Origin: Malassezia japonica
Taxonomy: Eukaryota > Basidiomycota > Malasseziomycetes > Malasseziales > Malasseziaceae
Assembly (NCBI RefSeq): GCF_029542785.1
Contig: NC_083372.1
Span: 124,001 to 188,000, forward strand
DNA: 64,000 bases
Direction of reading: 5' to 3'
Below are positions 1 to 64,000 of this stretch, in pieces (position 1 is the first letter of the stretch; every line of letters starts with the position of its first letter). A program made the translations under genes and the position numbers. The notes beneath the pieces were generated by a model. It worked only from the letters and a program-made list of their open reading frames with translations, made no database searches and had not been told where the DNA came from.

Positions 1-2
1 CT

Positions 3-3000
3 GACAGCAGCCGCGGTGGCTCGTCGAGCTCGATGGGCATACAGGCAACATCGTCTACCGCCTCGCTTGTATCGCAGCCCGGCCACACCGACGGCCGTCT
101 CACCATCCCGGCGAACGCCGAGCCTTCTGCCGACTGGAATTTTGACTTTGGTGCACCAGACGACAGCGCCGCACCGACGACCGAGCTTGGCGATGACACG
201 CGCTCGCTGAACGGCGGCGAGTTTGCCTCTCTTCCGGTTCGGGTGCGCCCTTCGAGCGATCCCAAGATGCAGGCGCTCTCTAGTGCAGCTCGTACCAACT
301 ATGCGGCGAATGGCACTGGATTTGACACGCCTGTCGCCCTGTCGCAGCTGCGCGATACAGGTGCAGGTATGGATGCGGTGCTGCGGTCGAACGCGTCGTC
401 GCCCACGGCGGTGCCGCCGGATGCTACGTCGATCATCTCGCGCAAGAGCTCGCGTGCGTCGCTCGCACCCATTATCGTACCGAGCGGACAGTCGAACCTG
501 AACAGTGCCACTTCCCCGGTGGCACGCCGCAGCCGGACGGTGGCCAACCCTGCACTCCTGTCCGAGGTGGCGCGTGCATTTGTGCAAAGCATCAATACAG
601 CCGAACAAACCAAGGATGGGCTGTCGTATTCGGATGCGTTTGACGGTCGCCATGCGGTGGACCGCCTTGCGGCGATTATCCGCACGTCGGATCGCAACCT
701 TGCGCTGCTGCTGGGCCGTGCTCTCGACGCACAGAAACTCTTCCACGATGTGACGTACGACCACCGATTGCGCGACTCGGCCAAGGAGCTATACCAATTC
801 CGCTGGCAGCATGGCCAAGGGGGCCACTTTTTGGGCGATGGCAGCGATGCGACTCTGGTTGACTCGCAGGTTCTTTCGTCGCGCTCGTCCATGCGCTCCG
901 TCACGTCGCGCCGTGACTCGTCACATTCGGCAATGAATGCGAATTTGGCGCCCATGTCAAAGCTCGCCCCTGATGACGAGCACGACATGGACACCACAAT
1001 GACCACCGAGATGGGCGACAGCCGCGTATTTGACGACGAGAGGTTCATGAGTGGCGCCCCGAAGCGCGCGCCGGGTGTACCGACGGGCGTCTTTACGCTA
1101 CTTACGCCGTGCTACAGCCCGACCTGCTCGCGGAACACGCCGTGCTACAGCATTGCATGCCCTCGTCACCTAGACCCCCAGGCGCGCGTGCACATGGTGC
1201 CGCAGCCTGTAGTCGACGCAGGCGAGGTGCAAGAGAGTGCCGTGGACATTTCCAGCCAGCTCTGGGCCGAATCAGTGCCGAAGGAGGTGTATGAGAGTGT
1301 GCCGGAGCGCGAGCGCAAGCGCCAGGAAGTCATCTTTGAGATCATTGCCACTGAGCGTGGCTTTGTGCACGATCTCGAATACCTGCGCGACTTTTGGATT
1401 CAGCCGCTGAGCACGCAGCACATTATCAACCGTGGACAGCGCGCCGCATTTGTCAAGACGCTCTTTTTTAATATCCTGGACATCCTCGCTGTGAATCACC
1501 GCGTGAGCGAACTGCTGACCCGTCGGCAGAAGCAGCGCCCGGTGATCGAGTGCATTGGTGATATCTACCTGGATATGGTCGGCGAGTTTGAGCCGTTTGT
1601 GCAGTACGGTGCGAACCAGATGTACGCGCGGCACAAGCTCGAGACGGAGAAGTCGACGAATCCCTTCTTTGCTCTCTTTGTCGAGGATACCGAGCGCAAG
1701 GCCGAGTCACGCAAGCTCGAGCTGAACGGATACCTGACGAAGCCCACGACGCGTCTGGCGCGCTACCCGCTGCTGTTTGAGCAGATGCTTAAGTATACCA
1801 ACGACGAGAATCCGGACAAGACGCTACTTCCGCTCGTCATTCAAAAGATCAAGGCATTGCTCTCACGTGTTAACCACGAGACGGGTCGCAGCGAGAACCG
1901 CATGCAGCTAACGCAGCTCAGCCAGCAGCTCTTTTTCAAGCCGGGAGAGACAGTGGATTTGCGCCTGGGCGACGATGAGCGTGAGCTGGTGTTTAAAGGC
2001 ACGCTCAAGAAGCGCAGCGGGACGCAAAGCGACAATGCGGACATCCACTTGTATCTCTTTGACCATGCGCTGCTTATGGTCAAGCACAAGATCGTGCACA
2101 AGAATGATCTGCTCAAGGTCTACCGTAAGCCGATCCCGCTCGAGCTGCTCCAAGTCACGGTATACGAGGACGTGCCCACCGGCAAAGGCAATGCGACGCG
2201 CACCAAGTCGGTCATGTCGCGCTCTTCGATCGGCAAGCGGACGAGCATCGGGCCATCGCCGGGCCAGCCAACGTCCAAGCAGGACGCCAAAACGGGCTAC
2301 GCAATCACCTTTACGTGCCTCGGCAAGAAAGGCTACTCGCTCACGCTGTGGGCGAGCACGGTGGTTAGCCGCGAAAAGTGGTTCGAGCACATCGAGGCGC
2401 GGCAAGAGGTGCTGCGCAACCGCAGCACTGTCTTTGATATTGTCCCGCTGTCGACCATGGTCGACATTCCGAGCAATCGCATCACCTGTGCCGTGCCATT
2501 CGACTTTGGCCGCCAGATCATCTACGGCAAAGACGATGGTGTGTACCTCTCGGACCTGCGTGCAGGTGCCCAGCCTCCGGTCAAGGTCCTGCCGCTGATT
2601 GGCGTGACGCAGGTCGACGTGCTCGAAGAGCACCAGATCCTGATTGTGCTTGCCGAGCAGTCCGTATACACTTTCACACTGGATGCGCTAGACTCGGCAG
2701 ACCCCGTCGGCTCGTTGAAGCGCGGGCGCCGCATCTCGTCGCACACCACCTTTTTCCGTGCCGGTGTCTGCATGGGCCGTACGCTGGTGTGTGTCGTCAA
2801 GTCGGGCCCGCTCTCTTCGACGATCAAGACCCTGGAGCCGATCGAGCAGAATGTGCGCTTTAAGAAGCAGCCGACTTTCCGCAAGCTCCTGCAAGGTGGC
2901 CAGGACACGCTTCGTGTGTTCAAGGAGTTCTACATCCCTACCGAGTCGAGCTCGATTCACTTTTTGAAGTCGAAGCTGTGCGTTGGCACGACCAAAGGCT

Positions 3001-3797
3001 TCGAAATCGTGGACCTCGAGACACTCGACACGCAGGGCCTGCTCGACCCCGCCGACACTTCGCTCGACTTTGTGCAGCGCCGCGAGAATGTAAAGCCGGT
3101 CGCGATTTACCGCATCGACGGTGAGTTCTTGCTGTGCTACAACGAATTTGCGTTCTATGTCAACAAGAATGGCTGGCGCTCCAAGGGCAACTGGATCATC
3201 AACTGGGAGGGCAACCCCACTTCCTTTGCGCTCCACCACCCCTATGTGCTGGCATTCGAGCCCAACTTTGTCGAGGTGCGCCACGTCGACACCGGCGCGC
3301 TGCACCAGGTGATTACCGGTCACAATCTGCATTGCATCTTTGCTGACTCGATCAACGCATCGCTTGGCTCGAACCGCAGTGCAGCGCGGTCGCAGGTGGG
3401 CAAGGTGGTCTTCCCTGGGCGCCACGCTTCCATGGCGCCCTTTGCCGCGCCGGGCTTGCCGTACAGTCCCACGCCCGTCGAGGCCTTTGGGCCTGCCAGC
3501 CCGACTTCGTCTGTCCCGCCGCAATTTGGCCGCGGCTCGGTTTCTGGCTCGCCCGTGCCCAACTCGCCATACACTCAAGGCTTCGTGTCCCCACCGCCGA
3601 TGGCCGGCGTGCCGGGCATGCCCCGCCCCTCGATTCCCGCTTATGGCATCCAGTCGCCGACTTCGGGTGCCTCTTCGCCCAAGCCGCAAAATCCTGTGCT
3701 TGAGTCGGTGATTGCTAGTCGCAACCACATTGTATTTGTCGGAGACTCTTCTGTATACTCCGTCCGCCTCCATAATGCGATTCCCCCAGCTCCGTAG
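3..3797 (+). CDS. ROM2: Rho1 guanine-nucleotide exchange factor, ROM1/ROM2 type (5' end cut by window)
   Basis: Exchange factor that would load GTP on Rho1 at the plasma membrane and feed the cell-wall integrity pathway. Numbering from the ATG at 33, I see a DEP-like region at about 170-255, a Cys motif typical of Rom2 proteins (CYSPTC followed by CYSIAC) near 355, a DH domain at about 428-630 (KRQEVIFEIIATERGFVHDL; then TKPTTRLARYPLL), a split PH domain at about 640-800, and a CNH (citron) domain at about 810-1105. A Pro/Ser/Gly-rich tail follows. The domain order DEP-DH-PH-CNH is that of fungal Rom1/2. The frame stays open through Ser-rich codons to the left edge of the window, so the true start is probably upstream and 33 is only the first visible ATG. 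No intron is needed. Identity of the family is secure; ROM1 versus ROM2 cannot be separated. Confidence 0.92.
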   Translation, partial: DSSRGGSSSSMGIQATSSTASLVSQPGHTDGRLTIPANAEPSADWNFDFGAPDDSAAPTTELGDDTRSLNGGEFASLPVRVRPSSDPKMQALSSAARTNYAANGTGFDTPVALSQLRDTGAGMDAVLRSNASSPTAVPPDATSIISRKSSRASLAPIIVPSGQSNLNSATSPVARRSRTVANPALLSEVARAFVQSINTAEQTKDGLSYSDAFDGRHAVDRLAAIIRTSDRNLALLLGRALDAQKLFHDVTYDHRLRDSAKELYQFRWQHGQGGHFLGDGSDATLVDSQVLSSRSSMRSVTSRRDSSHSAMNANLAPMSKLAPDDEHDMDTTMTTEMGDSRVFDDERFMSGAPKRAPGVPTGVFTLLTPCYSPTCSRNTPCYSIACPRHLDPQARVHMVPQPVVDAGEVQESAVDISSQLWAESVPKEVYESVPERERKRQEVIFEIIATERGFVHDLEYLRDFWIQPLSTQHIINRGQRAAFVKTLFFNILDILAVNHRVSELLTRRQKQRPVIECIGDIYLDMVGEFEPFVQYGANQMYARHKLETEKSTNPFFALFVEDTERKAESRKLELNGYLTKPTTRLARYPLLFEQMLKYTNDENPDKTLLPLVIQKIKALLSRVNHETGRSENRMQLTQLSQQLFFKPGETVDLRLGDDERELVFKGTLKKRSGTQSDNADIHLYLFDHALLMVKHKIVHKNDLLKVYRKPIPLELLQVTVYEDVPTGKGNATRTKSVMSRSSIGKRTSIGPSPGQPTSKQDAKTGYAITFTCLGKKGYSLTLWASTVVSREKWFEHIEARQEVLRNRSTVFDIVPLSTMVDIPSNRITCAVPFDFGRQIIYGKDDGVYLSDLRAGAQPPVKVLPLIGVTQVDVLEEHQILIVLAEQSVYTFTLDALDSADPVGSLKRGRRISSHTTFFRAGVCMGRTLVCVVKSGPLSSTIKTLEPIEQNVRFKKQPTFRKLLQGGQDTLRVFKEFYIPTESSSIHFLKSKLCVGTTKGFEIVDLETLDTQGLLDPADTSLDFVQRRENVKPVAIYRIDGEFLLCYNEFAFYVNKNGWRSKGNWIINWEGNPTSFALHHPYVLAFEPNFVEVRHVDTGALHQVITGHNLHCIFADSINASLGSNRSAARSQVGKVVFPGRHASMAPFAAPGLPYSPTPVEAFGPASPTSSVPPQFGRGSVSGSPVPNSPYTQGFVSPPPMAGVPGMPRPSIPAYGIQSPTSGASSPKPQNPVLESVIASRNHIVFVGDSSVYSVRLHNAIPPAP

Positions 3798-3916
3798 CAC
3801 GAGCAGCATGCCTCCACATATCGGGCCCGATCAAGTCACGAGTCTTCCGGCAAAACTCGGAATTGCCCGGTCAGCTACGCAACCCTAATCGTTGACTTCC
3901 TTGGGGCTGCGTCGGT

Positions 3917-5065
3917 ATGACGGCAAGCAGGAAGCGGGCTATGAGCGATGCCCATAGCCCAGTTTCAGAACAGCGTGACGAGCGTACAGGTGCGCAAGAA
4001 TCGCTCCCCGCGGGAGCGCCGTGCACCGCCAATCCACAACGCGACGCAGAGGGACATTTGAAAGCGCCACTGGGTCACGCAGCCCCCTATTCACACAAGC
4101 TCCCGCATGGCCGCAGTACAGCCGAGACTAAGGCGCATCAGCGCCGACCGGTGATGGACACGGACGAGTTGGCTGCGCTCGAGGCTCCTATTCTTCCTCC
4201 GACACCGAGCAGCGTGACGCGGCGCCCTCCTCATCGTACAGCGCAGCGCGCGCCCATCTCGAACTCACGCTGGGCTTCGGTCTTGCTAGAGCTGGGCGCA
4301 ACAGCGAGTGGACTGAGCTTGGCCGTGAGTTACGAAAGCCGGCGGAGTCTCAAGTATTGCATTTCCTGGCTGCAGTACGCGATTGCGCATACAGAGCACC
4401 ACATTGCTGTGCTCCGGGCGCTTATTGAAAGTATGCGCCAGAACCCCGACACGGTGGTTGGACCGGTCGCGCAGCAGCTTGTGCAAATCCAGACGGATAT
4501 CACCAACATCATTCGCTCGGTGATCACCGTGGCCAGTCGATACGCGAGCGATGCGCTGCCGGATTACGCGTGCAAGCTGGTACGCCAGTTTATTTTGAGC
4601 CTGCCAGAATGCTGGTCCAATAAGCTGGCTTCTCTGCATCTCTCTGAAGCCGATTTGCGCGCCACTCCTACGGACAGTGAGAAGGGCGTTATTCCGGCCT
4701 ATCTGCCTACTGCGCGATGCGAGCAGGCTGCTACAAAAATCCTGACCTTGGCCGTCGAATCGCTCGACATTATCCGCAACGTTGCCCAGGTGATTGGCGA
4801 CGTCGTTGACCGCGCCGATAGCTGGGCGGAGCGACTTAGGTTGGTCCAGTTCGAGGAAACCGATACCATTGAAGAGGACGAAGAACCGCTGTCCTTTGAC
4901 AGAATACCCGAGGAAAAAGACGCGTACCCGGATCCCCCTGAGGAAGAGATTAGTGGAGCGGAGGCCACGGACAAAGCTGTGTCCACACAGGATACGGCGA
5001 TGCCAGACGAGGGACTTGAACACGAACACCAGTACAAGCGATCGCGGCACTCCGAGCATTTCTGA
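3917..5065 (+). CDS. OPI1: Opi1-like transcriptional repressor of phospholipid synthesis
   Basis: A 382-residue single-exon protein. The N-terminal 110 residues are low complexity. A conserved helical block at about 112-290 carries the Opi1 family pattern (LGATASGLSLAVSYESRRSL followed by KYCISWLQYAIAHTEHHIAV), and an acidic tail follows (about 312-360). In budding yeast Opi1 sits on the ER/nuclear membrane, binds phosphatidic acid, and represses inositol- and choline-responsive genes when released to the nucleus. I recognise the conserved block from the family; I do not see a clear FFAT motif or leucine zipper, so membrane tethering in this species is uncertain. The gene lies 119 bp downstream of ROM2 on the same strand. 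The start is the first ATG in the frame. Confidence 0.72.
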   Translation: MTASRKRAMSDAHSPVSEQRDERTGAQESLPAGAPCTANPQRDAEGHLKAPLGHAAPYSHKLPHGRSTAETKAHQRRPVMDTDELAALEAPILPPTPSSVTRRPPHRTAQRAPISNSRWASVLLELGATASGLSLAVSYESRRSLKYCISWLQYAIAHTEHHIAVLRALIESMRQNPDTVVGPVAQQLVQIQTDITNIIRSVITVASRYASDALPDYACKLVRQFILSLPECWSNKLASLHLSEADLRATPTDSEKGVIPAYLPTARCEQAATKILTLAVESLDIIRNVAQVIGDVVDRADSWAERLRLVQFEETDTIEEDEEPLSFDRIPEEKDAYPDPPEEEISGAEATDKAVSTQDTAMPDEGLEHEHQYKRSRHSEHF

Positions 5066-5177
5066 TCTATTTGCGATTATGTAACTTGAGCACCATGAAT
5101 GTACCTTAGACACCACCCATACAACAATTGTACCCTACACCACTGTGCAGCGCTCCACAGCTTTGGGCGCCCGATCG

Positions 5178-5183
5178 ATCACG
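5178..5183. promoter_or_regulatory. CACGTG palindrome in NOP2 promoter
   Basis: CACGTG (context TCACGTGGC) ends 49 nt before the NOP2 ATG. It is one of a recurrent set in this window found at a similar distance from start codons. E-box type sites are bound by bHLH factors such as Cbf1; binding here is inferred. Confidence 0.45.
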
Positions 5184-5232
5184 TGGCGCCAAAGATTTTT
5201 TACGAGGCATTGTCCACTTCCCTCGCTGCACC

Positions 5233-7383
5233 ATGGGACGTCGTCAGAAGAACAAGCAGGCCCCGCCTCAGCCGTTTGCTGAACCCAAACAAAGGCAGGA
5301 GAAGAGGGGTGTGAAGCAGCAAAAGCCAGGTGCAAAGCCAGCCAGTGCACCGGCTCCGGCCGCGAAGCCGGTGGCTCGCCAGGCGCCCAAGGCGCCGGTG
5401 AAGGAGACGCGTGGCGGCAAAAAGGCTGCGAAGCCCGTCCCGGCTCCTGTTGAGGAGTTTGACGACGATGCCGAGTGGGACGATGAAGATATTGACGAGG
5501 ACGTCGACGAGTTCGATGTTGAGAACGACGAGAGCGAGGAGGGCGAGGAAGACAAACAGGTCGACGAGCAGGATGAGGACGAGCAGGACCACGAAGGCCA
5601 CGACCACGAAGAGAACTTCTCTGCGGACAATGTCCTTAGCCAGCTTGGCCTGCCCAAGGATGGCAAGAAGCTTACCGAGCGTCAAAAGAAGAAGCTGCGT
5701 GCGGAGGCGGAGCGTCTCGAGCTCCTTCTCAAGAGCTCTGGTTACTCTCTTGACGATGAGGAACAGCAAGACGAGGAGGGTGATGAAGATGAGGAAGAAG
5801 AGGCCTTTGATGAGGAGGAGGATGAAGAGGAAGGCCTCGAGGAAGGCGAGGATGATGAGGAGGGCCACGAGGAGGACGAGGACGTCGACGAGACCCTCGA
5901 CGACCTTCCCGAGGATGAGTTCGACGACGACGAAGTCGAGCTTGACGGCGAGGAGCTTGACGACGACGACGAAGACGACGACGACGACGACGATGAAGAG
6001 CTCGACGACGAGGCGCTTCCTCCCGGCGCCGACGGCAGTTTCCTCCTGCCGACGGTCGAGGAAGAAGAGCAAGAAGAGCGTGCGCCTCTGGACCTCCAGC
6101 TCGTGCAGATGCGCATCCGCGAGGTAGCCAACATCCTAGGCGACCTTGCGAGCCTCGGCGAGCCCGGTCGTTCGCGTGCCGACTACCTCGAGCGTTTCTC
6201 CAAGGACGTCCAGACCTACTATGGCTACAATGAGTTCTTGACCAACATGTTCCTCGAGCTCTTCTCGCCCGATGAGGCGATTGAGTTCTTCGAGGCGAAC
6301 GAGGTCCCTCGTCCTGTCACGATCCGTGCCAACACGCTCCGTACGCGCCGCCGTGATCTTGCGCAGAAGCTGATCAACCGTGGCGTGAGTCTGGAGCCTG
6401 TTGGTGCCTGGAGCAAGGTCGGTCTCCAGGTCTTTGAGAGCTCCGTGCCGATTGGCGCAACGCCCGAGTACCTTGTCGGTGACTACATGCTCCAGGCCGT
6501 CTCGTCGTTCCTGCCGTGCATTGCACTTGCGCCGCAGCCCGGCGAGCGTGTGCTGGATATGGCCAGTGCGCCCGGTGGCAAGGTGACCTACCTCTCTGCA
6601 CTCATGCAAAATACCGGCTGCGTCTTTGCGAATGACAGCAACAAGGCGCGTATCAAGAGTCTTACGGCCAACGTCCACCGCATGGGCTGCCGCAACGTGG
6701 TGGTGTGCAACTACGACGGACGCCAGTTCCCCAAGGTGATGGGCGGCTTTGACCGTGTTATGCTCGACTCGCCGTGCTCGGGTACGGGTGTCATCAGCAA
6801 GGACCCCAGTGTGAAGACAAACAAGTCAAAGCGCGACTTTATCCTTCTTTCGCAGCTCCAGAAGCAGCTCATCCTCTGTGCTATTGACAGTGTGAGCCCC
6901 AAGTCGGAGACGGGCGGCTATGTCGTGTACAGCACCTGCTCGGTGACGATCGAAGAGAACGAGGAGGTGGTCGAATACGCGCTGCGCAAGCGTCCCAACG
7001 TGCGCATCGTTCCGACCGGCATCGACTTTGGCCGCGACGGCTTCAAGACCTTCCGTGGCAAGAAGTTTGACGAAAAGATGCCGCTGTGCCGCCGCATCTT
7101 CCCCCACGCCCACAACCTCGACGGCTTCTTCGTCTGCAAGCTCAAGATCGAGCTGCCCAACAAGGGCGCCAAGCGCCGCCAGGAGGCCGAGGAAGCCGAG
7201 ATCGATGCGGAAGCCGAGCGCTTCATGGAGCCCGCGCCGCCCGTCAAGCAGCCCCGCAAGACCAAGGCCCAGGCCCAGGCCCAGGCGCCCGAGGCCGAAG
7301 ACGCGTCGCCCTTCGATGCCAACGAGGACGAGGAGATTATGAAGCGCTCGCGCGAGCGCATGGCCAAGAGGCGGCGGACATAG
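5233..7383 (+). CDS. NOP2: 25S rRNA (cytosine-C5) methyltransferase Nop2
   Basis: Nucleolar SAM-dependent methyltransferase required for 60S ribosome assembly. The product is 716 residues. I chose the ATG at 5233 (MGRRQKNKQAPPQPF), which gives the basic N-terminus usual for Nop2; the frame upstream lacks a better ATG. Residues about 75-270 are a highly acidic, low-complexity Glu/Asp tract. The catalytic part has the SAM loop LDMASAPGGK near 440, the two RCMT cysteines in DSPCSGTG (near 513) and YSTCS (near 566), and the C-terminal motif LDGFFVCK. The tail is Lys/Arg-rich with a Gln-Ala stretch. No intron. It converges on POL3 with 29 nt between the stop codons. Confidence 0.95.
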   Translation: MGRRQKNKQAPPQPFAEPKQRQEKRGVKQQKPGAKPASAPAPAAKPVARQAPKAPVKETRGGKKAAKPVPAPVEEFDDDAEWDDEDIDEDVDEFDVENDESEEGEEDKQVDEQDEDEQDHEGHDHEENFSADNVLSQLGLPKDGKKLTERQKKKLRAEAERLELLLKSSGYSLDDEEQQDEEGDEDEEEEAFDEEEDEEEGLEEGEDDEEGHEEDEDVDETLDDLPEDEFDDDEVELDGEELDDDDEDDDDDDDEELDDEALPPGADGSFLLPTVEEEEQEERAPLDLQLVQMRIREVANILGDLASLGEPGRSRADYLERFSKDVQTYYGYNEFLTNMFLELFSPDEAIEFFEANEVPRPVTIRANTLRTRRRDLAQKLINRGVSLEPVGAWSKVGLQVFESSVPIGATPEYLVGDYMLQAVSSFLPCIALAPQPGERVLDMASAPGGKVTYLSALMQNTGCVFANDSNKARIKSLTANVHRMGCRNVVVCNYDGRQFPKVMGGFDRVMLDSPCSGTGVISKDPSVKTNKSKRDFILLSQLQKQLILCAIDSVSPKSETGGYVVYSTCSVTIEENEEVVEYALRKRPNVRIVPTGIDFGRDGFKTFRGKKFDEKMPLCRRIFPHAHNLDGFFVCKLKIELPNKGAKRRQEAEEAEIDAEAERFMEPAPPVKQPRKTKAQAQAQAPEAEDASPFDANEDEEIMKRSRERMAKRRRT

Positions 7384-7412
7384 ATCGTCACAGTGTAGGG
7401 GTATGTAGACTA

Positions 7413-10400
7413 TTACCACGCTGTATCAAAGCGCTGAATCACACGACTCGCATCCTCGGCATCCTTCTGCGCACGCTTCCGCTTGAAAAAGATAGGGCAG
7501 TCCTGGTTCGAGCAGAGGACGTCCTGTGAGAGCGAGCCCTGGCACCGCTGACAGCAGGTCCACAGACGGCTAAACTCGACTTCCATCGACGACGCACGCA
7601 TGAGTTTCTCAAAGTACAGCTCGGCTTCGCGCGGCTTGCAGTTCTTGCACACCGCCGCGTTCTGGTCCTTGAGCGGCGTGCGGCAGCCAAGGCACTGCAC
7701 CGTCTTGACGGCAAATTTCATCAGTGCACCGACGTTTGAGGTGGCCACTTGCAGCACACGCGTGTGTTCGCCGGCCAACAGCGAGTTTGCGCGCGAACCC
7801 ATGATCGGCTCAAAGATGCGCATCAAGGGCTTCGACAGCTGGTTGTCGAGGTAGTAGCGTGTATCGATTGGGATGTTGTGCTCGAGTGCGTAGAGAGGGT
7901 CCTCGGACTTTTCGTAAGCGGCACTGCCTTTGCTGCCTTTGACAATCACGTACGCGACACGGTCACCGAGCGCCGGCGCCGAGCCGGCATCGCGCTTGCG
8001 CATACGCTCCGCAAGTTCGACATGTGCCTGTTTGGCTGCATAGTCCGTTTTGGCCAGCGCCTTAGAAATGACAAGCATCGACATGTCGACCTTGTTCTGC
8101 AAGAGGTCCGCAATGACTTGCTTCGCGTAATGTTCTGCACCCTGCACGTCGCGGTCGATGAGCATTTTCTTTAGGCACGTCTCAATCACCGTGCGCACAA
8201 GGCGGCAGTTGTCACGGCGCACCGTCTCGATACCCTTGGTATCCATCTTGTCGTACTTGTCGGGTTGCGTCCAGTACAGGCCGGCGTAGCGCTTCTTGTT
8301 GATCAAAAGGTACGGGAAATAGACCTTTTCGAACTCGAGCCGGATCGGCTTCACAAAGACCTGCGACACACGCTCGGCAGCCTCTGCGCCGAGCTCCATC
8401 GCCTTTTCCAGCTCTGCAACACCAAACTTAACCATGACCGAGTCCGTGTCACCGTAAATCACCACGGCATTGTGCTCATAGCCATTCGCCACAGTGTAAT
8501 GCGACTCGACCTGGCGCTTGGTCTCTTCAATCATCTGACGACCAAACGCAGTGACGCTCATCGAGATCTCGAGACACGGTAGGCGTCCGACCGTTGCACC
8601 CGTGAAACCGTACACGGAGTTGGCACTGATCTTGAGCGCGAGCTGACGACCATCGAGCACGGCGCGGCGAAAAGGATCCGTCTCCTTCTTCAAGTCCGCC
8701 TTGGCCTTTTTACGCGCAGCAAGCAGGGCTTCCAGGACAGTCGGAAGCAGACCTTTGCGAACGGACGACTTGACAAAGTAGTTGTTGTTCGGCGTCACGA
8801 TGTAGTCTTCATCCTGCTTGAGGTTCATGCGTTCGATGGTGCGCTTGTCCAGCAGTGTCGTGTAGCATAGATTGTGTGCCATCATGATCGAGGGATACAG
8901 CGATGCAAAGTCGAGCGTCGCAACGGGCTTGTCGTAGTAGCCCTGCTTGGGCTCCAGCACAGTCGCACCCTCGTACTGCTCGTCCCCACCGTCGCCCTTG
9001 TACGTCGGAATGAGATAACCATCTTCACGCGCCTTGCGGAAGAGCTGCGACACGACCTTGATTTGTTGACCACGGCTGAGCAGGTAGTTGAACGGCACAC
9101 CGGTCACACGAGCCATCTCGGTGTAGTTGATGAAGCACATGAGTTTGTCGAGCAGGCGCTGGGGAAGGTAGGCATCCTTGAGACAGTACACAGCCAAGCG
9201 GCGGCGCGCCTCAGGCCCCGAGTTTTGCAGCTCGGTGATGAGCGAGTGATGCACGTCCTCCTTCTGCTCCTTGAGGAACTCGAACGAGACCGAGTTTAGC
9301 GAGTAGCTGCGCAGCTTGTAGTCACGCTGCATGACCTGTAGCATGTCGAGTTGCAGACGACCTTGCAGCTCCGTGTTCTTGGAGTCACGGGTTCCGTACG
9401 CTTTGGAAGAAAAGTGTGTATCCTTGACCTCGGTACGTGTATTCCGCTCGCGGCCCAGGTACGGAAAAGCCGACGCCTTGAGCGCCTTGGCGCGGTCCAT
9501 GAGGTACGGGAAATCGAAGTTGGATGTGTTGTATCCGATCACCACATCCGGATCGACGCGCTGGATAAAGTCGGTCCACGCTTCAAGCATCTCGACCTCG
9601 TCTTCGAACGACATCACATGGCACCCCATAATGTGTGAGCAGGTGCCCAGCGTAAATATATTCTTGACAAACGGCGTAGATTCGCCCTGGCGCGTCACCA
9701 TATTCGCGATCTGGATCACAGGGTCGATGTTGGGATCCGGAAAGATGCCCTTGCGGCCTGCGCACTCGATATCGAAACTCAGGATACGCAGCGGTGCCAT
9801 CTTGAGCCATTCGCCGGTCGGCGCGTGAGAGATCACCGCGTCGGGGTTGCAGTCAATCTCGATTTGGCAGCGCGAAATGCTCGCATTGTTGCTGCGCACT
9901 GTGTAGTGCCCCGGCTTGAGCTCGATCCAATTCATGCCGACGATCTAGGTCAGTACCTCCACGTACCTGATGGTCGATCATAAACCGCAGCGTGTAGGCG
10001 ACATTGTCAAACGACACCATCGAGTCGCCCGGCACGAACAAGTCGCGGAAGGAAATCTCGCCACGCTCAAACGACCGTACGCTGTGTCAGCCCGTGCCCC
10101 ACGCTTGATACGTATCTCGTACACGCGGAAAGCTGCGCAGATCCGACGCCGTAATCTTGATGAAAGCAATGTCCTCCGGCCCCGAGTACTGCATGAGGTT
10201 CTTTTTGCTCTCCATGCTAATGTCGGCCACGACGCCGTTGCCAAAAGTGGTCTGTGTGAGTGGCGAGACCTACATTCAGATAGTTCTTAAAGTCGTTGCA
10301 CGCAGCCGTCGTAAATCCGCGAGGAGCATTCACGTAAAAGTAGGGCAAGAATCCGTGGACGTGAACCAAGACCGAATGCCCCTCATTCGTCGCGCCGTAC

Positions 10401-10702
10401 ATGCGGATTTGCGGCGGGGCGTGAGGCAGCTGGTGTTCCTCGACATCAATCTGTTGAAATACTGGGTTAGCGAAGCAACATACCAATGCTGTCGACATTC
10501 GCGTCGATCGGCTCGAGCGCGGGGCGCTTCCAGGCCAAGGCAGGGTCGACTGTGTGAGCTTTGTGGCGTACCCAAACTCTCGTCTCCCGCGTTCGACGCG
10601 AGGCTCGCGAGCGTGTCCGTAAAAGACCCCGCCTCTGTGTCGATCTTGCGCTTTTTATTGCTTGCGCTGCGTTAGAACAGGCACCTACTCGACGTCCGCC
10701 AT
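7413..10702 (-). CDS. POL3: DNA polymerase delta catalytic subunit
   Basis: B-family replicative polymerase of the lagging strand, 1049 residues after splicing. Seven exons, in coding order: 10689-10702, 10572-10666, 10484-10549, 10274-10461, 10112-10251, 9967-10081, 7413-9944. Five introns are 22 nt and one (10082-10111) is 30 nt; all phases join and every junction restores family sequence (for example DSI joined to VFQQIDVEE, and DHQ joined to IVGMNWIEL). Exonuclease motif I is FDIECAG near 262; polymerase motif A is [11 protein letters not shown] near 550, motif [13 protein letters not shown] near 646 and motif [10 protein letters not shown] near 705. Two C-terminal Cys clusters (CysA near 955-975, CysB near 1005-1025) match the zinc and Fe-S sites of this family. 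All introns lie in the first fifth of the gene, and the first exon is only 14 nt. Confidence 0.95.
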
Positions 10703-10746
10703 CGTGCGCGAAAGACGCGTCGCGTCGCGCGCCTCCACGCATTTGC

Positions 10747-10752
10747 CACGTG
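10747..10752. promoter_or_regulatory. CACGTG palindrome between POL3 and LON
   Basis: GCCACGTGGC lies in the 118-bp divergent promoter. It is 44 nt upstream of the POL3 ATG and 68 nt upstream of the Lon ATG, so it could serve both genes. Confidence 0.45.
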
Positions 10753-10820
10753 GCTTAAGTGATCGACTAGAAGGAACGACGCCTCATCGCTCCCCTCTTG
10801 CCACTTGCGACTACTAGGTG

Positions 10821-13800
10821 ATGATTCCAAGACATCATCTCCAGCGCGTCTGGGGTTCCGGCCCAGGCGGGCGTATGCTTCGGCAAGCTTCTGCGGTCTC
10901 CCCGTTCTTTTCGGCTTTGCGCACGCCGGTGGCGGCCCAACGCTCGCCCCGCATCCTATCGCCTGCCGCGCATCTGCAGACATCGGCGGCGGCGCTCATG
11001 CCGCGCAACAAAAACTCGCCCTACCGTTCACATCCTGAAGAAGAGGAGGAGGAGGATGAGCGATCGCCTGATAACGAGCGCTCCGCCGCGCCAAACAATG
11101 AAAAGAAGGTCAAGGCGGACGACGGCAACGGTGCCTCGAGCCAGGGCGGCAGCCACCGGGAGGGCAGCAGCGCAGGCAATGGAAACAGCAACGGCGATGA
11201 TGACTCGAACGGCGACAAGCCGTCACCGTCCTCGTCGCTCGTCTCGCGCAACACAGTGCCGGCTGTATACCCTCAGGTACTTGCGCTGCCAATTACACGT
11301 CGCCCCTTGTTCCCCGGCTTCTACAAGGCTGTGGTGATCAAGAACCAACAGGTGTGTGCTGCGATCAAAGAAGCAATGAAGCGCGGCCAGCCGTACGTCG
11401 GCGCCTTTTTACTCAAGGACGAAGAAGAGGACTCAGACGTCATTACGAGCCTCGACCGTGTGCACCGCGTTGGTGTCTTTGCCCAGATCACGAGCATCTT
11501 CCCTGCGCAGACCGGTACAAAAGACGGCAAGGATGAAGAGGAGGGTATTACGGCTGTGTTGTATCCCCACCGCCGCATTCGCATTGATGAGCTGATTACG
11601 CCGCTGCCGCAGGCACGCTCCTCGATCGAGCACGAGCAGGACGTCGTGGATGCTGTGGGCATCTCTGACGGAAATGCAAAGGCGACGCCGCGCACGAATG
11701 TTGAATCGGCTGATGGCAGCAAGGCGCCTGCCGACCAAAAGGTCGAGGACAAGCTTGACAACGAAGTGCGCCCCGACGGCAAACACGACGTGACCTCGAA
11801 GAAGACGGCAGGAAAGACGCAGACGCCCTCATCGATCGAGCACGAGCAGGATGTCGTGGATTCCGTGGGTGTGCCTGACAGCAATGCGGAGGCGACGCCG
11901 CGCACGAATGTTGAACCGGAGGGTGGCAAAGCGCCGACTGACGAGCAAGTCCAGGACAAGCTTGACAACGAAGTGCGTCCTGACGGCAAACACGACGTGA
12001 CCTCGAAGAAGACGGCAGGAAAGACGCAGACGCCCTCGTCGATCGAGCACGAGCAGGATATTGTGGATTCCGTGGGCGTCAATGACAACAATACAGAGGC
12101 GACGCCGCGCACGAATGTTGAGTCGGCCGATGGCAGCAAGGCGCCGGCCGACCACGAGGTCCAGGACAAGCTTGACAACGAAGTGCGCCCCGACGGCGAA
12201 CACGACGTGACCCCGAAGAAGACGGCAGGAAAGACGCAGGCGCCCTCGTCGATCGAGCACGAGCAGGAGCTTGTGGATTCCGTGGGTGTGCCTGACAGCA
12301 ATGCGGAGGCGACGCCGCGCACGAATGTTGAACCGGAGGATGGCAAAGCGCCGACCGACGAGCAAGTCCATGACAAGCTCGAGAATGAGGTGCGCCCCGA
12401 CGGCAAGCACGACGTGACCTCCAAGGCGACCGCAGAAAAGACGTACGGCGCCTCGGGCGACGTGCACATCGACGATGCCGACGTCGAAAAGGGCCCCGAC
12501 ATGCCGTCGCATTCGTCGCCGTTCCAGACCTCGTTCTTGCACAACTACGAAGTTTCGCTCGTGAATGTCTCGAACTTGACCATGGAGCCGTATGACCGCA
12601 AGCCGAACCAGTACATCCGTGCGGTGATGTCGGAGCTGATTTCCGTTTTCAAAGACATTGCCAACCTCAACCCCCTGTTCCGCGACCAGATTGCCAACTT
12701 TAGCATTTCGCAGGGCGCGGGCAACGTCTTTGAGGAGCCCGAGAAGCTCGCCGACTTTGCCGCCGCCGTGTCGAGCAGCGAGGTCGACGAGCTGCAAGGC
12801 GTGCTGCAGTCGATGAACGTCGAGGATCGTCTGCAGAAAGCGCTGCTTGTCCTGAAAAAAGAGCTGATGAACGCACAGCTCCAGAGCAAGATCAGCAAGG
12901 ATGTCGAGAACAAGATCCAAAAGCGCCAGCGCGAGTACTACCTCATGGAGCAGCTTAAAGGTATCAAGAAGGAGCTGGGCCTTGAGAGTGACGGCAAGGA
13001 CAAGATGGTCGAGAAGTTCAAGGAAAAGGCCAACGAGTTGCGTATGCCCGAGAGCGTGCGCAAGGTCTTTGACGAAGAGCTAAGCAAGCTCCAGACGCTC
13101 GAGCCGGCTGCGAGCGAGTTTAACGTGACGCGCGGCTACCTCGAGTGGCTCACTAACATCCCGTGGGGCGTCCACTCGCCGGAGAACTATGCGATCAAGC
13201 ACGCTACGAGTGTGCTTGACGAGGACCACTATGGCCTGAACGACGTCAAGGACCGTATCCTCGAGTTTTTGGCGATCGGCAAGCTGCGTGGCACGGTCCA
13301 AGGCAAGATTATCTGTCTCGTGGGCCCGCCGGGTGTGGGCAAGACGTCCATCGGCAAGTCGATTGCGCGCGCTCTCGAGCGCCAGTTCTTCCGCTTCAGT
13401 GTCGGTGGTCTGAGCGACGTGGCCGAGATCAAGGGACACCGCCGCACCTATGTCGGTGCCATGCCCGGCAAGGCCATTCAGGCGCTGAAGAAGGTTGGCA
13501 CCGAGAACCCCCTGATCCTCATTGACGAGGTCGACAAGGTCGGCCGTGGCTACAACGGCGACCCTAGCTCGGCGCTGCTCGAGATGCTCGACCCCGAACA
13601 GAACGCGTCGTTCATGGACCACTACCTCGACGTGCCGGTGGACCTTTCGCGCGTGCTGTTTGTGTGCACGGCCAACACCCTCGACACGATCCCCCAGCCG
13701 TTGCTGGACCGTATGGAGGTGATTGAAGTGTCGTCGTACACTGCCGAGGAGAAGCGCCACATTGCGCGCGACTACCTTGCCCCCCAGGCGAAGGAGACGT

Positions 13801-14774
13801 CGGGTCTCTCGCAGACGGATATCCAGCTGCCGGACGACTCGATCGACTTCCTGATCAAGCGCTACGCCCGCGAGAGCGGCGTGCGTGGTCTGCGCAAGCT
13901 CCTCGAGAAGGTCTACCGCAAGGTCGCATTCGAGATCGTCAAGGAGCACGGCGAGGAAGTCTTCCCCGAGCCGAGTGAGGACGCGGTACCGAACGAGGCG
14001 CCCGCCGCCGGCGACGAGGCGCCCAAGGTCACGACGCAGCCGCGGCGCCCGATGGAGGTGCCTGCCTCGGTCTCGGTCGTGATCACGCCCGAGCGTCTGC
14101 AAAAGTACCTCGGCCCTCCTCTATACCAGCAAGACCGGCTATACACGAACACGATGCCGGCCGGTGTTGCGCTCGGTCTCGGGTACCTCGGCAACGGCTC
14201 CGGCAGCCTGATGCCGATCGAGACGACGCTGATGCCCGGTAAGGGCCGCCTGCAGCTCACCGGTAAGCTCGGTGACGTGATCAAGGAGAGCGCTTCGATC
14301 GCACTCTCTTGGATCAAGACGCACGCGCACGATCTCGGTATCACCAAGGAGGCGCAAGAGACGCTCCTTGAGAACCGCGATGTGCACCTGCACATGCCCG
14401 AAGGCGCCGTCGGCAAGGAAGGCCCCTCGGCCGGTGTCGCGTTTGCGACGAGTCTGATCAGCCTGCTGACCGACCGCGCCCTCCCCACGACGCTCGCCAT
14501 GACGGGTGAGGTGTCGCTGCGCGGAATGGTGCTCGCCGTCGGTGGCTTGAAAGAAAAGCTCCTCGCGGCGCACCGCGCTGGCGTCGAGACGGTGATCCTT
14601 CCTGCACCGAACCGCCCGAGCGTCGAGGCGGACGTGCCCAAGTCTGTGCTTGACGACTTGGACGTGCACTACGTGACAAACATCTGGTCCGCGCTCGAGA
14701 TCATCTTTGGCGAGGGCCCCTGGAGCGCACAGGCCAAGACCTGGAGCCAGAACGAACCGCCGCAGGACTCATAG
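10821..14774 (+). CDS. PIM1: Mitochondrial Lon protease with repeat insert
   Basis: ATP-dependent AAA+ protease of the mitochondrial matrix, 1317 residues (larger than the roughly 1100 usual for fungal Pim1). The N-terminus is Arg/Ala/Ser-rich with few acids, consistent with a presequence. An acidic linker follows, then the Lon N domain starts near 150 ([20 protein letters not shown]). It is interrupted at about 267-545 by four tandem 69-70 residue repeats and resumes at [13 protein letters not shown] near 571. Walker A is GPPGVGKTS near 834, Walker [10 protein letters not shown] near 897, and the catalytic Ser is in EGPSAGVA near 1202 with the partner Lys in [14 protein letters not shown] near 1245. 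A charged insert near 1055-1080 precedes the protease domain. The ATG at 10821 follows an in-frame GTG; a second Met lies 20 codons on (MLRQASAV). No intron. Confidence 0.94.
11619..12452 (+). repeat. Four tandem ~70-codon repeats inside the Lon gene
   Basis: Units begin at about 11619, 11829, 12036 and 12246, so the periods are 210, 207 and 210 nt, always a multiple of three. Each starts with SSIEHEQ and contains [23 protein letters not shown] (or close variants) and, in units 1-3, [10 protein letters not shown] or a near copy. Nucleotide identity among units is high, so duplication looks recent or is being homogenised. The repeats are acidic and hydrophilic and look disordered. Confidence 0.93.
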
Positions 14775-14858
14775 TGCCGATCCGCGAATGAATAGATCGG
14801 GACCTACAGCCCGATAGCCGACAAACGCCCGCGGCGCGGCAACGTCGCTTGCCCCGCC

Positions 14859-16334
14859 ATGTCATTTCTCACGGGCCATGGATCTGGCCCGGGCGAAGGC
14901 GAAGAGAGCGATCATTTGCACCGCAGGAGCTCGCGTCTATTCGCGCCGCTAAGCCGCTTTGGCCGCCGGCGCAGCACCCTGTCGCTTCGTCGCCACGAGA
15001 CAGAGGACGAGGAAGAAGGCGAGGCGCGACGGGCGTCGCAAGACGCCCCACGTAGCACGTCGCCGATGCCCCCACAAGATGCCGAGGCGCACGACGAAGA
15101 TGCCATGACCGATGCCGATGATGCGGCAAGCACCTACTCGACCGATGACGAGTCGGTGCTTTTCACCGACGACGGCGGTGACGATGACGACGAAGACCCC
15201 AACGAGGACTTTGACGTGAATACCTTGCGCAACACACTGTACAATGCACACTCGCTCGGCTGCGGAAAGAGCGATTTGGTCGAGTGCTCCGCTGTGACCA
15301 ACTACGAGGACGAGGACCTGCTCGACCCAGCTGCGGACGAGTTTCAAACCGCTCCCAACATTGTCTTTTCCCGCAACGAGAAGGAGCTCGAAAGCCAACG
15401 CGGGCTGTATGCATCGTCCGGCCTTCCGGTATCGATACCCGGCCGCCCTCGGCTGCTGACGACTGGCCCGCTGTTTGAGCGCAACCGGAGCACGGTGATT
15501 ATGGAGTACGGCGATTACAAAGAGTGGTCGCACCTTGCGCGGCGGCCGAAGCGGTACGTCGTTGCGAGCGACGGCAGCGAGGGCTCGCAGTACGCAATCA
15601 ACTGGGCCATGGGTACCGTGTTGCGCGACGGCGACGAGACGCTGATCGTGTCTGTGATGGAGACCGAGACAAAGCTTGACGCGCTCGAGGACCAGCACGA
15701 GGACCCGATGCGCCGCTCGATGCACCAGCGCATCCGCCAAGACACGGCCGTGCACCTCGCGCACCAAGCGTTTGTGCTGCTGCAGCGGACGTGCCTCAAC
15801 GTGAAGGTGTCCTGCCAGGCGCTGCACGCCCGCAATGCGCGGCACATGCTCCTCGACCTCATCGACTTTTACTCGCCGACGATGGTCATTGTAGGCAGCC
15901 GTGGCATCGAGACGATCCGCGGCGTGCTTGGCAGCATGAGCCACTATCTCGTGCAAAAATCGTCCGTGCCGGTCATGGTCGCACACAACAAGCTGCAGCT
16001 GCCCCGCCTGCCTCGCGGCAAGGCGGACGTCGTGAACAATGTGCGCATGCGCCACATGCGTCTCGACCAGGCCGTGACAGAGAAGTCGAGTAATGCGACG
16101 GACCACGAGCACGACGAGGACGAGACCAAGACGACCGACCGCAGCGCCGAGCGCAGCCGTGAGCAGGACGAGCGCCTGAACCGTCTGAACCGCAAGAGTC
16201 TCGAGCGCCGCAAGGTCGACACCCAGCCCAGCGACGCCGGCGCCAGCAGCGAGCCGCAGGCCGAGCTTGCGCCGGCAATTGCCATGCTCTCCACCGCAGA
16301 CGGGGACGAGAAAAGATTGCATTTGCCCACGTAG
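14859..16334 (+). CDS. Universal stress protein (UspA) domain protein
   Basis: A 491-residue intronless protein. Residues 1-130 are acidic and Ser-rich. A UspA domain lies at about 227-385, starting RRPKRYVVASDGSEGSQYA. The ATP-loop pattern G-x2-G-x9-G-S is present as GSRGIETIRGVLGSMSHYL, so nucleotide binding is plausible. The C-terminal 100 residues are charged and rich in Arg, Glu and Asp. Fungal proteins of this build exist widely but their role is not well defined; stress or cell-wall functions are only suggestions. It follows Lon by 84 nt on the same strand and converges on the Ran-binding gene with 30 nt between stops. Confidence 0.85.
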   Translation: MSFLTGHGSGPGEGEESDHLHRRSSRLFAPLSRFGRRRSTLSLRRHETEDEEEGEARRASQDAPRSTSPMPPQDAEAHDEDAMTDADDAASTYSTDDESVLFTDDGGDDDDEDPNEDFDVNTLRNTLYNAHSLGCGKSDLVECSAVTNYEDEDLLDPAADEFQTAPNIVFSRNEKELESQRGLYASSGLPVSIPGRPRLLTTGPLFERNRSTVIMEYGDYKEWSHLARRPKRYVVASDGSEGSQYAINWAMGTVLRDGDETLIVSVMETETKLDALEDQHEDPMRRSMHQRIRQDTAVHLAHQAFVLLQRTCLNVKVSCQALHARNARHMLLDLIDFYSPTMVIVGSRGIETIRGVLGSMSHYLVQKSSVPVMVAHNKLQLPRLPRGKADVVNNVRMRHMRLDQAVTEKSSNATDHEHDEDETKTTDRSAERSREQDERLNRLNRKSLERRKVDTQPSDAGASSEPQAELAPAIAMLSTADGDEKRLHLPT

Positions 16335-16364
16335 AGCTGTAGATACCCGGTGGACAGGCTATGG

Positions 16365-17512
16365 TCACGATGCGGTCTGCGTGTTCTCGGCGGAGGTGCG
16401 CACGGGTATGTTTTCCTGGAGCTGCTCCAGGAAGGCGGCGGCCTCGTTTGCATTCGCGAGTTTCATGGCAAAGTGCACCAGCCCTTCCTCCTCCATCGCA
16501 ACAAAGCGGATGAAACGCTCCTGCTCCAAATCGCATTGCATACCGGGGAAGAGTTTGACGTTGAGAATGACTTTTAGCACGGCGTCGGAGCGCATCACTG
16601 TGTTAGGCATAAATACGTACCAAGCCGCGCTGACGTGCCGTTTTCGTGCGTGCGCAGATTGATCTTCATCGCACCCGTCCCGCGCTCTTTCCACGACTGG
16701 TCCTTGGCCATAGTAAAGAGCTTGGCACGCGCCGAGTAGATCGTCTTTTCCTCCTCTTCGCCGGTCGTCAGCTCCGTATCGGGCCTGCGCAGAGAGCGCT
16801 TGCGCACGACAATGTCCTGCGCGTCGGGCTGCAGCGCTTCCTCCTTCTCGGCTTTGGTCCAGTTCGAGGTGTCTTTTTCGGCCTCGACGGCCTTTTCAGA
16901 GAGTGCAGTCGCCGACTTGAAGGGCGCAGAGCGCGCGGCAAACGCGCCAAAGCCCAGCTGGGGGCCACCTGGCACGGGGGCCGCAATCGGGGCGGCCGTC
17001 GCCCCAGAGACAGGCGCAGTGATCGGTGTGGCAATCGGTGCAGAGACGGGCGTCGTAGACGCACTTGACACGGACGCACCGGGTGTTTCTGTCGTAGGCA
17101 TTACAGCAGGCGCCGCGGCAGGAGTCGACGTAGGCATGCTGACCGCCGGGACGTCGGCGCCGGCCGCGTTGGCCACATCGGTCGCCTTCTCATCCTTCTT
17201 GCTGCCTGCCTTGGCCTCGTCGCTCTTTTTCTCTTTCACCTCCTCTTCTTTTTCCTCCTTCTTCTCCTCATTGCCTTTCACACCTGCAAAGGGACTCGCC
17301 GATGAGGCAAACGAGGAAAATGAAGGCTGCGATTCGTCTCCACGCACCTTTTTCGTCGTGGTGGCAGGCGCAGGCGCGGCTTCGGCCGCCTCTTCCTGCA
17401 CAGGCCCACTCACCTCGCGCTCGCGCTTTCTCCGCGCAGGCAAGGGAGGAGGGTTGTTCTGCACCTCGCTGGGCGCCTCAGCGCGCTCGGTTTGCTGCTC
17501 GGCCTCGCTCAT
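16365..17512 (-). CDS. YRB2: Ran-binding domain nucleoporin-like protein (Yrb2/Hba1 type)
   Basis: Exons 16621-17512 and 16365-16597 join across a 23-nt intron (16598-16620, phase 1), giving 374 residues. The N-terminal two thirds are low complexity, rich in Ala/Pro/Thr and Lys/Glu, with a few phenylalanines. The C-terminal RanBD1 fold starts near ARAKLFTMAKDQSWKERGTG and continues over the junction (RL joined to VMRSDAVLKVILNV). This resembles Yrb2 and fission yeast Hba1, which help Crm1-dependent nuclear export by binding Ran-GTP. The start at 17512 (MSEAEQQTERAEAPS) is the last ATG that keeps the domain and avoids overlap with the divergent BEM3 promoter. Assignment to Yrb2 rather than Nup2 or Nup50 rests on the short length and single C-terminal domain. 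Confidence 0.85.
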
Positions 17513-17560
17513 GCTCGCCGCGACCAAGAGCCTCCACGCTCGGCCGGGCCGTGCGCGGGC

Positions 17561-17566
17561 CACGTG
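17561..17566. promoter_or_regulatory. CACGTG palindrome between YRB2-like and BEM3
   Basis: GCCACGTGGT lies in a 122-bp divergent promoter, 48 nt before the Ran-binding gene ATG and 68 nt before the BEM3 ATG. The spacing repeats that of the POL3/LON promoter (44 and 68 nt). Confidence 0.45.
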
Positions 17567-17634
17567 GTTACGCCCGCGGACCCTATTGCGGCGATCCGTC
17601 GGATTGCCGTGCGCGGCGGCCCCCATCTGCGCGT

Positions 17635-20406
17635 ATGCAGGACCATCGCACAGATGATGGCGGCACGCGGACTGACCTGCGTGACACGGCACCCGCTGCA
17701 CGACTTCCGCTGCAGCAGATCACACTCCAGGACTGTTTCACCCATGCAGGTACGAGCGACCTATCGGCCGTATTGCCCTATCTCTTGCTGCAGTACAATG
17801 AACTGGTGAGCGAACACCTGGCGCTCTCGAACGCGTACTGGGCGTTGACCGAAGGTACCCCCGAGCGATCCGAGCCAGTGGGCCTCGGTGTCGACGTTAT
17901 TCCGCCGTCGTCGCCGCCGCCGCAGAGCCGCTTCCGCCTGCTCCGCCGCCGCAGCACGCGCAGCGTGCGCGAGACGGGTGTCTTGAGCCAAACCAAGAGC
18001 CCAGCAAGCGCGAGCAGCATCCCGCTGCCACAGACGCCTTCTTCGCAGCAACAGTCGGACAGTGCATCGACCACGCCAAACACCGCGTACACCAGCACCA
18101 TGGACGGCCTCGAGGGACACAGGCGCGAGGTGTTTGGCGCCATGCCCCCCCCGCAGGCCCCGACGCACTCGCCGAAACTCTGGCGCAAAAGCAGTGCACC
18201 AGGCGCACCGATTAACCGCGCCCCGGACTCGCCGCAGCGCGATCGCTCGGGACGCACCGTGATGCCGGACTCGCCACACGATCGCGCAGTTCGCGCGTCG
18301 CTCGCGCCCGAATCGCCGCAGCGCGACCGCAGCGCACGCACATCCGTGCTCTCCGCCTCGCCCCGCTTGGCACGAGGTAGCGGCCTGACCAACACGCGCA
18401 CGGTGCCGTCACCCGTCCCGCAAAGCACCGTGCGCGTGTTGGGTTTCCGGCCGACAAGCCCTCTGGTGCGCTCGCGCGGAGACGTCTATGGTCTGGCGCC
18501 GCTCGAGCACGATCCGCTGTGCTACTCGATCCTACGCACGATCCACTCGTGGGTGCGTACCCCAGGCCATGTCGCCTTCCGCATTCTGGTGTACCCCCAG
18601 GTGCCCGACGACCCTCCGCCGCCGTACCTCATCGAGAAGTCGTATGCAGACCTGGTACAGTTCCGCGAGCGTCTGCGCACGCGTGCGCAAGGCCTCGTGG
18701 ACAACACGACGGTGCTTGTCGCGACGCCGGACGCCGACCTCTTTGAGCGCGCGCCGACGCCGTGGCGCATCGCGGAGCGGAATGCTGCGATCGATACCTT
18801 CCTGCATGCCTTGCAGCGTCTGCCGGTGTGGTACGACGACGTGCTCGTGCAGTTTCTCAGCACGCACTTGGTCACCACCGCGCCAATCGACTTTCTGCCA
18901 TCGCTCGGGCCGTGCCTGCGCCAGGCATGCCTCTTGCAAAAGATGGTACACAGCGACAACTGGGGGTGGCGTATCTGCTCGCTGTACCCCCATGTGCTGG
19001 CGGTGCAGGTTCCCGGCTCCGACCACGCGACGTGGGCGATGCGCCTCGGCGATGCGCGCATTCGGCGCCAGTTTGAGGATGCGCCACCCGGCAGCGACAC
19101 GACGACGCGGTGTGCTATGCTGGCCATACACGCCGCCCCGCCGGACGGACCGTCGATCCTGCTTGCGGTGGAGAGCAACGAAGAGTGCAACGAGTGGCTC
19201 CAAGCGCTTCTGCAGCAGACCCACGAAGCAAACGCAGACATGCCCGAGCGCGTCGCGAACACGCCCGAGCCGCAGCGCAGTGCCGAGGTGCCGGTCACGC
19301 CCCGTACGAACTTTATCTCTGCGTCGCATTCGACGTCGCCGCGCCCAGAGCGGAGCCAGTCGACGTCGCCGGGGCCGCTGGAGCACCGCAACCGCCAAGG
19401 CATCACGAGCCTTTTTCGCGCGAATGCCACGCCGGAGCAGCCGGGGATGGCCGCAGGCCACGACCGCCGGCGCTTCTGGCACGGCCTGCTCAGCATCGGA
19501 CACCACGGCTCGCCGGACTGGCCGAGCCAGCCAGCGGAAGGCGGGACGTTTGGCGCACCGCTGCGCATCGCCGTGCAAGAGTCCGGCCTGCCTGCGGACG
19601 CGACCGGCACACTGAGCGCCGTGCCGGCCGTGGTTCGCCGCTGCGTCGACTACCTGGAGCACACGCGTGGCATCGAAGAAGAGGGCATCTACCGCATCAG
19701 CGGCAGCTCATCCGCAGTCAAGGCTTTGTACGACTGCTTCAGCGCGGGCCACGGCCTGGATCTCGAGGCAGACAGCGGTGCACGCATCCGCACGCTCACC
19801 AGCGACCCGCACAACCTCAGCAGCCTGCTTAAGATGTACCTGCGCGCGCTCCCGGAAAACATCTGTGCCTCGGCGCTCTCCGACATGGCCCATGCCGCCG
19901 AGCTCGCGGAGCGGACCGAGCGCGTGCACGCCTTGCAGCGCCTTGTTGCGTCCCTCCCCCCCGAGAACTATTCATTATTGCGCTTCCTCTGCGCCCACTT
20001 TTTCCGTGTGAGTGCAGCGTCCGACAAGAACAAAATGACGTTGCACAACCTCGGTATTGTTCTGAGTCCTACATTGATGATGCCTACTAATTTGCTCCTG
20101 GCCCTAATTTCCGACAATGACACGATCTTCAAGCATACCCTCATTTCGTCTCCGCCCGATGCCGACGTCTTTGGACGTATTGACTCGGAATCGGGTAGCG
20201 TACAGGCCACGCTTCGCGACCGCGTGCAGTCGATGAGTTTTCGCAGTCCGCGCCTCGGCTCGCAGCATAAACAGCGACCGTCGGATGCCGCACTGAACGC
20301 GGTGTATGATGGGAGTATCATACTTCCCTCCGAGGCGAACCCCAAGGGCCCTATTTTGACCCACCATAGCCCCATCCTGCCCCAGGGCGAAGGCGCCGCT
20401 CCGTAG
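17635..20406 (+). CDS. BEM3: Rho GTPase-activating protein with PX and PH domains (Bem3 type)
   Basis: Likely GAP for Cdc42 acting at sites of polarised growth. The product is 923 residues and intronless. I chose the ATG at 17635 because the frame upstream is antisense to the Ran-binding gene and has no family sequence. A Ser/Pro-rich linker is followed by a PX domain at about 293-420, a PH domain at about 425-540 (CLRQACLLQKMVHSDNWGWR), and a RhoGAP domain at about 640-830. The arginine finger is in GIEEEGIYRISGSS. PX-PH-RhoGAP is the Bem3 order. The next gene, CWC27, begins only 34 nt after the stop. Confidence 0.9.
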   Translation: MQDHRTDDGGTRTDLRDTAPAARLPLQQITLQDCFTHAGTSDLSAVLPYLLLQYNELVSEHLALSNAYWALTEGTPERSEPVGLGVDVIPPSSPPPQSRFRLLRRRSTRSVRETGVLSQTKSPASASSIPLPQTPSSQQQSDSASTTPNTAYTSTMDGLEGHRREVFGAMPPPQAPTHSPKLWRKSSAPGAPINRAPDSPQRDRSGRTVMPDSPHDRAVRASLAPESPQRDRSARTSVLSASPRLARGSGLTNTRTVPSPVPQSTVRVLGFRPTSPLVRSRGDVYGLAPLEHDPLCYSILRTIHSWVRTPGHVAFRILVYPQVPDDPPPPYLIEKSYADLVQFRERLRTRAQGLVDNTTVLVATPDADLFERAPTPWRIAERNAAIDTFLHALQRLPVWYDDVLVQFLSTHLVTTAPIDFLPSLGPCLRQACLLQKMVHSDNWGWRICSLYPHVLAVQVPGSDHATWAMRLGDARIRRQFEDAPPGSDTTTRCAMLAIHAAPPDGPSILLAVESNEECNEWLQALLQQTHEANADMPERVANTPEPQRSAEVPVTPRTNFISASHSTSPRPERSQSTSPGPLEHRNRQGITSLFRANATPEQPGMAAGHDRRRFWHGLLSIGHHGSPDWPSQPAEGGTFGAPLRIAVQESGLPADATGTLSAVPAVVRRCVDYLEHTRGIEEEGIYRISGSSSAVKALYDCFSAGHGLDLEADSGARIRTLTSDPHNLSSLLKMYLRALPENICASALSDMAHAAELAERTERVHALQRLVASLPPENYSLLRFLCAHFFRVSAASDKNKMTLHNLGIVLSPTLMMPTNLLLALISDNDTIFKHTLISSPPDADVFGRIDSESGSVQATLRDRVQSMSFRSPRLGSQHKQRPSDAALNAVYDGSIILPSEANPKGPILTHHSPILPQGEGAAP

Positions 20407-20440
20407 CAGGAATAATAGGTGGAGGTTGTTCAGCACGTCG

Positions 20441-21865
20441 ATGTCGACGCTGTACGTCACCGAGCCGCCGACCGACGGCAAGATCCTCTTGCACACGTCC
20501 AAGGGCGAGATCGAGATTGAGCTATGGGCGAAAGAGGCGCCCAAGGCATGCCGTAATATCATTGCGCTTGCGCTCGAGGGATACTACGATACGTGCGTTT
20601 GGCACCGCATCGTACCTGGCTTTTGCATCCAGACCGGCGATCCGACGGGTACAGGCACAGGGGGTGAGTCGGTATACGGCCATCCGTTTGCCGATGAGCT
20701 GCACCAGCGTCTGCGCTTTAACCGCCGCGGACTCGTTGCGATGGCCAATACAGGCATGCGCAACTCCAACGACAGCCAATTTTTTGTACGTAATTGCGCT
20801 GACCAAGATTACGCTCGACGCGACGCCAGAGCTGCAGAACAAGCATACTATCTTTGGTCGTGTGGCAGGCACCACGATTTACAATGCCCTTGCTTTGTCC
20901 GAAGTTGAACTGTCGACCGAAGTGCCGGACCGACCCGTTTATCCCCCGAAACTCTTGCGCGTCGAGGTCGTGCACAACCCTTTTCATGACATTGTTCCTC
21001 GAATTACTCGGGAAGAGAAGGAGGCACAGGCAGCGGCACGGAAACGCATCGCTGAGGAACGCGCACAGCCGGAACACGAGCTAAAGCGGAAAAAGAAGAA
21101 CACGGCGCTGCTCAGCTTTGGCGAAGAGGAAGAGGCGGCGCCGGTGCCGCGCAACGCCCGCAAGCCGATCAGCAGCCACGATTTGCTGCACGACAAGAAG
21201 CTCAGCAAGAAGGAGATCCAGCGTAAAGAGCCGCCGAAAACCGCACCGCCCGCGCCAGAACCAGTACCGGAACCCGCACCTCTGTCGCCGCCGCAGGCTG
21301 CACCGAAATCCAAAGAGGTGGAAAAACTAGAGGCAGCCATTCAGCGGGGCGCACGCAGCGCCGCGCACGATACCAAGCCCCGTGCGGCGCCAGCAGGACG
21401 CGATTTTCTCGCATCCATGGTCGATCAATACCGCCAAAAGAAGCCTCAAAAGGGCGAGTCCCAGACTCTGTCGATGCTCAATGAATTCCGCAAGAATATG
21501 CGCAAGGCGGACGCGGCGCCGGCGCGCGAAAAGCAACGGCCTACCGAGGTATGGGAAGAAGAGGAGTCGATGCGTGAGTATGGCGCAAGCGACGACGAGG
21601 ACGACGGGAAGAATTGGCGCGAGCACCGGTACGTTTTTTTTTTTTTTTTGGCTGACCCAGCTTCGATTCGGGCGGCATGCCTTTGACAGGCTCGAGCGAC
21701 AAATTCTCGGTGCACGACTACGAAGTGGTCGACTCGCGCGATACTACGAGTGATTTGGCCGCATCTCTAGGGTTTGGTGGACAAGCTGCTGTGCACGACC
21801 ATGCAGCACGAGCAAGAGAGCAAAAGATCAAGCGCGAAGGGCGCCAGGGCCGCGACTGGACGTAG
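20441..21865 (+). CDS. CWC27: Spliceosome-associated cyclophilin Cwc27
   Basis: Exons 20441-20785, 20808-21628 and 21661-21865 give 456 residues. The N-terminal cyclophilin domain (about 1-175) runs from ILLHTSKGEIEIELW through GYYDTCVWHRIVPGFCIQTG to DATPELQNKHTIFGRV; the charged C-terminal half is typical of Cwc27, a component of the activated spliceosome. Intron 1 (22 nt) ends in AAG rather than CAG; joining NDSQFF to ITLDATPE restores the family motif exactly. Intron 2 is 32 nt and contains a run of 16 T. The last exon gives MPLTGSSDKFSVHDYEVVD, a conserved Cwc27 tail. Many cyclophilins of this subfamily are poor isomerases; activity here is not tested. It sits in a tight same-strand run with BEM3, RKM5 and DUT1. 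Confidence 0.92.
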
Positions 21866-21904
21866 TGTTAATTTGCCCAATTTCATTTCTCCACACAGTG
21901 CACG

Positions 21905-22944
21905 ATGGCTGCAGTGGGCGACCCTGTCGTATCGCCGAACGGCCTCTTTTCGTTTGTAGAGGAGGATGTACATCGCGTTGAAGACGTTGACGAAGAAGTA
22001 GGCTTAGCTGCTAACCCAGGTATTTTTGCTCTATACCCTACGCAATCCTGTGCACGCGAATTCTGGCCTGGGGTTTGTCGACAGCAAGTCGGATCTGTTG
22101 ACGCTTCATTTCGCGCTCGGCGCACTTCCGACACAAGTAAAGCAGCGCCAACGGGTGCGCGAGTTGGAAGTATATATCCACCAAAACGTACGCTGCAAGG
22201 CTCACGCAGACGACCACGCTTCGGTCCTCGACGGGCGACACTGGCAGCGTTGTATGGCGCTCGAGCGTCTTGCTCGCCGAGCACTGCTTGCGCCAGATGT
22301 ACACTCTCCCGCATGATACCTCTGTTCTTTTTTCTCCCGACCGGCTTGCGGGCCGCTCTGTGCTCGAGCTGGGGGCAGGCACAGGTGCGTTTCCCGCATG
22401 CCTCTTTACCAACACGGCATGGGCGCCTCCGAACGCCCCGCCCGTGCAATGGATCGCATCCGACCGCGAGGTGAATATACCCCTCCTTGAAAAGAACCTC
22501 GCTACACTTTCCAAAAATGATGCAGCACACGTCCACGTCGAAGAGCTGGACTGGTTCGAGGTGCAGCGTGGCTCGCCTGCTTCGCGGAAGCAGCTCGTAC
22601 GCGACGTTCTCCGACCACTGTCGAGAAGCGATGGCGATCAAGACCTGGCCCTCGACTTGGTCCTATGCATCGACTGTGTCTATAATCCGGGCTTGCACGA
22701 TGCGCTCCTGGCGACCATGGATGCCTTTTGCGCGCCATACCATACTGCCGTTTTGGTCGCGATCCAGCTGCGTGAAGCGGAAAACACGCGCGAGTTTCTC
22801 TCTGCTTGGGTGGAGCGTGGACACTATACAATCTATGGATTGGAAGACGACATGCTTCCAGCACCCATGCGCTGCGGCTACGCCGCATGGGTCGCATGGC
22901 GCACTGGAGCGACTGTGGAGAAAGGCGTTCGGCCGACCGCGTAA
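21905..22944 (+). CDS. RKM5: Ribosomal lysine N-methyltransferase 5-like (METTL21 family)
   Basis: Exons 21905-21997, 22020-22187 and 22210-22944, joined over two 22-nt introns in phase 0, give 331 residues. The product is a seven-beta-strand SAM methyltransferase: GLGFVDSKSDLLTLHFALG early, the family block STGDTGSVVWRSSVLLAEHC across exon 3, the SAM loop VLELGAGTGAF, the acidic strand end WIASDREVNIPLLEKNL, and ELDWFE. These match Rkm5, which methylates a ribosomal protein lysine in budding yeast; the substrate here is inferred. Without the two tiny introns the frame breaks into three unrelated pieces, so an annotation that ignores very short introns would lose this gene. It starts 39 nt after CWC27 and ends 31 nt before DUT1. 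Confidence 0.83.
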
Positions 22945-22975
22945 ATGACGCGCGACGCGTCTCGCTTTCTCCATC

Positions 22976-23472
22976 ATGTCGTCGGCTCGCCTTCTTGTGC
23001 GTCGCAACCCTGCGTACCCCCTGGCCAAAATTCCCACGCGCGGAAGTAACCAGGCCGCTGGATACGACCTGTATGCCTGTGAGGATGCGCTGATTCCCAA
23101 GGGCGGCCGTGCCGTGGTGCAGACGGGCATCTCGATTGCTCTGCCCGAAGGACACTACGGCCGCGTGGCTCCTCGCAGTGGTCTCGGTATGTAACGAGTG
23201 TACTTACGTAGCTGTGAAGCACGGAATCGACACTGGTGCTGGTGTCGTAGATGCCGATTACCGCGGTCTACTTGGTGTCGTGCTGTTCAACTTTGGTGCC
23301 GAGGACTTCCAGTGTACGTCACCCTTCTAACACAGTCCACGCTGGCGACCGCATCGCGCAGCTGATCATTGAAAAGATCTCCACGCCGGAGATTGAGGAG
23401 GTGGACTCACTCGAGGACACGGACCGTGGCAGCGGCGGCTTTGGCTCCACCGGCGGCTTCAAGTCGCAGTAG
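22976..23472 (+). CDS. DUT1: dUTP pyrophosphatase
   Basis: Hydrolyses dUTP to dUMP, limiting uracil in DNA and supplying dTMP synthesis. Exons 22976-23186, 23212-23313 and 23336-23472 give 149 residues, the usual length of a trimeric dUTPase subunit. Motifs in order: AGYDLYA (I), APRSGLAVK (II, restored only by splicing the 25-nt intron 23187-23211), [14 protein letters not shown] (III), GDRIAQLI (IV) and the C-terminal arm [10 protein letters not shown] (V). The second intron (23314-23335) is 22 nt in phase 1, giving FQF at the junction where many homologues have a Val. It is the last gene of the tight BEM3-CWC27-RKM5-DUT1 run and converges on the P450. Confidence 0.95.
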
Positions 23473-23601
23473 GGGCACACCAATAGGGGGAAGACATATT
23501 CCATAATTCTATGACCTTTGAACCTTTTACACGCAGAGATGGGGATAGTTAAGTGAATCCGGAACGCCAAGACGAAGAAACCCGATATTGCACCGGGAAA
23601 T

Positions 23602-25443
23602 TTACTCGACCGGCGTGAGGATGAGAGGCATGCGCACGCCGTGCTCCTTCTGGCCGTCGACGAAAGCGCGACGCACGACCTGCTGGCGCTGAATTAGGTC
23701 CCAACCAGGCACGACGTCGTACTTGAACTTGAGGAGCAGGTGAGCAAGCAGCACCTGCGTCTCCTGAATGGCAAGCTGCTTACCAATGCACGAACGGGGG
23801 CCCGACAGGAAAGCAAAGGTGTGACCCGGGGGCATCTTGGCGTTGATGACCGACGAAGGAAGGTTGTCCCAACGGTCGGGGTTAAAGTCATCCGCATCTT
23901 CGCCCCAGATCTCCTTGGAAAACTGGATGCAGTTGAGGGGGATGAAGAGCTCGTGGCCCTTGGGGATGACGATCGAGTTGTAGGTACCCTTGCCGTCAGC
24001 GCGCTTGTACGACTTCGACAGGGGAACAACCTCGTCCTTGAGTGCAACACGGACAGTGCTGGGAACGGAGGGAAGCATACGCACACACTCCTTGACGACC
24101 TTGTCGAGGTAGGGCAGCGAGTTCACGTCGCGCACGGGCTGGTACTCGTACATGGCACGCTCCTCCTCGGTAAGCATGTCAATCTCGGCAGCCTCCTTCG
24201 CAGCCTGGTCCTGGAGCTCCTTGCGGAGCTTGTCCTGGACGTCCTGGTTCATGGCAAGCAGCCAAAGAGCCCAGGTGTTCTGGGTGGCAGTCGTCTCGTG
24301 ACCGGCAATGATGACTGTGGTAACCTGGCCCATAAGCTCCTCGTTCGACATGCGCTCCGAGGGCTTGAGGTCGGTCGACATGTTGGCACGGACCATGCGC
24401 GAGATGACCGACTTGGGGCGGAGCACATCCGAAGTGACACCGTCCTTGGCTTCGGCAAGAATCTCATCCTTCATCTTGGCAATGATCTTGGTGGCGTGTT
24501 CACGCACAATCTGCTGCGACTCACGGAGACGGTTGTTACGCTTGCTGGGCAGGTAACGGAGCCACTTCAGGCCGGGCTTCTCCGAGAGAATGATATAGAT
24601 GGCGGTCGTGAGCTCAATGTCAAGAATGGCACCAATTAGCGTAGCCATGGCGTTGGCAAGGGGGTGGTCATTACCCCTCTCAATGGCCTCAAAGTCGGCG
24701 CTGAAGCCGATCTCACCGATGATGTCAAGGGTCGTGCGCGAGAGCCAGAAGAGCGTGTCCACCACAGCCTGGTGATTCGGGTCCTGCACCTTGAAGTCAC
24801 GGTCAGGAGGAGTTTCACCGACAAAGAGCGTGTCCTTGGGGAGCTTGCCCTGCTGGCGAGCAATGACCTGTCCGACAATAATTTCGAGCTTGTCGGTGAG
24901 CAGCTTAGCGTGGCGGTGGACAACGGGGTAGAACTCCTTCACGACGCTAGGAGCAAAGGCAGGTGCAATGATCTTGCGCTGGCGACGGTGAGCATCACCC
25001 TCGATCGACACAAGACCCTCACCGAGAGCAGCAGTGAGGAAAGCACTGGTGTACTCAGGCTTGGGGAACTGGTACGCCTTGGCAGGGCTCAGGACGTGGA
25101 CAAGAGCCTTGGGGTCAGCGAGCAGCACACGCTGAACGTAGAACATGTGACGGTAGCGGTAGATGGGGCCGAGCTTGTGCATCCACTCGACGTGCTGTTC
25201 ACCAGGCTGGGCGGCCTTGATGGCACGGAAGTCACCAAAGAAGAGGGAGAAGGGGTCCGTGGTCTTCACCTTGGGAATGTGCTTCCAGGCGGAGAACCAC
25301 TCGCCGATCGTAGCACGGTACACCGCACCCAGGATCTGGTTGAGCAAGAAGAGCACGATAACGCCCACGAGAAGGGCCACTACAGCACCGAGGACCTTGA
25401 TGGCCGGAAGAACGAGAGTCATGGGGGATTCAACAGCCGACAT
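23602..25443 (-). CDS. Cytochrome P450 monooxygenase, family not assigned
   Basis: Membrane-anchored haem monooxygenase of 613 residues, longer than the roughly 500-550 common in fungi. A single hydrophobic anchor spans about 8-40. The oxygen-binding helix carries AGHETTATQN near 380, the ExxR motif is KECVRMLPSVP near 452, and the haem ligand Cys lies in FLSGPRSCIGKQLA near 550. I chose ATG 25443; the frame continues four codons upstream only to a GTG. The gene is intronless and codon use is strongly biased to C-ending codons, suggesting high expression. It is divergent from a UDP-glycosyltransferase across 878 bp. I cannot tell the CYP family or substrate; it does not look like CYP51. A fatty-acid or xenobiotic substrate is a guess from context only. 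Confidence 0.93.
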   Translation of the reverse strand: MSAVESPMTLVLPAIKVLGAVVALLVGVIVLFLLNQILGAVYRATIGEWFSAWKHIPKVKTTDPFSLFFGDFRAIKAAQPGEQHVEWMHKLGPIYRYRHMFYVQRVLLADPKALVHVLSPAKAYQFPKPEYTSAFLTAALGEGLVSIEGDAHRRQRKIIAPAFAPSVVKEFYPVVHRHAKLLTDKLEIIVGQVIARQQGKLPKDTLFVGETPPDRDFKVQDPNHQAVVDTLFWLSRTTLDIIGEIGFSADFEAIERGNDHPLANAMATLIGAILDIELTTAIYIILSEKPGLKWLRYLPSKRNNRLRESQQIVREHATKIIAKMKDEILAEAKDGVTSDVLRPKSVISRMVRANMSTDLKPSERMSNEELMGQVTTVIIAGHETTATQNTWALWLLAMNQDVQDKLRKELQDQAAKEAAEIDMLTEEERAMYEYQPVRDVNSLPYLDKVVKECVRMLPSVPSTVRVALKDEVVPLSKSYKRADGKGTYNSIVIPKGHELFIPLNCIQFSKEIWGEDADDFNPDRWDNLPSSVINAKMPPGHTFAFLSGPRSCIGKQLAIQETQVLLAHLLLKFKYDVVPGWDLIQRQQVVRRAFVDGQKEHGVRMPLILTPVE

Positions 25444-26321
25444 GATGCTATACACACGCGGTCAGGGGCTAGCTCTCTAAGGAGACCTCGACTGGTGTGA
25501 TGAACGAAAGAGCAGCCATTGCAACCTGCGTATTACAATTTGGGTGTCACTTCATGGGCCGTGTAGATTCTCCTTGTACATTTTCTCAGCCACTCAGAGA
25601 ACAGCATTTCTGGCATGCGGGCGGCAGGCGCGCAATTGCCCCTTGCCGAAAATACCGTGGATTGGATACACTGTGCTATATTATGTAACTCTCGGTCATA
25701 ACCCCCTCGAAAATCAAAAATTTACTAATAACCTTGAGTGGATTGGACCAGGGTGGGCTCAGTCTCACTGACGCACGAGCATCGGCAAAGTTCGCTTGGG
25801 GCCGTGTTAAGCAAGAGTATATCCGTGTCATCTCCGCGTCATCTCAGCACTCTAATTACGGAAGTTGACTAATACATTTAGAAAAATGCTGCTATCCGAT
25901 AGAGTAATAGATCAGCACGTTTTTAAGAACGAATCGAGTGCGTATTTCTGTAAAATTTTGGCCAATCTCTGCAATGTCGCTTGTGGCTCGCCCAAATCTT
26001 GGCGATAGGCCAATCACTATCGTACATGGCGGCAACCTTCATTTTTCTTACAGAGGCGAGCAGTGCATGTCGGCTGTACCCTGAGTAACTCATGCGCACG
26101 CTGCGCCCCAAATGATTTACGTGATTGGCCAGATGGGTAAGCGAGCCGTATTTTATCTGCCTGCCGATGGAGCCAGGTACTGCGGACGCACGTCGTACTC
26201 TCTGCGCAATCAATTGCCCAAGATAGTGTCATAGGCAGAGTGGCGAAAGTCAAAAGGCACGGACTCTTAGCCTCTTGGCACACTCTGTTCTTCCACCACT
26301 TCCTTCCCACAGAAGCGCACG
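25444..26321. other. Long AT-richer intergenic region between P450 and UGT
   Basis: Longest spacer in the window. Blocks around 25680-25740 and 25860-25980 are about 60-65% A+T by eye, against GC-rich genes. Open frames on the minus strand (25923-26310) show no family sequence and no codon bias and are not called. CCAAT-type motifs are noted separately. I see no tRNA or repeat. It must hold both divergent promoters. Confidence 0.6.
25960..26130. promoter_or_regulatory. Three GGCCAATC(A/T)C motifs upstream of UGT
   Basis: GGCCAATCTC at 25960-25969, GGCCAATCAC at 26008-26017 and the reverse copy GTGATTGGCC at 26121-26130. All share an extended CCAAT box beyond the core pentamer. CCAAT is the binding core of the fungal Hap complex. 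They lie 190-360 nt before the UGT start and could act on either divergent gene. Confidence 0.4.
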
Positions 26322-28001
26322 ATGAAGCGTTTTTTCATTATCAGCAATCCTGCCACTGGGCAACTCAACCCTCTTCTGGCGCTCACTGAAGAACTGGTGA
26401 ACCGTGGTCACCAGGTGGTCCTACTCTCGTCGGAAGATGTTTTGAGGAAAGTGCAGAAGCTTCAGACCCGTATGGGCCGTGCTCCTCAGACGGAGTGTGT
26501 TCCCAGCGATGAATACATGTCGAAGCAACCTCTTGTCTTCTATTCCCTTGGTGATGGTGATGCTCTCGCCGACTATACCGCCGAGGCTGCTGGTGATCCC
26601 GATCGTTTCCACACTTGCGGTCGTTCCGCACCCGGTGACATTTGGGGCTGGCTCAAAGTTTTCACCGAACTGGTGCCTCCGGCAGCGGACTCGTACCGTG
26701 ACCTTGTTTTCCATATTCGCGACCTGATTGAGAAGTACGACCCCGACCTTCCTATTGTGGACAACTTTAGTCCTTTTGCCGTGGACGGCGTCCGTCTCAG
26801 CAAGCGTCCTTTCATTGAGACTTCCCCTGGTGCTGCTTCGGCTGTTGCGAAGGATGTGGGTCTCTGGCACTCGCCGATGCCCATGAGCGGTGGCCGTGCC
26901 AACACGGGTGGCCTTTTGACCTTTTTCCACAACATCGCTTTTATTTTTATGTGGCTCAAGTTTGTTTTGTTCAACCCTTGGGCGAAGGCGCGTCGCAACT
27001 TCCGTGAGAAGGTTCTAGGTCTCGAGCCGATTGACATTGTTTGTGATTCGATCATGACGCCGACTCCTGGTATGCTTAAGGAGCAAATCGCAACTATTTC
27101 CTTCAACGTCGCCAACATGGACTTTTACCATCCCACTTCCTACGACAAGTCTGTCTATTTCGTGGGACCTTGCTTCCCGCCCAAGGCTCCTGCGCAGCAG
27201 GCCAGCCCGAAGGCGTTGCAGCTTGGCCCCTCGATGGCTGCGCCTATGACGCCTCTGGAGAGCTCGCCCCCCATGTCCATTGCTTCGACCCCTACTGTTG
27301 TCGACATGTCTCTGGACAAGGAGATGTCTGCCGCACAGGCTATAACCCGCACGGACCCTGTCAAGGCCTGGCTCGACCAAGCGCTTGTGAACGGCAAGCG
27401 TGTTGTATACATCAACATGGGCAGCATCTTCTACTACTCTCGCAAGGACTATGACAACATTGTTCAGGCCCTTTTGCGCTTGCGCGACCTTTTCCCGGAT
27501 GTTCAGGTTCTCTGGAAGGTCCCCAAGCTTCCTTACTCCTCGCAGCCGATTCCCACCGCGGATGAGGCGAAGCTCCCCCTTTATATCCGCCGCGAAGAGT
27601 GGATCCCCAACGTTGAGACTGTATTGGAGCACCCTGCCGTGGCTGTTTGCGTTCACCACGGTGGTGGTAACTCGTACAATGAGGCTATTTACCATGGCGT
27701 TCCCCAGTTCTGCATTTCGCAGTGGGTGGACACGCACGATATCGGTGCCTACATTGTGCACTCGGGCATTGGCCTTTGGGCGGACAAGTCGCCCTACTTT
27801 GACCCTGAGGACATTAGCACGAAGCTCGCCAAAATTCTCGAGGACAAGGAGAGCACTTTCAAGCACACCGCACTTGCTTGGAAGATCCGTGCCCTTCAGG
27901 CTGGTGGCACGACTGCCGCTGCCAACATTGTCGAGATGCACTTGTCCAACTTTGACTTCCCTAAGGGCTCTAGCAAGATGCCCTACATTGCGTCCGCTTA
28001 A
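26322..28001 (+). CDS. UDP-glycosyltransferase (GT1 family)
   Basis: Transfers a sugar from a UDP-sugar to a small or lipophilic acceptor. The product is 559 residues and intronless. The GT-B N-terminal half starts FFIISNPATGQLNPLLALTE, typical of fungal GT1 enzymes. A hydrophobic stretch at about 198-220 may touch membrane. The donor-binding signature is at about 441-477, including HHGGGNSYNEAIYHGVPQF and WVDTHDIGAY. An insertion rich in Ser/Pro/Met lies near 285-345. Base composition is richer in T than in neighbouring genes. Together with the divergent P450 it forms an oxidise-then-glycosylate pair, as in detoxification or glycolipid synthesis; which applies is unknown. Confidence 0.9.
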   Translation: MKRFFIISNPATGQLNPLLALTEELVNRGHQVVLLSSEDVLRKVQKLQTRMGRAPQTECVPSDEYMSKQPLVFYSLGDGDALADYTAEAAGDPDRFHTCGRSAPGDIWGWLKVFTELVPPAADSYRDLVFHIRDLIEKYDPDLPIVDNFSPFAVDGVRLSKRPFIETSPGAASAVAKDVGLWHSPMPMSGGRANTGGLLTFFHNIAFIFMWLKFVLFNPWAKARRNFREKVLGLEPIDIVCDSIMTPTPGMLKEQIATISFNVANMDFYHPTSYDKSVYFVGPCFPPKAPAQQASPKALQLGPSMAAPMTPLESSPPMSIASTPTVVDMSLDKEMSAAQAITRTDPVKAWLDQALVNGKRVVYINMGSIFYYSRKDYDNIVQALLRLRDLFPDVQVLWKVPKLPYSSQPIPTADEAKLPLYIRREEWIPNVETVLEHPAVAVCVHHGGGNSYNEAIYHGVPQFCISQWVDTHDIGAYIVHSGIGLWADKSPYFDPEDISTKLAKILEDKESTFKHTALAWKIRALQAGGTTAAANIVEMHLSNFDFPKGSSKMPYIASA

Positions 28002-28426
28002 TACGCATTCTGTCTTGCGCCCAGCTGTACATGATCTTTCCGTAACGTTGCGTTTTGTTTTGCACTCGATCCGCAATTGAGGGGGTTACTTATTACGACT
28101 ATATAGCATACTATGAGAATTTTGTCTATGACCGTTGACAAATTACAAACTGCAATATCATGAGCTTTGAAATGAGATGTTCCTGAGGGTCTTGGCGCGT
28201 ACGAAGAAGTCCATGCAGTTCCAAAGAGCCCGAGGTCGGAAGCCTGGGCCCTGTATATGCACAAACGATTTATTACCATTTGCTATTTCAGAATTAGAAA
28301 AATCGAGCCAGGGAACGGAACCTGCATATCGGACCTCGCACAGAGGATTTTCCCGACACGTGGTCATGATTATTTGGTAACACTGTTGGTTAGTACCTGT
28401 CCGGGGTGGAGACGCCATCGCGTGGT
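28002..28426. other. Convergent 3' intergenic region UGT / PMP3
   Basis: Holds the 3' ends of both genes. Sequence at about 28080-28330 is AT-rich. A CACGTG is present at 28357-28362, not near a start codon. I found no tRNA-like fold, repeat or convincing small gene. Confidence 0.5.
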
Positions 28427-28981
28427 TTATACGTACATCACGTAGCTGAAGAAGTGAGCAAAAAGAACGGCGTGAGTAAGTAGCGCTAGTGTTAGTATCG
28501 TGTTCAACGATTGCCCGACAGAGCCACCCGAGCGGATTTCGGAAAGGAACAAATGCGTACAGCTGTAGTAAGACGCAATTTTTTTAAAAAACGCGATGTG
28601 TTAGTACGGTGCTCATGGACGCGAATAAAAAAACATACGGCGTGAATGATACCCTGTGCAGTGTTAGCAATCCGACCACAAAACAGAAAAAGGCAATACA
28701 TACCGGAAGGTAACCAAGACAGGTCAGCAGGACGTTGACTGAATGGTTAGCATAATCCCACAAGTGTCCACAGGCAAAACCGAAATTTTGCCTGCGAAAA
28801 AAACAATCACATACTCCAGAAGTCGAGGTGGCAACCGCGCTCCAGGAACACACCCAGAGGGGGCAGGAAGATCGCGAAGATGATCTTGAAGAAGTCAGAA
28901 CCACTACAGTTGGGCAAGCATTCAAAATGCATAGGTTAGTATCGTGTCCCATTCTAGCCAAGCTACCTACGTAAGAGGCAT
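28427..28981 (-). CDS. PMP3: Plasma membrane proteolipid Pmp3, five introns
   Basis: Small two-helix membrane protein of 56 residues that affects membrane potential and salt tolerance. Exons in coding order: 28971-28981, 28815-28903, 28704-28738, 28639-28653, 28561-28562 (only 2 nt) and 28427-28445. Introns are 67, 76, 50, 76 and 115 nt with TACTAAC- or GCTAAC-like branch points. The spliced protein begins MPLTGSDFFKIIFAIFLPPL, has VFLERGCHLDFW, then NVLLTCLGYLPGIIHA, and ends LYVMYV, matching the family from end to end. The 2-nt exon is the weakest part: joining exon 4 directly to the last exon loses the LYVMYV ending and reads into a long unrelated tail, and keeping the sequence after 28562 also gives a tail. 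Missed by any search for long open frames. Expression and the last two introns need transcript data. Confidence 0.82.
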
Positions 28982-29239
28982 GATGGATGATGAAGAGCGA
29001 GCCCGGCTGTGTCGCACAGAAGCGGGGAGAGCTGCGATCCGTGCCGTATGTTTAGTAAGCTAGACGTAAGTTTTGCCCTAGTGCGCAGCCTGTGCAGAGG
29101 GAGGCTGCACGATGCGCGCCGCGTGGAAGCGCCGCCGATCGTTCGAGGTAAGGCTACGATTATATTGGAAATCGGAAGCAAAAATACATTAACACCGACG
29201 GTAGTACAAGAAAGAAGGTCAAGTTCAATAGAAAGCAAG

Positions 29240-30487
29240 TTAAAATCCTGCGGCGGCACTCTGCGCCAGGCGGATTTTCTCCTGTTCGAGACGCTGGTAG
29301 AGGAGCGTGACAGCCATCTGGATGTTGGGTGGGGGACCCGTGATGGTGACCAGGCGCTCAGAGCCCGTGCCACCAGCAGCGATGCCAGCGCCGCGCTCCA
29401 TAATCTTGATATGGCTGGCACTCAGCTGGCGGATCTCGTTAATTTTTTGGCCGCCCTTGCCAATGATGCAGCCCACCAAGTCGTTCGGGATAAAGATTTG
29501 CTGTGTCTGCGAGCCAGGAGCCAGGGTTGACGCAAGCGCGTTGGGAGTACCCGGGGCAGTGTAGCCGTATGTAGCAGGTGCGGCAGCAGCAGCCACCGGG
29601 GCAGGAGCAGGTCCAAGCGCAGGCGCATTGAAAGGCGGCGTGCCTAGCGCGCGCGTAGTGGCGGCCGGGCGGTAGGCCAGGTTGTTTGCGTTACGGTCCT
29701 GGTGCTCCAAGAGGATCGTGCCGACATAGTACACAGCAATGTGCACAGCGTCCGCCACACCAGTGATACTCAGGATACGTTCGGTGGATCCAGGAAGCAT
29801 CGTCTCGCCCGCGTTCAGACGGGCGCCACTGGCCTCCTGGATCTCCTTAATCTTGGTACCCTGCTTGCCAATGACAGAGCCCATGCGCGAATTAGGGATG
29901 ATGAGGCGGATTGTGACCGCACGCGAGCCCGGAAGGGAAGGCTCGTCAAAGGGCTCATCAGTAATGCGGCGGACAATCAGGCCAAAAGCCTTGCTCACGG
30001 CGTCCAACGCGCCAGAAACGGTCAGGATGCGCTCTGGGTTCGTGGGAATGCTCTCGCTAATATTCAGGCGCGCACTGCTCATTTCGCGAATTTCATTGAT
30101 GTGGCGCCCTTGCTTGCCAATGATGATACTCGCGTCGCTCGTAATAATCAAGGCACGAATGACAATGGGGGTAGGAACAGCCTGGGTATATGTGGGTTGT
30201 TGGGAGGTAGACTGAGTAGGGAAGTTGCTCAGATGGTCGCTTCCAGCGTGGTGTCCACCCATAGAGGGAGAAAGGATGGCGCTTCCTGCCGCGCCCTCTC
30301 CACCCAATACCGAACCAACGCCCGCATCGAGCGTCGCCGACGACTCGCTGGGCGACAGGGTGACATCGAATGTATTGGAAGGGATAGCTGACTCCGACTG
30401 GGACATGTCGTGCACCCGCCCCTGAAATTCGGGCGCGGCGGAGGAAGGCTCAGAGGAGGGATCAGATCCAGTGGTGTGAACGCTCAT
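29240..30487 (-). CDS. Triple KH-domain RNA-binding protein (Rnc1/Pbp2/PCBP type)
   Basis: A 415-residue protein with three KH domains: KH1 about 105-172 (GKQG loop in SIIIGKQGRHINEIREMS), KH2 about 192-262 (SVIGKQGTKIKEIQEASGAR) and KH3 about 328-400 (GCIIGKGGQKINEIRQLS). All three GxxG loops are intact, so each can bind single-stranded RNA. N-terminal 85 residues are Ser-rich and an Ala/Pro linker separates KH2 and KH3. Similar fungal proteins regulate mRNA stability; fission yeast Rnc1 stabilises a MAPK-phosphatase mRNA, but orthology is not proven here. Coding sequence has no intron; a likely 5'-UTR intron is listed separately. Its promoter region is shared divergently with UPF2. Confidence 0.9.
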   Translation of the reverse strand: MSVHTTGSDPSSEPSSAAPEFQGRVHDMSQSESAIPSNTFDVTLSPSESSATLDAGVGSVLGGEGAAGSAILSPSMGGHHAGSDHLSNFPTQSTSQQPTYTQAVPTPIVIRALIITSDASIIIGKQGRHINEIREMSSARLNISESIPTNPERILTVSGALDAVSKAFGLIVRRITDEPFDEPSLPGSRAVTIRLIIPNSRMGSVIGKQGTKIKEIQEASGARLNAGETMLPGSTERILSITGVADAVHIAVYYVGTILLEHQDRNANNLAYRPAATTRALGTPPFNAPALGPAPAPVAAAAAPATYGYTAPGTPNALASTLAPGSQTQQIFIPNDLVGCIIGKGGQKINEIRQLSASHIKIMERGAGIAAGGTGSERLVTITGPPPNIQMAVTLLYQRLEQEKIRLAQSAAAGF

Positions 30488-31163
30488 AATGTCAGGGTAA
30501 AACGGAATAATGAAAAGTAATCTTGGATTTGGATCGGATCAAGAGGGGAAGTGGGGTGGCTACTGCTGAGCAAAGGCTGTGAGTCAGTATCCTGTCGCGG
30601 CGCGCGCTTGACGCGTGGCGTTGAGCGCGCGGTAACCTACCTTCCACGAGCAAAGAGATAATGGGGAAAAGAGGGGAGGTTAGGTGCGTAGGGCAGCAAC
30701 GCTCTACGATAGAGAAGCGCCAGGAAGGGCTGGGATGGTGGTGAAGACGCGCCTCTTTGCGGAAAACGGCGCAGTTCACCACCCCACGGCACAACGCCTA
30801 TGCAAGCTGCGCCCGGGAGAAGTGGGTTCGGCCGAAAAATAATTGCCTCCTGGGATTGGCCAGCGCGTGCTGTTCGGCATATCTCACGCGAGTAGGCCCT
30901 GAAGGGGCCGCGAGCGTCGCGTGGCGGCTAGAAAGGCAGTGCAGGAGCCGTGAATAGAACGACCACCGTTTTATTGCGCCCATTGCTCGCAGGAATGGGG
31001 TCGTCTCGAAATAGGAATATTGTACATAGTACGCATCGCGACACTGCCTCGCTCATGCTCGCTCATGCTCGCCAGCGCCCCCTCGCACCGGGAGCCACGC
31101 GCTGGTACCTGGTCCCCTACGCTGACTAAATACACGATTCGTGTCACGCGCTGCCACACGCCC
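30488..31163. other. Divergent intergenic region KH gene / UPF2
   Basis: A 676-bp spacer, unusually long for this window. It carries a probable 5'-UTR intron of the KH gene and an inverted CCAAT box (ATTGG within TGGGATTGGCCAG, about 30851-30863). The pyrimidine-rich minus-strand leader of the KH gene occupies the left part. A short GCTCATGCTC duplication lies near 31050-31070. No RNA gene seen. Confidence 0.5.
30577..30640 (-). other. Candidate 5'-UTR intron of the KH gene
   Basis: On the minus strand a GTAGGT donor follows GTGGAAG, and a branch-like GATACTGAC runs into CACAG 64 nt later. The KH ATG is 90 nt downstream of this acceptor. There is no coding constraint to test it, so it rests on splice signals alone. 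Confidence 0.45.
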
Positions 31164-34100
31164 ATGAGCACAGCAGCATCGGTGGCTGGGGACCGTGCGC
31201 ATGGAGGCGATACATCCCTGGCAAGCGAGCGCGATCGGCTACGGCTGAACCTGCTTACTGTGAATGCCGAAATCTGGACTAGCGGCCCTAGCGCCGCACC
31301 CACATCGCTGGATTCGTCGCTGAAGCGCAACTCGACCTTTATCAAACGCGTGCGTCAAGGCAATATTGGCGACGGAAAAGACGCGCTCCTGCGCGATGTA
31401 GACGCACTCAACCTCGGCAAGTATCTCGACGAGCTCGTGCCTAGCCTGCCGGAGCTGCTTTGGCGAAGCACGACGGTAAAAGACCGCCTCGCAGCGATCG
31501 AATTAATCTCGGCGCTCCATCGGCGGTACGGCACCGAGGCGTTTACTGTGCCGCTGAGTGAGGGCGTCGCGGCGCAATTGATACCCCCTAACCAAGCCGC
31601 GCTGCAGGAGCTCTCGACGGAGCAGCGCGAAAGAGACGAGTCCACACGGATCGCTCGGCAACGCGTATTGGTGCGCGGCGCGACCGAGCTCGCGCTGACC
31701 GGCCTCGCAGGCGCCGGTGTGCAGGAGCTTGGCGTGGAGCCCGTGGCGGCGATGGGACACGACTGGCTGTATACCACCCTGCGTACTTTGGTACGTTGCC
31801 CCGACTAACGCAGTTGGCAACCGACCGCGATCATGCCAATGTCGGCATCCTCGTCCATGTGCTCAAGTCATTCAGTGCACACCTTCTTGCGCCTGCGCCA
31901 CTGCACGAGGCTGGCGAAAGCTTCGAGGCCGAGAAAGACGAGCAGACGTCGCTGGTATCGCCCACGGCCAAGGCCCGATTCCGAAAGCTGTTTGAGACGT
32001 ACTATGCGACGTTCGCACGGCGCATCCAGCGCGACCACGATGTACGTATCCTGGCTAATGCAGCGTCTTTTGCGGCAGGAAGAGCGGAATCGTGACGCGT
32101 ACATTCGCTCGGGCGAAGTGTTTGAGGACCGCCAGCAGACCTTTGACCGCCAGTCGAAAGAGCTGGAAAAGCTGAACGAGGCGGCCAAGACGCTGTCCGA
32201 GTACCTTTCGGTCAAGCTTCCCGAGCTCGCTGGAGCGAGCAAGATGCAAGGGACGCGCCTCGGCGTGAACCTCGATGCAAAGTCAACGCTCGCCGAGATG
32301 GGCGCCAAGATCGAGCAGGAGCTCGCATCGGGCCAGAGCCCGTGGGAGGACGAGGAGACGCGCTTCTTTTACACGGACGTGTGCGACCTAAAAGAGATTG
32401 TTCCTGCCAGCCTGCTCAAGGATAGCAGCGCGGCGCCGGCCGATACCGACGCCGAGACGAGCGACGCGGTGAACGCACCGGCACAGGTACAGGCGCTCCT
32501 CGCGCGCCTCCCCAGCCTCGCGAGCCGCACCATGATTGACGAGGCGGCGGTTGAGCTCGCTTTGTGCAACACGCGCACGATGCGTGTGCGTCTGGTGAAG
32601 AGCTTGCTGGCTGTGCCCCGTGAGCGCCGCGATCTGCTTCCGTACTATGCGCGCCTCGCTGCAACGGTGCATCCATATATGCCCGATGTGACGAGCGGCC
32701 TGCTCTCGGGGCTCGATGCCGAGTTCCGCCAGCTGCACCGCCGGCGCTCGAACGACACCGGCACGGCGCTTGCGCGTGCGCGCAACATTGTGTTCCTCGG
32801 CGAGTTGGTCAAGTTTGGCATCGTGGCCGAGCACACCATCTTTTTCTGTCTCAAGACGCTTGTCGACGACTTTAGTGCGCCTGCGATCGAGGTGCTGGCG
32901 ACCTTTTTGGAGACCTGTGGTCGGTACCTAGTGCGGACCCCTGCCACAGCCGAGCGGATGCACGGCGTGCTGCAGCTGGTGCAGCGCAAGCGGAGTGCGC
33001 ACCATATGGACTCGCGTGTTGCGCTGCTCCTCGACAATGCGTACTACCAGTGCATTCCGCCCCCACGTGTCGCGATCCAGCGCGAAGAGCAGTCGGTGCT
33101 GCAGCAGTTTATTGTGCATCTCTTTGGTACAATGCTGTCCAAGAACTCGGTTGACCGCGTGACGCAGCTCCTTCGCCGCCTTGACTGGGAGGACGAGGAG
33201 GTGCGTGCGTCGCTCTTTGCGCGCTTTACACGTCCGTGGGAGCTCAAGTTTCATCTTGTCCATTTGCTTGCGCACATGATGCGTGCGTTATACCCCATGC
33301 ATACCAACTTCTTTGTCCCTGTACTGGACCATGTCTGTGAGGCGATCCACCAAGGGCTCGAGCACAATCACTACCAAGAGAACCAGCGGCGCATCGCCTT
33401 GGTGTACTATCTTGGCGAGCTGTACAACTACCGCGTGGTGAACAGCAACGTGATTATGGATCACCTGTGGCTCTTTTGCATGGATCGTACTGCGGACGGC
33501 CCACAGGACTATTTCCGGATCGGGCTCGTGTGCACGCTGCTGGATGCGTGTGGCGCGTGCTTCGACACGGGCCTTGCGCGCCGGCGCATGGACGAGTTCC
33601 TGGTCGTGTTCCGCCTGTATGTGCATCGCAAGGCCAAGCCGCTGCCCGCGGACATGGCGTACCAGCTGCGCCACACGCTCGAGTCATTGCGCCCCAAGCT
33701 CGTGTGGCGCGAGAAGGAAGAGGAGGCGGTCGAGCGCAAGTTCGAGACGATCCTCCCCTTCTACCAGCGCCGCCTGCTAAAGACCGTTGCCGAGGGTACG
33801 GCCAAAGAAGAGAGCGACGACGAAGAGAGCGATAGCTTTTCCGACGACGAAGACGGCCCCCGCCGCCGGCGCCGGGGCAGCGACGCCGAGGCCCCTATGC
33901 AGTCCGCGGAGGACATCGAGGCCCAAGAGCGCGAGCGCCAGGCCGCGCAGGACCGTGAGGCGGAGCTCGAGCTGGACAATGAGCTTGCACAGCTCATGGC
34001 AGAGAGCAGCACCGGTTCCGGCGGTGCGATGCCCGCGCCTCTGCCGCAGCAAGGCTTTATGCAAGCGCCCAAGCCGAGCGATGCGTCGAGCGACTACATG

Positions 34101-34274
34101 GTCTTTTCGTTGCTCTCCCGCCGTGGCAACCGGCCGCAGAGCCAGGATGTGCACGTTCCCTCGGACAATGCTCTGTCGGTGCACACCCGGCAGCAGCTCG
34201 AGGAAGAGGCCAAGGAGCGTCGGCAGCTCAAAGCGTACGTACTGGCCTACCGGGATCGCGAGCTACAGGACTAG
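31164..34274 (+). CDS. NMD2: Nonsense-mediated decay factor Upf2/Nmd2
   Basis: Bridge between Upf1 and Upf3 in mRNA surveillance. Exons 31164-31790, 31814-32041 and 32064-34274 give 1021 residues, near the budding yeast length. Introns are 23 and 22 nt, both phase 0, and joins restore TTLRTL-LATDRDHANVGIL and RDHD-RLLRQEERNRDAY. Three MIF4G-type helical regions fill roughly 30-270, 400-590 and 600-790; an acidic stretch (EESDDEESDSFSDDEDG) and a C-terminal Upf1-binding segment (DYMVFSLLSRRGNRPQSQDV) follow. The start at 31164 (MSTAASVAGDRAHGG) is the first ATG close to conserved sequence; an in-frame ATG lies 33 codons upstream. The stop codon directly abuts the stop of the convergent GCD1. 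Confidence 0.93.
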
Positions 34275-36138
34275 CTACTCGTCCTCCTCGTCCTCCTCCG
34301 AGTCTTCGTAGGCGACTAGTTTTTCGTTCTTGGACTCTGCACCGCGCGGCACAGCGTACTGCGGCCCGACATCCGTCTCCTTGAGCTGACTGCGGTCGCC
34401 GATCGAGGATTGCGCGCCGACAATGCAGTTTTCAATCTTGGCATTGTCGCCGACGTGCACGCCGTCCATGAGAATGGAGCGCATGATGCGTGCGCCTTTA
34501 CCAATGACGCAGTTGCGGCCCAGGATCGAGTGCTTGATGGTGGTGCGTTCGTCGATGCGCGTGCCTGCGCCGACGATGCAGTCCATCGACAACTGCGCCT
34601 TGGGGTGGATTGGTGCATTCTCCGGCACCCCCTGGGGCTGCTCAAACGGCACGCTGCCGCTTCCTGCGACGACCGGCAAAGGGTACTGGCCAAATATGGG
34701 CGAGCCAGCGGCGCACTGGCGAAGAAGCTGGGTGAGTGGGACGACGTACGTAACGGTTGCATTCCAAATAGGTCGGCACGGTATTCGCACGCGCGATGAA
34801 CGCCTCGTCGCTCGGCGCGCTCGCGCCTTTCTTGTCCGTTTCCGAGTTCGGCAGGACGTTGGGCGGGAGGGGCCGCTGCGCCTCGGGCCGCAGGCGCGCA
34901 ATCACCATCTCGGCCCGTGGGCGGTAGAGCTGCGGGGCAGCAGGCATGCCCTCTGTGACGCTCGTCCATGGCGGCAGCGACGGTGTGTGAATCGTGTTGC
35001 GCTCATTCAGTGCCGGTTCGTCTGCGGCCTGGGCAGGCGATACCATCCAGTGCGCCTTTTCCGAGAGGCGCGTCTGCCACCCGCACTTGACCACGAACGG
35101 CACGAGCTGGCCGGTGATTGAGTTGAGCTCCGGGTGCATTTCGAGCAAAGGCAGCAGGGGCTGGAGGCGCATCACGTACACGAACGAGTCGAGCAGTGCG
35201 GTGCTGATGCGGACGTGTGGGTGTTTCCACAAGAGGCTCATGCGCACCTCGAGATCCGACGCGTTCTTGTCGCTGACGTCGTCCGAGTCCATCACGAGCA
35301 GCGGCTCGTGCACGGAAATGTCGCGCCGCGAGCCGTCTGTCGCGGCCTGGATCCCCTCCTGGACGCGCACCGGGACGCGTGAGTATGCGGTGAAGAGGTT
35401 AGCGGGTCCGTCGCGTTCGCGTTCCTTGCCGGTGCCTTCGCCCGCGCCCCGCTCGTAAAAGAGGCACGAGATCGTCGGCGGCTCTGGCGTCGCGGCGAGG
35501 TGTGTTGCAAGGAGCGATGCGAGCGGCATTTGCGGTGCAATCAGGTCGACCGGCATAATCAAAGGGTCGAGCTCGAGCTTGCGCGTGGCGGCCAGCCAGT
35601 ACAGGAGCTGGGCCGTGCCCCAGCGGACGCGCGTCACGCTCTCCGACGGCTGTGCGAGCGAGCGCACGCTCTCGCCGACCTTGGGTCCGAACGGCAGCAG
35701 CTCAACCGTGATCGAGGGCGAGGAGGGCGAGCTGTTGAGGTTTTCTGCGCCAGGGAGCGTCGCCGACGTAACGCCGACGGTCACGGCGACGTTCGGCTTG
35801 GCGTTTGCGTCGACGTTCGCCGCATCGACGTTCGGCGGGAGGAGGTGCAGTGTGCGCAGCGCTGCCGCGAGCGCCGCGTGCTCGGCGACCGGAGCGACCA
35901 GCAGGCAGCTCTTGAAGCCGGCCGTGACGAGCCACTGCAGCGGAAACGCAATCATCGGGCGGTTGAGCACCGGGACGAGCGCTTTGGGCAGCGCGTCCGA
36001 CGGCATGTCGCACAGCGGATATAGGTTCGAGCCGGCATCGCTAAAGATCACCGGCTGGAAGCGCGCGGTGTGCGGCGCCTGCGTCGGCACCATCTCGTCG
36101 ACGTCGTGGTTAGTCAGCCACTTTTTCGACGACGCCAT
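34275..36138 (-). CDS. GCD1: Translation initiation factor eIF2B subunit gamma
   Basis: Part of the guanine-nucleotide exchange factor for eIF2, acting with the epsilon subunit in the catalytic subcomplex. Exons 34750-36138 and 34275-34727 join over a 22-nt intron (34728-34749, phase 0; CNRY joined to LLRQCAAGSP), giving 613 residues. The N-terminal half is a nucleotidyltransferase-like fold (VIFSDAGSNLYPLCDMPSDA and LPKALVPVLNRPMIAFPLQW). The second exon is a left-handed beta-helix of hexapeptide repeats (IVGAGTRIDERTTIKHSILG) ending in an acidic tail. The ATG at 36138 overlaps the first ATG of the divergent cardiolipin synthase within one CATG. Confidence 0.9.
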
Positions 36139-37012
36139 GCTTTGTGGGGCAGCGTGGCGCGGAGCTGCGCGGACGCTGCGAGTACCTGTGCAGGTTGGCC
36201 TCGCGTCGCGAGTAGCGATGCGCCCGGCGATCCTGCGCCCATTCTCGGTGTGCTTGCCGCTGCGCAAAGACGACGGCCTGGCGCGCGACGACGTCAAGGT
36301 GAACGGTGCGACGGATGTGCGCAGCGCCATGACCCGCGGCACCGTTCCTCCCCAGCACGCCAAAGAGACGCCGCCGCCGAAAGAGAAGCCGCGCATTGCC
36401 GAGGACCTGATGACCGTGCCGAACATGCTGACCCTCTCGCGCATCGGCATGTGCCCGGTGATCGGCTGGGCGGTCGTGACGCACCAGCCGTACATGGCGC
36501 TTGGCCTGCTCGGCGTGGCGGCGACGACGGATCTTCTGGACGGCTACATTGCGCGCCGCTTCAACTCGCACACGGTATTTGGCAGTATCGCCGATCCGGC
36601 GGCAGACAAGCTGCTGATGGCGACCATGGTCGTCTCGCTCACCGCGAGCGGCCAAATGCCGTGGCCGCTCGCGGCGGTGATCCTCGGGCGCGACGTCTAC
36701 CTGATGCTCCTCGCGTTCTATTTGCGCTTCCGCTCGCTGCCCAAGCCCCGGACCTGGGCGCGGTACTGGGACCCCCGCTATCCGTCGGTGCAGGTGACGC
36801 CGACGCGCATCAGCAAGTACAATACCTTCCTGCAGCTGGTGCTTGTCGCGGCACTCACCGTGTACCCCTGCCTGCCGGAGGAGTGGCAGACGCATCCCCA
36901 CGTCACACGCACGCGCGATGCGCTGCAGTGGCTGGTCGCTGCGACGACGACCTGGACAGGCCTCGACTATGCATTCAGCCGGCACGCGGTGCGGTATCTC
37001 CATATCAAGTAG
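36137..37012 (+). CDS. CRD1: Cardiolipin synthase, mitochondrial
   Basis: Condenses CDP-diacylglycerol with phosphatidylglycerol in the inner mitochondrial membrane. The CDP-alcohol phosphotransferase signature D-x2-D-G-x2-A-R-x8-G-x3-D-x3-D is complete, from DLLDGYIARRF to IADPAADK. Several membrane helices follow. From the ATG at 36137 the product is 291 residues and starts with an Arg-rich, acid-free leader (MLCGAAWRGAARTLR), a plausible presequence. A second ATG at 36218 (MRPAILRPFSVCLPL) also gives a targeting-like start and a 264-residue product, and would leave 79 bp between this gene and GCD1. I cannot decide between them. The stop codon directly abuts the GATC stop. Confidence 0.9.
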   Translation: MLCGAAWRGAARTLRVPVQVGLASRVAMRPAILRPFSVCLPLRKDDGLARDDVKVNGATDVRSAMTRGTVPPQHAKETPPPKEKPRIAEDLMTVPNMLTLSRIGMCPVIGWAVVTHQPYMALGLLGVAATTDLLDGYIARRFNSHTVFGSIADPAADKLLMATMVVSLTASGQMPWPLAAVILGRDVYLMLLAFYLRFRSLPKPRTWARYWDPRYPSVQVTPTRISKYNTFLQLVLVAALTVYPCLPEEWQTHPHVTRTRDALQWLVAATTTWTGLDYAFSRHAVRYLHIK

Positions 37013-37512
37013 CTACGGAGCAACATAGTAGCCGCTGCGCGAGCGCTGCGGCGCATAGCGCGCCAGCTCGGCACGGTCCAGCGGCTCGGTGCCGGGCGGT
37101 GCTTCGAGTGCCTCGGCCGCCGGGCGGCGGGGGAGGAGCGCGACCTCCTCAATGTGCGGCACGCGCGACGCGGTCGAGCGGATGCTGTTGATCAGCGCAA
37201 CGAGCGGCTCGAGCTCCGCGCGCGTCTGCTCGAGTGCCGCAGCGTCCGGCACGGGGAGCGCCGCGAGCTTGTGCAGGCGCTCGAGCACCTCGCAGCTGAG
37301 CGGCAGCGCGTGCTTTTTCTTCGCCGCAAGCACCGTCGCGTCCACGCTCCACACCGCGTTGGGGACGTGGCGAAGAGCGCGCGCGGCGCTGTGCGTTGCG
37401 CGCGTCGTGCGCGGGGCCGCCGGGCGGGGCGCGCTCGCGCCACCCGTCGGAGCCGCAAGGGTGTGGTAACCCCGACGTGTCGCCTGGATCAGCGACTACT
37501 GGCTACGCACAT
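37013..37512 (-). CDS. GATC: Mitochondrial glutamyl-tRNA(Gln) amidotransferase subunit C
   Basis: Small subunit of GatCAB-type transamidase that makes Gln-tRNA(Gln) in mitochondria. Exon 1 is two codons (37507-37512, Met-Cys), followed by a 23-nt intron (37484-37506) and exon 37013-37483, giving 158 residues. The conserved core is VLERLHKLAALPVPDAAALE with ELEPLVALINSIRS, then LARYAPQRSRSGYYV at the end; the N-terminal 55 residues are Arg/Ala-rich as for a mitochondrial import signal. Without the intron no ATG starts this frame. Exon 1 and part of the intron overlap the last codons of MDL1 on the same strand, and the MDL1 stop lies inside the intron. Family assignment rests on a short core, so moderate confidence. 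Confidence 0.75.
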
Positions 37513-39578
37513 GGTGGGGTGCCGCGGCATGCGTCGGCTCCGTGGCCTGCAGCTGCGACGACATCAGTGCGCGGAATGCGGTGCCGGGCTGGTCGAGGTC
37601 CTCGAACGAGCCCGACTCGACAATCTCGCCGTCGCGCAGGAGCATGATGGTGCCTGCGGCGCGGATCGTGCTGAGGCGGTGTGCGACGATCCAGACCGTG
37701 ACGCGGCCTTCGTTGATGATCGACGTGATCGCCTGGTTCACAAGCAGCTCGGACGCCGAGTCCAGCGCCGAGGTCGCCTCGTCGAGAAGCTGGGTTAGTT
37801 GAGCAACGTACCAAGACTGTCGGCTCGCGCACCAGCGCGCGGGCAATGGCGATGCGCTGGCGCTGGCCGCCGCTCAGCTCGCGGGGCCCGATCTTGGTGT
37901 CGTAGCCGTTCGGCAGCGCGGCGATAAACTCGACGCAGTTCGCCGACTGCGCCGCCTTTTCGATCTGCTCGCGCGTCGCGTGCGGCGTGCCGTACGCAAT
38001 GTTTTCCGCAATCGTGCCTTCAAAGAGCGTCGGCTCCTGCGACACGACGCCCATCGCGTCACGCAGCGACTCGGGGGTGAGCGTGCGCACGTCCTGGCCG
38101 TCGAACGAGACCGTGCCCGAGGTCGGCTCGTAGAAGCGGAGGAGCAGCGCGTGCACCGACGACTTGCCCGCGCCGGAGCCGCCGACCAGCGCGACGCTCG
38201 AGCCGGGCTGGATGTCGAGCGTGACGCCGTTCAGAATCGGGGTGTCGGGGCGCGAGGGGTAGCGGAACTTGACCTGGTCAAAGTGGATGTGCCCGCCGCG
38301 GCGGTCGACCATCGGAATCTCGAGCTTCTTGCCGACGCCCAGCTCGATCTCGGGCGTGCGGTCCAGCAGCTGGAAGACACGTGCACCGGCACCGACACCC
38401 TTCATGAGCGACGTGAAGAACGAGGTCATGAGCATCACACCGCCACCGAGGTACGCCGTGTACATCAGTAGCGACGTCAGGTCGCCGACCGTCAGCTGCC
38501 CGAGCGACACGAGGTGGCCGCCGTAGGTGAGCAGCGTAACGATCGCGCAGTTGCCGACAAAGCCGAGGCCGGAGTGAAAGATGCCGCCCGCGTACGCCTC
38601 CTTGGTCTGCAGCGCGACAATTTCGTCGACGCGCCGATTAAAGCGCGCCGACTCGGCCTTCTGCGTGTTAAAGGCGGCGATCGTGCGGAACGCGGGGGGG
38701 TTCAGGCGCTCCTCGGCGGTGCGCGTCATTTCACCGACGGCCTCTTGCGTGCGGTTCGTCAGGTTGCGCAAAAAGCGGCCGTAGAACGCCGCACCGAGCG
38801 CCGCCGGGGGGATGACACACATCATCACGAGCGTGAGCTTGGTCGAGATGTAAAACATCGCTGAGCCCGCCGCGACGACCGTCACGGCGGAGCGCAGACC
38901 ATCGGCAAGATCGGTCGTGATCGCCTCGCCGACAATGTTGCAGTCCATGTTGATGCGCGACACAGTGTCGCCCACGCCGCGGTCCGCGTACGCAACGTCC
39001 TGGCGGATCGCACTGCCAAACGCACGCTCGCGCATGCGCTGAATCACGCGCACGCCGGCCAGCTCGAGCAGAATATTGGACGAAGCACGCGCCACGGCGC
39101 CGATCGCAAAGACGGTGAGCAGGAGAATGGCCACGGTCGACATGCTCAGGTCCAGCGGCAGCTTCGCCTCGGGCGACGAGAAAAAGTCGACCACCTTGCC
39201 GATGGTGAATGGCACACTCAGCGAGACAGCCGACGCGATGAGCAGCAGCGACATGGCGATCACCATGCCTTTGTATTCGGGCAGCATGAGCGTGTACAGG
39301 CGGCGCAGCGCGGGAAACTGCGCACCGACACTACCCTGCGCACCACGGCGCCGCGCGTTCGCCATGTCGCGCAGCGTCGAGAGGATATGCGACGCCGTGC
39401 CGGGTTCCGGCGCCTGTTTCGGCGCATTGTACGCGAGCGGCGAAGCGTGAAACGCGCGCGCGGCAAGCGCGATGCGTGACACACCCACAGCGCGCGGCGC
39501 AAGGCGCGGCACAGCACACGCCAGCGGCGCAAGGCGCGGAGCGCGGCTCACTAGGCCGACGCGCGCCACCGACCACAT
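37496..39578 (-). CDS. MDL1: Mitochondrial inner-membrane ABC half-transporter (Mdl1 type)
   Basis: Half-size ABC exporter of 686 residues; the yeast relative exports peptides from the matrix. Exons 37812-39578 and 37496-37789 join over a 22-nt intron (37790-37811, phase 0) that splits the Walker B segment (TVL joined to LLDEATSALD). An Arg/Ala-rich presequence of about 60 residues starts at the ATG 39578, followed by a six-helix membrane domain (about 95-390). Walker A is GGSGAGKSS near 464 and the signature LSGGQRQR near 569. Earlier in-frame codons are not ATG. It starts 28 nt after the ARO1 stop and overlaps GATC by 17 nt, all on one strand. Confidence 0.9.
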
Positions 39579-39606
39579 CAGGGAGAAAGCCGGGAAGTTC
39601 ACGTGA

Positions 39607-42600
39607 CTACGAAGCGTACGCGGCGAGAACGCGCGTGGCGATCGGCAGGCGGGGGGGGCGGCGGCCGGTCCAGAGGGCAAACTGGTGGTAGGCCTGCTCC
39701 AGGAGGATCTGGATACCTGCGACGCCCGACCAGCCCGGGACAGATGCGGCGAGCTGTAGCAGCGGTGTGTCGGCCGGCTTGTACGCCATGTCGATCGCGA
39801 CGCCCTCGGGGCGCGCCAGGAGCGACGCAGGGAGCACGAGGTCCGCCTCGCCCTCGACGAGCGCGGTGCCGGCCGCGGGGACGTTGCTCACGATCACGGC
39901 GGGCTGTGCGGCGGCGGCCTCGTCCATAGTAGCGACAGCCTGCACGCGCCACTCGCCCGGCACTGACGCGGCGAGCTCGACGGCTTTTTCATAGGTCCGG
40001 TTCACCAGTAAAATCTGCGCCGCGCCGAGCGTGTGCATCGCATAGAGCGCCGCACGCGCCGAGCCCCCGGCACCGATCACGAGCGCGGTGCAGCCGGCGG
40101 GTAGCGCAAGGCGCGCACGCGCCAGGTCGTGGATCGCGCGCCAATCGGTGTTTTCGCCGCGCAGCACGGCCTTGCCTTCGCGGTCGACCGGGACGATGGT
40201 GTTCACCGCGCCGATGATCTGCGCCTCGGGCGCAATCTCGTCGAGGTGCTGCATGATGCGCAGCTTGTGGGGGATCGTGACACTCGCGCCGCCAAAGTCG
40301 GGCGCGCGGATAAGCGCGGCGACCTCGTCGAGCGTCTCGCACTCGTGCAGCGCGTAGGTGTACGGTAGACCCAGCAGGCCAAAGCCGGTGTTGTGGATCA
40401 GCGGCGAGAGCGAGTGCGCGATCGGCGTGCCAAATAGGTAGAACTGGCGCGAGGGAAGCATGCCCAGCAGGTGGCGCGCCTCGCTGATCTCTTGCACCGT
40501 CAGCTGGCCGGGCGCAGCCTTCGCGGGGAGGTCGGCGTGCGTGACGGGCGTCAGCACCTGGTTCAGCACGCGGCTGAGCTGGCCGGCGGCGCCCATGTTG
40601 AGGGCAACGAGCGGCACAGGCTCCGCCGCGAGCGATGCGCGGAACGTCTCGAGCTGCACATTGTCGGCCATCGACCGCGCCGTGCTCACGAGCTTGACCA
40701 CCTGGCCGAGCTTCGCGCCTTGCTTGTACAGCGCGAGCGCCTTGGGCGACGACCAGGGGACCGCGCCCGCGACGTCGTGCGACGAGGCGACGAGCTGTGC
40801 ATGGCCCTGCTGCGCACGCACCGCCGCGAGGCGCGCAGGCGTGCGGTGCATCTCCACGTCGACGTACTCGCAACCGAGACGCAGGCCGAGGCGCACGAGC
40901 GCAAAGTAGAGGTCGTCCTCGGCTTCGGGGAAGCGGCCGCCTTGCGACACGCTGCGCACCGTGTACAGCAAAGGAAGGTCGGTGTGCGCACGGAGCAGCG
41001 CAATCTGCTCGCGCACATAGTCAAACGACGGCGTGCCGGCTGCATCCAGCAAATCGACACGCACCTCGAGCACGTCCGCACCGGCCGTCCAGCCGTCGAT
41101 CGTCGGCAGCGCCTCGGTTACGTCGGGGAACGTGAGCGACAAAAAGAAGGACGCGTGCTCGGGCGACAGGTCGACGGGCACCGCAAGGCCGAGCGGCGCC
41201 GCAAGCTGGCGCACAAGCACCTCGACCGTGTCCGTGTTCGGACCATTGAACACCTCGACGCTCGAGCAGGCCGCGTAGTACGGCAGGCGGCGCGCATACA
41301 CGTCCTCGACCGGCTCGCCGTACGCGGGGCGGTCACTCGTCGCGAGGAACGCAAGGATCGCGTCGAGGCTGCGCACAACGTGCACCACCGGGCCGGACGC
41401 GGCGTAGGACTGCAGCAGCGCACGGCTCGCCTCGGTCTCGACGACCCCGCCTCCGAGCGCGAGGACGTGGCCAGTGGGGTGCGCCTTGAGCAGCTGCGCA
41501 AGCAGCGCAGTTTCCTCCTCGCGGAAACGCGCCCAGCCGTGCTCGGCAACAAACGCACGCAGGTCGTGCTTCTGCGCAAAGACCTCGTCCGCGTCGACAA
41601 ACGCGCGGCCGAGGCGCGTCGCGAGCGCGCGCCCGACGTGCGTCTTGCCCGACGCACGCATGCCGATGCACACAATCGTCGCGTCCGACGCGTACTTTTT
41701 CGGCGTCAGGCCGAGCGCCAGGGGGGAGAGCGCTTCGGGCGACGCGGACGACGCGTGCGTCGGCGCGGCGACCAGCGACTGGTCGAGGTGCGCGCCGCTG
41801 ACCGCGACGCCGAGACGCAGCTGCAGATCGTCCCACCAGCTCGGCCAGGTCTTTTCGACGCACCGCTTCTCGAGGAGCGTCGTGCCGGGCGCGGGCGCGA
41901 CCGCGGCAAGGATGCTAAAGGCCATCGCGATGCGGTGGTCGTCGTAGCAGTGTACGTCGGTGCTGTGCAGGTCGGTGATCAGCGTGCCAAACACCTCGAC
42001 GCCGTCGTCGTGCTCGGTGGCGCGCACGCCAAACTTGGCGAGCTCATCAACCACGGCACGGATACGGTTCGTCTCCTTCACGCGCTGGTTCGCGACGCCG
42101 GTAATGCGCGTCGAGCCACCTTGTGCGACCGCAAAGAGGACAGCCGCGGTGATGAACGCGTCGGTCATCGGCTCCATGTCGATCGTGCCGAGCTGCTTCA
42201 GCTCGCCGGGCGGAGGGCCCGTGACGGTGGTCGAGGTCGAGGTCTGCTCCACGACGCAGCCCATCGGGCGCAGCACGTCGGTCGCGAAGCGCGCATCGCC
42301 TTGCAGCGACGCGCTGCCGATCGCAGGCACGGTGCACTGCGTGCCGGTGATCGCGGCGAGCGCAAGAGGGTAGGTCGCGCTGCTCGCATCGCTCTCGACC
42401 TCGTACATGGGCGGAGCGCGGTAGGCGGTCTTGGGAATGCGGTACGTGTCCTGCGCCACACGCTCGACCGCCACGCCAAACGTGGCCATCATCGCAATCG
42501 TCATGTCAATGTAGGGCTGCGAAATGACCTTGCCTCCGACGAGCTCGAGCGTGATCTCCTCGGTGGCGTACGGCGCACAGAGCAGAATCGCCGAGACGTA

Positions 42601-44422
42601 CTGCGACGAGACGTTTGCCGCAAGCTGCATGCGGCCGCCACGCAGACCGTGGCCCTGGATGCGCAGCGGGAGGCACCCCTCGCTCTCTTCGTACGCGATC
42701 TCGGTGCCGTTGGCACGCAGCGCGTCGACCAGCGGCCCGATCGGGCGCTGCTTCATGCGCGCATTGCCGGTCAGCGTCACGGCAGCCGGCGCACCCGACG
42801 GCGCCAGCAGCGCACAGACCGCCGTGATGAAGCGCGCGGCGGTGCCAGCGTTTTGCAGGTACAGCGGCACGTCGACGTCGGGCGCACGCACCTGCCCGCC
42901 GTGGCCCGAGACGACGAGCGTCTGGCCGCCGTCCTCAAAGGAAAAGTCGGCGCTGCGCAGCGTACGGAGTGCGTTCATCATGACCTGCGTGTCGTCCGAG
43001 TAGAGCACGTTGCGCAGGCGCGTCGTGCCGCTCGCCAGCGCGGCCAAAAGCAGCGCACGGTTCGAGATCGACTTGGAGCCCGGCGTAGTGAGCGTCGTGT
43101 GCTGCGCCATGGGCAGGGGGAGCGCAGGGCGCACCGTTACGGCCGGCGCGAGCACGCGCGCAATGACAGGGTCCGACACCGTCGACGCACGCTCCTCGGC
43201 CGTGCCGCCAATCTTGGAGAGGAGCACAATCTTCTTTGCGCTCCCCGCGTTTTTCTTGTCGACGCGCATAATGTCGAGGAGGCGCGCGACGCTGAGCTCC
43301 TGCGCCTTGGGCAGGGATGCGATGCGGGGGTCGCTGAGCGACACCGGAAGGTCGTACGCCTGGCAGCAGCGCACCAGGCGTCCAATCGCGACCTGCGGCA
43401 GGCCGTGCTCGACGCGCGCAATCTCTGCCTCGAGGATCATGCCGATCGAGACGCACTCGCCGTGCAGAATCTCGGGCGTGAGCACGGCCTCAATTGCGTG
43501 GCCGACCGAATGGCCAAAGTTGACGAGGTTGCGCAGACCCGTCTCTTTTTCGTCGATGTTGACAATGTGCGCCTTTACGCCGATACTGCCCCGGATCACG
43601 TCGAGCAGCAAGCTCTGTGCCTCGGAGCGCGTCGCGAGTGTGTGGCCTGCATTGTCAGCGGCGCTGCGCGCCTCCTCGCCGAGCACCGCGGCACGAATCG
43701 CCTCGGCCTCATTCTCGAGCTTGACAAAGTCGGCCGCGTCCCAGATCGCGGCCGTCTTGACGACTTCCGCCATGCCGTTGGAAAACTCGCGGGGGGGCAG
43801 CGTGAGCAGGAAAGCTGCATCGACAAACACAAACTGCGGCTGGTGAAAGGCGCCGATGAGGTTCTTTCCGTGGGGATGGTCGATCGCCGTTTTGCCGCCC
43901 ACCGCCGAGTCGACCATCGCCAGGAGGGTGGTAGGAATCTGCACAAACTTGAGTCCGCGCATGAACTGCGTCAGAATAAGTACGTACCGTAGCAGCGACA
44001 AAGCCGACCAGGTCACCAATCACACCGCCGCCGCACGCCATCACGATCGTGTCACGCGTCAGGCGGTGCTCGAGCATCCAGTCCTCCATAGCCGCTTTCG
44101 TCTCGCGGCTCTTGCTCTCCTCGCCCGGCGCAAGCTCGTAGACGAGGACGCGTGCAGGCGTACCTGTAGTACTGTAGCTCTCAAAGGCGCTCAAGAACTT
44201 GTCCACAACGCCGAGGCGCTTCAGGTTCGTGTCGGTGACCAGCACATAGGCGCTCGACGGAAGCTCGGTCAGGAGCGTCTGCACAATATGCGGGATGAGG
44301 TGGAAGCCGAGCTGGATGCGCGCATCGAGGCACCGCAGCTCATGGATCGTCGCACCACTCACAGGCGAGTCATGTGGCGGCGCGTGGTACGAAGGCACCT
44401 TGCTGCCCCCGGCGTCGCTCAT
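39607..44422 (-). CDS. ARO1: Pentafunctional AROM polypeptide
   Basis: Carries out five steps of the shikimate pathway, from DAHP to EPSP. Exons 43988-44422 and 39607-43965 join over a 22-nt intron (43966-43987, phase 0; FVAAT joined to FMRGLKFVQIP) to give 1597 residues, normal for fungal AROM. Domain order: 3-dehydroquinate synthase (about 1-390; VMACGGGVIGDLVGF, AMVDSAVGGKTAIDHPHGKN), EPSP synthase (about 400-850; TTPGSKSISNRALLLAA), shikimate kinase (about 870-1040; IGMRASGKTHVGRALA), type I dehydroquinase (about 1045-1285) and shikimate dehydrogenase (about 1295-1597; GTPIAHSLSPLIHN). The minus strand opposite carries a 1173-codon open frame that I regard as an artefact. It sits between DUS2 (69 nt upstream) and MDL1 (28 nt downstream). 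Confidence 0.97.
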
Positions 44423-44491
44423 GGTCGTGAGTCAGAAGAAATGTGGAGAAGCGCAGCAAAGCGCGCTGGAGGACGAGGCTGCGGTGACTAT

Positions 44492-45739
44492 CTACTGGGG
44501 CTCCTTTTTGACCTGTGCCGCAACAGCGTCGATGAGCGGCGCCGCGCTCTCGACGGGCCACGCCATGCGTAGCGCCGCGGCAATATCCTCGTTCGTCCGG
44601 CTCTGGCTGAGCTCGGAGCGGATGGAAATGAGCTCGCGCTTGTTCAGCGCCGAGATGCGTTCCTGGCCGCCAATGCCGGCGACCGTATTAAAAGCAAGCT
44701 GCGTCATGCAGTACTTGGTGTTCCCAAAAGGGTTGTCAAAGTAGGCCGCATAGCGCACCCACTTCGGCGCGATTTCCTGCGCGACACACTTGCGGGGCGA
44801 GCGGAAGCACGACGGATTCGCTTCGGGGCCGCGTGCGAGCATCAGCGACGAGACTCCGGTAAGCTCCTGGATGCGTTCGACGTCCGAGGCGCTGAAGCAG
44901 TCGCCGTTGCAGATCACCGGCACGTCCTGCCCGGTTTCCGCGGCGATCTTTTCGACGTGCTTCACAATCTCGTTCAAGCGCTCGAGCAGCGCCGGCTCGC
45001 GCGGCCGCATGACCTTTGTGCGGCAGTGCACGGTCAGTGCGCGGATGGTGCGTGTGCGCACGATTTGCTCGACCAGCGCAAGCGTCGCTTCCTGGGTAGG
45101 AAGCAGCCGGATCTTGGCCGTGACGCTCACATGCGGCGGCGCCGCGCGGCGCATCGCGACCAGGATCGAGCAGAGTAGGTCGGGCGTCGACAAGAGGTTC
45201 GCGCCCATCCCGCCCAGCGTCGAAAACGGCTTGGGGCAGCCGCAGTTGAGGTCGACGCCGGCCACGTCGTCGTGCTCCGTGACGATACGCACGGCCTCGG
45301 CAGCGTACTCGGGCGTGGCAGAGCCCACTTGGTAGATCAGGCGGTCGCGCTCGGCTGGGTGGCACGAAAAGACCTGCTTCTCGTCTTTCATAAACTCGAC
45401 CTCGCCCGTCGAAGCGTTCACGCGGCGCTCCGCGCCCATAATCGCACGGTCCACCACTTCAGGGCCCCATACGAGGTCTGCGCCGTACTCGAGCGCGAGC
45501 AGGCGCGTAGGCAGCGAGCCAATGCGCACCATCGGCGCAAGGAACAGGCCGTTGCGAAAGTCGGGCATACGGGCGTCGCTGGGGGGTGGCAACGGCACGG
45601 AACTGGGTCCTTCGCCTACGTCAATATGCCGTCTCTTGGCCGCGCGCGTTTCTTCTAGGGTGCTAGACATGCTGGTACTGAGGGGGGCGAGCGTCCGGCG
45701 ACCAATCGACTCCAGGATGCCCACGGCTCTTTGCAGCAT
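44492..45739 (-). CDS. SMM1: tRNA-dihydrouridine(20) synthase Dus2
   Basis: Flavoenzyme that reduces uridine 20 in the D-loop of tRNAs. The product is 415 residues from the ATG at 45739 (MLQRAVGILESIG); the frame upstream only offers a TTG. The FMN-binding start is LFLAPMVRIGSLPTRLLAL, the active-site Cys lies in VDLNCGCPKPFSTLGGMGAN, and the phosphate-binding part includes TVHCRTKVMRPREPA and VICNGDCFSASDVE. The short presequence-like N-terminus could allow mitochondrial targeting, but that is a guess. Single exon. The divergent gene at 45783 starts only 43 nt away, so the two share a minimal promoter. Confidence 0.92.
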   Translation of the reverse strand: MLQRAVGILESIGRRTLAPLSTSMSSTLEETRAAKRRHIDVGEGPSSVPLPPPSDARMPDFRNGLFLAPMVRIGSLPTRLLALEYGADLVWGPEVVDRAIMGAERRVNASTGEVEFMKDEKQVFSCHPAERDRLIYQVGSATPEYAAEAVRIVTEHDDVAGVDLNCGCPKPFSTLGGMGANLLSTPDLLCSILVAMRRAAPPHVSVTAKIRLLPTQEATLALVEQIVRTRTIRALTVHCRTKVMRPREPALLERLNEIVKHVEKIAAETGQDVPVICNGDCFSASDVERIQELTGVSSLMLARGPEANPSCFRSPRKCVAQEIAPKWVRYAAYFDNPFGNTKYCMTQLAFNTVAGIGGQERISALNKRELISIRSELSQSRTNEDIAAALRMAWPVESAAPLIDAVAAQVKKEPQ

Positions 45740-45782
45740 ACAAAAAAAAAGAGCCAATTACCCCTCCACACTTCCCCACTCC

Positions 45783-46556
45783 ATGTCGGCGAACGGGGCA
45801 GGGGGGGCGCGCTGGATGGAGCACGTTACAATGGTGCTCGCACCCGAGTGCCAGGTCCCACCGCCGATTACGCGGCCTCGAGAGATGCACCCGCTTCCTG
45901 AAGGCGTCGATGCGTACTGCGTATACCCATTTGCAGCAGAAGAGCTCGTAGCGTCGAGCGCATCGCCCGTCTCGAGCCGCAGCGTCGCACAGATGCAGGA
46001 CCGGCGGGCGACGTACCTTGCCACACGCAAGGTGACGCAGGAGCGCGAAGCACAAGAACGTATGCGCCGCTTGGCTCCGGGATGGGTCCCTGACCAGATG
46101 CTGGAGCCGACGCCGGCACACTCCAAAGGCCTCCGTGAGGGCTGGGGGGCGAGTCTAGCATCGGACGCGCCGCCGCCGGCCGTGGCCGAGTCTAAGGGCC
46201 CGCTGGCTGCGCCTGCAGAAGAGCCACCTGCAGAGCGGCCGCCCGCACCGACGCCTTTGTCGGCAGCGCCACTGGACACGCCCGCCGCGCACGTAAACGT
46301 GCCGGGACGGGAGCCGCCAGACCCATCCCCCACGAGCGAGCCGACCAACGAGCCGCCGCCGACGGCTGCGCCTGAGTTTCATACCCAGCCGACGCCGCCG
46401 CCTCCGGCATCGGACCCCGCGCCGGAGCCTGTGGACCGCCCCGAGGCACCGACACCTCTGGCCGCATCGGCGCACAACGAACCCACCCCCTCTCGCAAAC
46501 AGAGCACAGACGACGACGAGCTCGACCGTCTTGCAGCAGACATGAACAGTTTGTAG
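45783..46556 (+). CDS. Pro-rich protein of unknown function
   Basis: A 257-residue protein with no family I recognise. Residues 1-120 look structured and conserved-like (WMEHVTMVLAPECQVPPPIT, VDAYCVYPFAAEEL, APGWVPDQMLEPTP). Residues 130-235 are a Pro/Ala/Glu-rich low-complexity tract. The last 22 residues (RKQSTDDDELDRLAADMNSL) are acidic and probably helical. The start ATG at 45783 is 43 nt from the divergent DUS2 start. It converges on SNRNP27 with 5 nt between the stop codons. Codon bias and its fit into the gene spacing support it being real. Confidence 0.65.
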   Translation: MSANGAGGARWMEHVTMVLAPECQVPPPITRPREMHPLPEGVDAYCVYPFAAEELVASSASPVSSRSVAQMQDRRATYLATRKVTQEREAQERMRRLAPGWVPDQMLEPTPAHSKGLREGWGASLASDAPPPAVAESKGPLAAPAEEPPAERPPAPTPLSAAPLDTPAAHVNVPGREPPDPSPTSEPTNEPPPTAAPEFHTQPTPPPPASDPAPEPVDRPEAPTPLAASAHNEPTPSRKQSTDDDELDRLAADMNSL

Positions 46557-46561
46557 CTATC

Positions 46562-47323
46562 TTAGACTTTATCCAACGGCCGATTGAAGCCACCCTTGCT
46601 ACCGTTAGGAAAACAACGTACCGGTTCATGTACTGGCGCCAGCTGCGTTCCTTGCGCACTTCGGCAAAGCCCTCGGCATTATCTTCGACGTGTTTTCCCT
46701 GCGTCAGTACGGCGACATACCTTGCTTGTGCCAAAGTTGCCAAAGCCCATCATGGCTGCAATCTGGTCGGCATCGAGCTCTTCGGGAGCTGCGTCGGGGT
46801 CGGGCCCTTTTGGCGCATCCTTCTCGCGCTCCGTGCGGGGTTCAGGGGCAGGGTCGCGGCGGTCGTCGCGCCTATCCCAGCGCGAGCGTGCATCACGGGT
46901 ATCATTGCGATCATCCGGCTGACGGTCGCGGCGGTCGTCTTTGTGGTATCGGTCTCTGCCGGGGCTGCGCTCGCGCCAGTCGCTGCGACGGCGGTCGTCC
47001 CAGTCGCCTCTACGGCGATCGTCCCAATCACCACGGCGTCGGTCATCACGGTCACTGTGGCGGCGGTCGCCCCAGTTACTGCGGCGGCGGTCGTCCCAGT
47101 CACTGCGACGGCGGTCATCGCCCCATCCCCGGCCGCCGCGGTAGCCATCGTGGCCCTCACGCGTCCGTTCGTCATGGTCGCGGCCCCGCGTCGAGCTCGG
47201 CGGTGCGCGGTCGTCGCGCGGACCCCGACTACGGTCGTAATCGTAGGTAGATGGCCTTGACGCGTCGTATCCGCCCTGTTCGTCGACGTCGTCGTAGCGC
47301 ACAGGCGCTCTCCGCCCGCTCAT
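46562..47323 (-). CDS. SNRNP27: U4/U6.U5 tri-snRNP 27 kDa protein (SNRNP27)
   Basis: Tri-snRNP protein; in animals it influences 5' splice-site choice. Exons 46721-47323, 46622-46698 and 46562-46598 give 238 residues. Introns are 22 nt (46699-46720) and 23 nt (46599-46621). The C-terminal family domain is rebuilt only by splicing: MMGFGNFGTSK joins GKHVEDNAEGFAEVRKERSW, and QYMNR joins KGGFNRPLDKV at the stop. The N-terminal 170 residues are Arg/Asp-rich with repeated DDRRRxDW units. I chose the ATG at 47323 (MSGRRAPVRYDD); an upstream ATG at 47389 would add 22 residues. Orthology of the C-terminus is clear. Confidence 0.9.
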
Positions 47324-47439
47324 CGTCGCACTGACCTTTTGTGGTGGTGGAGAATTAATTCCCAGACGCAAATCCCCGATTGCTGACATATCCGCCGTCG
47401 GCACCGTGCCGTGGCTCTCACCGTCGAGCACAATCCAAT

Positions 47440-47795
47440 ATGGCTGGTGGTCATCATTACCGTACGTACTCTGCGACTGGAGTAGGGTGCTAACCTATCA
47501 GGCTCGATTAAGATCGACCCTGCGATCGAAAGATGGCAGCAGATGGTGCGTGGATCCGGTCGACTTACCGCAGCACAACACGATGTACCAGCGCTTCCGC
47601 TGGACCCCGAAGAACACGCCTCTGCTGCTTCTCTGGGGTATCACGGTTCCCGCTGCGACTCTCTACATGATTTCGCAGACGAACGTATGTACTCTGCGTG
47701 GGTTTTTCTAACGACAGGACAAGTGGGACTACACTGGCAAGAAGAAGGACCAGTCGCTCCTGCGCAAGGCGCCGCAGCCTGAGGCTGAGCAGTAG
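47440..47795 (+). CDS. NADH:ubiquinone oxidoreductase small accessory subunit (NDUFB4-like)
   Basis: Single-helix accessory subunit of mitochondrial complex I, 84 residues. Exons 47440-47461, 47502-47545, 47574-47684 and 47718-47795; introns are 40, 28 and 33 nt, so this gene uses slightly longer introns than its neighbours. The spliced protein starts MAGGHHYRSIKIDPAIERWQ, has YQRFRWTPKNTPLLLLWGI leading into the membrane helix, and ends with a charged tail (KWDYTGKKKDQSLL). This matches the fungal 6.6-kDa/B15 family as I remember it. The ATG is 116 bp from the divergent SNRNP27 start. Too fragmented to appear as a long open frame. Confidence 0.8.
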
Positions 47796-48354
47796 ATACG
47801 CTAGCTTTGCATCTGTTGTGCGAATGTGTGCGTGGCCGTTTTCCTCGTGCTTTGCTTGGTGCTTGGGGGTGCTCCGTGTTTTTCTTTCTTTTTTTTTTAA
47901 GTGCGCGAGCCATTGGTGCAAGTGCGAGCGTGGGATCGAAAACCGCTGCTCGTCAGAGGACTTGCGACATTGCGTGCCTGCCTTTGTGCGCGTCTGCTCG
48001 TTTCTGTGTGTGTCCGTGCATGGTATTGCAGCGTGCCCCTTCCGCATTCTTTACATTCATCAGTGTCGTCAGCCTACGCCCCATGGCCCTCTATGTGCGC
48101 CTATTCCTATCATATTCGTCTCGCCAGCGCGATCGCGGCGCTGGAAACGTGCCTGCCATGCCAAGGCGCAGCGAGAGGCCTTGCTCGGCGTTAAGGTCAT
48201 GATCACGTGCCCTTTACAGCCGGTCCCCGGCGATGACTCGTCCGTTCAGGCGGCGCGCGGCGCTGATGCAATTTTCGCTACCTAATAGGCCCGACTCGTG
48301 CATTATCTTTGCGGGGAGACCGTTTCTTCGAAGCTTTCTTACCAACTAGAAACC
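47796..48354. other. Intergenic region upstream of LYS20
   Basis: A 559-bp spacer. It has a T-rich run near 47880-47900, several short frames without family sequence, and a CACGTG at 48204-48209. I see no RNA gene. A 5'-UTR intron of LYS20 is possible but no pair of splice signals stands out. Confidence 0.5.
48204..48209. promoter_or_regulatory. CACGTG palindrome upstream of LYS20
   Basis: ATCACGTGCC lies 145 nt before the LYS20 ATG, farther than the other copies in this window. Confidence 0.35.
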
Positions 48355-49803
48355 ATGTGTGATACTTGTGACCAACGTCCCTCGAAGATGCAGCGCATTA
48401 ACGGCGAGGCTCCCGAGGAGGTGAAGGAGTCCCACGTTGCTGTTGACAGCTCCAGTGCTGTGGCTACGCAGCCCAAGACGGAGAACGCGGCTCTGGCCGG
48501 CACGCAGCCGTTTGGCGCCTCGCGCTACAGCGACTTCCTGAGCAACGTCTCCAACTTTAAGATTATTGAGTCGACTCTGCGTGGTGCGTATTCTAATTTG
48601 GTATAGCTAACATCAGAGGGTGAGCAGTTCGCCAACGCCTTCTTCGACACCGAGACCAAGATCAAGATTGCCAAGGCGCTCGACGAGTTCGGTGTGGACT
48701 GCATTGAGCTCACGTCGCCTGCCGCCTCGGAGCAGAGCCGCAAGGACTGCGAGGCGATTTGCAAGCTTGGCCTCAAGACCAAGGTTATCACCCACATCCG
48801 TTGCCACATGGACGACGCCCGTATTGCCGTCGAGACCGGTGTCGACGGTGTCGACGTCGTCATGGGTACCTCCAAGTTCCTGCGTGAGTACTCACACGGT
48901 AAGGACATGACCTACATTACCAAGGCTGCCGTCGAGGTCATCAACTTTGTCAAGAGCAAGGGTATCGAGATCCGTTTCTCGACCGAGGACTCGTTCCGTT
49001 CGGACCTCGTCGACCTGCTCAGCATCTACCAGGTCGTCGATAAGGTCGGTGTGAACCGTGTGGGTGTTGCCGACACCGTCGGTGTCGCGAACCCCCGCCA
49101 GGTCTACGACCTGGTCCGCACCCTGCGCAGTGTCGTCTCGTGCGACATTGAGTGCCACTTCCACAACGACACGGGCTGTGCTATTGCTAACGCCTACACT
49201 GCTCTCGAGGCCGGTGCGACGCACGTCGATACATCGGTGCTTGGTATCGGTGAGCGCAACGGTATCCCCTCGCTCGGTGGCTTCATTGCGCGCATGTACG
49301 CCGCTGACCGTGACTATGTCATGAGCAAGTACAACCTCAAGGCCCTCCGTGAGGTCGAGAACCTCGTTGCGGATGCCGTCCAGGTCCAGATTCCGTTCAA
49401 CAACCCCGTGACTGGCTACTGTGCCTTCACCCACAAGGCCGGCATTCACGCCAAGGCGATTCTGGCCAACCCCAGCACCTACGAGATCCTCAAGCCAGAG
49501 GACTTTGGTATGAGCCGCTACGTCTCGATTGGCCACCGTCTTACTGGCTGGAACGCGGTCAAGAGCCGTGCCCAGCAGCTTGGTCTCGAGCTCACCGACG
49601 ACCAGGTCAAGGCTGCCACCAACCGTATCAAGGTCATGGCCGACATCAAGGACCAGACCATGGAGGACGTCGACGCTGTTCTCCACGTCTTCCACCGTGC
49701 CATCAAGAACGGTCAGGACGTCAGCCATGACAAGATCTTTGACAAGCTCCTGGCCCAGCATAACGCCGACATGCCGGAGACGATTGAGAACGCGGAAGCG
49801 TAA
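48355..49803 (+). CDS. LYS20: Homocitrate synthase
   Basis: First enzyme of the alpha-aminoadipate lysine pathway: acetyl-CoA plus 2-oxoglutarate to homocitrate. Exons 48355-48583 and 48617-49803 join over a 33-nt intron (phase 1) to give 471 residues. The junction restores [19 protein letters not shown], where the substrate-binding Arg of the HCS/IPMS family sits. Other features are [15 protein letters not shown], the metal-binding His pair in ECHFHNDTG, and [11 protein letters not shown]. The start ATG at 48355 ([13 protein letters not shown]) has no upstream competitor. Codon bias is strong, as for a highly expressed enzyme. The long upstream spacer may hold regulatory sites. Confidence 0.95.
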
Positions 49804-49846
49804 TTTGCCATAGACACCAAAACGGATTCGGATCGCGACTTGGCTC

Positions 49847-49852
49847 CACGTG
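49847..49852. promoter_or_regulatory. CACGTG palindrome in FCY2-like promoter
   Basis: TCCACGTGAT lies 44 nt before the permease ATG, within a 93-nt spacer after LYS20. Confidence 0.45.
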
Positions 49853-49896
49853 ATAAATAAAACTTGATAGCGCGTGGAGGCGCTCTTTGGCGCGCC

Positions 49897-51472
49897 ATGA
49901 CTGATACGATGCCGGCGCCGGCGTCGTCTGTCGCAGCGAGCGACGAAAAATCGCATTCATTATACCATGAAGAGCAAATACATGCTAATGAAGACCCTGA
50001 GGAGTACCGCGGCCCAAAAGGCGTGTTCCGCCGCTTGGGCAATAAGCGCGCATGGCGGAGATTCGCCGTGGTGGAGTGGACCAGCATCGACCCGGTGCCG
50101 GAGGAGGAGCAGGTCCAGCGCAGTTTCTTGTCGGTCGCATTTATTTGGTTCAGTGCGAATGTGAATGGTACGTCGCCTTTCTGACGCAGTCCTGAGCTTC
50201 TCGACCGGCACACTCGCGCCGACGCTCGGCATGGGCCTGCGCACGTCGCTCTATGTAATCTTGGGCTTTGTCGTGCCGTGCAGCCTTGTTCCTGCGTACT
50301 TTATCACCTTTGGCCAGAACCTCGGCATGCGCCAGATGGTGCACTGCCGCTATTCGTTCGGCTACTTTGGTGCAAGTATTGTGGCGCTCGTCAATGCCAT
50401 GACCGGCTTTGGCTACACGATTCTGAATGCCATTCTCGCAGGCGAGACGCTCCAGGCAGTCTCGCCACACCAGTCGCTCTCTGCCACGGTCGGTATCGTG
50501 ATTATTGTGGTGATTGCGCTGTGCATCTCGTTCTGTGGCATCCGTGTGATCCACTGGATTGAGCGCTTCTTTTGGCTACCTGTGCTGATCAGCTTTGCGG
50601 TGATGATCGGCGAGGCGGGCACCGGCCCAGGCGGCCTGCATACACTTCCTTCTGAGCCCGCGCCGGGATCGCGCGTGATTCTGTCCATGGGCTGCGTCCT
50701 GGCCGGCTTCCAGATGTCGTGGTCGGCTTCGGCGTCCGACATGAGCCTCTACCTGAACCGCCGCGTCAAGTCGTGGAAGCTGTTTGTTGCCACATTCCTT
50801 GCCTTTGCATTGTCCTCGACGTCCATCCTGATGCTCGGCGCGTCGTTTGCCGCATCCGCCCAAACGATTCCCGCCTGGAGCGATGCACTGACCCAAAACC
50901 CGTCGCCCGGCCCGCTCGTGAACCTCGTTTTGTCGACGAGGCTCGGCAACTTTGGCAAGTTCCTCACGGTGCTGATCGCCCTCTCGGCGGTCGGCAACAT
51001 GATGGCCACGCTCTACTCTCTGGGACTGTGCTGCCAAACCATGTTTCCACCACTCACGGCCCTGCCTCGCTTTGTCATTCCTATTGTCGCCGTCGCGATC
51101 ATTTTGCCACTGGCCATTGTCGGGAAAGACAGCTTCTACGATACACTCACAAACTTTGTCAGCATGATCGCCTACTGGACTGCTCTCTACGTCGGCGTCG
51201 TCACGGCCGACCACGTCATTATCCGACGCACCCGTTTTTCCAGCTACGACCCCGCAATTTGGAACCAATGGCGCCTCCTGCCGCCCGGCGCGGCCGCCCT
51301 CGGCGCCTCGATTCTGTCGCTGGGCCTCGTTATTCCTCTCATGGACCAGACCTGGTACACGGGGCCCCTCGCGAAAAACGTCGGCGACCTCGGATTCGAG
51401 GTCGGCCTCGTTCTCAGCTTCCTCCTCTACCTTCTCCTCCGGCCGCTCGAAAAGCGCGTCGCCGGCCGCTAG
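49897..51472 (+). CDS. FCY2: Purine-cytosine permease (NCS1 family, Fcy2-like)
   Basis: Plasma-membrane nucleobase:cation symporter of 517 residues with about twelve hydrophobic helices. Exons 49897-50167 and 50190-51472 join over a 22-nt intron (phase 1), restoring FIWFSANVNVLSFSTGTLAP, the conserved first helix of the NCS1 family. Other family features: GMRQMVHCRYSFGYFG, NAMTGFGYTILNAIL, and the WSASASDMSLYL segment near the substrate site. The cytosolic N-terminus (about 80 residues) is acidic and basic. Fcy2 homologues carry adenine, guanine, hypoxanthine and cytosine, and take up flucytosine; specificity here is not shown. The ATG at 49897 is the first in frame. Confidence 0.92.
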
Positions 51473-51521
51473 TGTTGTTCTCTGATACCACGCCCTACGG
51501 CACCTAGTAGGCCCACTTTGT

Positions 51522-51527
51522 CACGTG
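51522..51527. promoter_or_regulatory. CACGTG palindrome in STU2 promoter
   Basis: GTCACGTGCA lies 39 nt before the STU2 ATG in a 94-nt spacer. Confidence 0.45.
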
Positions 51528-51566
51528 CATAGCGACGCGCCTCCCAAACAGGACACCACCTCCACG

Positions 51567-54500
51567 ATGCCTATGGAGGAGGCGAGCGCCCCTTCCGGCG
51601 GTGGGGACGACCTGTCGAGCTTGTCTCTGGAGGAGAGGCTCTCTTCAAAAGTAGGTCGTTGTGCTGACCCAGCTATGGAAAGCGCGATTGTCGGGTTACG
51701 AGGAGCTCACGCGCGTCTTTTCGCGCACAGCGTCGGAGGACGATCCAGTTTTCGGCGAGTATGCGCGCCAGACGGACACGCTGCGCGCCATGGTCCTCGA
51801 CTCGAATGCAGCGGCACAGGAGAAGGGTGTTGAGGCTGTGTCCGCCTTTGTACAGTACGGCGGGCGCAAGGCCGGCCGCACACGCGAGCACGTCCTGCCG
51901 GCGGTCGCCGAAAAGTGCCTTGGCTCGATGCGCACCGGCACGAGGAAGGCCGCCCTGGACCTCGTGCTTCTCTATGCGGAAAACGAGGACCAAAATGGGT
52001 GCGAGGGCATCTCGGTGCGTTGCTTTGCTGACCCAGACGGACCTCTTGCAGCTCCTCTCGTCCAAGCAGCCCAAGGTCGTGGCGGCAAACGTCGCCGCGC
52101 TCCACGAGCTGGTCAGGTACGTTTGTATACTAATGCAGTGCGTTTGGAACACCACAAGTGAGCGCCAAGCCGATCGTCAAGCGCATTCCAGACATCTTTA
52201 GCCACGCCGACAAGAACGTCCGTGCAGAGGGCACGGCGCTTACCGTGGCTCTGCACCAGTACCTCGGCACGGCACTCGCGCCGACCCTTGCACAGCTCAA
52301 AGAGATCCAGGTGAAGGAGCTCGAGGCCAAGTTTGCCGAGGCCGGCACAAGGCAGCCGACGCGCTTCCTCCTTTCTCAGAAGCCCGCGGAAGCCGCACCG
52401 AGCGACGAGACGCCTGACGCCGCGCCTGTACAGGAGAGTGAGGTGACGCAAGACGCGGAGCCGGCGCCGGCGCCGGCGACCGTCGACGCGTACGAGCTCG
52501 CGGACGCCCACGACGCCCTCCAAAGCCGTAAGCTTGCCAAGAACTTTTTCGAGCTGATCGCCTCGGCCAAATGGCAGGAGCGGCTCGAGGCGCTCGAGTC
52601 GCTGCATGCGGCACTCACCGAGTCCATTCGTCTGCAGCCGGACGGCGGCTACGAGCCGTACGTCCAGGCAATCCAGCTCCGCATTGTGAAGGACGTGAAT
52701 ATCAACGTCGTGATGCAGGCATGCCGCTGCCTCGAGGCGCTTGCCAAGGGCCTGCGTACAGATGCGAGCCGCTATCTCTATGTCCTTCCTGCGCTCCTCG
52801 AAAAGCTCAAGGAGCGCAAGCCAGGGCCTGTCGAGGTCCTGAGCAACACGCTCGACGCTCTATTCCACTGCGGCACGCTGAGCGACGTCCTCGAGCCGAT
52901 CGAGGCTGTTTCGGCGCACAAGAACCCTGCGGTGAAGGCGGGGGCGATGCGCTTCCTTGTGCGGTGCCTCCAGACGACGCCTGTGCAGCCGACGCCGCCG
53001 GAGCTCAAGTCCATTGCCAAGATCCTGCTGGGTGCAATGAAGGACGGCGCTGGCGACGTCCGCGACGCAGGTGCAGCAGGTCTCGGAACGCTGCTCAAAC
53101 TCGTCGGCGAGCGCCCTATGCTTCCTTACCTCGACACGCTCGACGATATCAAGAAAGGCAAGGTGCAAGAGGAGGCTACTTCGGCTACGGTTCAGGCAAA
53201 GAAAGGAGCAGCCGCACCCGCCGCCGCACCCGCAGTCGCACACGCAGCCCGTGCACCGCCCAAGGCTGCCCCGGCATCTGCCAAGCCTACGGTGCGTTCA
53301 CCCGCGCGCCCGGCCGGCGGTCGGCCTCCTCCTGCGGCACGCACGCCGGTGCGCCCGACGCAAGCCGCAGCACGTCCTTCGCCGGCGGCGCCTCGTGCGA
53401 CACCGGTGCCCCGCGTGACGCCGGCTGCTCCCCGTGCGGCTCCTGCTGCGCCGCCCGCTGCCGCTGCGCCCCGCCCCCCGGTCTCGCGCCCTGCACCGGC
53501 GAAGGCGCCGGCGAAGGCGCCGGCCAAGGCTGCCGCGCCGAAGGACGACAAGGTGCGCTTCAAATACTCGCCAGAAGACGCCGAAGGACACTTTGCCGAT
53601 CTTGTCCCGGACAAGATCCGCGAGCAGCTCGGCAACAGCAACTGGAAAGAGCGTCTAGAAGGCGCCCAAACGCTGACGACGCTGCTGTCGTCCGACACCT
53701 CGATCGACGCCGAGCTCCTGGCGCGATTCCTGGGAAAGTACCCCGGCTGGAAAGAGAGCAACTTTCAGGTGCTCAACGAGATCTACCGCGGATTGCAGGC
53801 GCTTGCGCAGCAGAACCAGTCATTTGACCGCCCAGCAGCGGCGCTGACGATTGCCCCGCTGTGCGACAAGCTCGGCGACCTGAAGCTCAAGGGCAATGCG
53901 GGCGAGACGCTCTTGGTCTATGCCGAGATTGTCACGCCGGCATTTGTCGTGAGCCGCGCCCTGCCCGCACTCGGCGCGCTCAAGGCGCCCAAGGCGCAGG
54001 CCGAGGCGATTCTCTGGCTCGAGCAGCTGCTCCTTGCTTTTGGCACGAGCGGCGTGGACATCAAAGGCGTCGTCGGATTCCTCATCACTTCGCTCAAGTC
54101 GGCGAACGCGGCCGTGCGCGCGAATGCGACCAAGGCGATGGGCACGCTGGCGATGTACGTCGGCACGACGCTCCAGGCGATGCTCGGCGACCTCAACCCC
54201 CAACTGCGCACCAGCATCGAGGCTGAGATTGCAAACGCAGGCGCGCCGCCTGCGCCGACACGCACCGTACGTGGCACAGCTGCGCCGGACGCGGCCCCAG
54301 CAGAGGCGGCGGAAGACGAGGCCGAGGCGCCAGTCGGGGGCGAGACCGACGAGGCCGAGCTCGAGCGCCTCGTGCCGCGTGTCGACGTCGACGCGCTGCT
54401 GCCCAGCGCCGCAATCGCACAGCTGGGCGATGCAAACTGGAAGATGCGCAAAGAAGGTCTCGAGACTATCCAGAGCACCTTGCAGCCGCATCCTCGCCTC

Positions 54501-57500
54501 AAGGGCTCGTTGGGCGAGCTGAGCGCGCCGCTCCGTGCACGGTACGCGGACAACAACATCATGGTACGCATGCTCGCGCTCGACATTGCCGCCAAGCTTG
54601 CACAAGGCATGCATGCGGGCTTTGAGAGCCATGCGCGCCTGTTTGTCCCTCCGATCACGCAGGTACTGGCCGATGCCAAAGCGCCGGTGCGTGCTGCTGC
54701 TGCGGCGTCCCTCACCGCGATCTACGGCCAGGTCGGCCTTCCTGTGATGGTCACGGCAATGGGGCCGGTGCTCGACGGGAAAGGCGCGAACCCCACGCTG
54801 CGACAGGATGCCTTTACATGGCTGCTCGAGCGCATGCAAGAGCAGGCGCCGGCGCCAGGCACGGACCTCACGCCGCTGCTTCCTTCGGTTGTCGTTGCAT
54901 TGGATGACCGAACGCCCGGCGTGCGTAAGTCGGCACAAGGCCTGCTTCCGTTCCTTGTCGCACGCGCTGGCCACAAGGCCGTGGTCGAACAGTGCAATGG
55001 TCTCAAGACTGCGTCCAAATCGACCGCGCTGCCGCTTGTCGATGCGGCGCGTGCACAGGCCGCGACGCTCGGTGGCGGCGCCAAGGCGGCACCCAAAGCA
55101 CCTGCCGCCGCGCCTGCGCCAGCCGCGAAGCCGGCCGCGCGCCCTACGCCGCGCCCTGGCGTGCGGCAGCCGACGGCCGTGAGCCGTACGCTGCGCGCGC
55201 CTGCCCCTGGCGTGCGCCGCCCAGCGCCACCCGAGGCGGCCAAGCCGGCGCCCGTCGATACGCCGCCGTTTATTACGTCGGATCCCAAGTACAAGGTGAT
55301 TCGCGAAAAGGCGGCGTTGCGCCAGGCGCCGTTCCTGGCGGGCGACGGCACGGTGCGCCCGGACCAGATTGACCATCTGCAGCACCAGATGGAATCGTGC
55401 TGTGCGCCTGCGCTGATTGACGCGCTCTTTAGCAAGGACCACAGTGCAGAGCGCGACTACCTGCAAGGCCTCGGCACGCTGTACGAGTTCCTCACTGCGC
55501 CCCCCGTCCCTGACGAGATGGTGGCGAGTGTCGTGGCGAATACGGACTTGCTGGTCAAGTATGTCTGCCTGCGCGTGCTCGACAAGAACACGAGCGTCGC
55601 GCTCAAGTGTTTCGAAGTGCTTTCCGCGCTTGTCGACGTCCTCATCAAGGCCGAGTACCACCTGAGCGAGCAAGAGGGCCAAACGCTCCTCCTCGCGCTC
55701 ATTCTACGCATCGGTGACACCAAGACAGCCTTCCGCGAGCATGTGCGCGAGATTCTGCACCGCACTACGCTGCTGTGCCCCCCGAGCCGCCATGTGCAGA
55801 TGCTCCAGGAGCACGGACTCGCGTCGAAGAACGCACGCACGCGCGCCGAGTCGCTCGTCGAGATGGAGTACCTCTTTGCGCGGCACGGGCTGCAGGTGTG
55901 CACGCCGAGCAAGACGCTCCCTGTCGTTGCGCAGGTGATTGGCGACCGCGACGCGGCGGTGCGCAGCGCCGCGCTCCAGGTGCTCGCCGAGGCGTACAAG
56001 AGCGAAGGCGACCAGATCTGGCGCCTTGTCGGCCCTCTGCCGCCGAAAGACGAGTCGATGCTCGAGGAGCGCCTCAAGCGCACGGCCGTCGTTGACAAGG
56101 GCGACCGCGCCGCTCCGCGCGAGAGGGCGCCGGTCGAGAAAGCGGCGGTGCCACCCAAAGCCGCCGACGTCAGTGCGCCGCCGACGCCGGTCAAGCCGCT
56201 CGGTGCGCCGTCCACGCCATCGGTCATGCCTGTCGCACGTATGCCCCGCCGCTCGCTCAGCGAGTTGGCCACGCCGTCGCGCTCGCCCCGCCGCAGCCTT
56301 GCCGAGCCCGAGCCGCTCGACCCCCAGCTCGAGTCGGACCTCGCGCAAGTGTGCAGTGCCGATTCGGAAGAGAGCATTGCAGCGCTCAAGACGATGCAGG
56401 AGCACCTTGCGCTGATCAATCCTGTTCCCCAGACGCTTCTGGATGCGCTTGCCGAAAGTGTGCTTACTGCGCTCGGCAATACCGTGTCGCGCACGGACGA
56501 CGGCGTTGTGGTCCACCACCGCTATGTAAAGCATGTCCTCCAGACCATCCTAGTGATGCTCGAGGCGCAGCAGCTTGCCAATGGCACCCCCCTCCTTTCA
56601 GAGCCCGCGATCGAGGCCGTGCTGAGTGCGCTCCTCTTCCGTTTGATGGACGTGTCTGTCGAGACGGACGAGGCGTCGCAGACTCTCTCGAAGCATCTGA
56701 ATGCTGTTGTGTTGCGCGTCTTGTCGACGTGTGACCCCAATAGCGTCTATGCCGCATGCTTCCACGTGCTGGCCGATGCGACCAAGGACATTGAGAGCCA
56801 ACGTGGCGACGCGCTCGACCGGGCGACGCGCTTTGCCGAACTCGTCATCAAGTGCCTGTGGAAGGTGGCGCGCAAGCTCCCTGGCGCGCTCCAGTCGCAG
56901 CAGATCCACGGCGCGCGGCTCCTGGCCACAGTGGAAGAGTTCCTACAAACCATCCCCCCCGTCGAATGGGGCCACCGCGCGCAGCGCCAGGCGGCACTCA
57001 AAGACATCCCCCTGATCACCGCGACGAATGTTTTGAAGCAAATTATCGATACGGTTGGCGAAGAGGCGCTGACGATGCTCGACACGCTCTCGGACCCCGA
57101 AGGCAGCCACGTCTATCGCTATCTGTTGCGCCTCCTCTACACGGAGGAGGCCCACCACGCGGACGACGCGGCCGAGCGCGAGTCGCCGCCGGCGGCTGCC
57201 CCCCCCGCCGAGGACGAGGCGACGGTCGAGCTGCGCGGCATCTTTGACCGGATCTCGCAGAAAGACCAGTCGCGTGCTGCGATCCGCGAGCTGTACGAGT
57301 TCCAGAAGCGCCACCCCAGCAAGCAGCCCGACATTGACCGCTCCTTGCAGAACACGGGCCCCATCTTCCAGCGCTACATCAAGCGTGCCCTGGCGAACCA
57401 CGCGGCGGAGGACGCCAAGGCGCCGGCGCCGGCGCCGCGCCCCACGCCCTCTGCGCGCCCGTCCGAGTCTGGCGCAGCAATGGATGCACGCCTCGCCGAA

Positions 57501-57620
57501 CTCAAGGCCAAGTTCCGTAGAGAGACCGACGCACCCGCGGCGGACCGCACAGAGGCACGCCCAGCGGCCTCCACCGAGGCCCTGCGCCAGCGCTTCGCCG
57601 CGATGCGCACGGACAACTAG
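51567..57620 (+). CDS. STU2: XMAP215/Stu2-family microtubule polymerase with five TOG domains
   Basis: Binds tubulin and speeds plus-end growth at spindle poles and microtubule tips. Exons 51567-51650, 51673-52014, 52037-52116 and 52139-57620, with three 22-nt introns, give 1995 residues. TOG domains are visible at about 25-265 (LWKARLSGYEEL), 300-500 (SAKWQERLEALESLH), 650-875 (NSNWKERLEGAQTL), 920-1145 (DANWKMRKEGLETI) and 1218-1470. An Ala/Pro-rich basic linker at 520-640 probably binds the lattice. A C-terminal helical domain (about 1560-1860) and a short coiled tail complete it. This is the animal ch-TOG build, whereas Stu2 and Alp14 have two TOGs. The first exon begins at the ATG 51567; GTG codons upstream are not starts. 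It is followed by the YTH gene after 74 nt. Confidence 0.93.
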
Positions 57621-57694
57621 GACAATCGGGCTACATCGGGCTTTGTCATCGGGATCGGGGTGCCGCCGCCGCCCACCGGCATTTCACGACCGCA

Positions 57695-59377
57695 ATGAGC
57701 GAAGGCGCGCATCGCACCCGCGACGCCAACGCCCGCGGCACGTGGCGCACACCATCCCATACCGCTTTGATGAGCATGGTGGACGAAGAAGCTGAGCCAC
57801 ATCCAAAGACTCCAAAAGAGGATGCGCCGCACGGACGCCCCAGTGCCAGGCCACTGGACCCCGAGGCGGAGCACGATGCACTACTGCAGCGTCTCTTTAT
57901 GCGGGGGAACCGCCCGCGTGCGTCTTTTGCAGCGCTTCCCAGCGCGAACTTTCGGCCGCAAAAAAACGGAGTGGGAGTCGAAGGGGAAGCATGCAACCAG
58001 CGCCTCCCTCCGGATGTGTGGGGCGACGAGGAGGCGTGGTCGCCCCAGCGCCCCTCTGTCTCGGATAAGCGCGAGGTGTGGCCGACCGCTGTTCCTAGCG
58101 TGCCGCGGCACAGTGCGCCGCATTCGGCACTGGAGGTACACGCCGCGGAAGCCCGGCTCCGTGCAGATCGCTTGACACCTGCCTGGCCGGAGGAAAATGG
58201 CATACTCTCCCGCCGTCCATCCGGGGGCCGTGCTCCTCCGATCTCGCCGCACTCGCCACTGTCGAAGCCGTCGTCGTCGCACTTGCCGCTGTCGCCCACG
58301 TCGCACCTGCCGCACTCGCCGGCAAGCGACGGCTCCGGCGCCGCCTTATCGCGGCATTCGAGCCTCGATCACGGTACGTGGATGGCAGACTCGCTGGCAC
58401 CGAGCATGCAGTGGCCGCCGCCGAAGCGCATGCCCATGGACCATTCGCAGAGCTTATCGCGAGGATCGCGCCGCAATGCATCGCTGCAAGTCACGACCGA
58501 TTTCAACGATTCCCTTCCCCACGGAGTCGGCGCCCGGTCCGCGTCCGCGTCGCTCTGGCCGTCGCGCAAGCTGGCCGAGTCGGCGACGAACGACTCGCCG
58601 CGTCGTACGTCGTCGATCCGCTCGTCGTCGTCGCTCTGGCCGCCGCTTGCACTCCACGAGCCGCCGGCAGAGCGCGACGAGCGGCGGGGTTCGGATCCCG
58701 TCGCGGCTCTTGCGCGCATGTCGCTGTCGGATCCTCCTATGACGTCGCCGACGTCGAAAATGGGCCTGGACCGGACCAACTCGCACCCCGCATCACCCGC
58801 CGGTGCGCTGGATGCGCAGGCGCAGGAATACACGCCTTACATGCCCTACTATTACTCTTACATGCCCCCTGCTTCTCCTTCTCTCTCTATACCTGTGCGC
58901 TCGTTTGTCATCAAAAGCTTCACAGACGTCGACGTGGAAAAGTCGCTTGTTCACGGCGTCTGGACGAGCACGGAAAAGGGCAACCGGCGTCTAGATCAGG
59001 CGTGGGCGACCAGTGGCCACATCGGCCCGATCTACCTCTTCTTCTCCGTGAACGGAAGTGGCCGATTTTGCGGTGTGGCGCAGATGATGTCTGGTCTGGA
59101 CTACAGCCAGAGCAGCTCGATCTGGGCGGAAGGACACCGCTGGAAAGGTCTTTTTCGTGTGCGCTGGCTCCTGGTCAAGGATGTGCCCAACTCCCAGCTG
59201 CGCCACATCCTCCTGTCGAACGTAGGCGAGGTCAAGCCCGTGACACAGAGCCGCGACACCCAAGAGCTGCTTCCGGCAGCCTCCAACGAGCTGCTGCGCA
59301 TATTTTGTACATACATGAGCTACTCTACGCTCCCTGCCGCTGCGGAGATGTACAACGGATACCGCACTGACCCATAG
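57695..59377 (+). CDS. YTH-domain RNA-binding protein (putative m6A reader)
   Basis: A 560-residue intronless protein. The first 400 residues are disordered, rich in Ser, Pro and Arg. The C-terminal YTH domain (about 403-550) starts FVIKSFTDVDVEKSLVHGVW. Cage tryptophans are present in HGVWTST and in the pair WAEGHRWKG, and the hydrophobic core reads GPIYLFFSVNGSGRFCGVAQ. The intact cage suggests it can bind N6-methyladenosine, though no methyltransferase is visible in this window. Its role is unknown. It converges on the SIS-domain gene with 3 nt between stops. Confidence 0.92.
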   Translation: MSEGAHRTRDANARGTWRTPSHTALMSMVDEEAEPHPKTPKEDAPHGRPSARPLDPEAEHDALLQRLFMRGNRPRASFAALPSANFRPQKNGVGVEGEACNQRLPPDVWGDEEAWSPQRPSVSDKREVWPTAVPSVPRHSAPHSALEVHAAEARLRADRLTPAWPEENGILSRRPSGGRAPPISPHSPLSKPSSSHLPLSPTSHLPHSPASDGSGAALSRHSSLDHGTWMADSLAPSMQWPPPKRMPMDHSQSLSRGSRRNASLQVTTDFNDSLPHGVGARSASASLWPSRKLAESATNDSPRRTSSIRSSSSLWPPLALHEPPAERDERRGSDPVAALARMSLSDPPMTSPTSKMGLDRTNSHPASPAGALDAQAQEYTPYMPYYYSYMPPASPSLSIPVRSFVIKSFTDVDVEKSLVHGVWTSTEKGNRRLDQAWATSGHIGPIYLFFSVNGSGRFCGVAQMMSGLDYSQSSSIWAEGHRWKGLFRVRWLLVKDVPNSQLRHILLSNVGEVKPVTQSRDTQELLPAASNELLRIFCTYMSYSTLPAAAEMYNGYRTDP

Positions 59378-59380
59378 CCG

Positions 59381-60161
59381 TTATTCCTTCTCTTGGCGAA
59401 AGACCATGCCCAGATTGCCTCCAGGGTGGTTCCGCTTAAACGTTGCTTTTTCGATTCCTTTGGCGCGCGTCAACGCAATGGAAAATGCATCGCCCAGAGC
59501 CAGCATAACCGTCGTGCTGCTGGTCGGCGCAGGGATCGCAGGATACGCCTCAGCGAGAGCGCCGGATACCCCTCCGCTGGGCGCTTCAGTGTGCGGAGGA
59601 GGTGCAGTGCTGCAGTCCAGCCACACATCTGCTTTCTGGACGAGAGGAGAGCTTGGATCGCCGGCCATCGCAATGCGTACGCACCGGCGCACCGGCTCGA
59701 GATCGAGAAAGGACACGGTCTCGTGCGACTGGCCCGAGTAGGACAGGGCCAGAACAACATCATGCCCGGGAAAGACGGCGCCGAGATCGCCGTGCAGGCA
59801 GTCGGCAGGATGCAAAAAGATGGCCTGTGTGCCAAGCGATAGGAGCATCGATGCAATCTTTCGTGCGATGATACCTGGATCAGAGCCGATACGTACCACT
59901 TTTTCCAATACCAACGACAATAATTTTTCCACTGGGACCCCCGTGAGCCTGTCCCGTGCTTTCTAGCGCCAGGGCGAGCGCTTGGCGGAAGCGCTCCTTC
60001 TTCTCCGGAGACTTTTGAAGCGTCTCGGAGACGTATTGAAGCGCCTTGGCCTCGCGCTCGACGATCAGCATTGCTAGGTCCATTGCTTCATCCAGGCACG
60101 CATCGAGCGGCGCGGAGCCGTTGGCCTGCGCTCCGGCCTCCGGTGGTACAGCGCCGTTCAT
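59381..60161 (-). CDS. SIS-domain sugar-phosphate isomerase-like protein (KpsF/GutQ type)
   Basis: Exons 59897-60161 and 59381-59874 join over a 22-nt intron (phase 1) to give 252 residues. The SIS fold is clear: KIIVVGIGKSG joined to IIARKIASMLLSLGT, then ALSYSGQSHETVSFLDL and ALGDAFSIALTRAKG, with the final FKRNHPGGNLG matching arabinose-5-phosphate isomerase-like proteins. Unlike bacterial KpsF/KdsD there are no CBS domains. Since fungi do not make KDO, the substrate is unknown; a sugar phosphate is likely. The start at 60161 (MNGAVPPEAGAQANG) is the first ATG in frame. Same strand as HCCS, 75 nt downstream of it. Confidence 0.85.
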
Positions 60162-60223
60162 GCACGTCGTGGCCGCAGAGCACGCAACCGCTCTGCTCCA
60201 CACCGGAGTTAGTCTTGTCTAGC

Positions 60224-60229
60224 CACGTG
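60224..60229. promoter_or_regulatory. CACGTG palindrome upstream of the SIS gene
   Basis: GCCACGTGCA lies 62 nt before the SIS gene ATG, between the HCCS stop and that start. Confidence 0.4.
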
Positions 60230-60236
60230 CAACTAT

Positions 60237-61246
60237 TTGGCCTGGGCAGCGGCAGCAGCTGCCGCGGCGGCGTCCGCGTCCGCCCGCGCAGCCTCTGCGT
60301 TTTCGTCGGGGGTGCGGAAAGGCGCAAGAAGTTCACCCGAGTGGTACTCCTCGCACGTCTTTTTCCAGCGCGTGCGGAACGCCTCGAGCGAGTCCATCGC
60401 GGGGCGCACGTCGAGGTTGAAACTCGCCTCGTCTTCTTCCGTGTCGTCGGGCGTGGAGTAATAGTCAATTACGTAGCGCACTTCCTCGCCCGTAGGGTTG
60501 GCCTCCGTAGGCGCACGACGCACAATCCAGTCGTGGCGGTCAAACGGCGGCTCCGCCGAGAACTTGTCCGGCATCGCCCAGCCGAGCCAGCTAAAGATGC
60601 GGGCACGAGGGCTGAGCGTGCCTGGCCGGCCCTGGAAACGCGCTAGTTGCAGCTTGGAGACGTCCGATCCAGCGAGCTTCTCCCACTCCACGACTTCTTG
60701 CCATGCGCGCTCGTTCAGGAAGTTGTGGATGAGCACCATCATGTCGATGCTCTCCTCGGGCGTCTCCCATCCTTTGCGCACGAGCGCATTGTAGAACTGC
60801 TGCGGCGAGGGGTACTCCCAGTGCCCAGGCTGGTCTTGACCATCGGCGCCATCATGCTTCACAGGGCACGCAGCGGGCTTCTCCGCAGCGCGCGCTTCGT
60901 GGGGAATCGGGCACTGAGCGGGCGCATCGTACGGTGCGGCGCCCGGCGCGGCGGAACTCGGCGCACGGGGAATGGAAGATACTGTCCTCTCCTTGGACAG
61001 CTCGACCATCTGCGAAGGAGCCCTCGCCTGGGTCAGTTCGGGCATGTTGTTCAGGGGGTTGAGTCCGTCGCCCTGGGTCAGTGCGCCGCCGTCGTGGGCG
61101 ATAGGGCACTGCGCCGCGCGGCTGCTGCTCGGAGTATTAGCAAGTGCAAGTCCATGGTGGTGCTTCAGCATTGCTGCGACAGCATCCTGGTTGTTATACG
61201 CGCGGAAACGGCCCTCGCCGTTAGGCAGGGACTGCGTGGCGCCCAT
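60237..61246 (-). CDS. CYC3: Cytochrome c heme lyase (holocytochrome c synthase)
   Basis: Attaches haem to apocytochrome c in the mitochondrial intermembrane space. The product is 336 residues, single exon. Three Cys-Pro motifs (CPIAHDG, CPIPHEA, CPVKHDG) in the N-terminal third mark the family and may bind haem. The conserved core has WEYPSPQQFYNALVRKGWET, FQGRPGTLSPRARI and PPFDRHDWIVRR with VRYVIDYY. The C-terminus is an Ala-rich tail. I chose the ATG at 61246 (MGATQSLPNGEG); upstream in frame there is only a GTG. A single enzyme may serve both cytochrome c and c1, which cannot be told from sequence. It starts 47 nt after the MKK stop. Confidence 0.93.
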
Positions 61247-61286
61247 GTCGGAAGGAACCTCCACGCCTTTTCCAGGGATTTATAAG

Positions 61287-61292
61287 CACGTG
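61287..61292. promoter_or_regulatory. CACGTG palindrome in the HCCS promoter
   Basis: GCACGTGGC lies 40 nt before the HCCS ATG, just after the MKK stop codon. Confidence 0.45.
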
Positions 61293-61293
61293 G

Positions 61294-62653
61294 CTATGAC
61301 GGCGGCCATTTCCAGACGTTGGCTACGAATCGCGCCATGTCGCTGCTGGGGATTGCCTCGCTGCGTTTCACCACAGGGTGATTCATCAGCACACGGGGAG
61401 GGGGGCGTACAGTTCCATCGCGCACCAGGCAGCGATCGAGGAAGTCGCGCAGCGCTCGGCTCCACTTGATATTTTGAGCCTCATTGTCTTCCAGTTTCGG
61501 CAGGGGGGCTTGGAGAAGGTAGGTCATTAGTTCAATAGGGCCCAGGGGCGCGTCGCTTTCCGAGGCAAACGGGAAGCGGTTCATGGCCAGCTCGAGAATC
61601 GTAACACCGAGCGACCAGACATCAGACGTAACAGTGTAGGGGTGGCCGAGGATGCGCTCGGGGGCCATATAAGTGCTCGTGCCGGTAAAGGTGCCGGCAA
61701 CGCTGTCAATCAGCTCGCCAGATACGCCAAAGTCACAGAGCTTGACAAAGCCCGAGCGAGTGACGAGGATGTTTGAGGGCTTCACATCACGGTGGATAAT
61801 GCGCCGCTCGTGCAGATACTCGAGGCCGTGGATGATCGATCCAGCGAGCTTCACGAGCACTTTTTCTCCGATACGCCCACCGCGGGCCTTGACTCGACGG
61901 TAGATCGTATCCATACTACCCGCCTCACAGAACTCCATGCAGATGGTAATCGTGGCATTCTCCGGCTCAAAGAATGCGCCATAGTACTCCACAATGTACT
62001 CGCTCCGGCAAGTTTGGTTCACATTCAGCTCGCGGAGGAGCTGGCGATGGATGGTAGGATCGGGCGACGTCGCAATGGTCTGGATGAGAAGCAAGACGTA
62101 CCTTGCGAGCCACAATCAGGCCTGTGCTCTTAACACGCGCTTTGGCGACCTCGCCACTCGCGCCTTCGCCCAGCGATTCGAGCACCTCCAAGTTCCCTTC
62201 GAGGACCATCGGCTCAGAACGCGAGTAACCAGGCTCAGACGCCGAGGTGCGCATTTCCGGTGCGTCTGTATGGCAAAAGTAGTTGTTCGAGTTCCACGAT
62301 GCACGCTTGTTAGGCGACGTATCGCTCGAACTCAGGTCGCTGGCTTCCAAAGAGCTCAGCGAGAGGCGGTTCGGACCGCCGTTGCTCTCACGAGCGTCAT
62401 CAGGAATATGCATTCGCTGCACAACGCGCTGAAGTTCGTCCATATAGTCTCCAGGATTCTCATTCAGCGCCTCCTGTGAACGGAAAGGCATAATGGTCGC
62501 GTCATCGGTGCGTGTCTCGTTACGCTCGCACGAATGTTCACGCTCCTGGTTGGGAGATGAGACTGGTTTAGCATGGAAAAACGTACTCATAGGAAGTGAC
62601 AGCTTCGGCCTCCCGGGGCGCGCGGGCCGCTTCGGTGGGATTAGCGACGCCAT
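61294..62653 (-). CDS. MKK1: MAP kinase kinase, cell-wall integrity type (Mkk1/2-like)
   Basis: Dual-specificity kinase of 445 residues. Exons 62102-62653 and 61294-62079 join over a 22-nt intron (62080-62101, phase 0) placed directly after the ATP-anchoring Lys of GLIVARK. Kinase domain about 155-430: glycine loop LGEGASGEVAKA, catalytic IIHRDVKPSNIL, metal-binding LCDFGVSGEL, and an activation loop SVAGTFTGTSTYMAPERI. The stretch HPYTVTSDVWSLGVTILELA and the later PIELMTYLL favour the Mkk1/2 branch over Pbs2; the Ste7 branch is less likely. In that pathway it would act downstream of Rho1-Pkc1, where ROM2 also feeds in. The N-terminal 150 residues are Ser-rich and could hold MAPK docking sites. 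Confidence 0.88.
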
Positions 62654-63069
62654 CGCGCTGCGCCGTTCAGCTCCAACGAGATGGCCGAGTCCAGCCGGGG
62701 TTGTGGAGGTTCGGCCCGAGCAGTGAGATCAGCGCGTAGACTTTCAGCACGTGGTACCATGTGGAATGCAAGTATCTTATTACGGGCACTGCCAACAATT
62801 TCAGGCCCTCTATGTCATTTCTGCAGGGGATGAGGTAGAGGGTGTAAATAGCCCGCGGGGCACGGTCAAAAGAACCACCGATCTTCTCGACTGAGAGGGG
62901 ACGCAGGGCTGCGATGTTGACACCACCTGGCTTGGCCCGTGCATTTATGCACCTTCCTAATCCTTTTTTGTCGCCACAAGCACTTACATGCCTAAAAAAA
63001 CCTGTGCTTTGTATATCAGCTTGTTTTCTATACATAGAATATGTATCACACATCCCCCCTTTGTTTTCA
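62654..63069. other. Intergenic region MKK promoter / permease 3' end
   Basis: A 416-bp spacer, AT-richer between about 62960 and 63070. It must hold the MKK promoter and the permease 3' UTR. The part next to the permease stop is pyrimidine-rich. I found no RNA gene or repeat. Confidence 0.5.
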
Positions 63070-64000
63070 TTACAATGCGTTGCTTGCGCAGTCAAACACA
63101 CCACGGACGTTTCCAGCGTGGTAATCCAAAATAATGCTCTCGACCGATGCCTGGAGTCAGTAAAAACACGTACGTAGGTACCGGGGCCCAGGAAAAACAG
63201 GCCTGCGACAATGATCAAAATGTTTACAATGAAACCAACCCAGCCGCGAATACCGCGAACGGCATAGAAGCGCGGGCCGTATTCGGCGCGGCGCATGCGG
63301 AGGTACGCCACACCCCAGAAAATCCATCCGAAGAAGGAATCAAAGAGCGAGCTCATGAGCGACAGCAAATCCGAGAAGAACGGAATGATCTCAGCGATAA
63401 TGAAGGAAAAGACCCAGAGCACAGCGAGAATTGCAGTCCAGGTCGCCCAGCCCACCATCGTGTGGCTCGTCAGGTGCTTCGTGCCCTGGAACAGACGGAA
63501 CATGATAAAACGACCCGACACCGAGGCGTACAGCACACCTAGGAAAATTAGGGTCGGGACCATGAACGAAAAGGCAATTTTCTTTTGGACGTCGTCGCTG
63601 AGCGAGCCAAACGCGGGCGCAGTGTTGTACTGCGTTCCCGTGTATGCATAAATCACAGCGCCGACAACGCTGAAGACGATAATCTCACAGATCGTCACCA
63701 CCCAAATACACTTGCGGAATTCGTACGGGTCCTTCATCTCGGCGATGAAACTCGGCAGAGTAATTTGTCCAATGAACGTATAGGCAATGTTCAAGAATGC
63801 GTTCACACCCGACACAAACGTTGTGCCGACAGCCGGAATGATGAGGACGGTGGGATCGCCACCCATCTTGACACCGGCGGCCGTAACATGGTTCGGATCG
63901 GGATTGTATCCCGCCGGGTGGTCTTGAATACCAGCGAAAATGGTCGCAAGGAGCACACTGACAAAAGTAAAGACCGCCGAAGCAGTGCCCAGACGCGACA
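63070..64000 (-). CDS. Amino-acid permease, AAAP family (Mtr-like), 5' end beyond the window
   Basis: The visible C-terminal part is about 300 residues. Exons 63174-64000 (open to the right edge) and 63070-63150 join over a 23-nt intron (63151-63173, phase 0). Several helices are seen, with the family segment FVSGVNAFLNIAYTFIGQIT followed by PSFIAEMKDPYEFRK, then VVTICEIIVFSVVGAVIYAY. The short last exon gives ASVESIILDYHAG, continuing FLGPGTY, a pattern of Neurospora Mtr-type neutral amino-acid permeases. Ignoring the intron would give a wrong 130-residue tail running to 62667. Substrate is inferred only at family level. Confidence 0.88.

What the first reader, a model, noticed from the sequence alone, without database searches (positions are those of the whole stretch)
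9945..63173. A dominant class of 22-nt spliceosomal introns
Of 37 coding introns I could place, 20 are exactly 22 nt and five are 23 nt. The 22-nt set: POL3 (five), CWC27, RKM5 (two), DUT1, UPF2, GCD1, MDL1, ARO1, SNRNP27, FCY2, STU2 (three), the SIS gene and MKK. Donors are GTACGT (11 of 20), GTAGGY, GTATGT, GTACGC or GTGCGT. All 20 end in CT-N-A-Y-N-N-AG. The presumed branch A therefore sits at position 17, with 16 nt before it and 5 after it, leaving only about 7 unconstrained bases. Each join preserves reading frame and restores family motifs, so these are not annotation noise. Such a fixed length rivals the shortest nuclear introns known from ciliates and nucleomorphs. I do not know whether a 22-nt mode has been described for this lineage.
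Basis: partly seen in the sequence, partly recalled or inferred. Interest (0 to 1): 0.88.

Follow-up and report, generated by a model that had tools for sequence, protein, structure and literature searches.

The report
Fixed 22-nucleotide introns in Malassezia
In this Malassezia skin-yeast genome about half of the introns I could place in a 264 kb sample are exactly 22 nucleotides long and none is shorter, which points to a sharp lower limit on how small an intron this fungus can splice and may help explain damaged gene models in the genus.

Summary
Confirmed. The genome is a Malassezia. Genome-wide, GTACGT-N7-CTNAYNNAG occurs 2183 times (reversed-pattern control 3); 15-21 nt versions together 11 (control 9); 23 nt 247 (control 2). 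Coding frame jumps +1 across 59 of 62 scorable 22-nt sites. A gene finder without length preference puts 51 of 106 motif-supported introns at 22 nt, none below. Fourteen of the 20 window introns join gap-free to homologues. Two limits act together: 16 nt before the branch A and 5 after; moving one base across leaves 1 and 5 hits. They look like ordinary U2-type introns compressed to a minimum; U2, U6, Slu7 and Prp18 were found. Short Malassezia introns are in print; a 22-nt mode or double limit I did not find. No RNA was available, so splicing is inferred.

The parts
9945..9966 (-). 22-nt intron, POL3 (phase 0)
   Evidence: motif; join FMIDHQ|IVGMNW gap-free in six of six relatives shown
10252..10273 (-). 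22-nt intron, POL3 (phase 0)
   Evidence: join KNYLN|TTFG gap-free in five of six relatives; the sixth, M. furfur, carries VRVALTQ exactly here
10462..10483 (-). 22-nt intron, POL3 (phase 1)
   Evidence: join DSI|VFQQID gap-free in five of six relatives, M. furfur lacks the upstream stretch
10550..10571 (-). 22-nt intron, POL3 (phase 1)
   Evidence: recovered by gene finder; homology inconclusive (variable N-terminus)
10667..10688 (-). 22-nt intron, POL3 (phase 2)
   Evidence: recovered by gene finder; homology inconclusive
20786..20807 (+). 22-nt intron, CWC27 (phase 0)
   Evidence: no gap at SQFF|ITLD against solved CWC27 5z56 (nearest gap several residues upstream)
21998..22019 (+).
   Evidence: gene finder chose another donor with the same acceptor; open joined protein; junction outside the Pfam match
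22188..22209 (+).
   Evidence: junction outside the Pfam match
23314..23335 (+). 22-nt intron, DUT1
   Evidence: missed by gene finder; gap-free against a solved dUTPase
32042..32063 (+). 22-nt intron, UPF2 (phase 0)
   Evidence: gap-free in five of five relatives; gene finder chose a 37-nt version with the same donor
34728..34749 (-).
   Evidence: missed by gene finder; junction outside the Pfam match, homology at the junction not tested
37790..37811 (-).
   Evidence: gap-free in PTVL|LLDEATSALD
43966..43987 (-). 22-nt intron, ARO1 (phase 0)
   Evidence: VAAT|FMRG gap-free against solved AROM polypeptide 6hqv
46699..46720 (-). 22-nt intron, SNRNP27 (phase 0)
   Evidence: missed by gene finder; gap-free TSK|GKHVE against the solved 27 kDa protein 6qw6
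50168..50189 (+). 22-nt intron, FCY2-like permease (phase 1)
   Evidence: junction inside the Pfam Transp_cyt_pur match 66-441, local gaps not inspected
51651..51672 (+). 22-nt intron, STU2 (phase 0)
   Evidence: gap-free in seven of nine relatives; one has only three residues upstream and one lacks residues here
52015..52036 (+). 22-nt intron, STU2 (phase 0)
   Evidence: gap-free in nine of nine relatives
52117..52138 (+). 22-nt intron, STU2 (phase 2)
   Evidence: gap-free in nine of nine relatives
59875..59896 (-). 22-nt intron, SIS-domain sugar isomerase (phase 1)
   Evidence: gap-free GKSGIIARK region
62080..62101 (-). 22-nt intron, MKK (phase 0)
   Evidence: gap-free GLIVARK|TIATS against MEK1
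16598..16620 (-). 23-nt intron, RanBP1-domain gene
31791..31813 (+). 23-nt intron, UPF2 (phase 0)
   Evidence: gap-free in three of five relatives, the other two lack residues just downstream
46599..46621 (-). 23-nt intron, SNRNP27 (second intron, six bases after the branch A)
   Evidence: gap-free QYMNR|KGGFNRPL
63151..63173 (-). 23-nt intron, transporter-like gene
23187..23211 (+). 25-nt intron, DUT1
   Evidence: gap-free RSGL|AVKHG

Best explanation
These are major (U2-type) spliceosomal introns of a Malassezia yeast, compressed to the smallest size its spliceosome accepts. The 5' site GTACGT is read by U1 and then the U6 ACAGA box. The branch site RCTNAC pairs with the U2 GUAGUA element. 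The A at position 17 attacks G1 to make a 17-nt lariat loop, and exon ligation uses the first AG, ending five bases after that A, with no polypyrimidine tract. The length is fixed because two minima are met at once: 16 nt before the branch A and 5 nt after it. Deletion, or selection for economy, drove about half of the introns down to that limit. Shown: sequence, spacing, frame jump, homology across joins, and matches to the named components. Inferred: that splicing occurs, that position 17 is the branch point, the RNA pairings, that the limits are steric, and that deletion pressure produced the pile-up.
For: Length spike (GTACGT donors, CTNAYNNAG ends): 2183 at 22 nt (control 3), 11 for 15-21 nt pooled (control 9), 247 at 23 nt (control 2). 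Double limit: one base moved from loop to tail gives 1 hit (control 1), from tail to loop 5 (control 1). Frame: +1 at 59 of 62 scorable of 95 22-nt sites, +2 at 9 of 10 scorable of 12 23-nt sites, no shift at 396 of 415 random control gaps. The gene finder, allowed down to 12 nt, finds none under 22; 49 of its 51 motif-supported 22-nt introns have the 5-nt tail. Gap-free homology at 14 of 20 window junctions. U2 with GUAGUA and U6 with ACAGAGA. Matches over the family cut-off for Slu7, Prp18 and a METTL16-type methyltransferase. All 95 sampled introns are distinct.
Against: No RNA evidence. Rfam's U1 model found nothing, but it rang in no control genome either, so this is uninformative. The U2AF65 match is below its curated cut-off; the Prp18 match covers profile positions 51-142 only, in two pieces, one with a stop inside. 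A deposited M. furfur POL3 protein implies a 21-nt intron at an orthologous site, so the limit before the branch A may be species-specific rather than physical. Five genome-wide hits with a 4-nt tail (control 1) may include exceptions. Three of 62 scorable 22-nt sites lacked the expected shift and 33 of 95 were unscorable. Two of 51 22-nt predictions have their best branch motif elsewhere. The genome-wide counts cover only one donor hexamer.
Confidence: 0.85

Rival explanations
1. Length is set by translation control: 22 nt (3n+1) is favoured because a retained intron shifts frame and is removed by nonsense-mediated decay, as argued for Paramecium (recalled).
For: 22 is not a multiple of three, so retention shifts frame; it also gives a stop in or at the intron in 11 of 17 phase-1 and 5 of 12 phase-2 cases, but in 0 of 23 phase-0 cases. 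UPF2 is encoded in the window.
Against: Lengths 19 and 20 would serve equally well, yet 15-21 nt together are at control level. 23 nt also shifts frame but is rarer: 21 against 95 in the sample, counting tails of 5 and 6 nt. In the sample 24 and 27 nt are not visibly depleted relative to 25, 26 and 28, though numbers are small.
Confidence: 0.12
2. The 22-mers descend from a recently multiplied intron-creating element (introner) of fixed length.
For: Uniform length and a shared extended motif, with weak extra preferences at positions 8, 9 and 13.
Against: All 95 sampled introns are distinct; similarity of the seven free bases between pairs equals column-shuffled expectation. Terminal duplications of four or more bases were rare (no formal control for that part). 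In one POL3 case the orthologous site in M. furfur appears to hold an intron of another length.
Confidence: 0.03
3. Not introns: sequencing indels, programmed frameshifts, or motif noise read as introns.
Against: 2183 genome-wide matches against 3 in the control; frame jump equal to the segment length for both 22 and 23 nt; the peptide that such a segment would encode sits in a deposited M. furfur protein at exactly one of these sites.
Confidence: 0.01

Closest known systems
Short introns of other Malassezia (M. restricta, M. globosa)
   Same: Same genus; a review says 'very short introns' (PMC7426719, passage); M. restricta KCTC 27527 has average 37.2 and median 30 nt, from annotation runs with minimum intron length set to 20 and 15 (PMC9241646 and PMC6473144, passages).
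   Different: No 22-nt mode or double spacing limit is stated in the passages I read; M. globosa averages 76-79 nt in two annotations (PMC4634964, passage), which may reflect missed tiny introns (inference).
Stentor coeruleus 15-16 nt introns
   Same: One dominant length (8173 of 8806 at 15 nt) and the same 5-nt tail after the branch A (PMC9505925, section 2.1).
   Different: Loop is 10-11 nt instead of 17; AU-rich introns; no strong branch consensus, whereas here it is strong.
Mikrocytid introns (16-17 nt) and chlorarachniophyte nucleomorph introns (18-21 nt)
   Same: Very narrow length range; conserved motifs in the mikrocytids (PMC10245619, passages).
   Different: Those are reduced parasites or relict nuclei; mikrocytids keep only 17-19 identified spliceosomal proteins. 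This fungus has matches to Slu7, Prp18, a METTL16-type enzyme, SNRNP27 and CWC27, and also has longer introns.
Trichomonas type B introns (23-25 nt)
   Same: Uniformly short class beside a longer class (PMC12316389, passages).
   Different: 24 type B introns in T. vaginalis; here about 3,400 at 22 nt by extrapolation (2183 x 95/61).
Paramecium and Nyctotherus introns, around 25 nt
   Same: Ultra-short introns genome-wide (PMC5014332, start of abstract in a listing).
   Different: Longer, in ciliates; branch spacing not compared here.

Membership tests
U2-type (major) spliceosomal introns | GT-AG ends with 5' consensus GTRNGY | tested here: met
   Built into the strict scan; with donors loosened to GTN4 the 22-nt peak remains at 109 hits, and the second peak at 18 nt (106) is the same introns read from the inner GT of GTACGT
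U2-type (major) spliceosomal introns | Branch-site motif complementary to the U2 GUAGUA element | tested here: met
   CTGAC/CTAAC/CTCAC are 75 of 95; U2 carries GUGUAGUAUC; pairing itself is inferred
U2-type (major) spliceosomal introns | Removal restores a continuous conserved reading frame | tested here: met
   59 of 62 scorable frame jumps; 14 of 20 junctions gap-free, two inconclusive, four not tested
U2-type (major) spliceosomal introns | Excision from RNA through a lariat | not testable with these tools
   No transcript data available
U2-type (major) spliceosomal introns | U1, U2 and U6 snRNAs in the genome | tested here: inconclusive
   U2 and U6 found; U1 not found with a model that also rang in no control genome
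Ultra-short intron class (fixed-length introns under about 30 nt) | Narrow length distribution at the lower limit | tested here: met
   51 of 106 at 22 nt, 13 at 23, 0 below; genome-wide 2183: 247: 11 for 22: 23: 15-21 nt with GTACGT donors and a 5-nt tail. A longer class exists too
Ultra-short intron class with reduced spliceosome (mikrocytid type) | Loss of most splicing proteins | tested here: inconclusive
   Slu7 and Prp18 matches over cut-off; CWC27 and SNRNP27 in the window. Nothing looked for by sequence family among proteins was missing, but only these, U2AF65 (below cut-off) and PF05971 were looked for
Introner elements | Sequence similarity among copies beyond splice signals | tested here: not met
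   95 of 95 distinct, free bases at shuffled expectation

The most novel reading that the evidence does not exclude
A largely conventional fungal spliceosome has a measurable minimum geometry, 16 nt from 5' site to branch A and 5 nt from branch A to the end of the intron. Roughly half of this yeast's introns sit exactly on that limit, the first spacing shifts by about one base between Malassezia species (a 21-nt intron inferred in M. furfur), and so the spacing rule is an evolvable property of the spliceosome.
Probability: 0.4. Interest if true: 0.78.

Novelty: new variant of a known kind. Interest (0 to 1): 0.62.

Why it matters
How short an intron can be, and which spacing sets the limit, is an open question usually studied in organisms that are hard to manipulate. 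Here the sequence separates two limits (before and after the branch A) in a yeast genus for which transformation is reported (M. furfur and M. sympodialis; PMC5654937, start of abstract in a listing). It also has practical weight: of seven named Malassezia POL3 proteins among the 120 listed (4660 found), five show truncation, missing stretches or inserted residues at or across these introns and a sixth starts after our second junction, so gene models in the genus probably need re-annotation with a lower minimum intron length.

Tried and rejected
An apparent second peak at 18 nt with loose donors (106 hits) I take to be the same 22-nt introns read from the inner GT of GTACGT: the examples are their tails. 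The hit 51154-51175 (-) was rejected as chance. The gene finder's 61-250 nt introns I take to be largely gene merges and did not use as a real length tail; its 57-nt POL3 intron at 10066-10122 is probably wrong, and a 30-nt segment at 10082-10111 fits relatives better but is unproven. The idea that second-step factors Slu7 and Prp18 had been lost was rejected: both give matches. Looking in PMC10581693 for basidiomyc-, Malassezia, ustilag-, intron length, cytosine or GUAC found nothing. Ten paper searches were made; nine bear on introns and gave no statement of a 22-nt mode in what I saw; of these, one search listed 20 of 1,826 papers and one search listed 30 of 83, and I opened only some. Two papers looked up by DOI from memory (recalled as the M. 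sympodialis proteogenomics and genome papers) were not held. The first DUT1 search used too strict a threshold and returned nothing; it was repeated with a looser one.
Full report
What was checked. I scanned both strands for GTRNGY donors followed by CTNAYNNAG. The window gives 21 hits at 22 nt, two at 23 and zero to two at any other length from 15 to 120. The 21st hit (51154-51175, minus) lies antisense within the FCY2-like gene and the unspliced frame there is the longer one.

Beyond the window. The window is C3:124001-188000 of an 8,433,779-base, nine-contig assembly. Its POL3 protein is 85% identical to that of Malassezia furfur over its whole length and 86% to M. vespertilionis over 95%, so the genome is a Malassezia; the species is not determined. 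Genome-wide, GTACGT-N7-CTNAYNNAG has 2183 matches against 3 for the reversed-pattern control. The same pattern with 0-6 free bases (15-21 nt) has 11 against 9, and with 8 free bases (23 nt) 247 against 2. These counts cover one donor hexamer and a 5-nt tail only. In the sample, 61 of 95 strict 22-nt hits use GTACGT, so about 3,400 introns of this length are expected genome-wide (extrapolation).

Annotation-free tests. In 264 kb (window plus C1 and C2 100001-200000) I compared the best coding frame on either side of each candidate. Of 95 candidates at 22 nt, 62 had clear frames on both sides, and 59 of these showed the predicted +1 shift (one showed 0, two showed +2); 9 of 10 scorable 23-nt candidates showed +2; the three scorable candidates of 14 and 16 nt showed no shift, as chance matches should; random 22-nt gaps in long open frames, all read on the plus strand, showed no shift in 396 of 415. 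A gene finder with a flat length preference from 12 to 250 nt predicted 190 introns, 52 at 22 nt, 14 at 23 and none shorter. Keeping the 106 with convincing splice motifs leaves 51 at 22, 13 at 23, 15 at 24-30, 16 at 31-60, 11 longer and none below 22. In the window this finder recovered 15 of the 20 exactly.

Homology at the joins. Removing the 22-nt segments gives gap-free alignments at 14 of the 20 window junctions: POL3 (three), STU2 (three) and UPF2 (one) against deposited fungal proteins; ARO1, CWC27, SNRNP27, the ABC transporter, MKK, DUT1 and the SIS gene against solved structures. Two POL3 junctions fall in a variable N-terminus and are inconclusive; the eIF2B-subunit, permease and both methyltransferase junctions were not tested at residue level. 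Not every relative agrees at every join: M. furfur departs at several, and two relatives lack residues beside the 23-nt UPF2 join.

Anatomy. The 22-mers read GT(A/G)NG(T/C), seven loosely constrained bases, CTNA(C/T), two bases, AG. GTACGT is 61 of 95; CTGAC, CTAAC and CTCAC make up 75 of 95; position 20 is C in 91%. Position 13 and the base before the branch A prefer purines, compatible with A-U or G-U pairing to U2 (inference). The free bases are hardly pyrimidine-rich: C+T is 0.54 against 0.50 in the sample as a whole.

Two separate limits. If only total length mattered, one could move a base across the branch point. Genome-wide, 15 before and 6 after gives 1 match (control 1) and 17 before and 4 after gives 5 (control 1), against 2183 for 16 and 5. 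At 23 nt the extra base may lie on either side: 12 with a 5-nt tail and 9 with a 6-nt tail in the sample. Of 51 motif-supported 22-nt predictions 49 have the 5-nt tail; longer introns often have tails of 6-8 nt and some about 20. Stentor, with a much smaller loop, has the same 5-nt tail (PMC9505925, section 2.1).

Machinery. One U2 and one U6 match were listed, both over the gathering score, with GUAGUA and ACAGAGA. Slu7 passes its cut-off over nearly the whole profile; Prp18 passes over profile positions 51-142 in two pieces, one with a stop inside that may mark an intron; PF05971, the METTL16 family, passes, but this family also rings in bacteria, so the METTL16 name is an inference; a U2AF65-like gene is the best match of its family but below the cut-off; CWC27 and SNRNP27 are in the window. 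U1 was not detected, uninformatively. That Slu7 and Prp18 are dispensable for short branch-to-AG distances in yeast is recalled, not looked up; their retention here fits the minority of introns with longer tails.

Alternatives. Frame-based selection does not explain the absence of 19 and 20 nt. Copy-and-paste introners are unlikely because all 95 sampled introns are distinct and their free bases match shuffled expectation.

Deposited gene models. Of seven named Malassezia POL3 proteins among the 120 listed, M. furfur has seven extra residues (VRVALTQ) exactly at our 10252 intron, as expected if a 21-nt intron GTACGT..CTNACNCAG was translated; M. pachydermatis lacks the stretch between our fourth and sixth junctions; M. 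psittaci and M. sympodialis start late; M. equina lacks several stretches; M. vespertilionis starts after our second junction but agrees at the 22-nt joins it covers; Malassezia sp. CBS 17886 agrees at the three testable 22-nt joins. That these are annotation errors rather than real differences is inferred, and the 21-nt reading rests on one protein, not on DNA.

Novelty. Ultra-short fixed introns are known in ciliates, mikrocytids, nucleomorphs and Trichomonas, and Malassezia introns are known to be short. In nine searches of the held library bearing on Malassezia introns or ultra-short introns I saw no mention of a 22-nt mode in a fungus; subscription papers were not available, some listings were capped, and I read passages or sections, not whole papers. 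I rate it a new variant of a known kind.

Noticed in passing
264 kb sample; loci L032, L034; window 46599-46720: Donor position +4 is C in 73% and A in 1% of the 95 strict 22-nt introns, although a METTL16-family match, SNRNP27 and a canonical U6 ACAGA box are present; work in Saccharomycotina links METTL16 and SNRNP27K to 5' splice-site sequence (PMC10581693, title and start of abstract; the +4A link is recalled).
   Followed up: partly
POL3, 10252-10273; protein P0001: The deposited M. furfur POL3 protein contains VRVALTQ at this intron position, implying a 21-nt intron there and possibly a different minimum length in that species.
   Followed up: partly
proteins P0005, P0007, P0024, P0032: Deposited POL3 models of M. 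pachydermatis, M. psittaci, M. sympodialis and M. equina are truncated or lack stretches in the N-terminal part where our gene has its tiny introns.
   Followed up: partly
protein P0151 (Malassezia sp. CBS 17886): A 2583-residue deposited protein with a permease domain appears to fuse the FCY2-like permease with STU2, neighbours in this window, suggesting conserved gene order and a merged gene model.
   Followed up: no
proteins P0121 and P0147: Unnamed public-contig proteins 99% and 96% identical to our UPF2 and STU2 cover 70% and 91% of the query, as if predicted without the tiny introns; the same or a sibling species may occur in other public data.
   Followed up: no
window 10066-10122: The sixth POL3 intron is unresolved: the gene finder proposes 57 nt; a 30-nt segment (10082-10111) ending CTGACACAG fits relatives better.
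   Followed up: partly
22-nt introns, positions 8-9: Weak extra preference for G at position 8 (53%) and C or T at position 9 (81%), outside the usual donor motif; meaning unknown.
   Followed up: no
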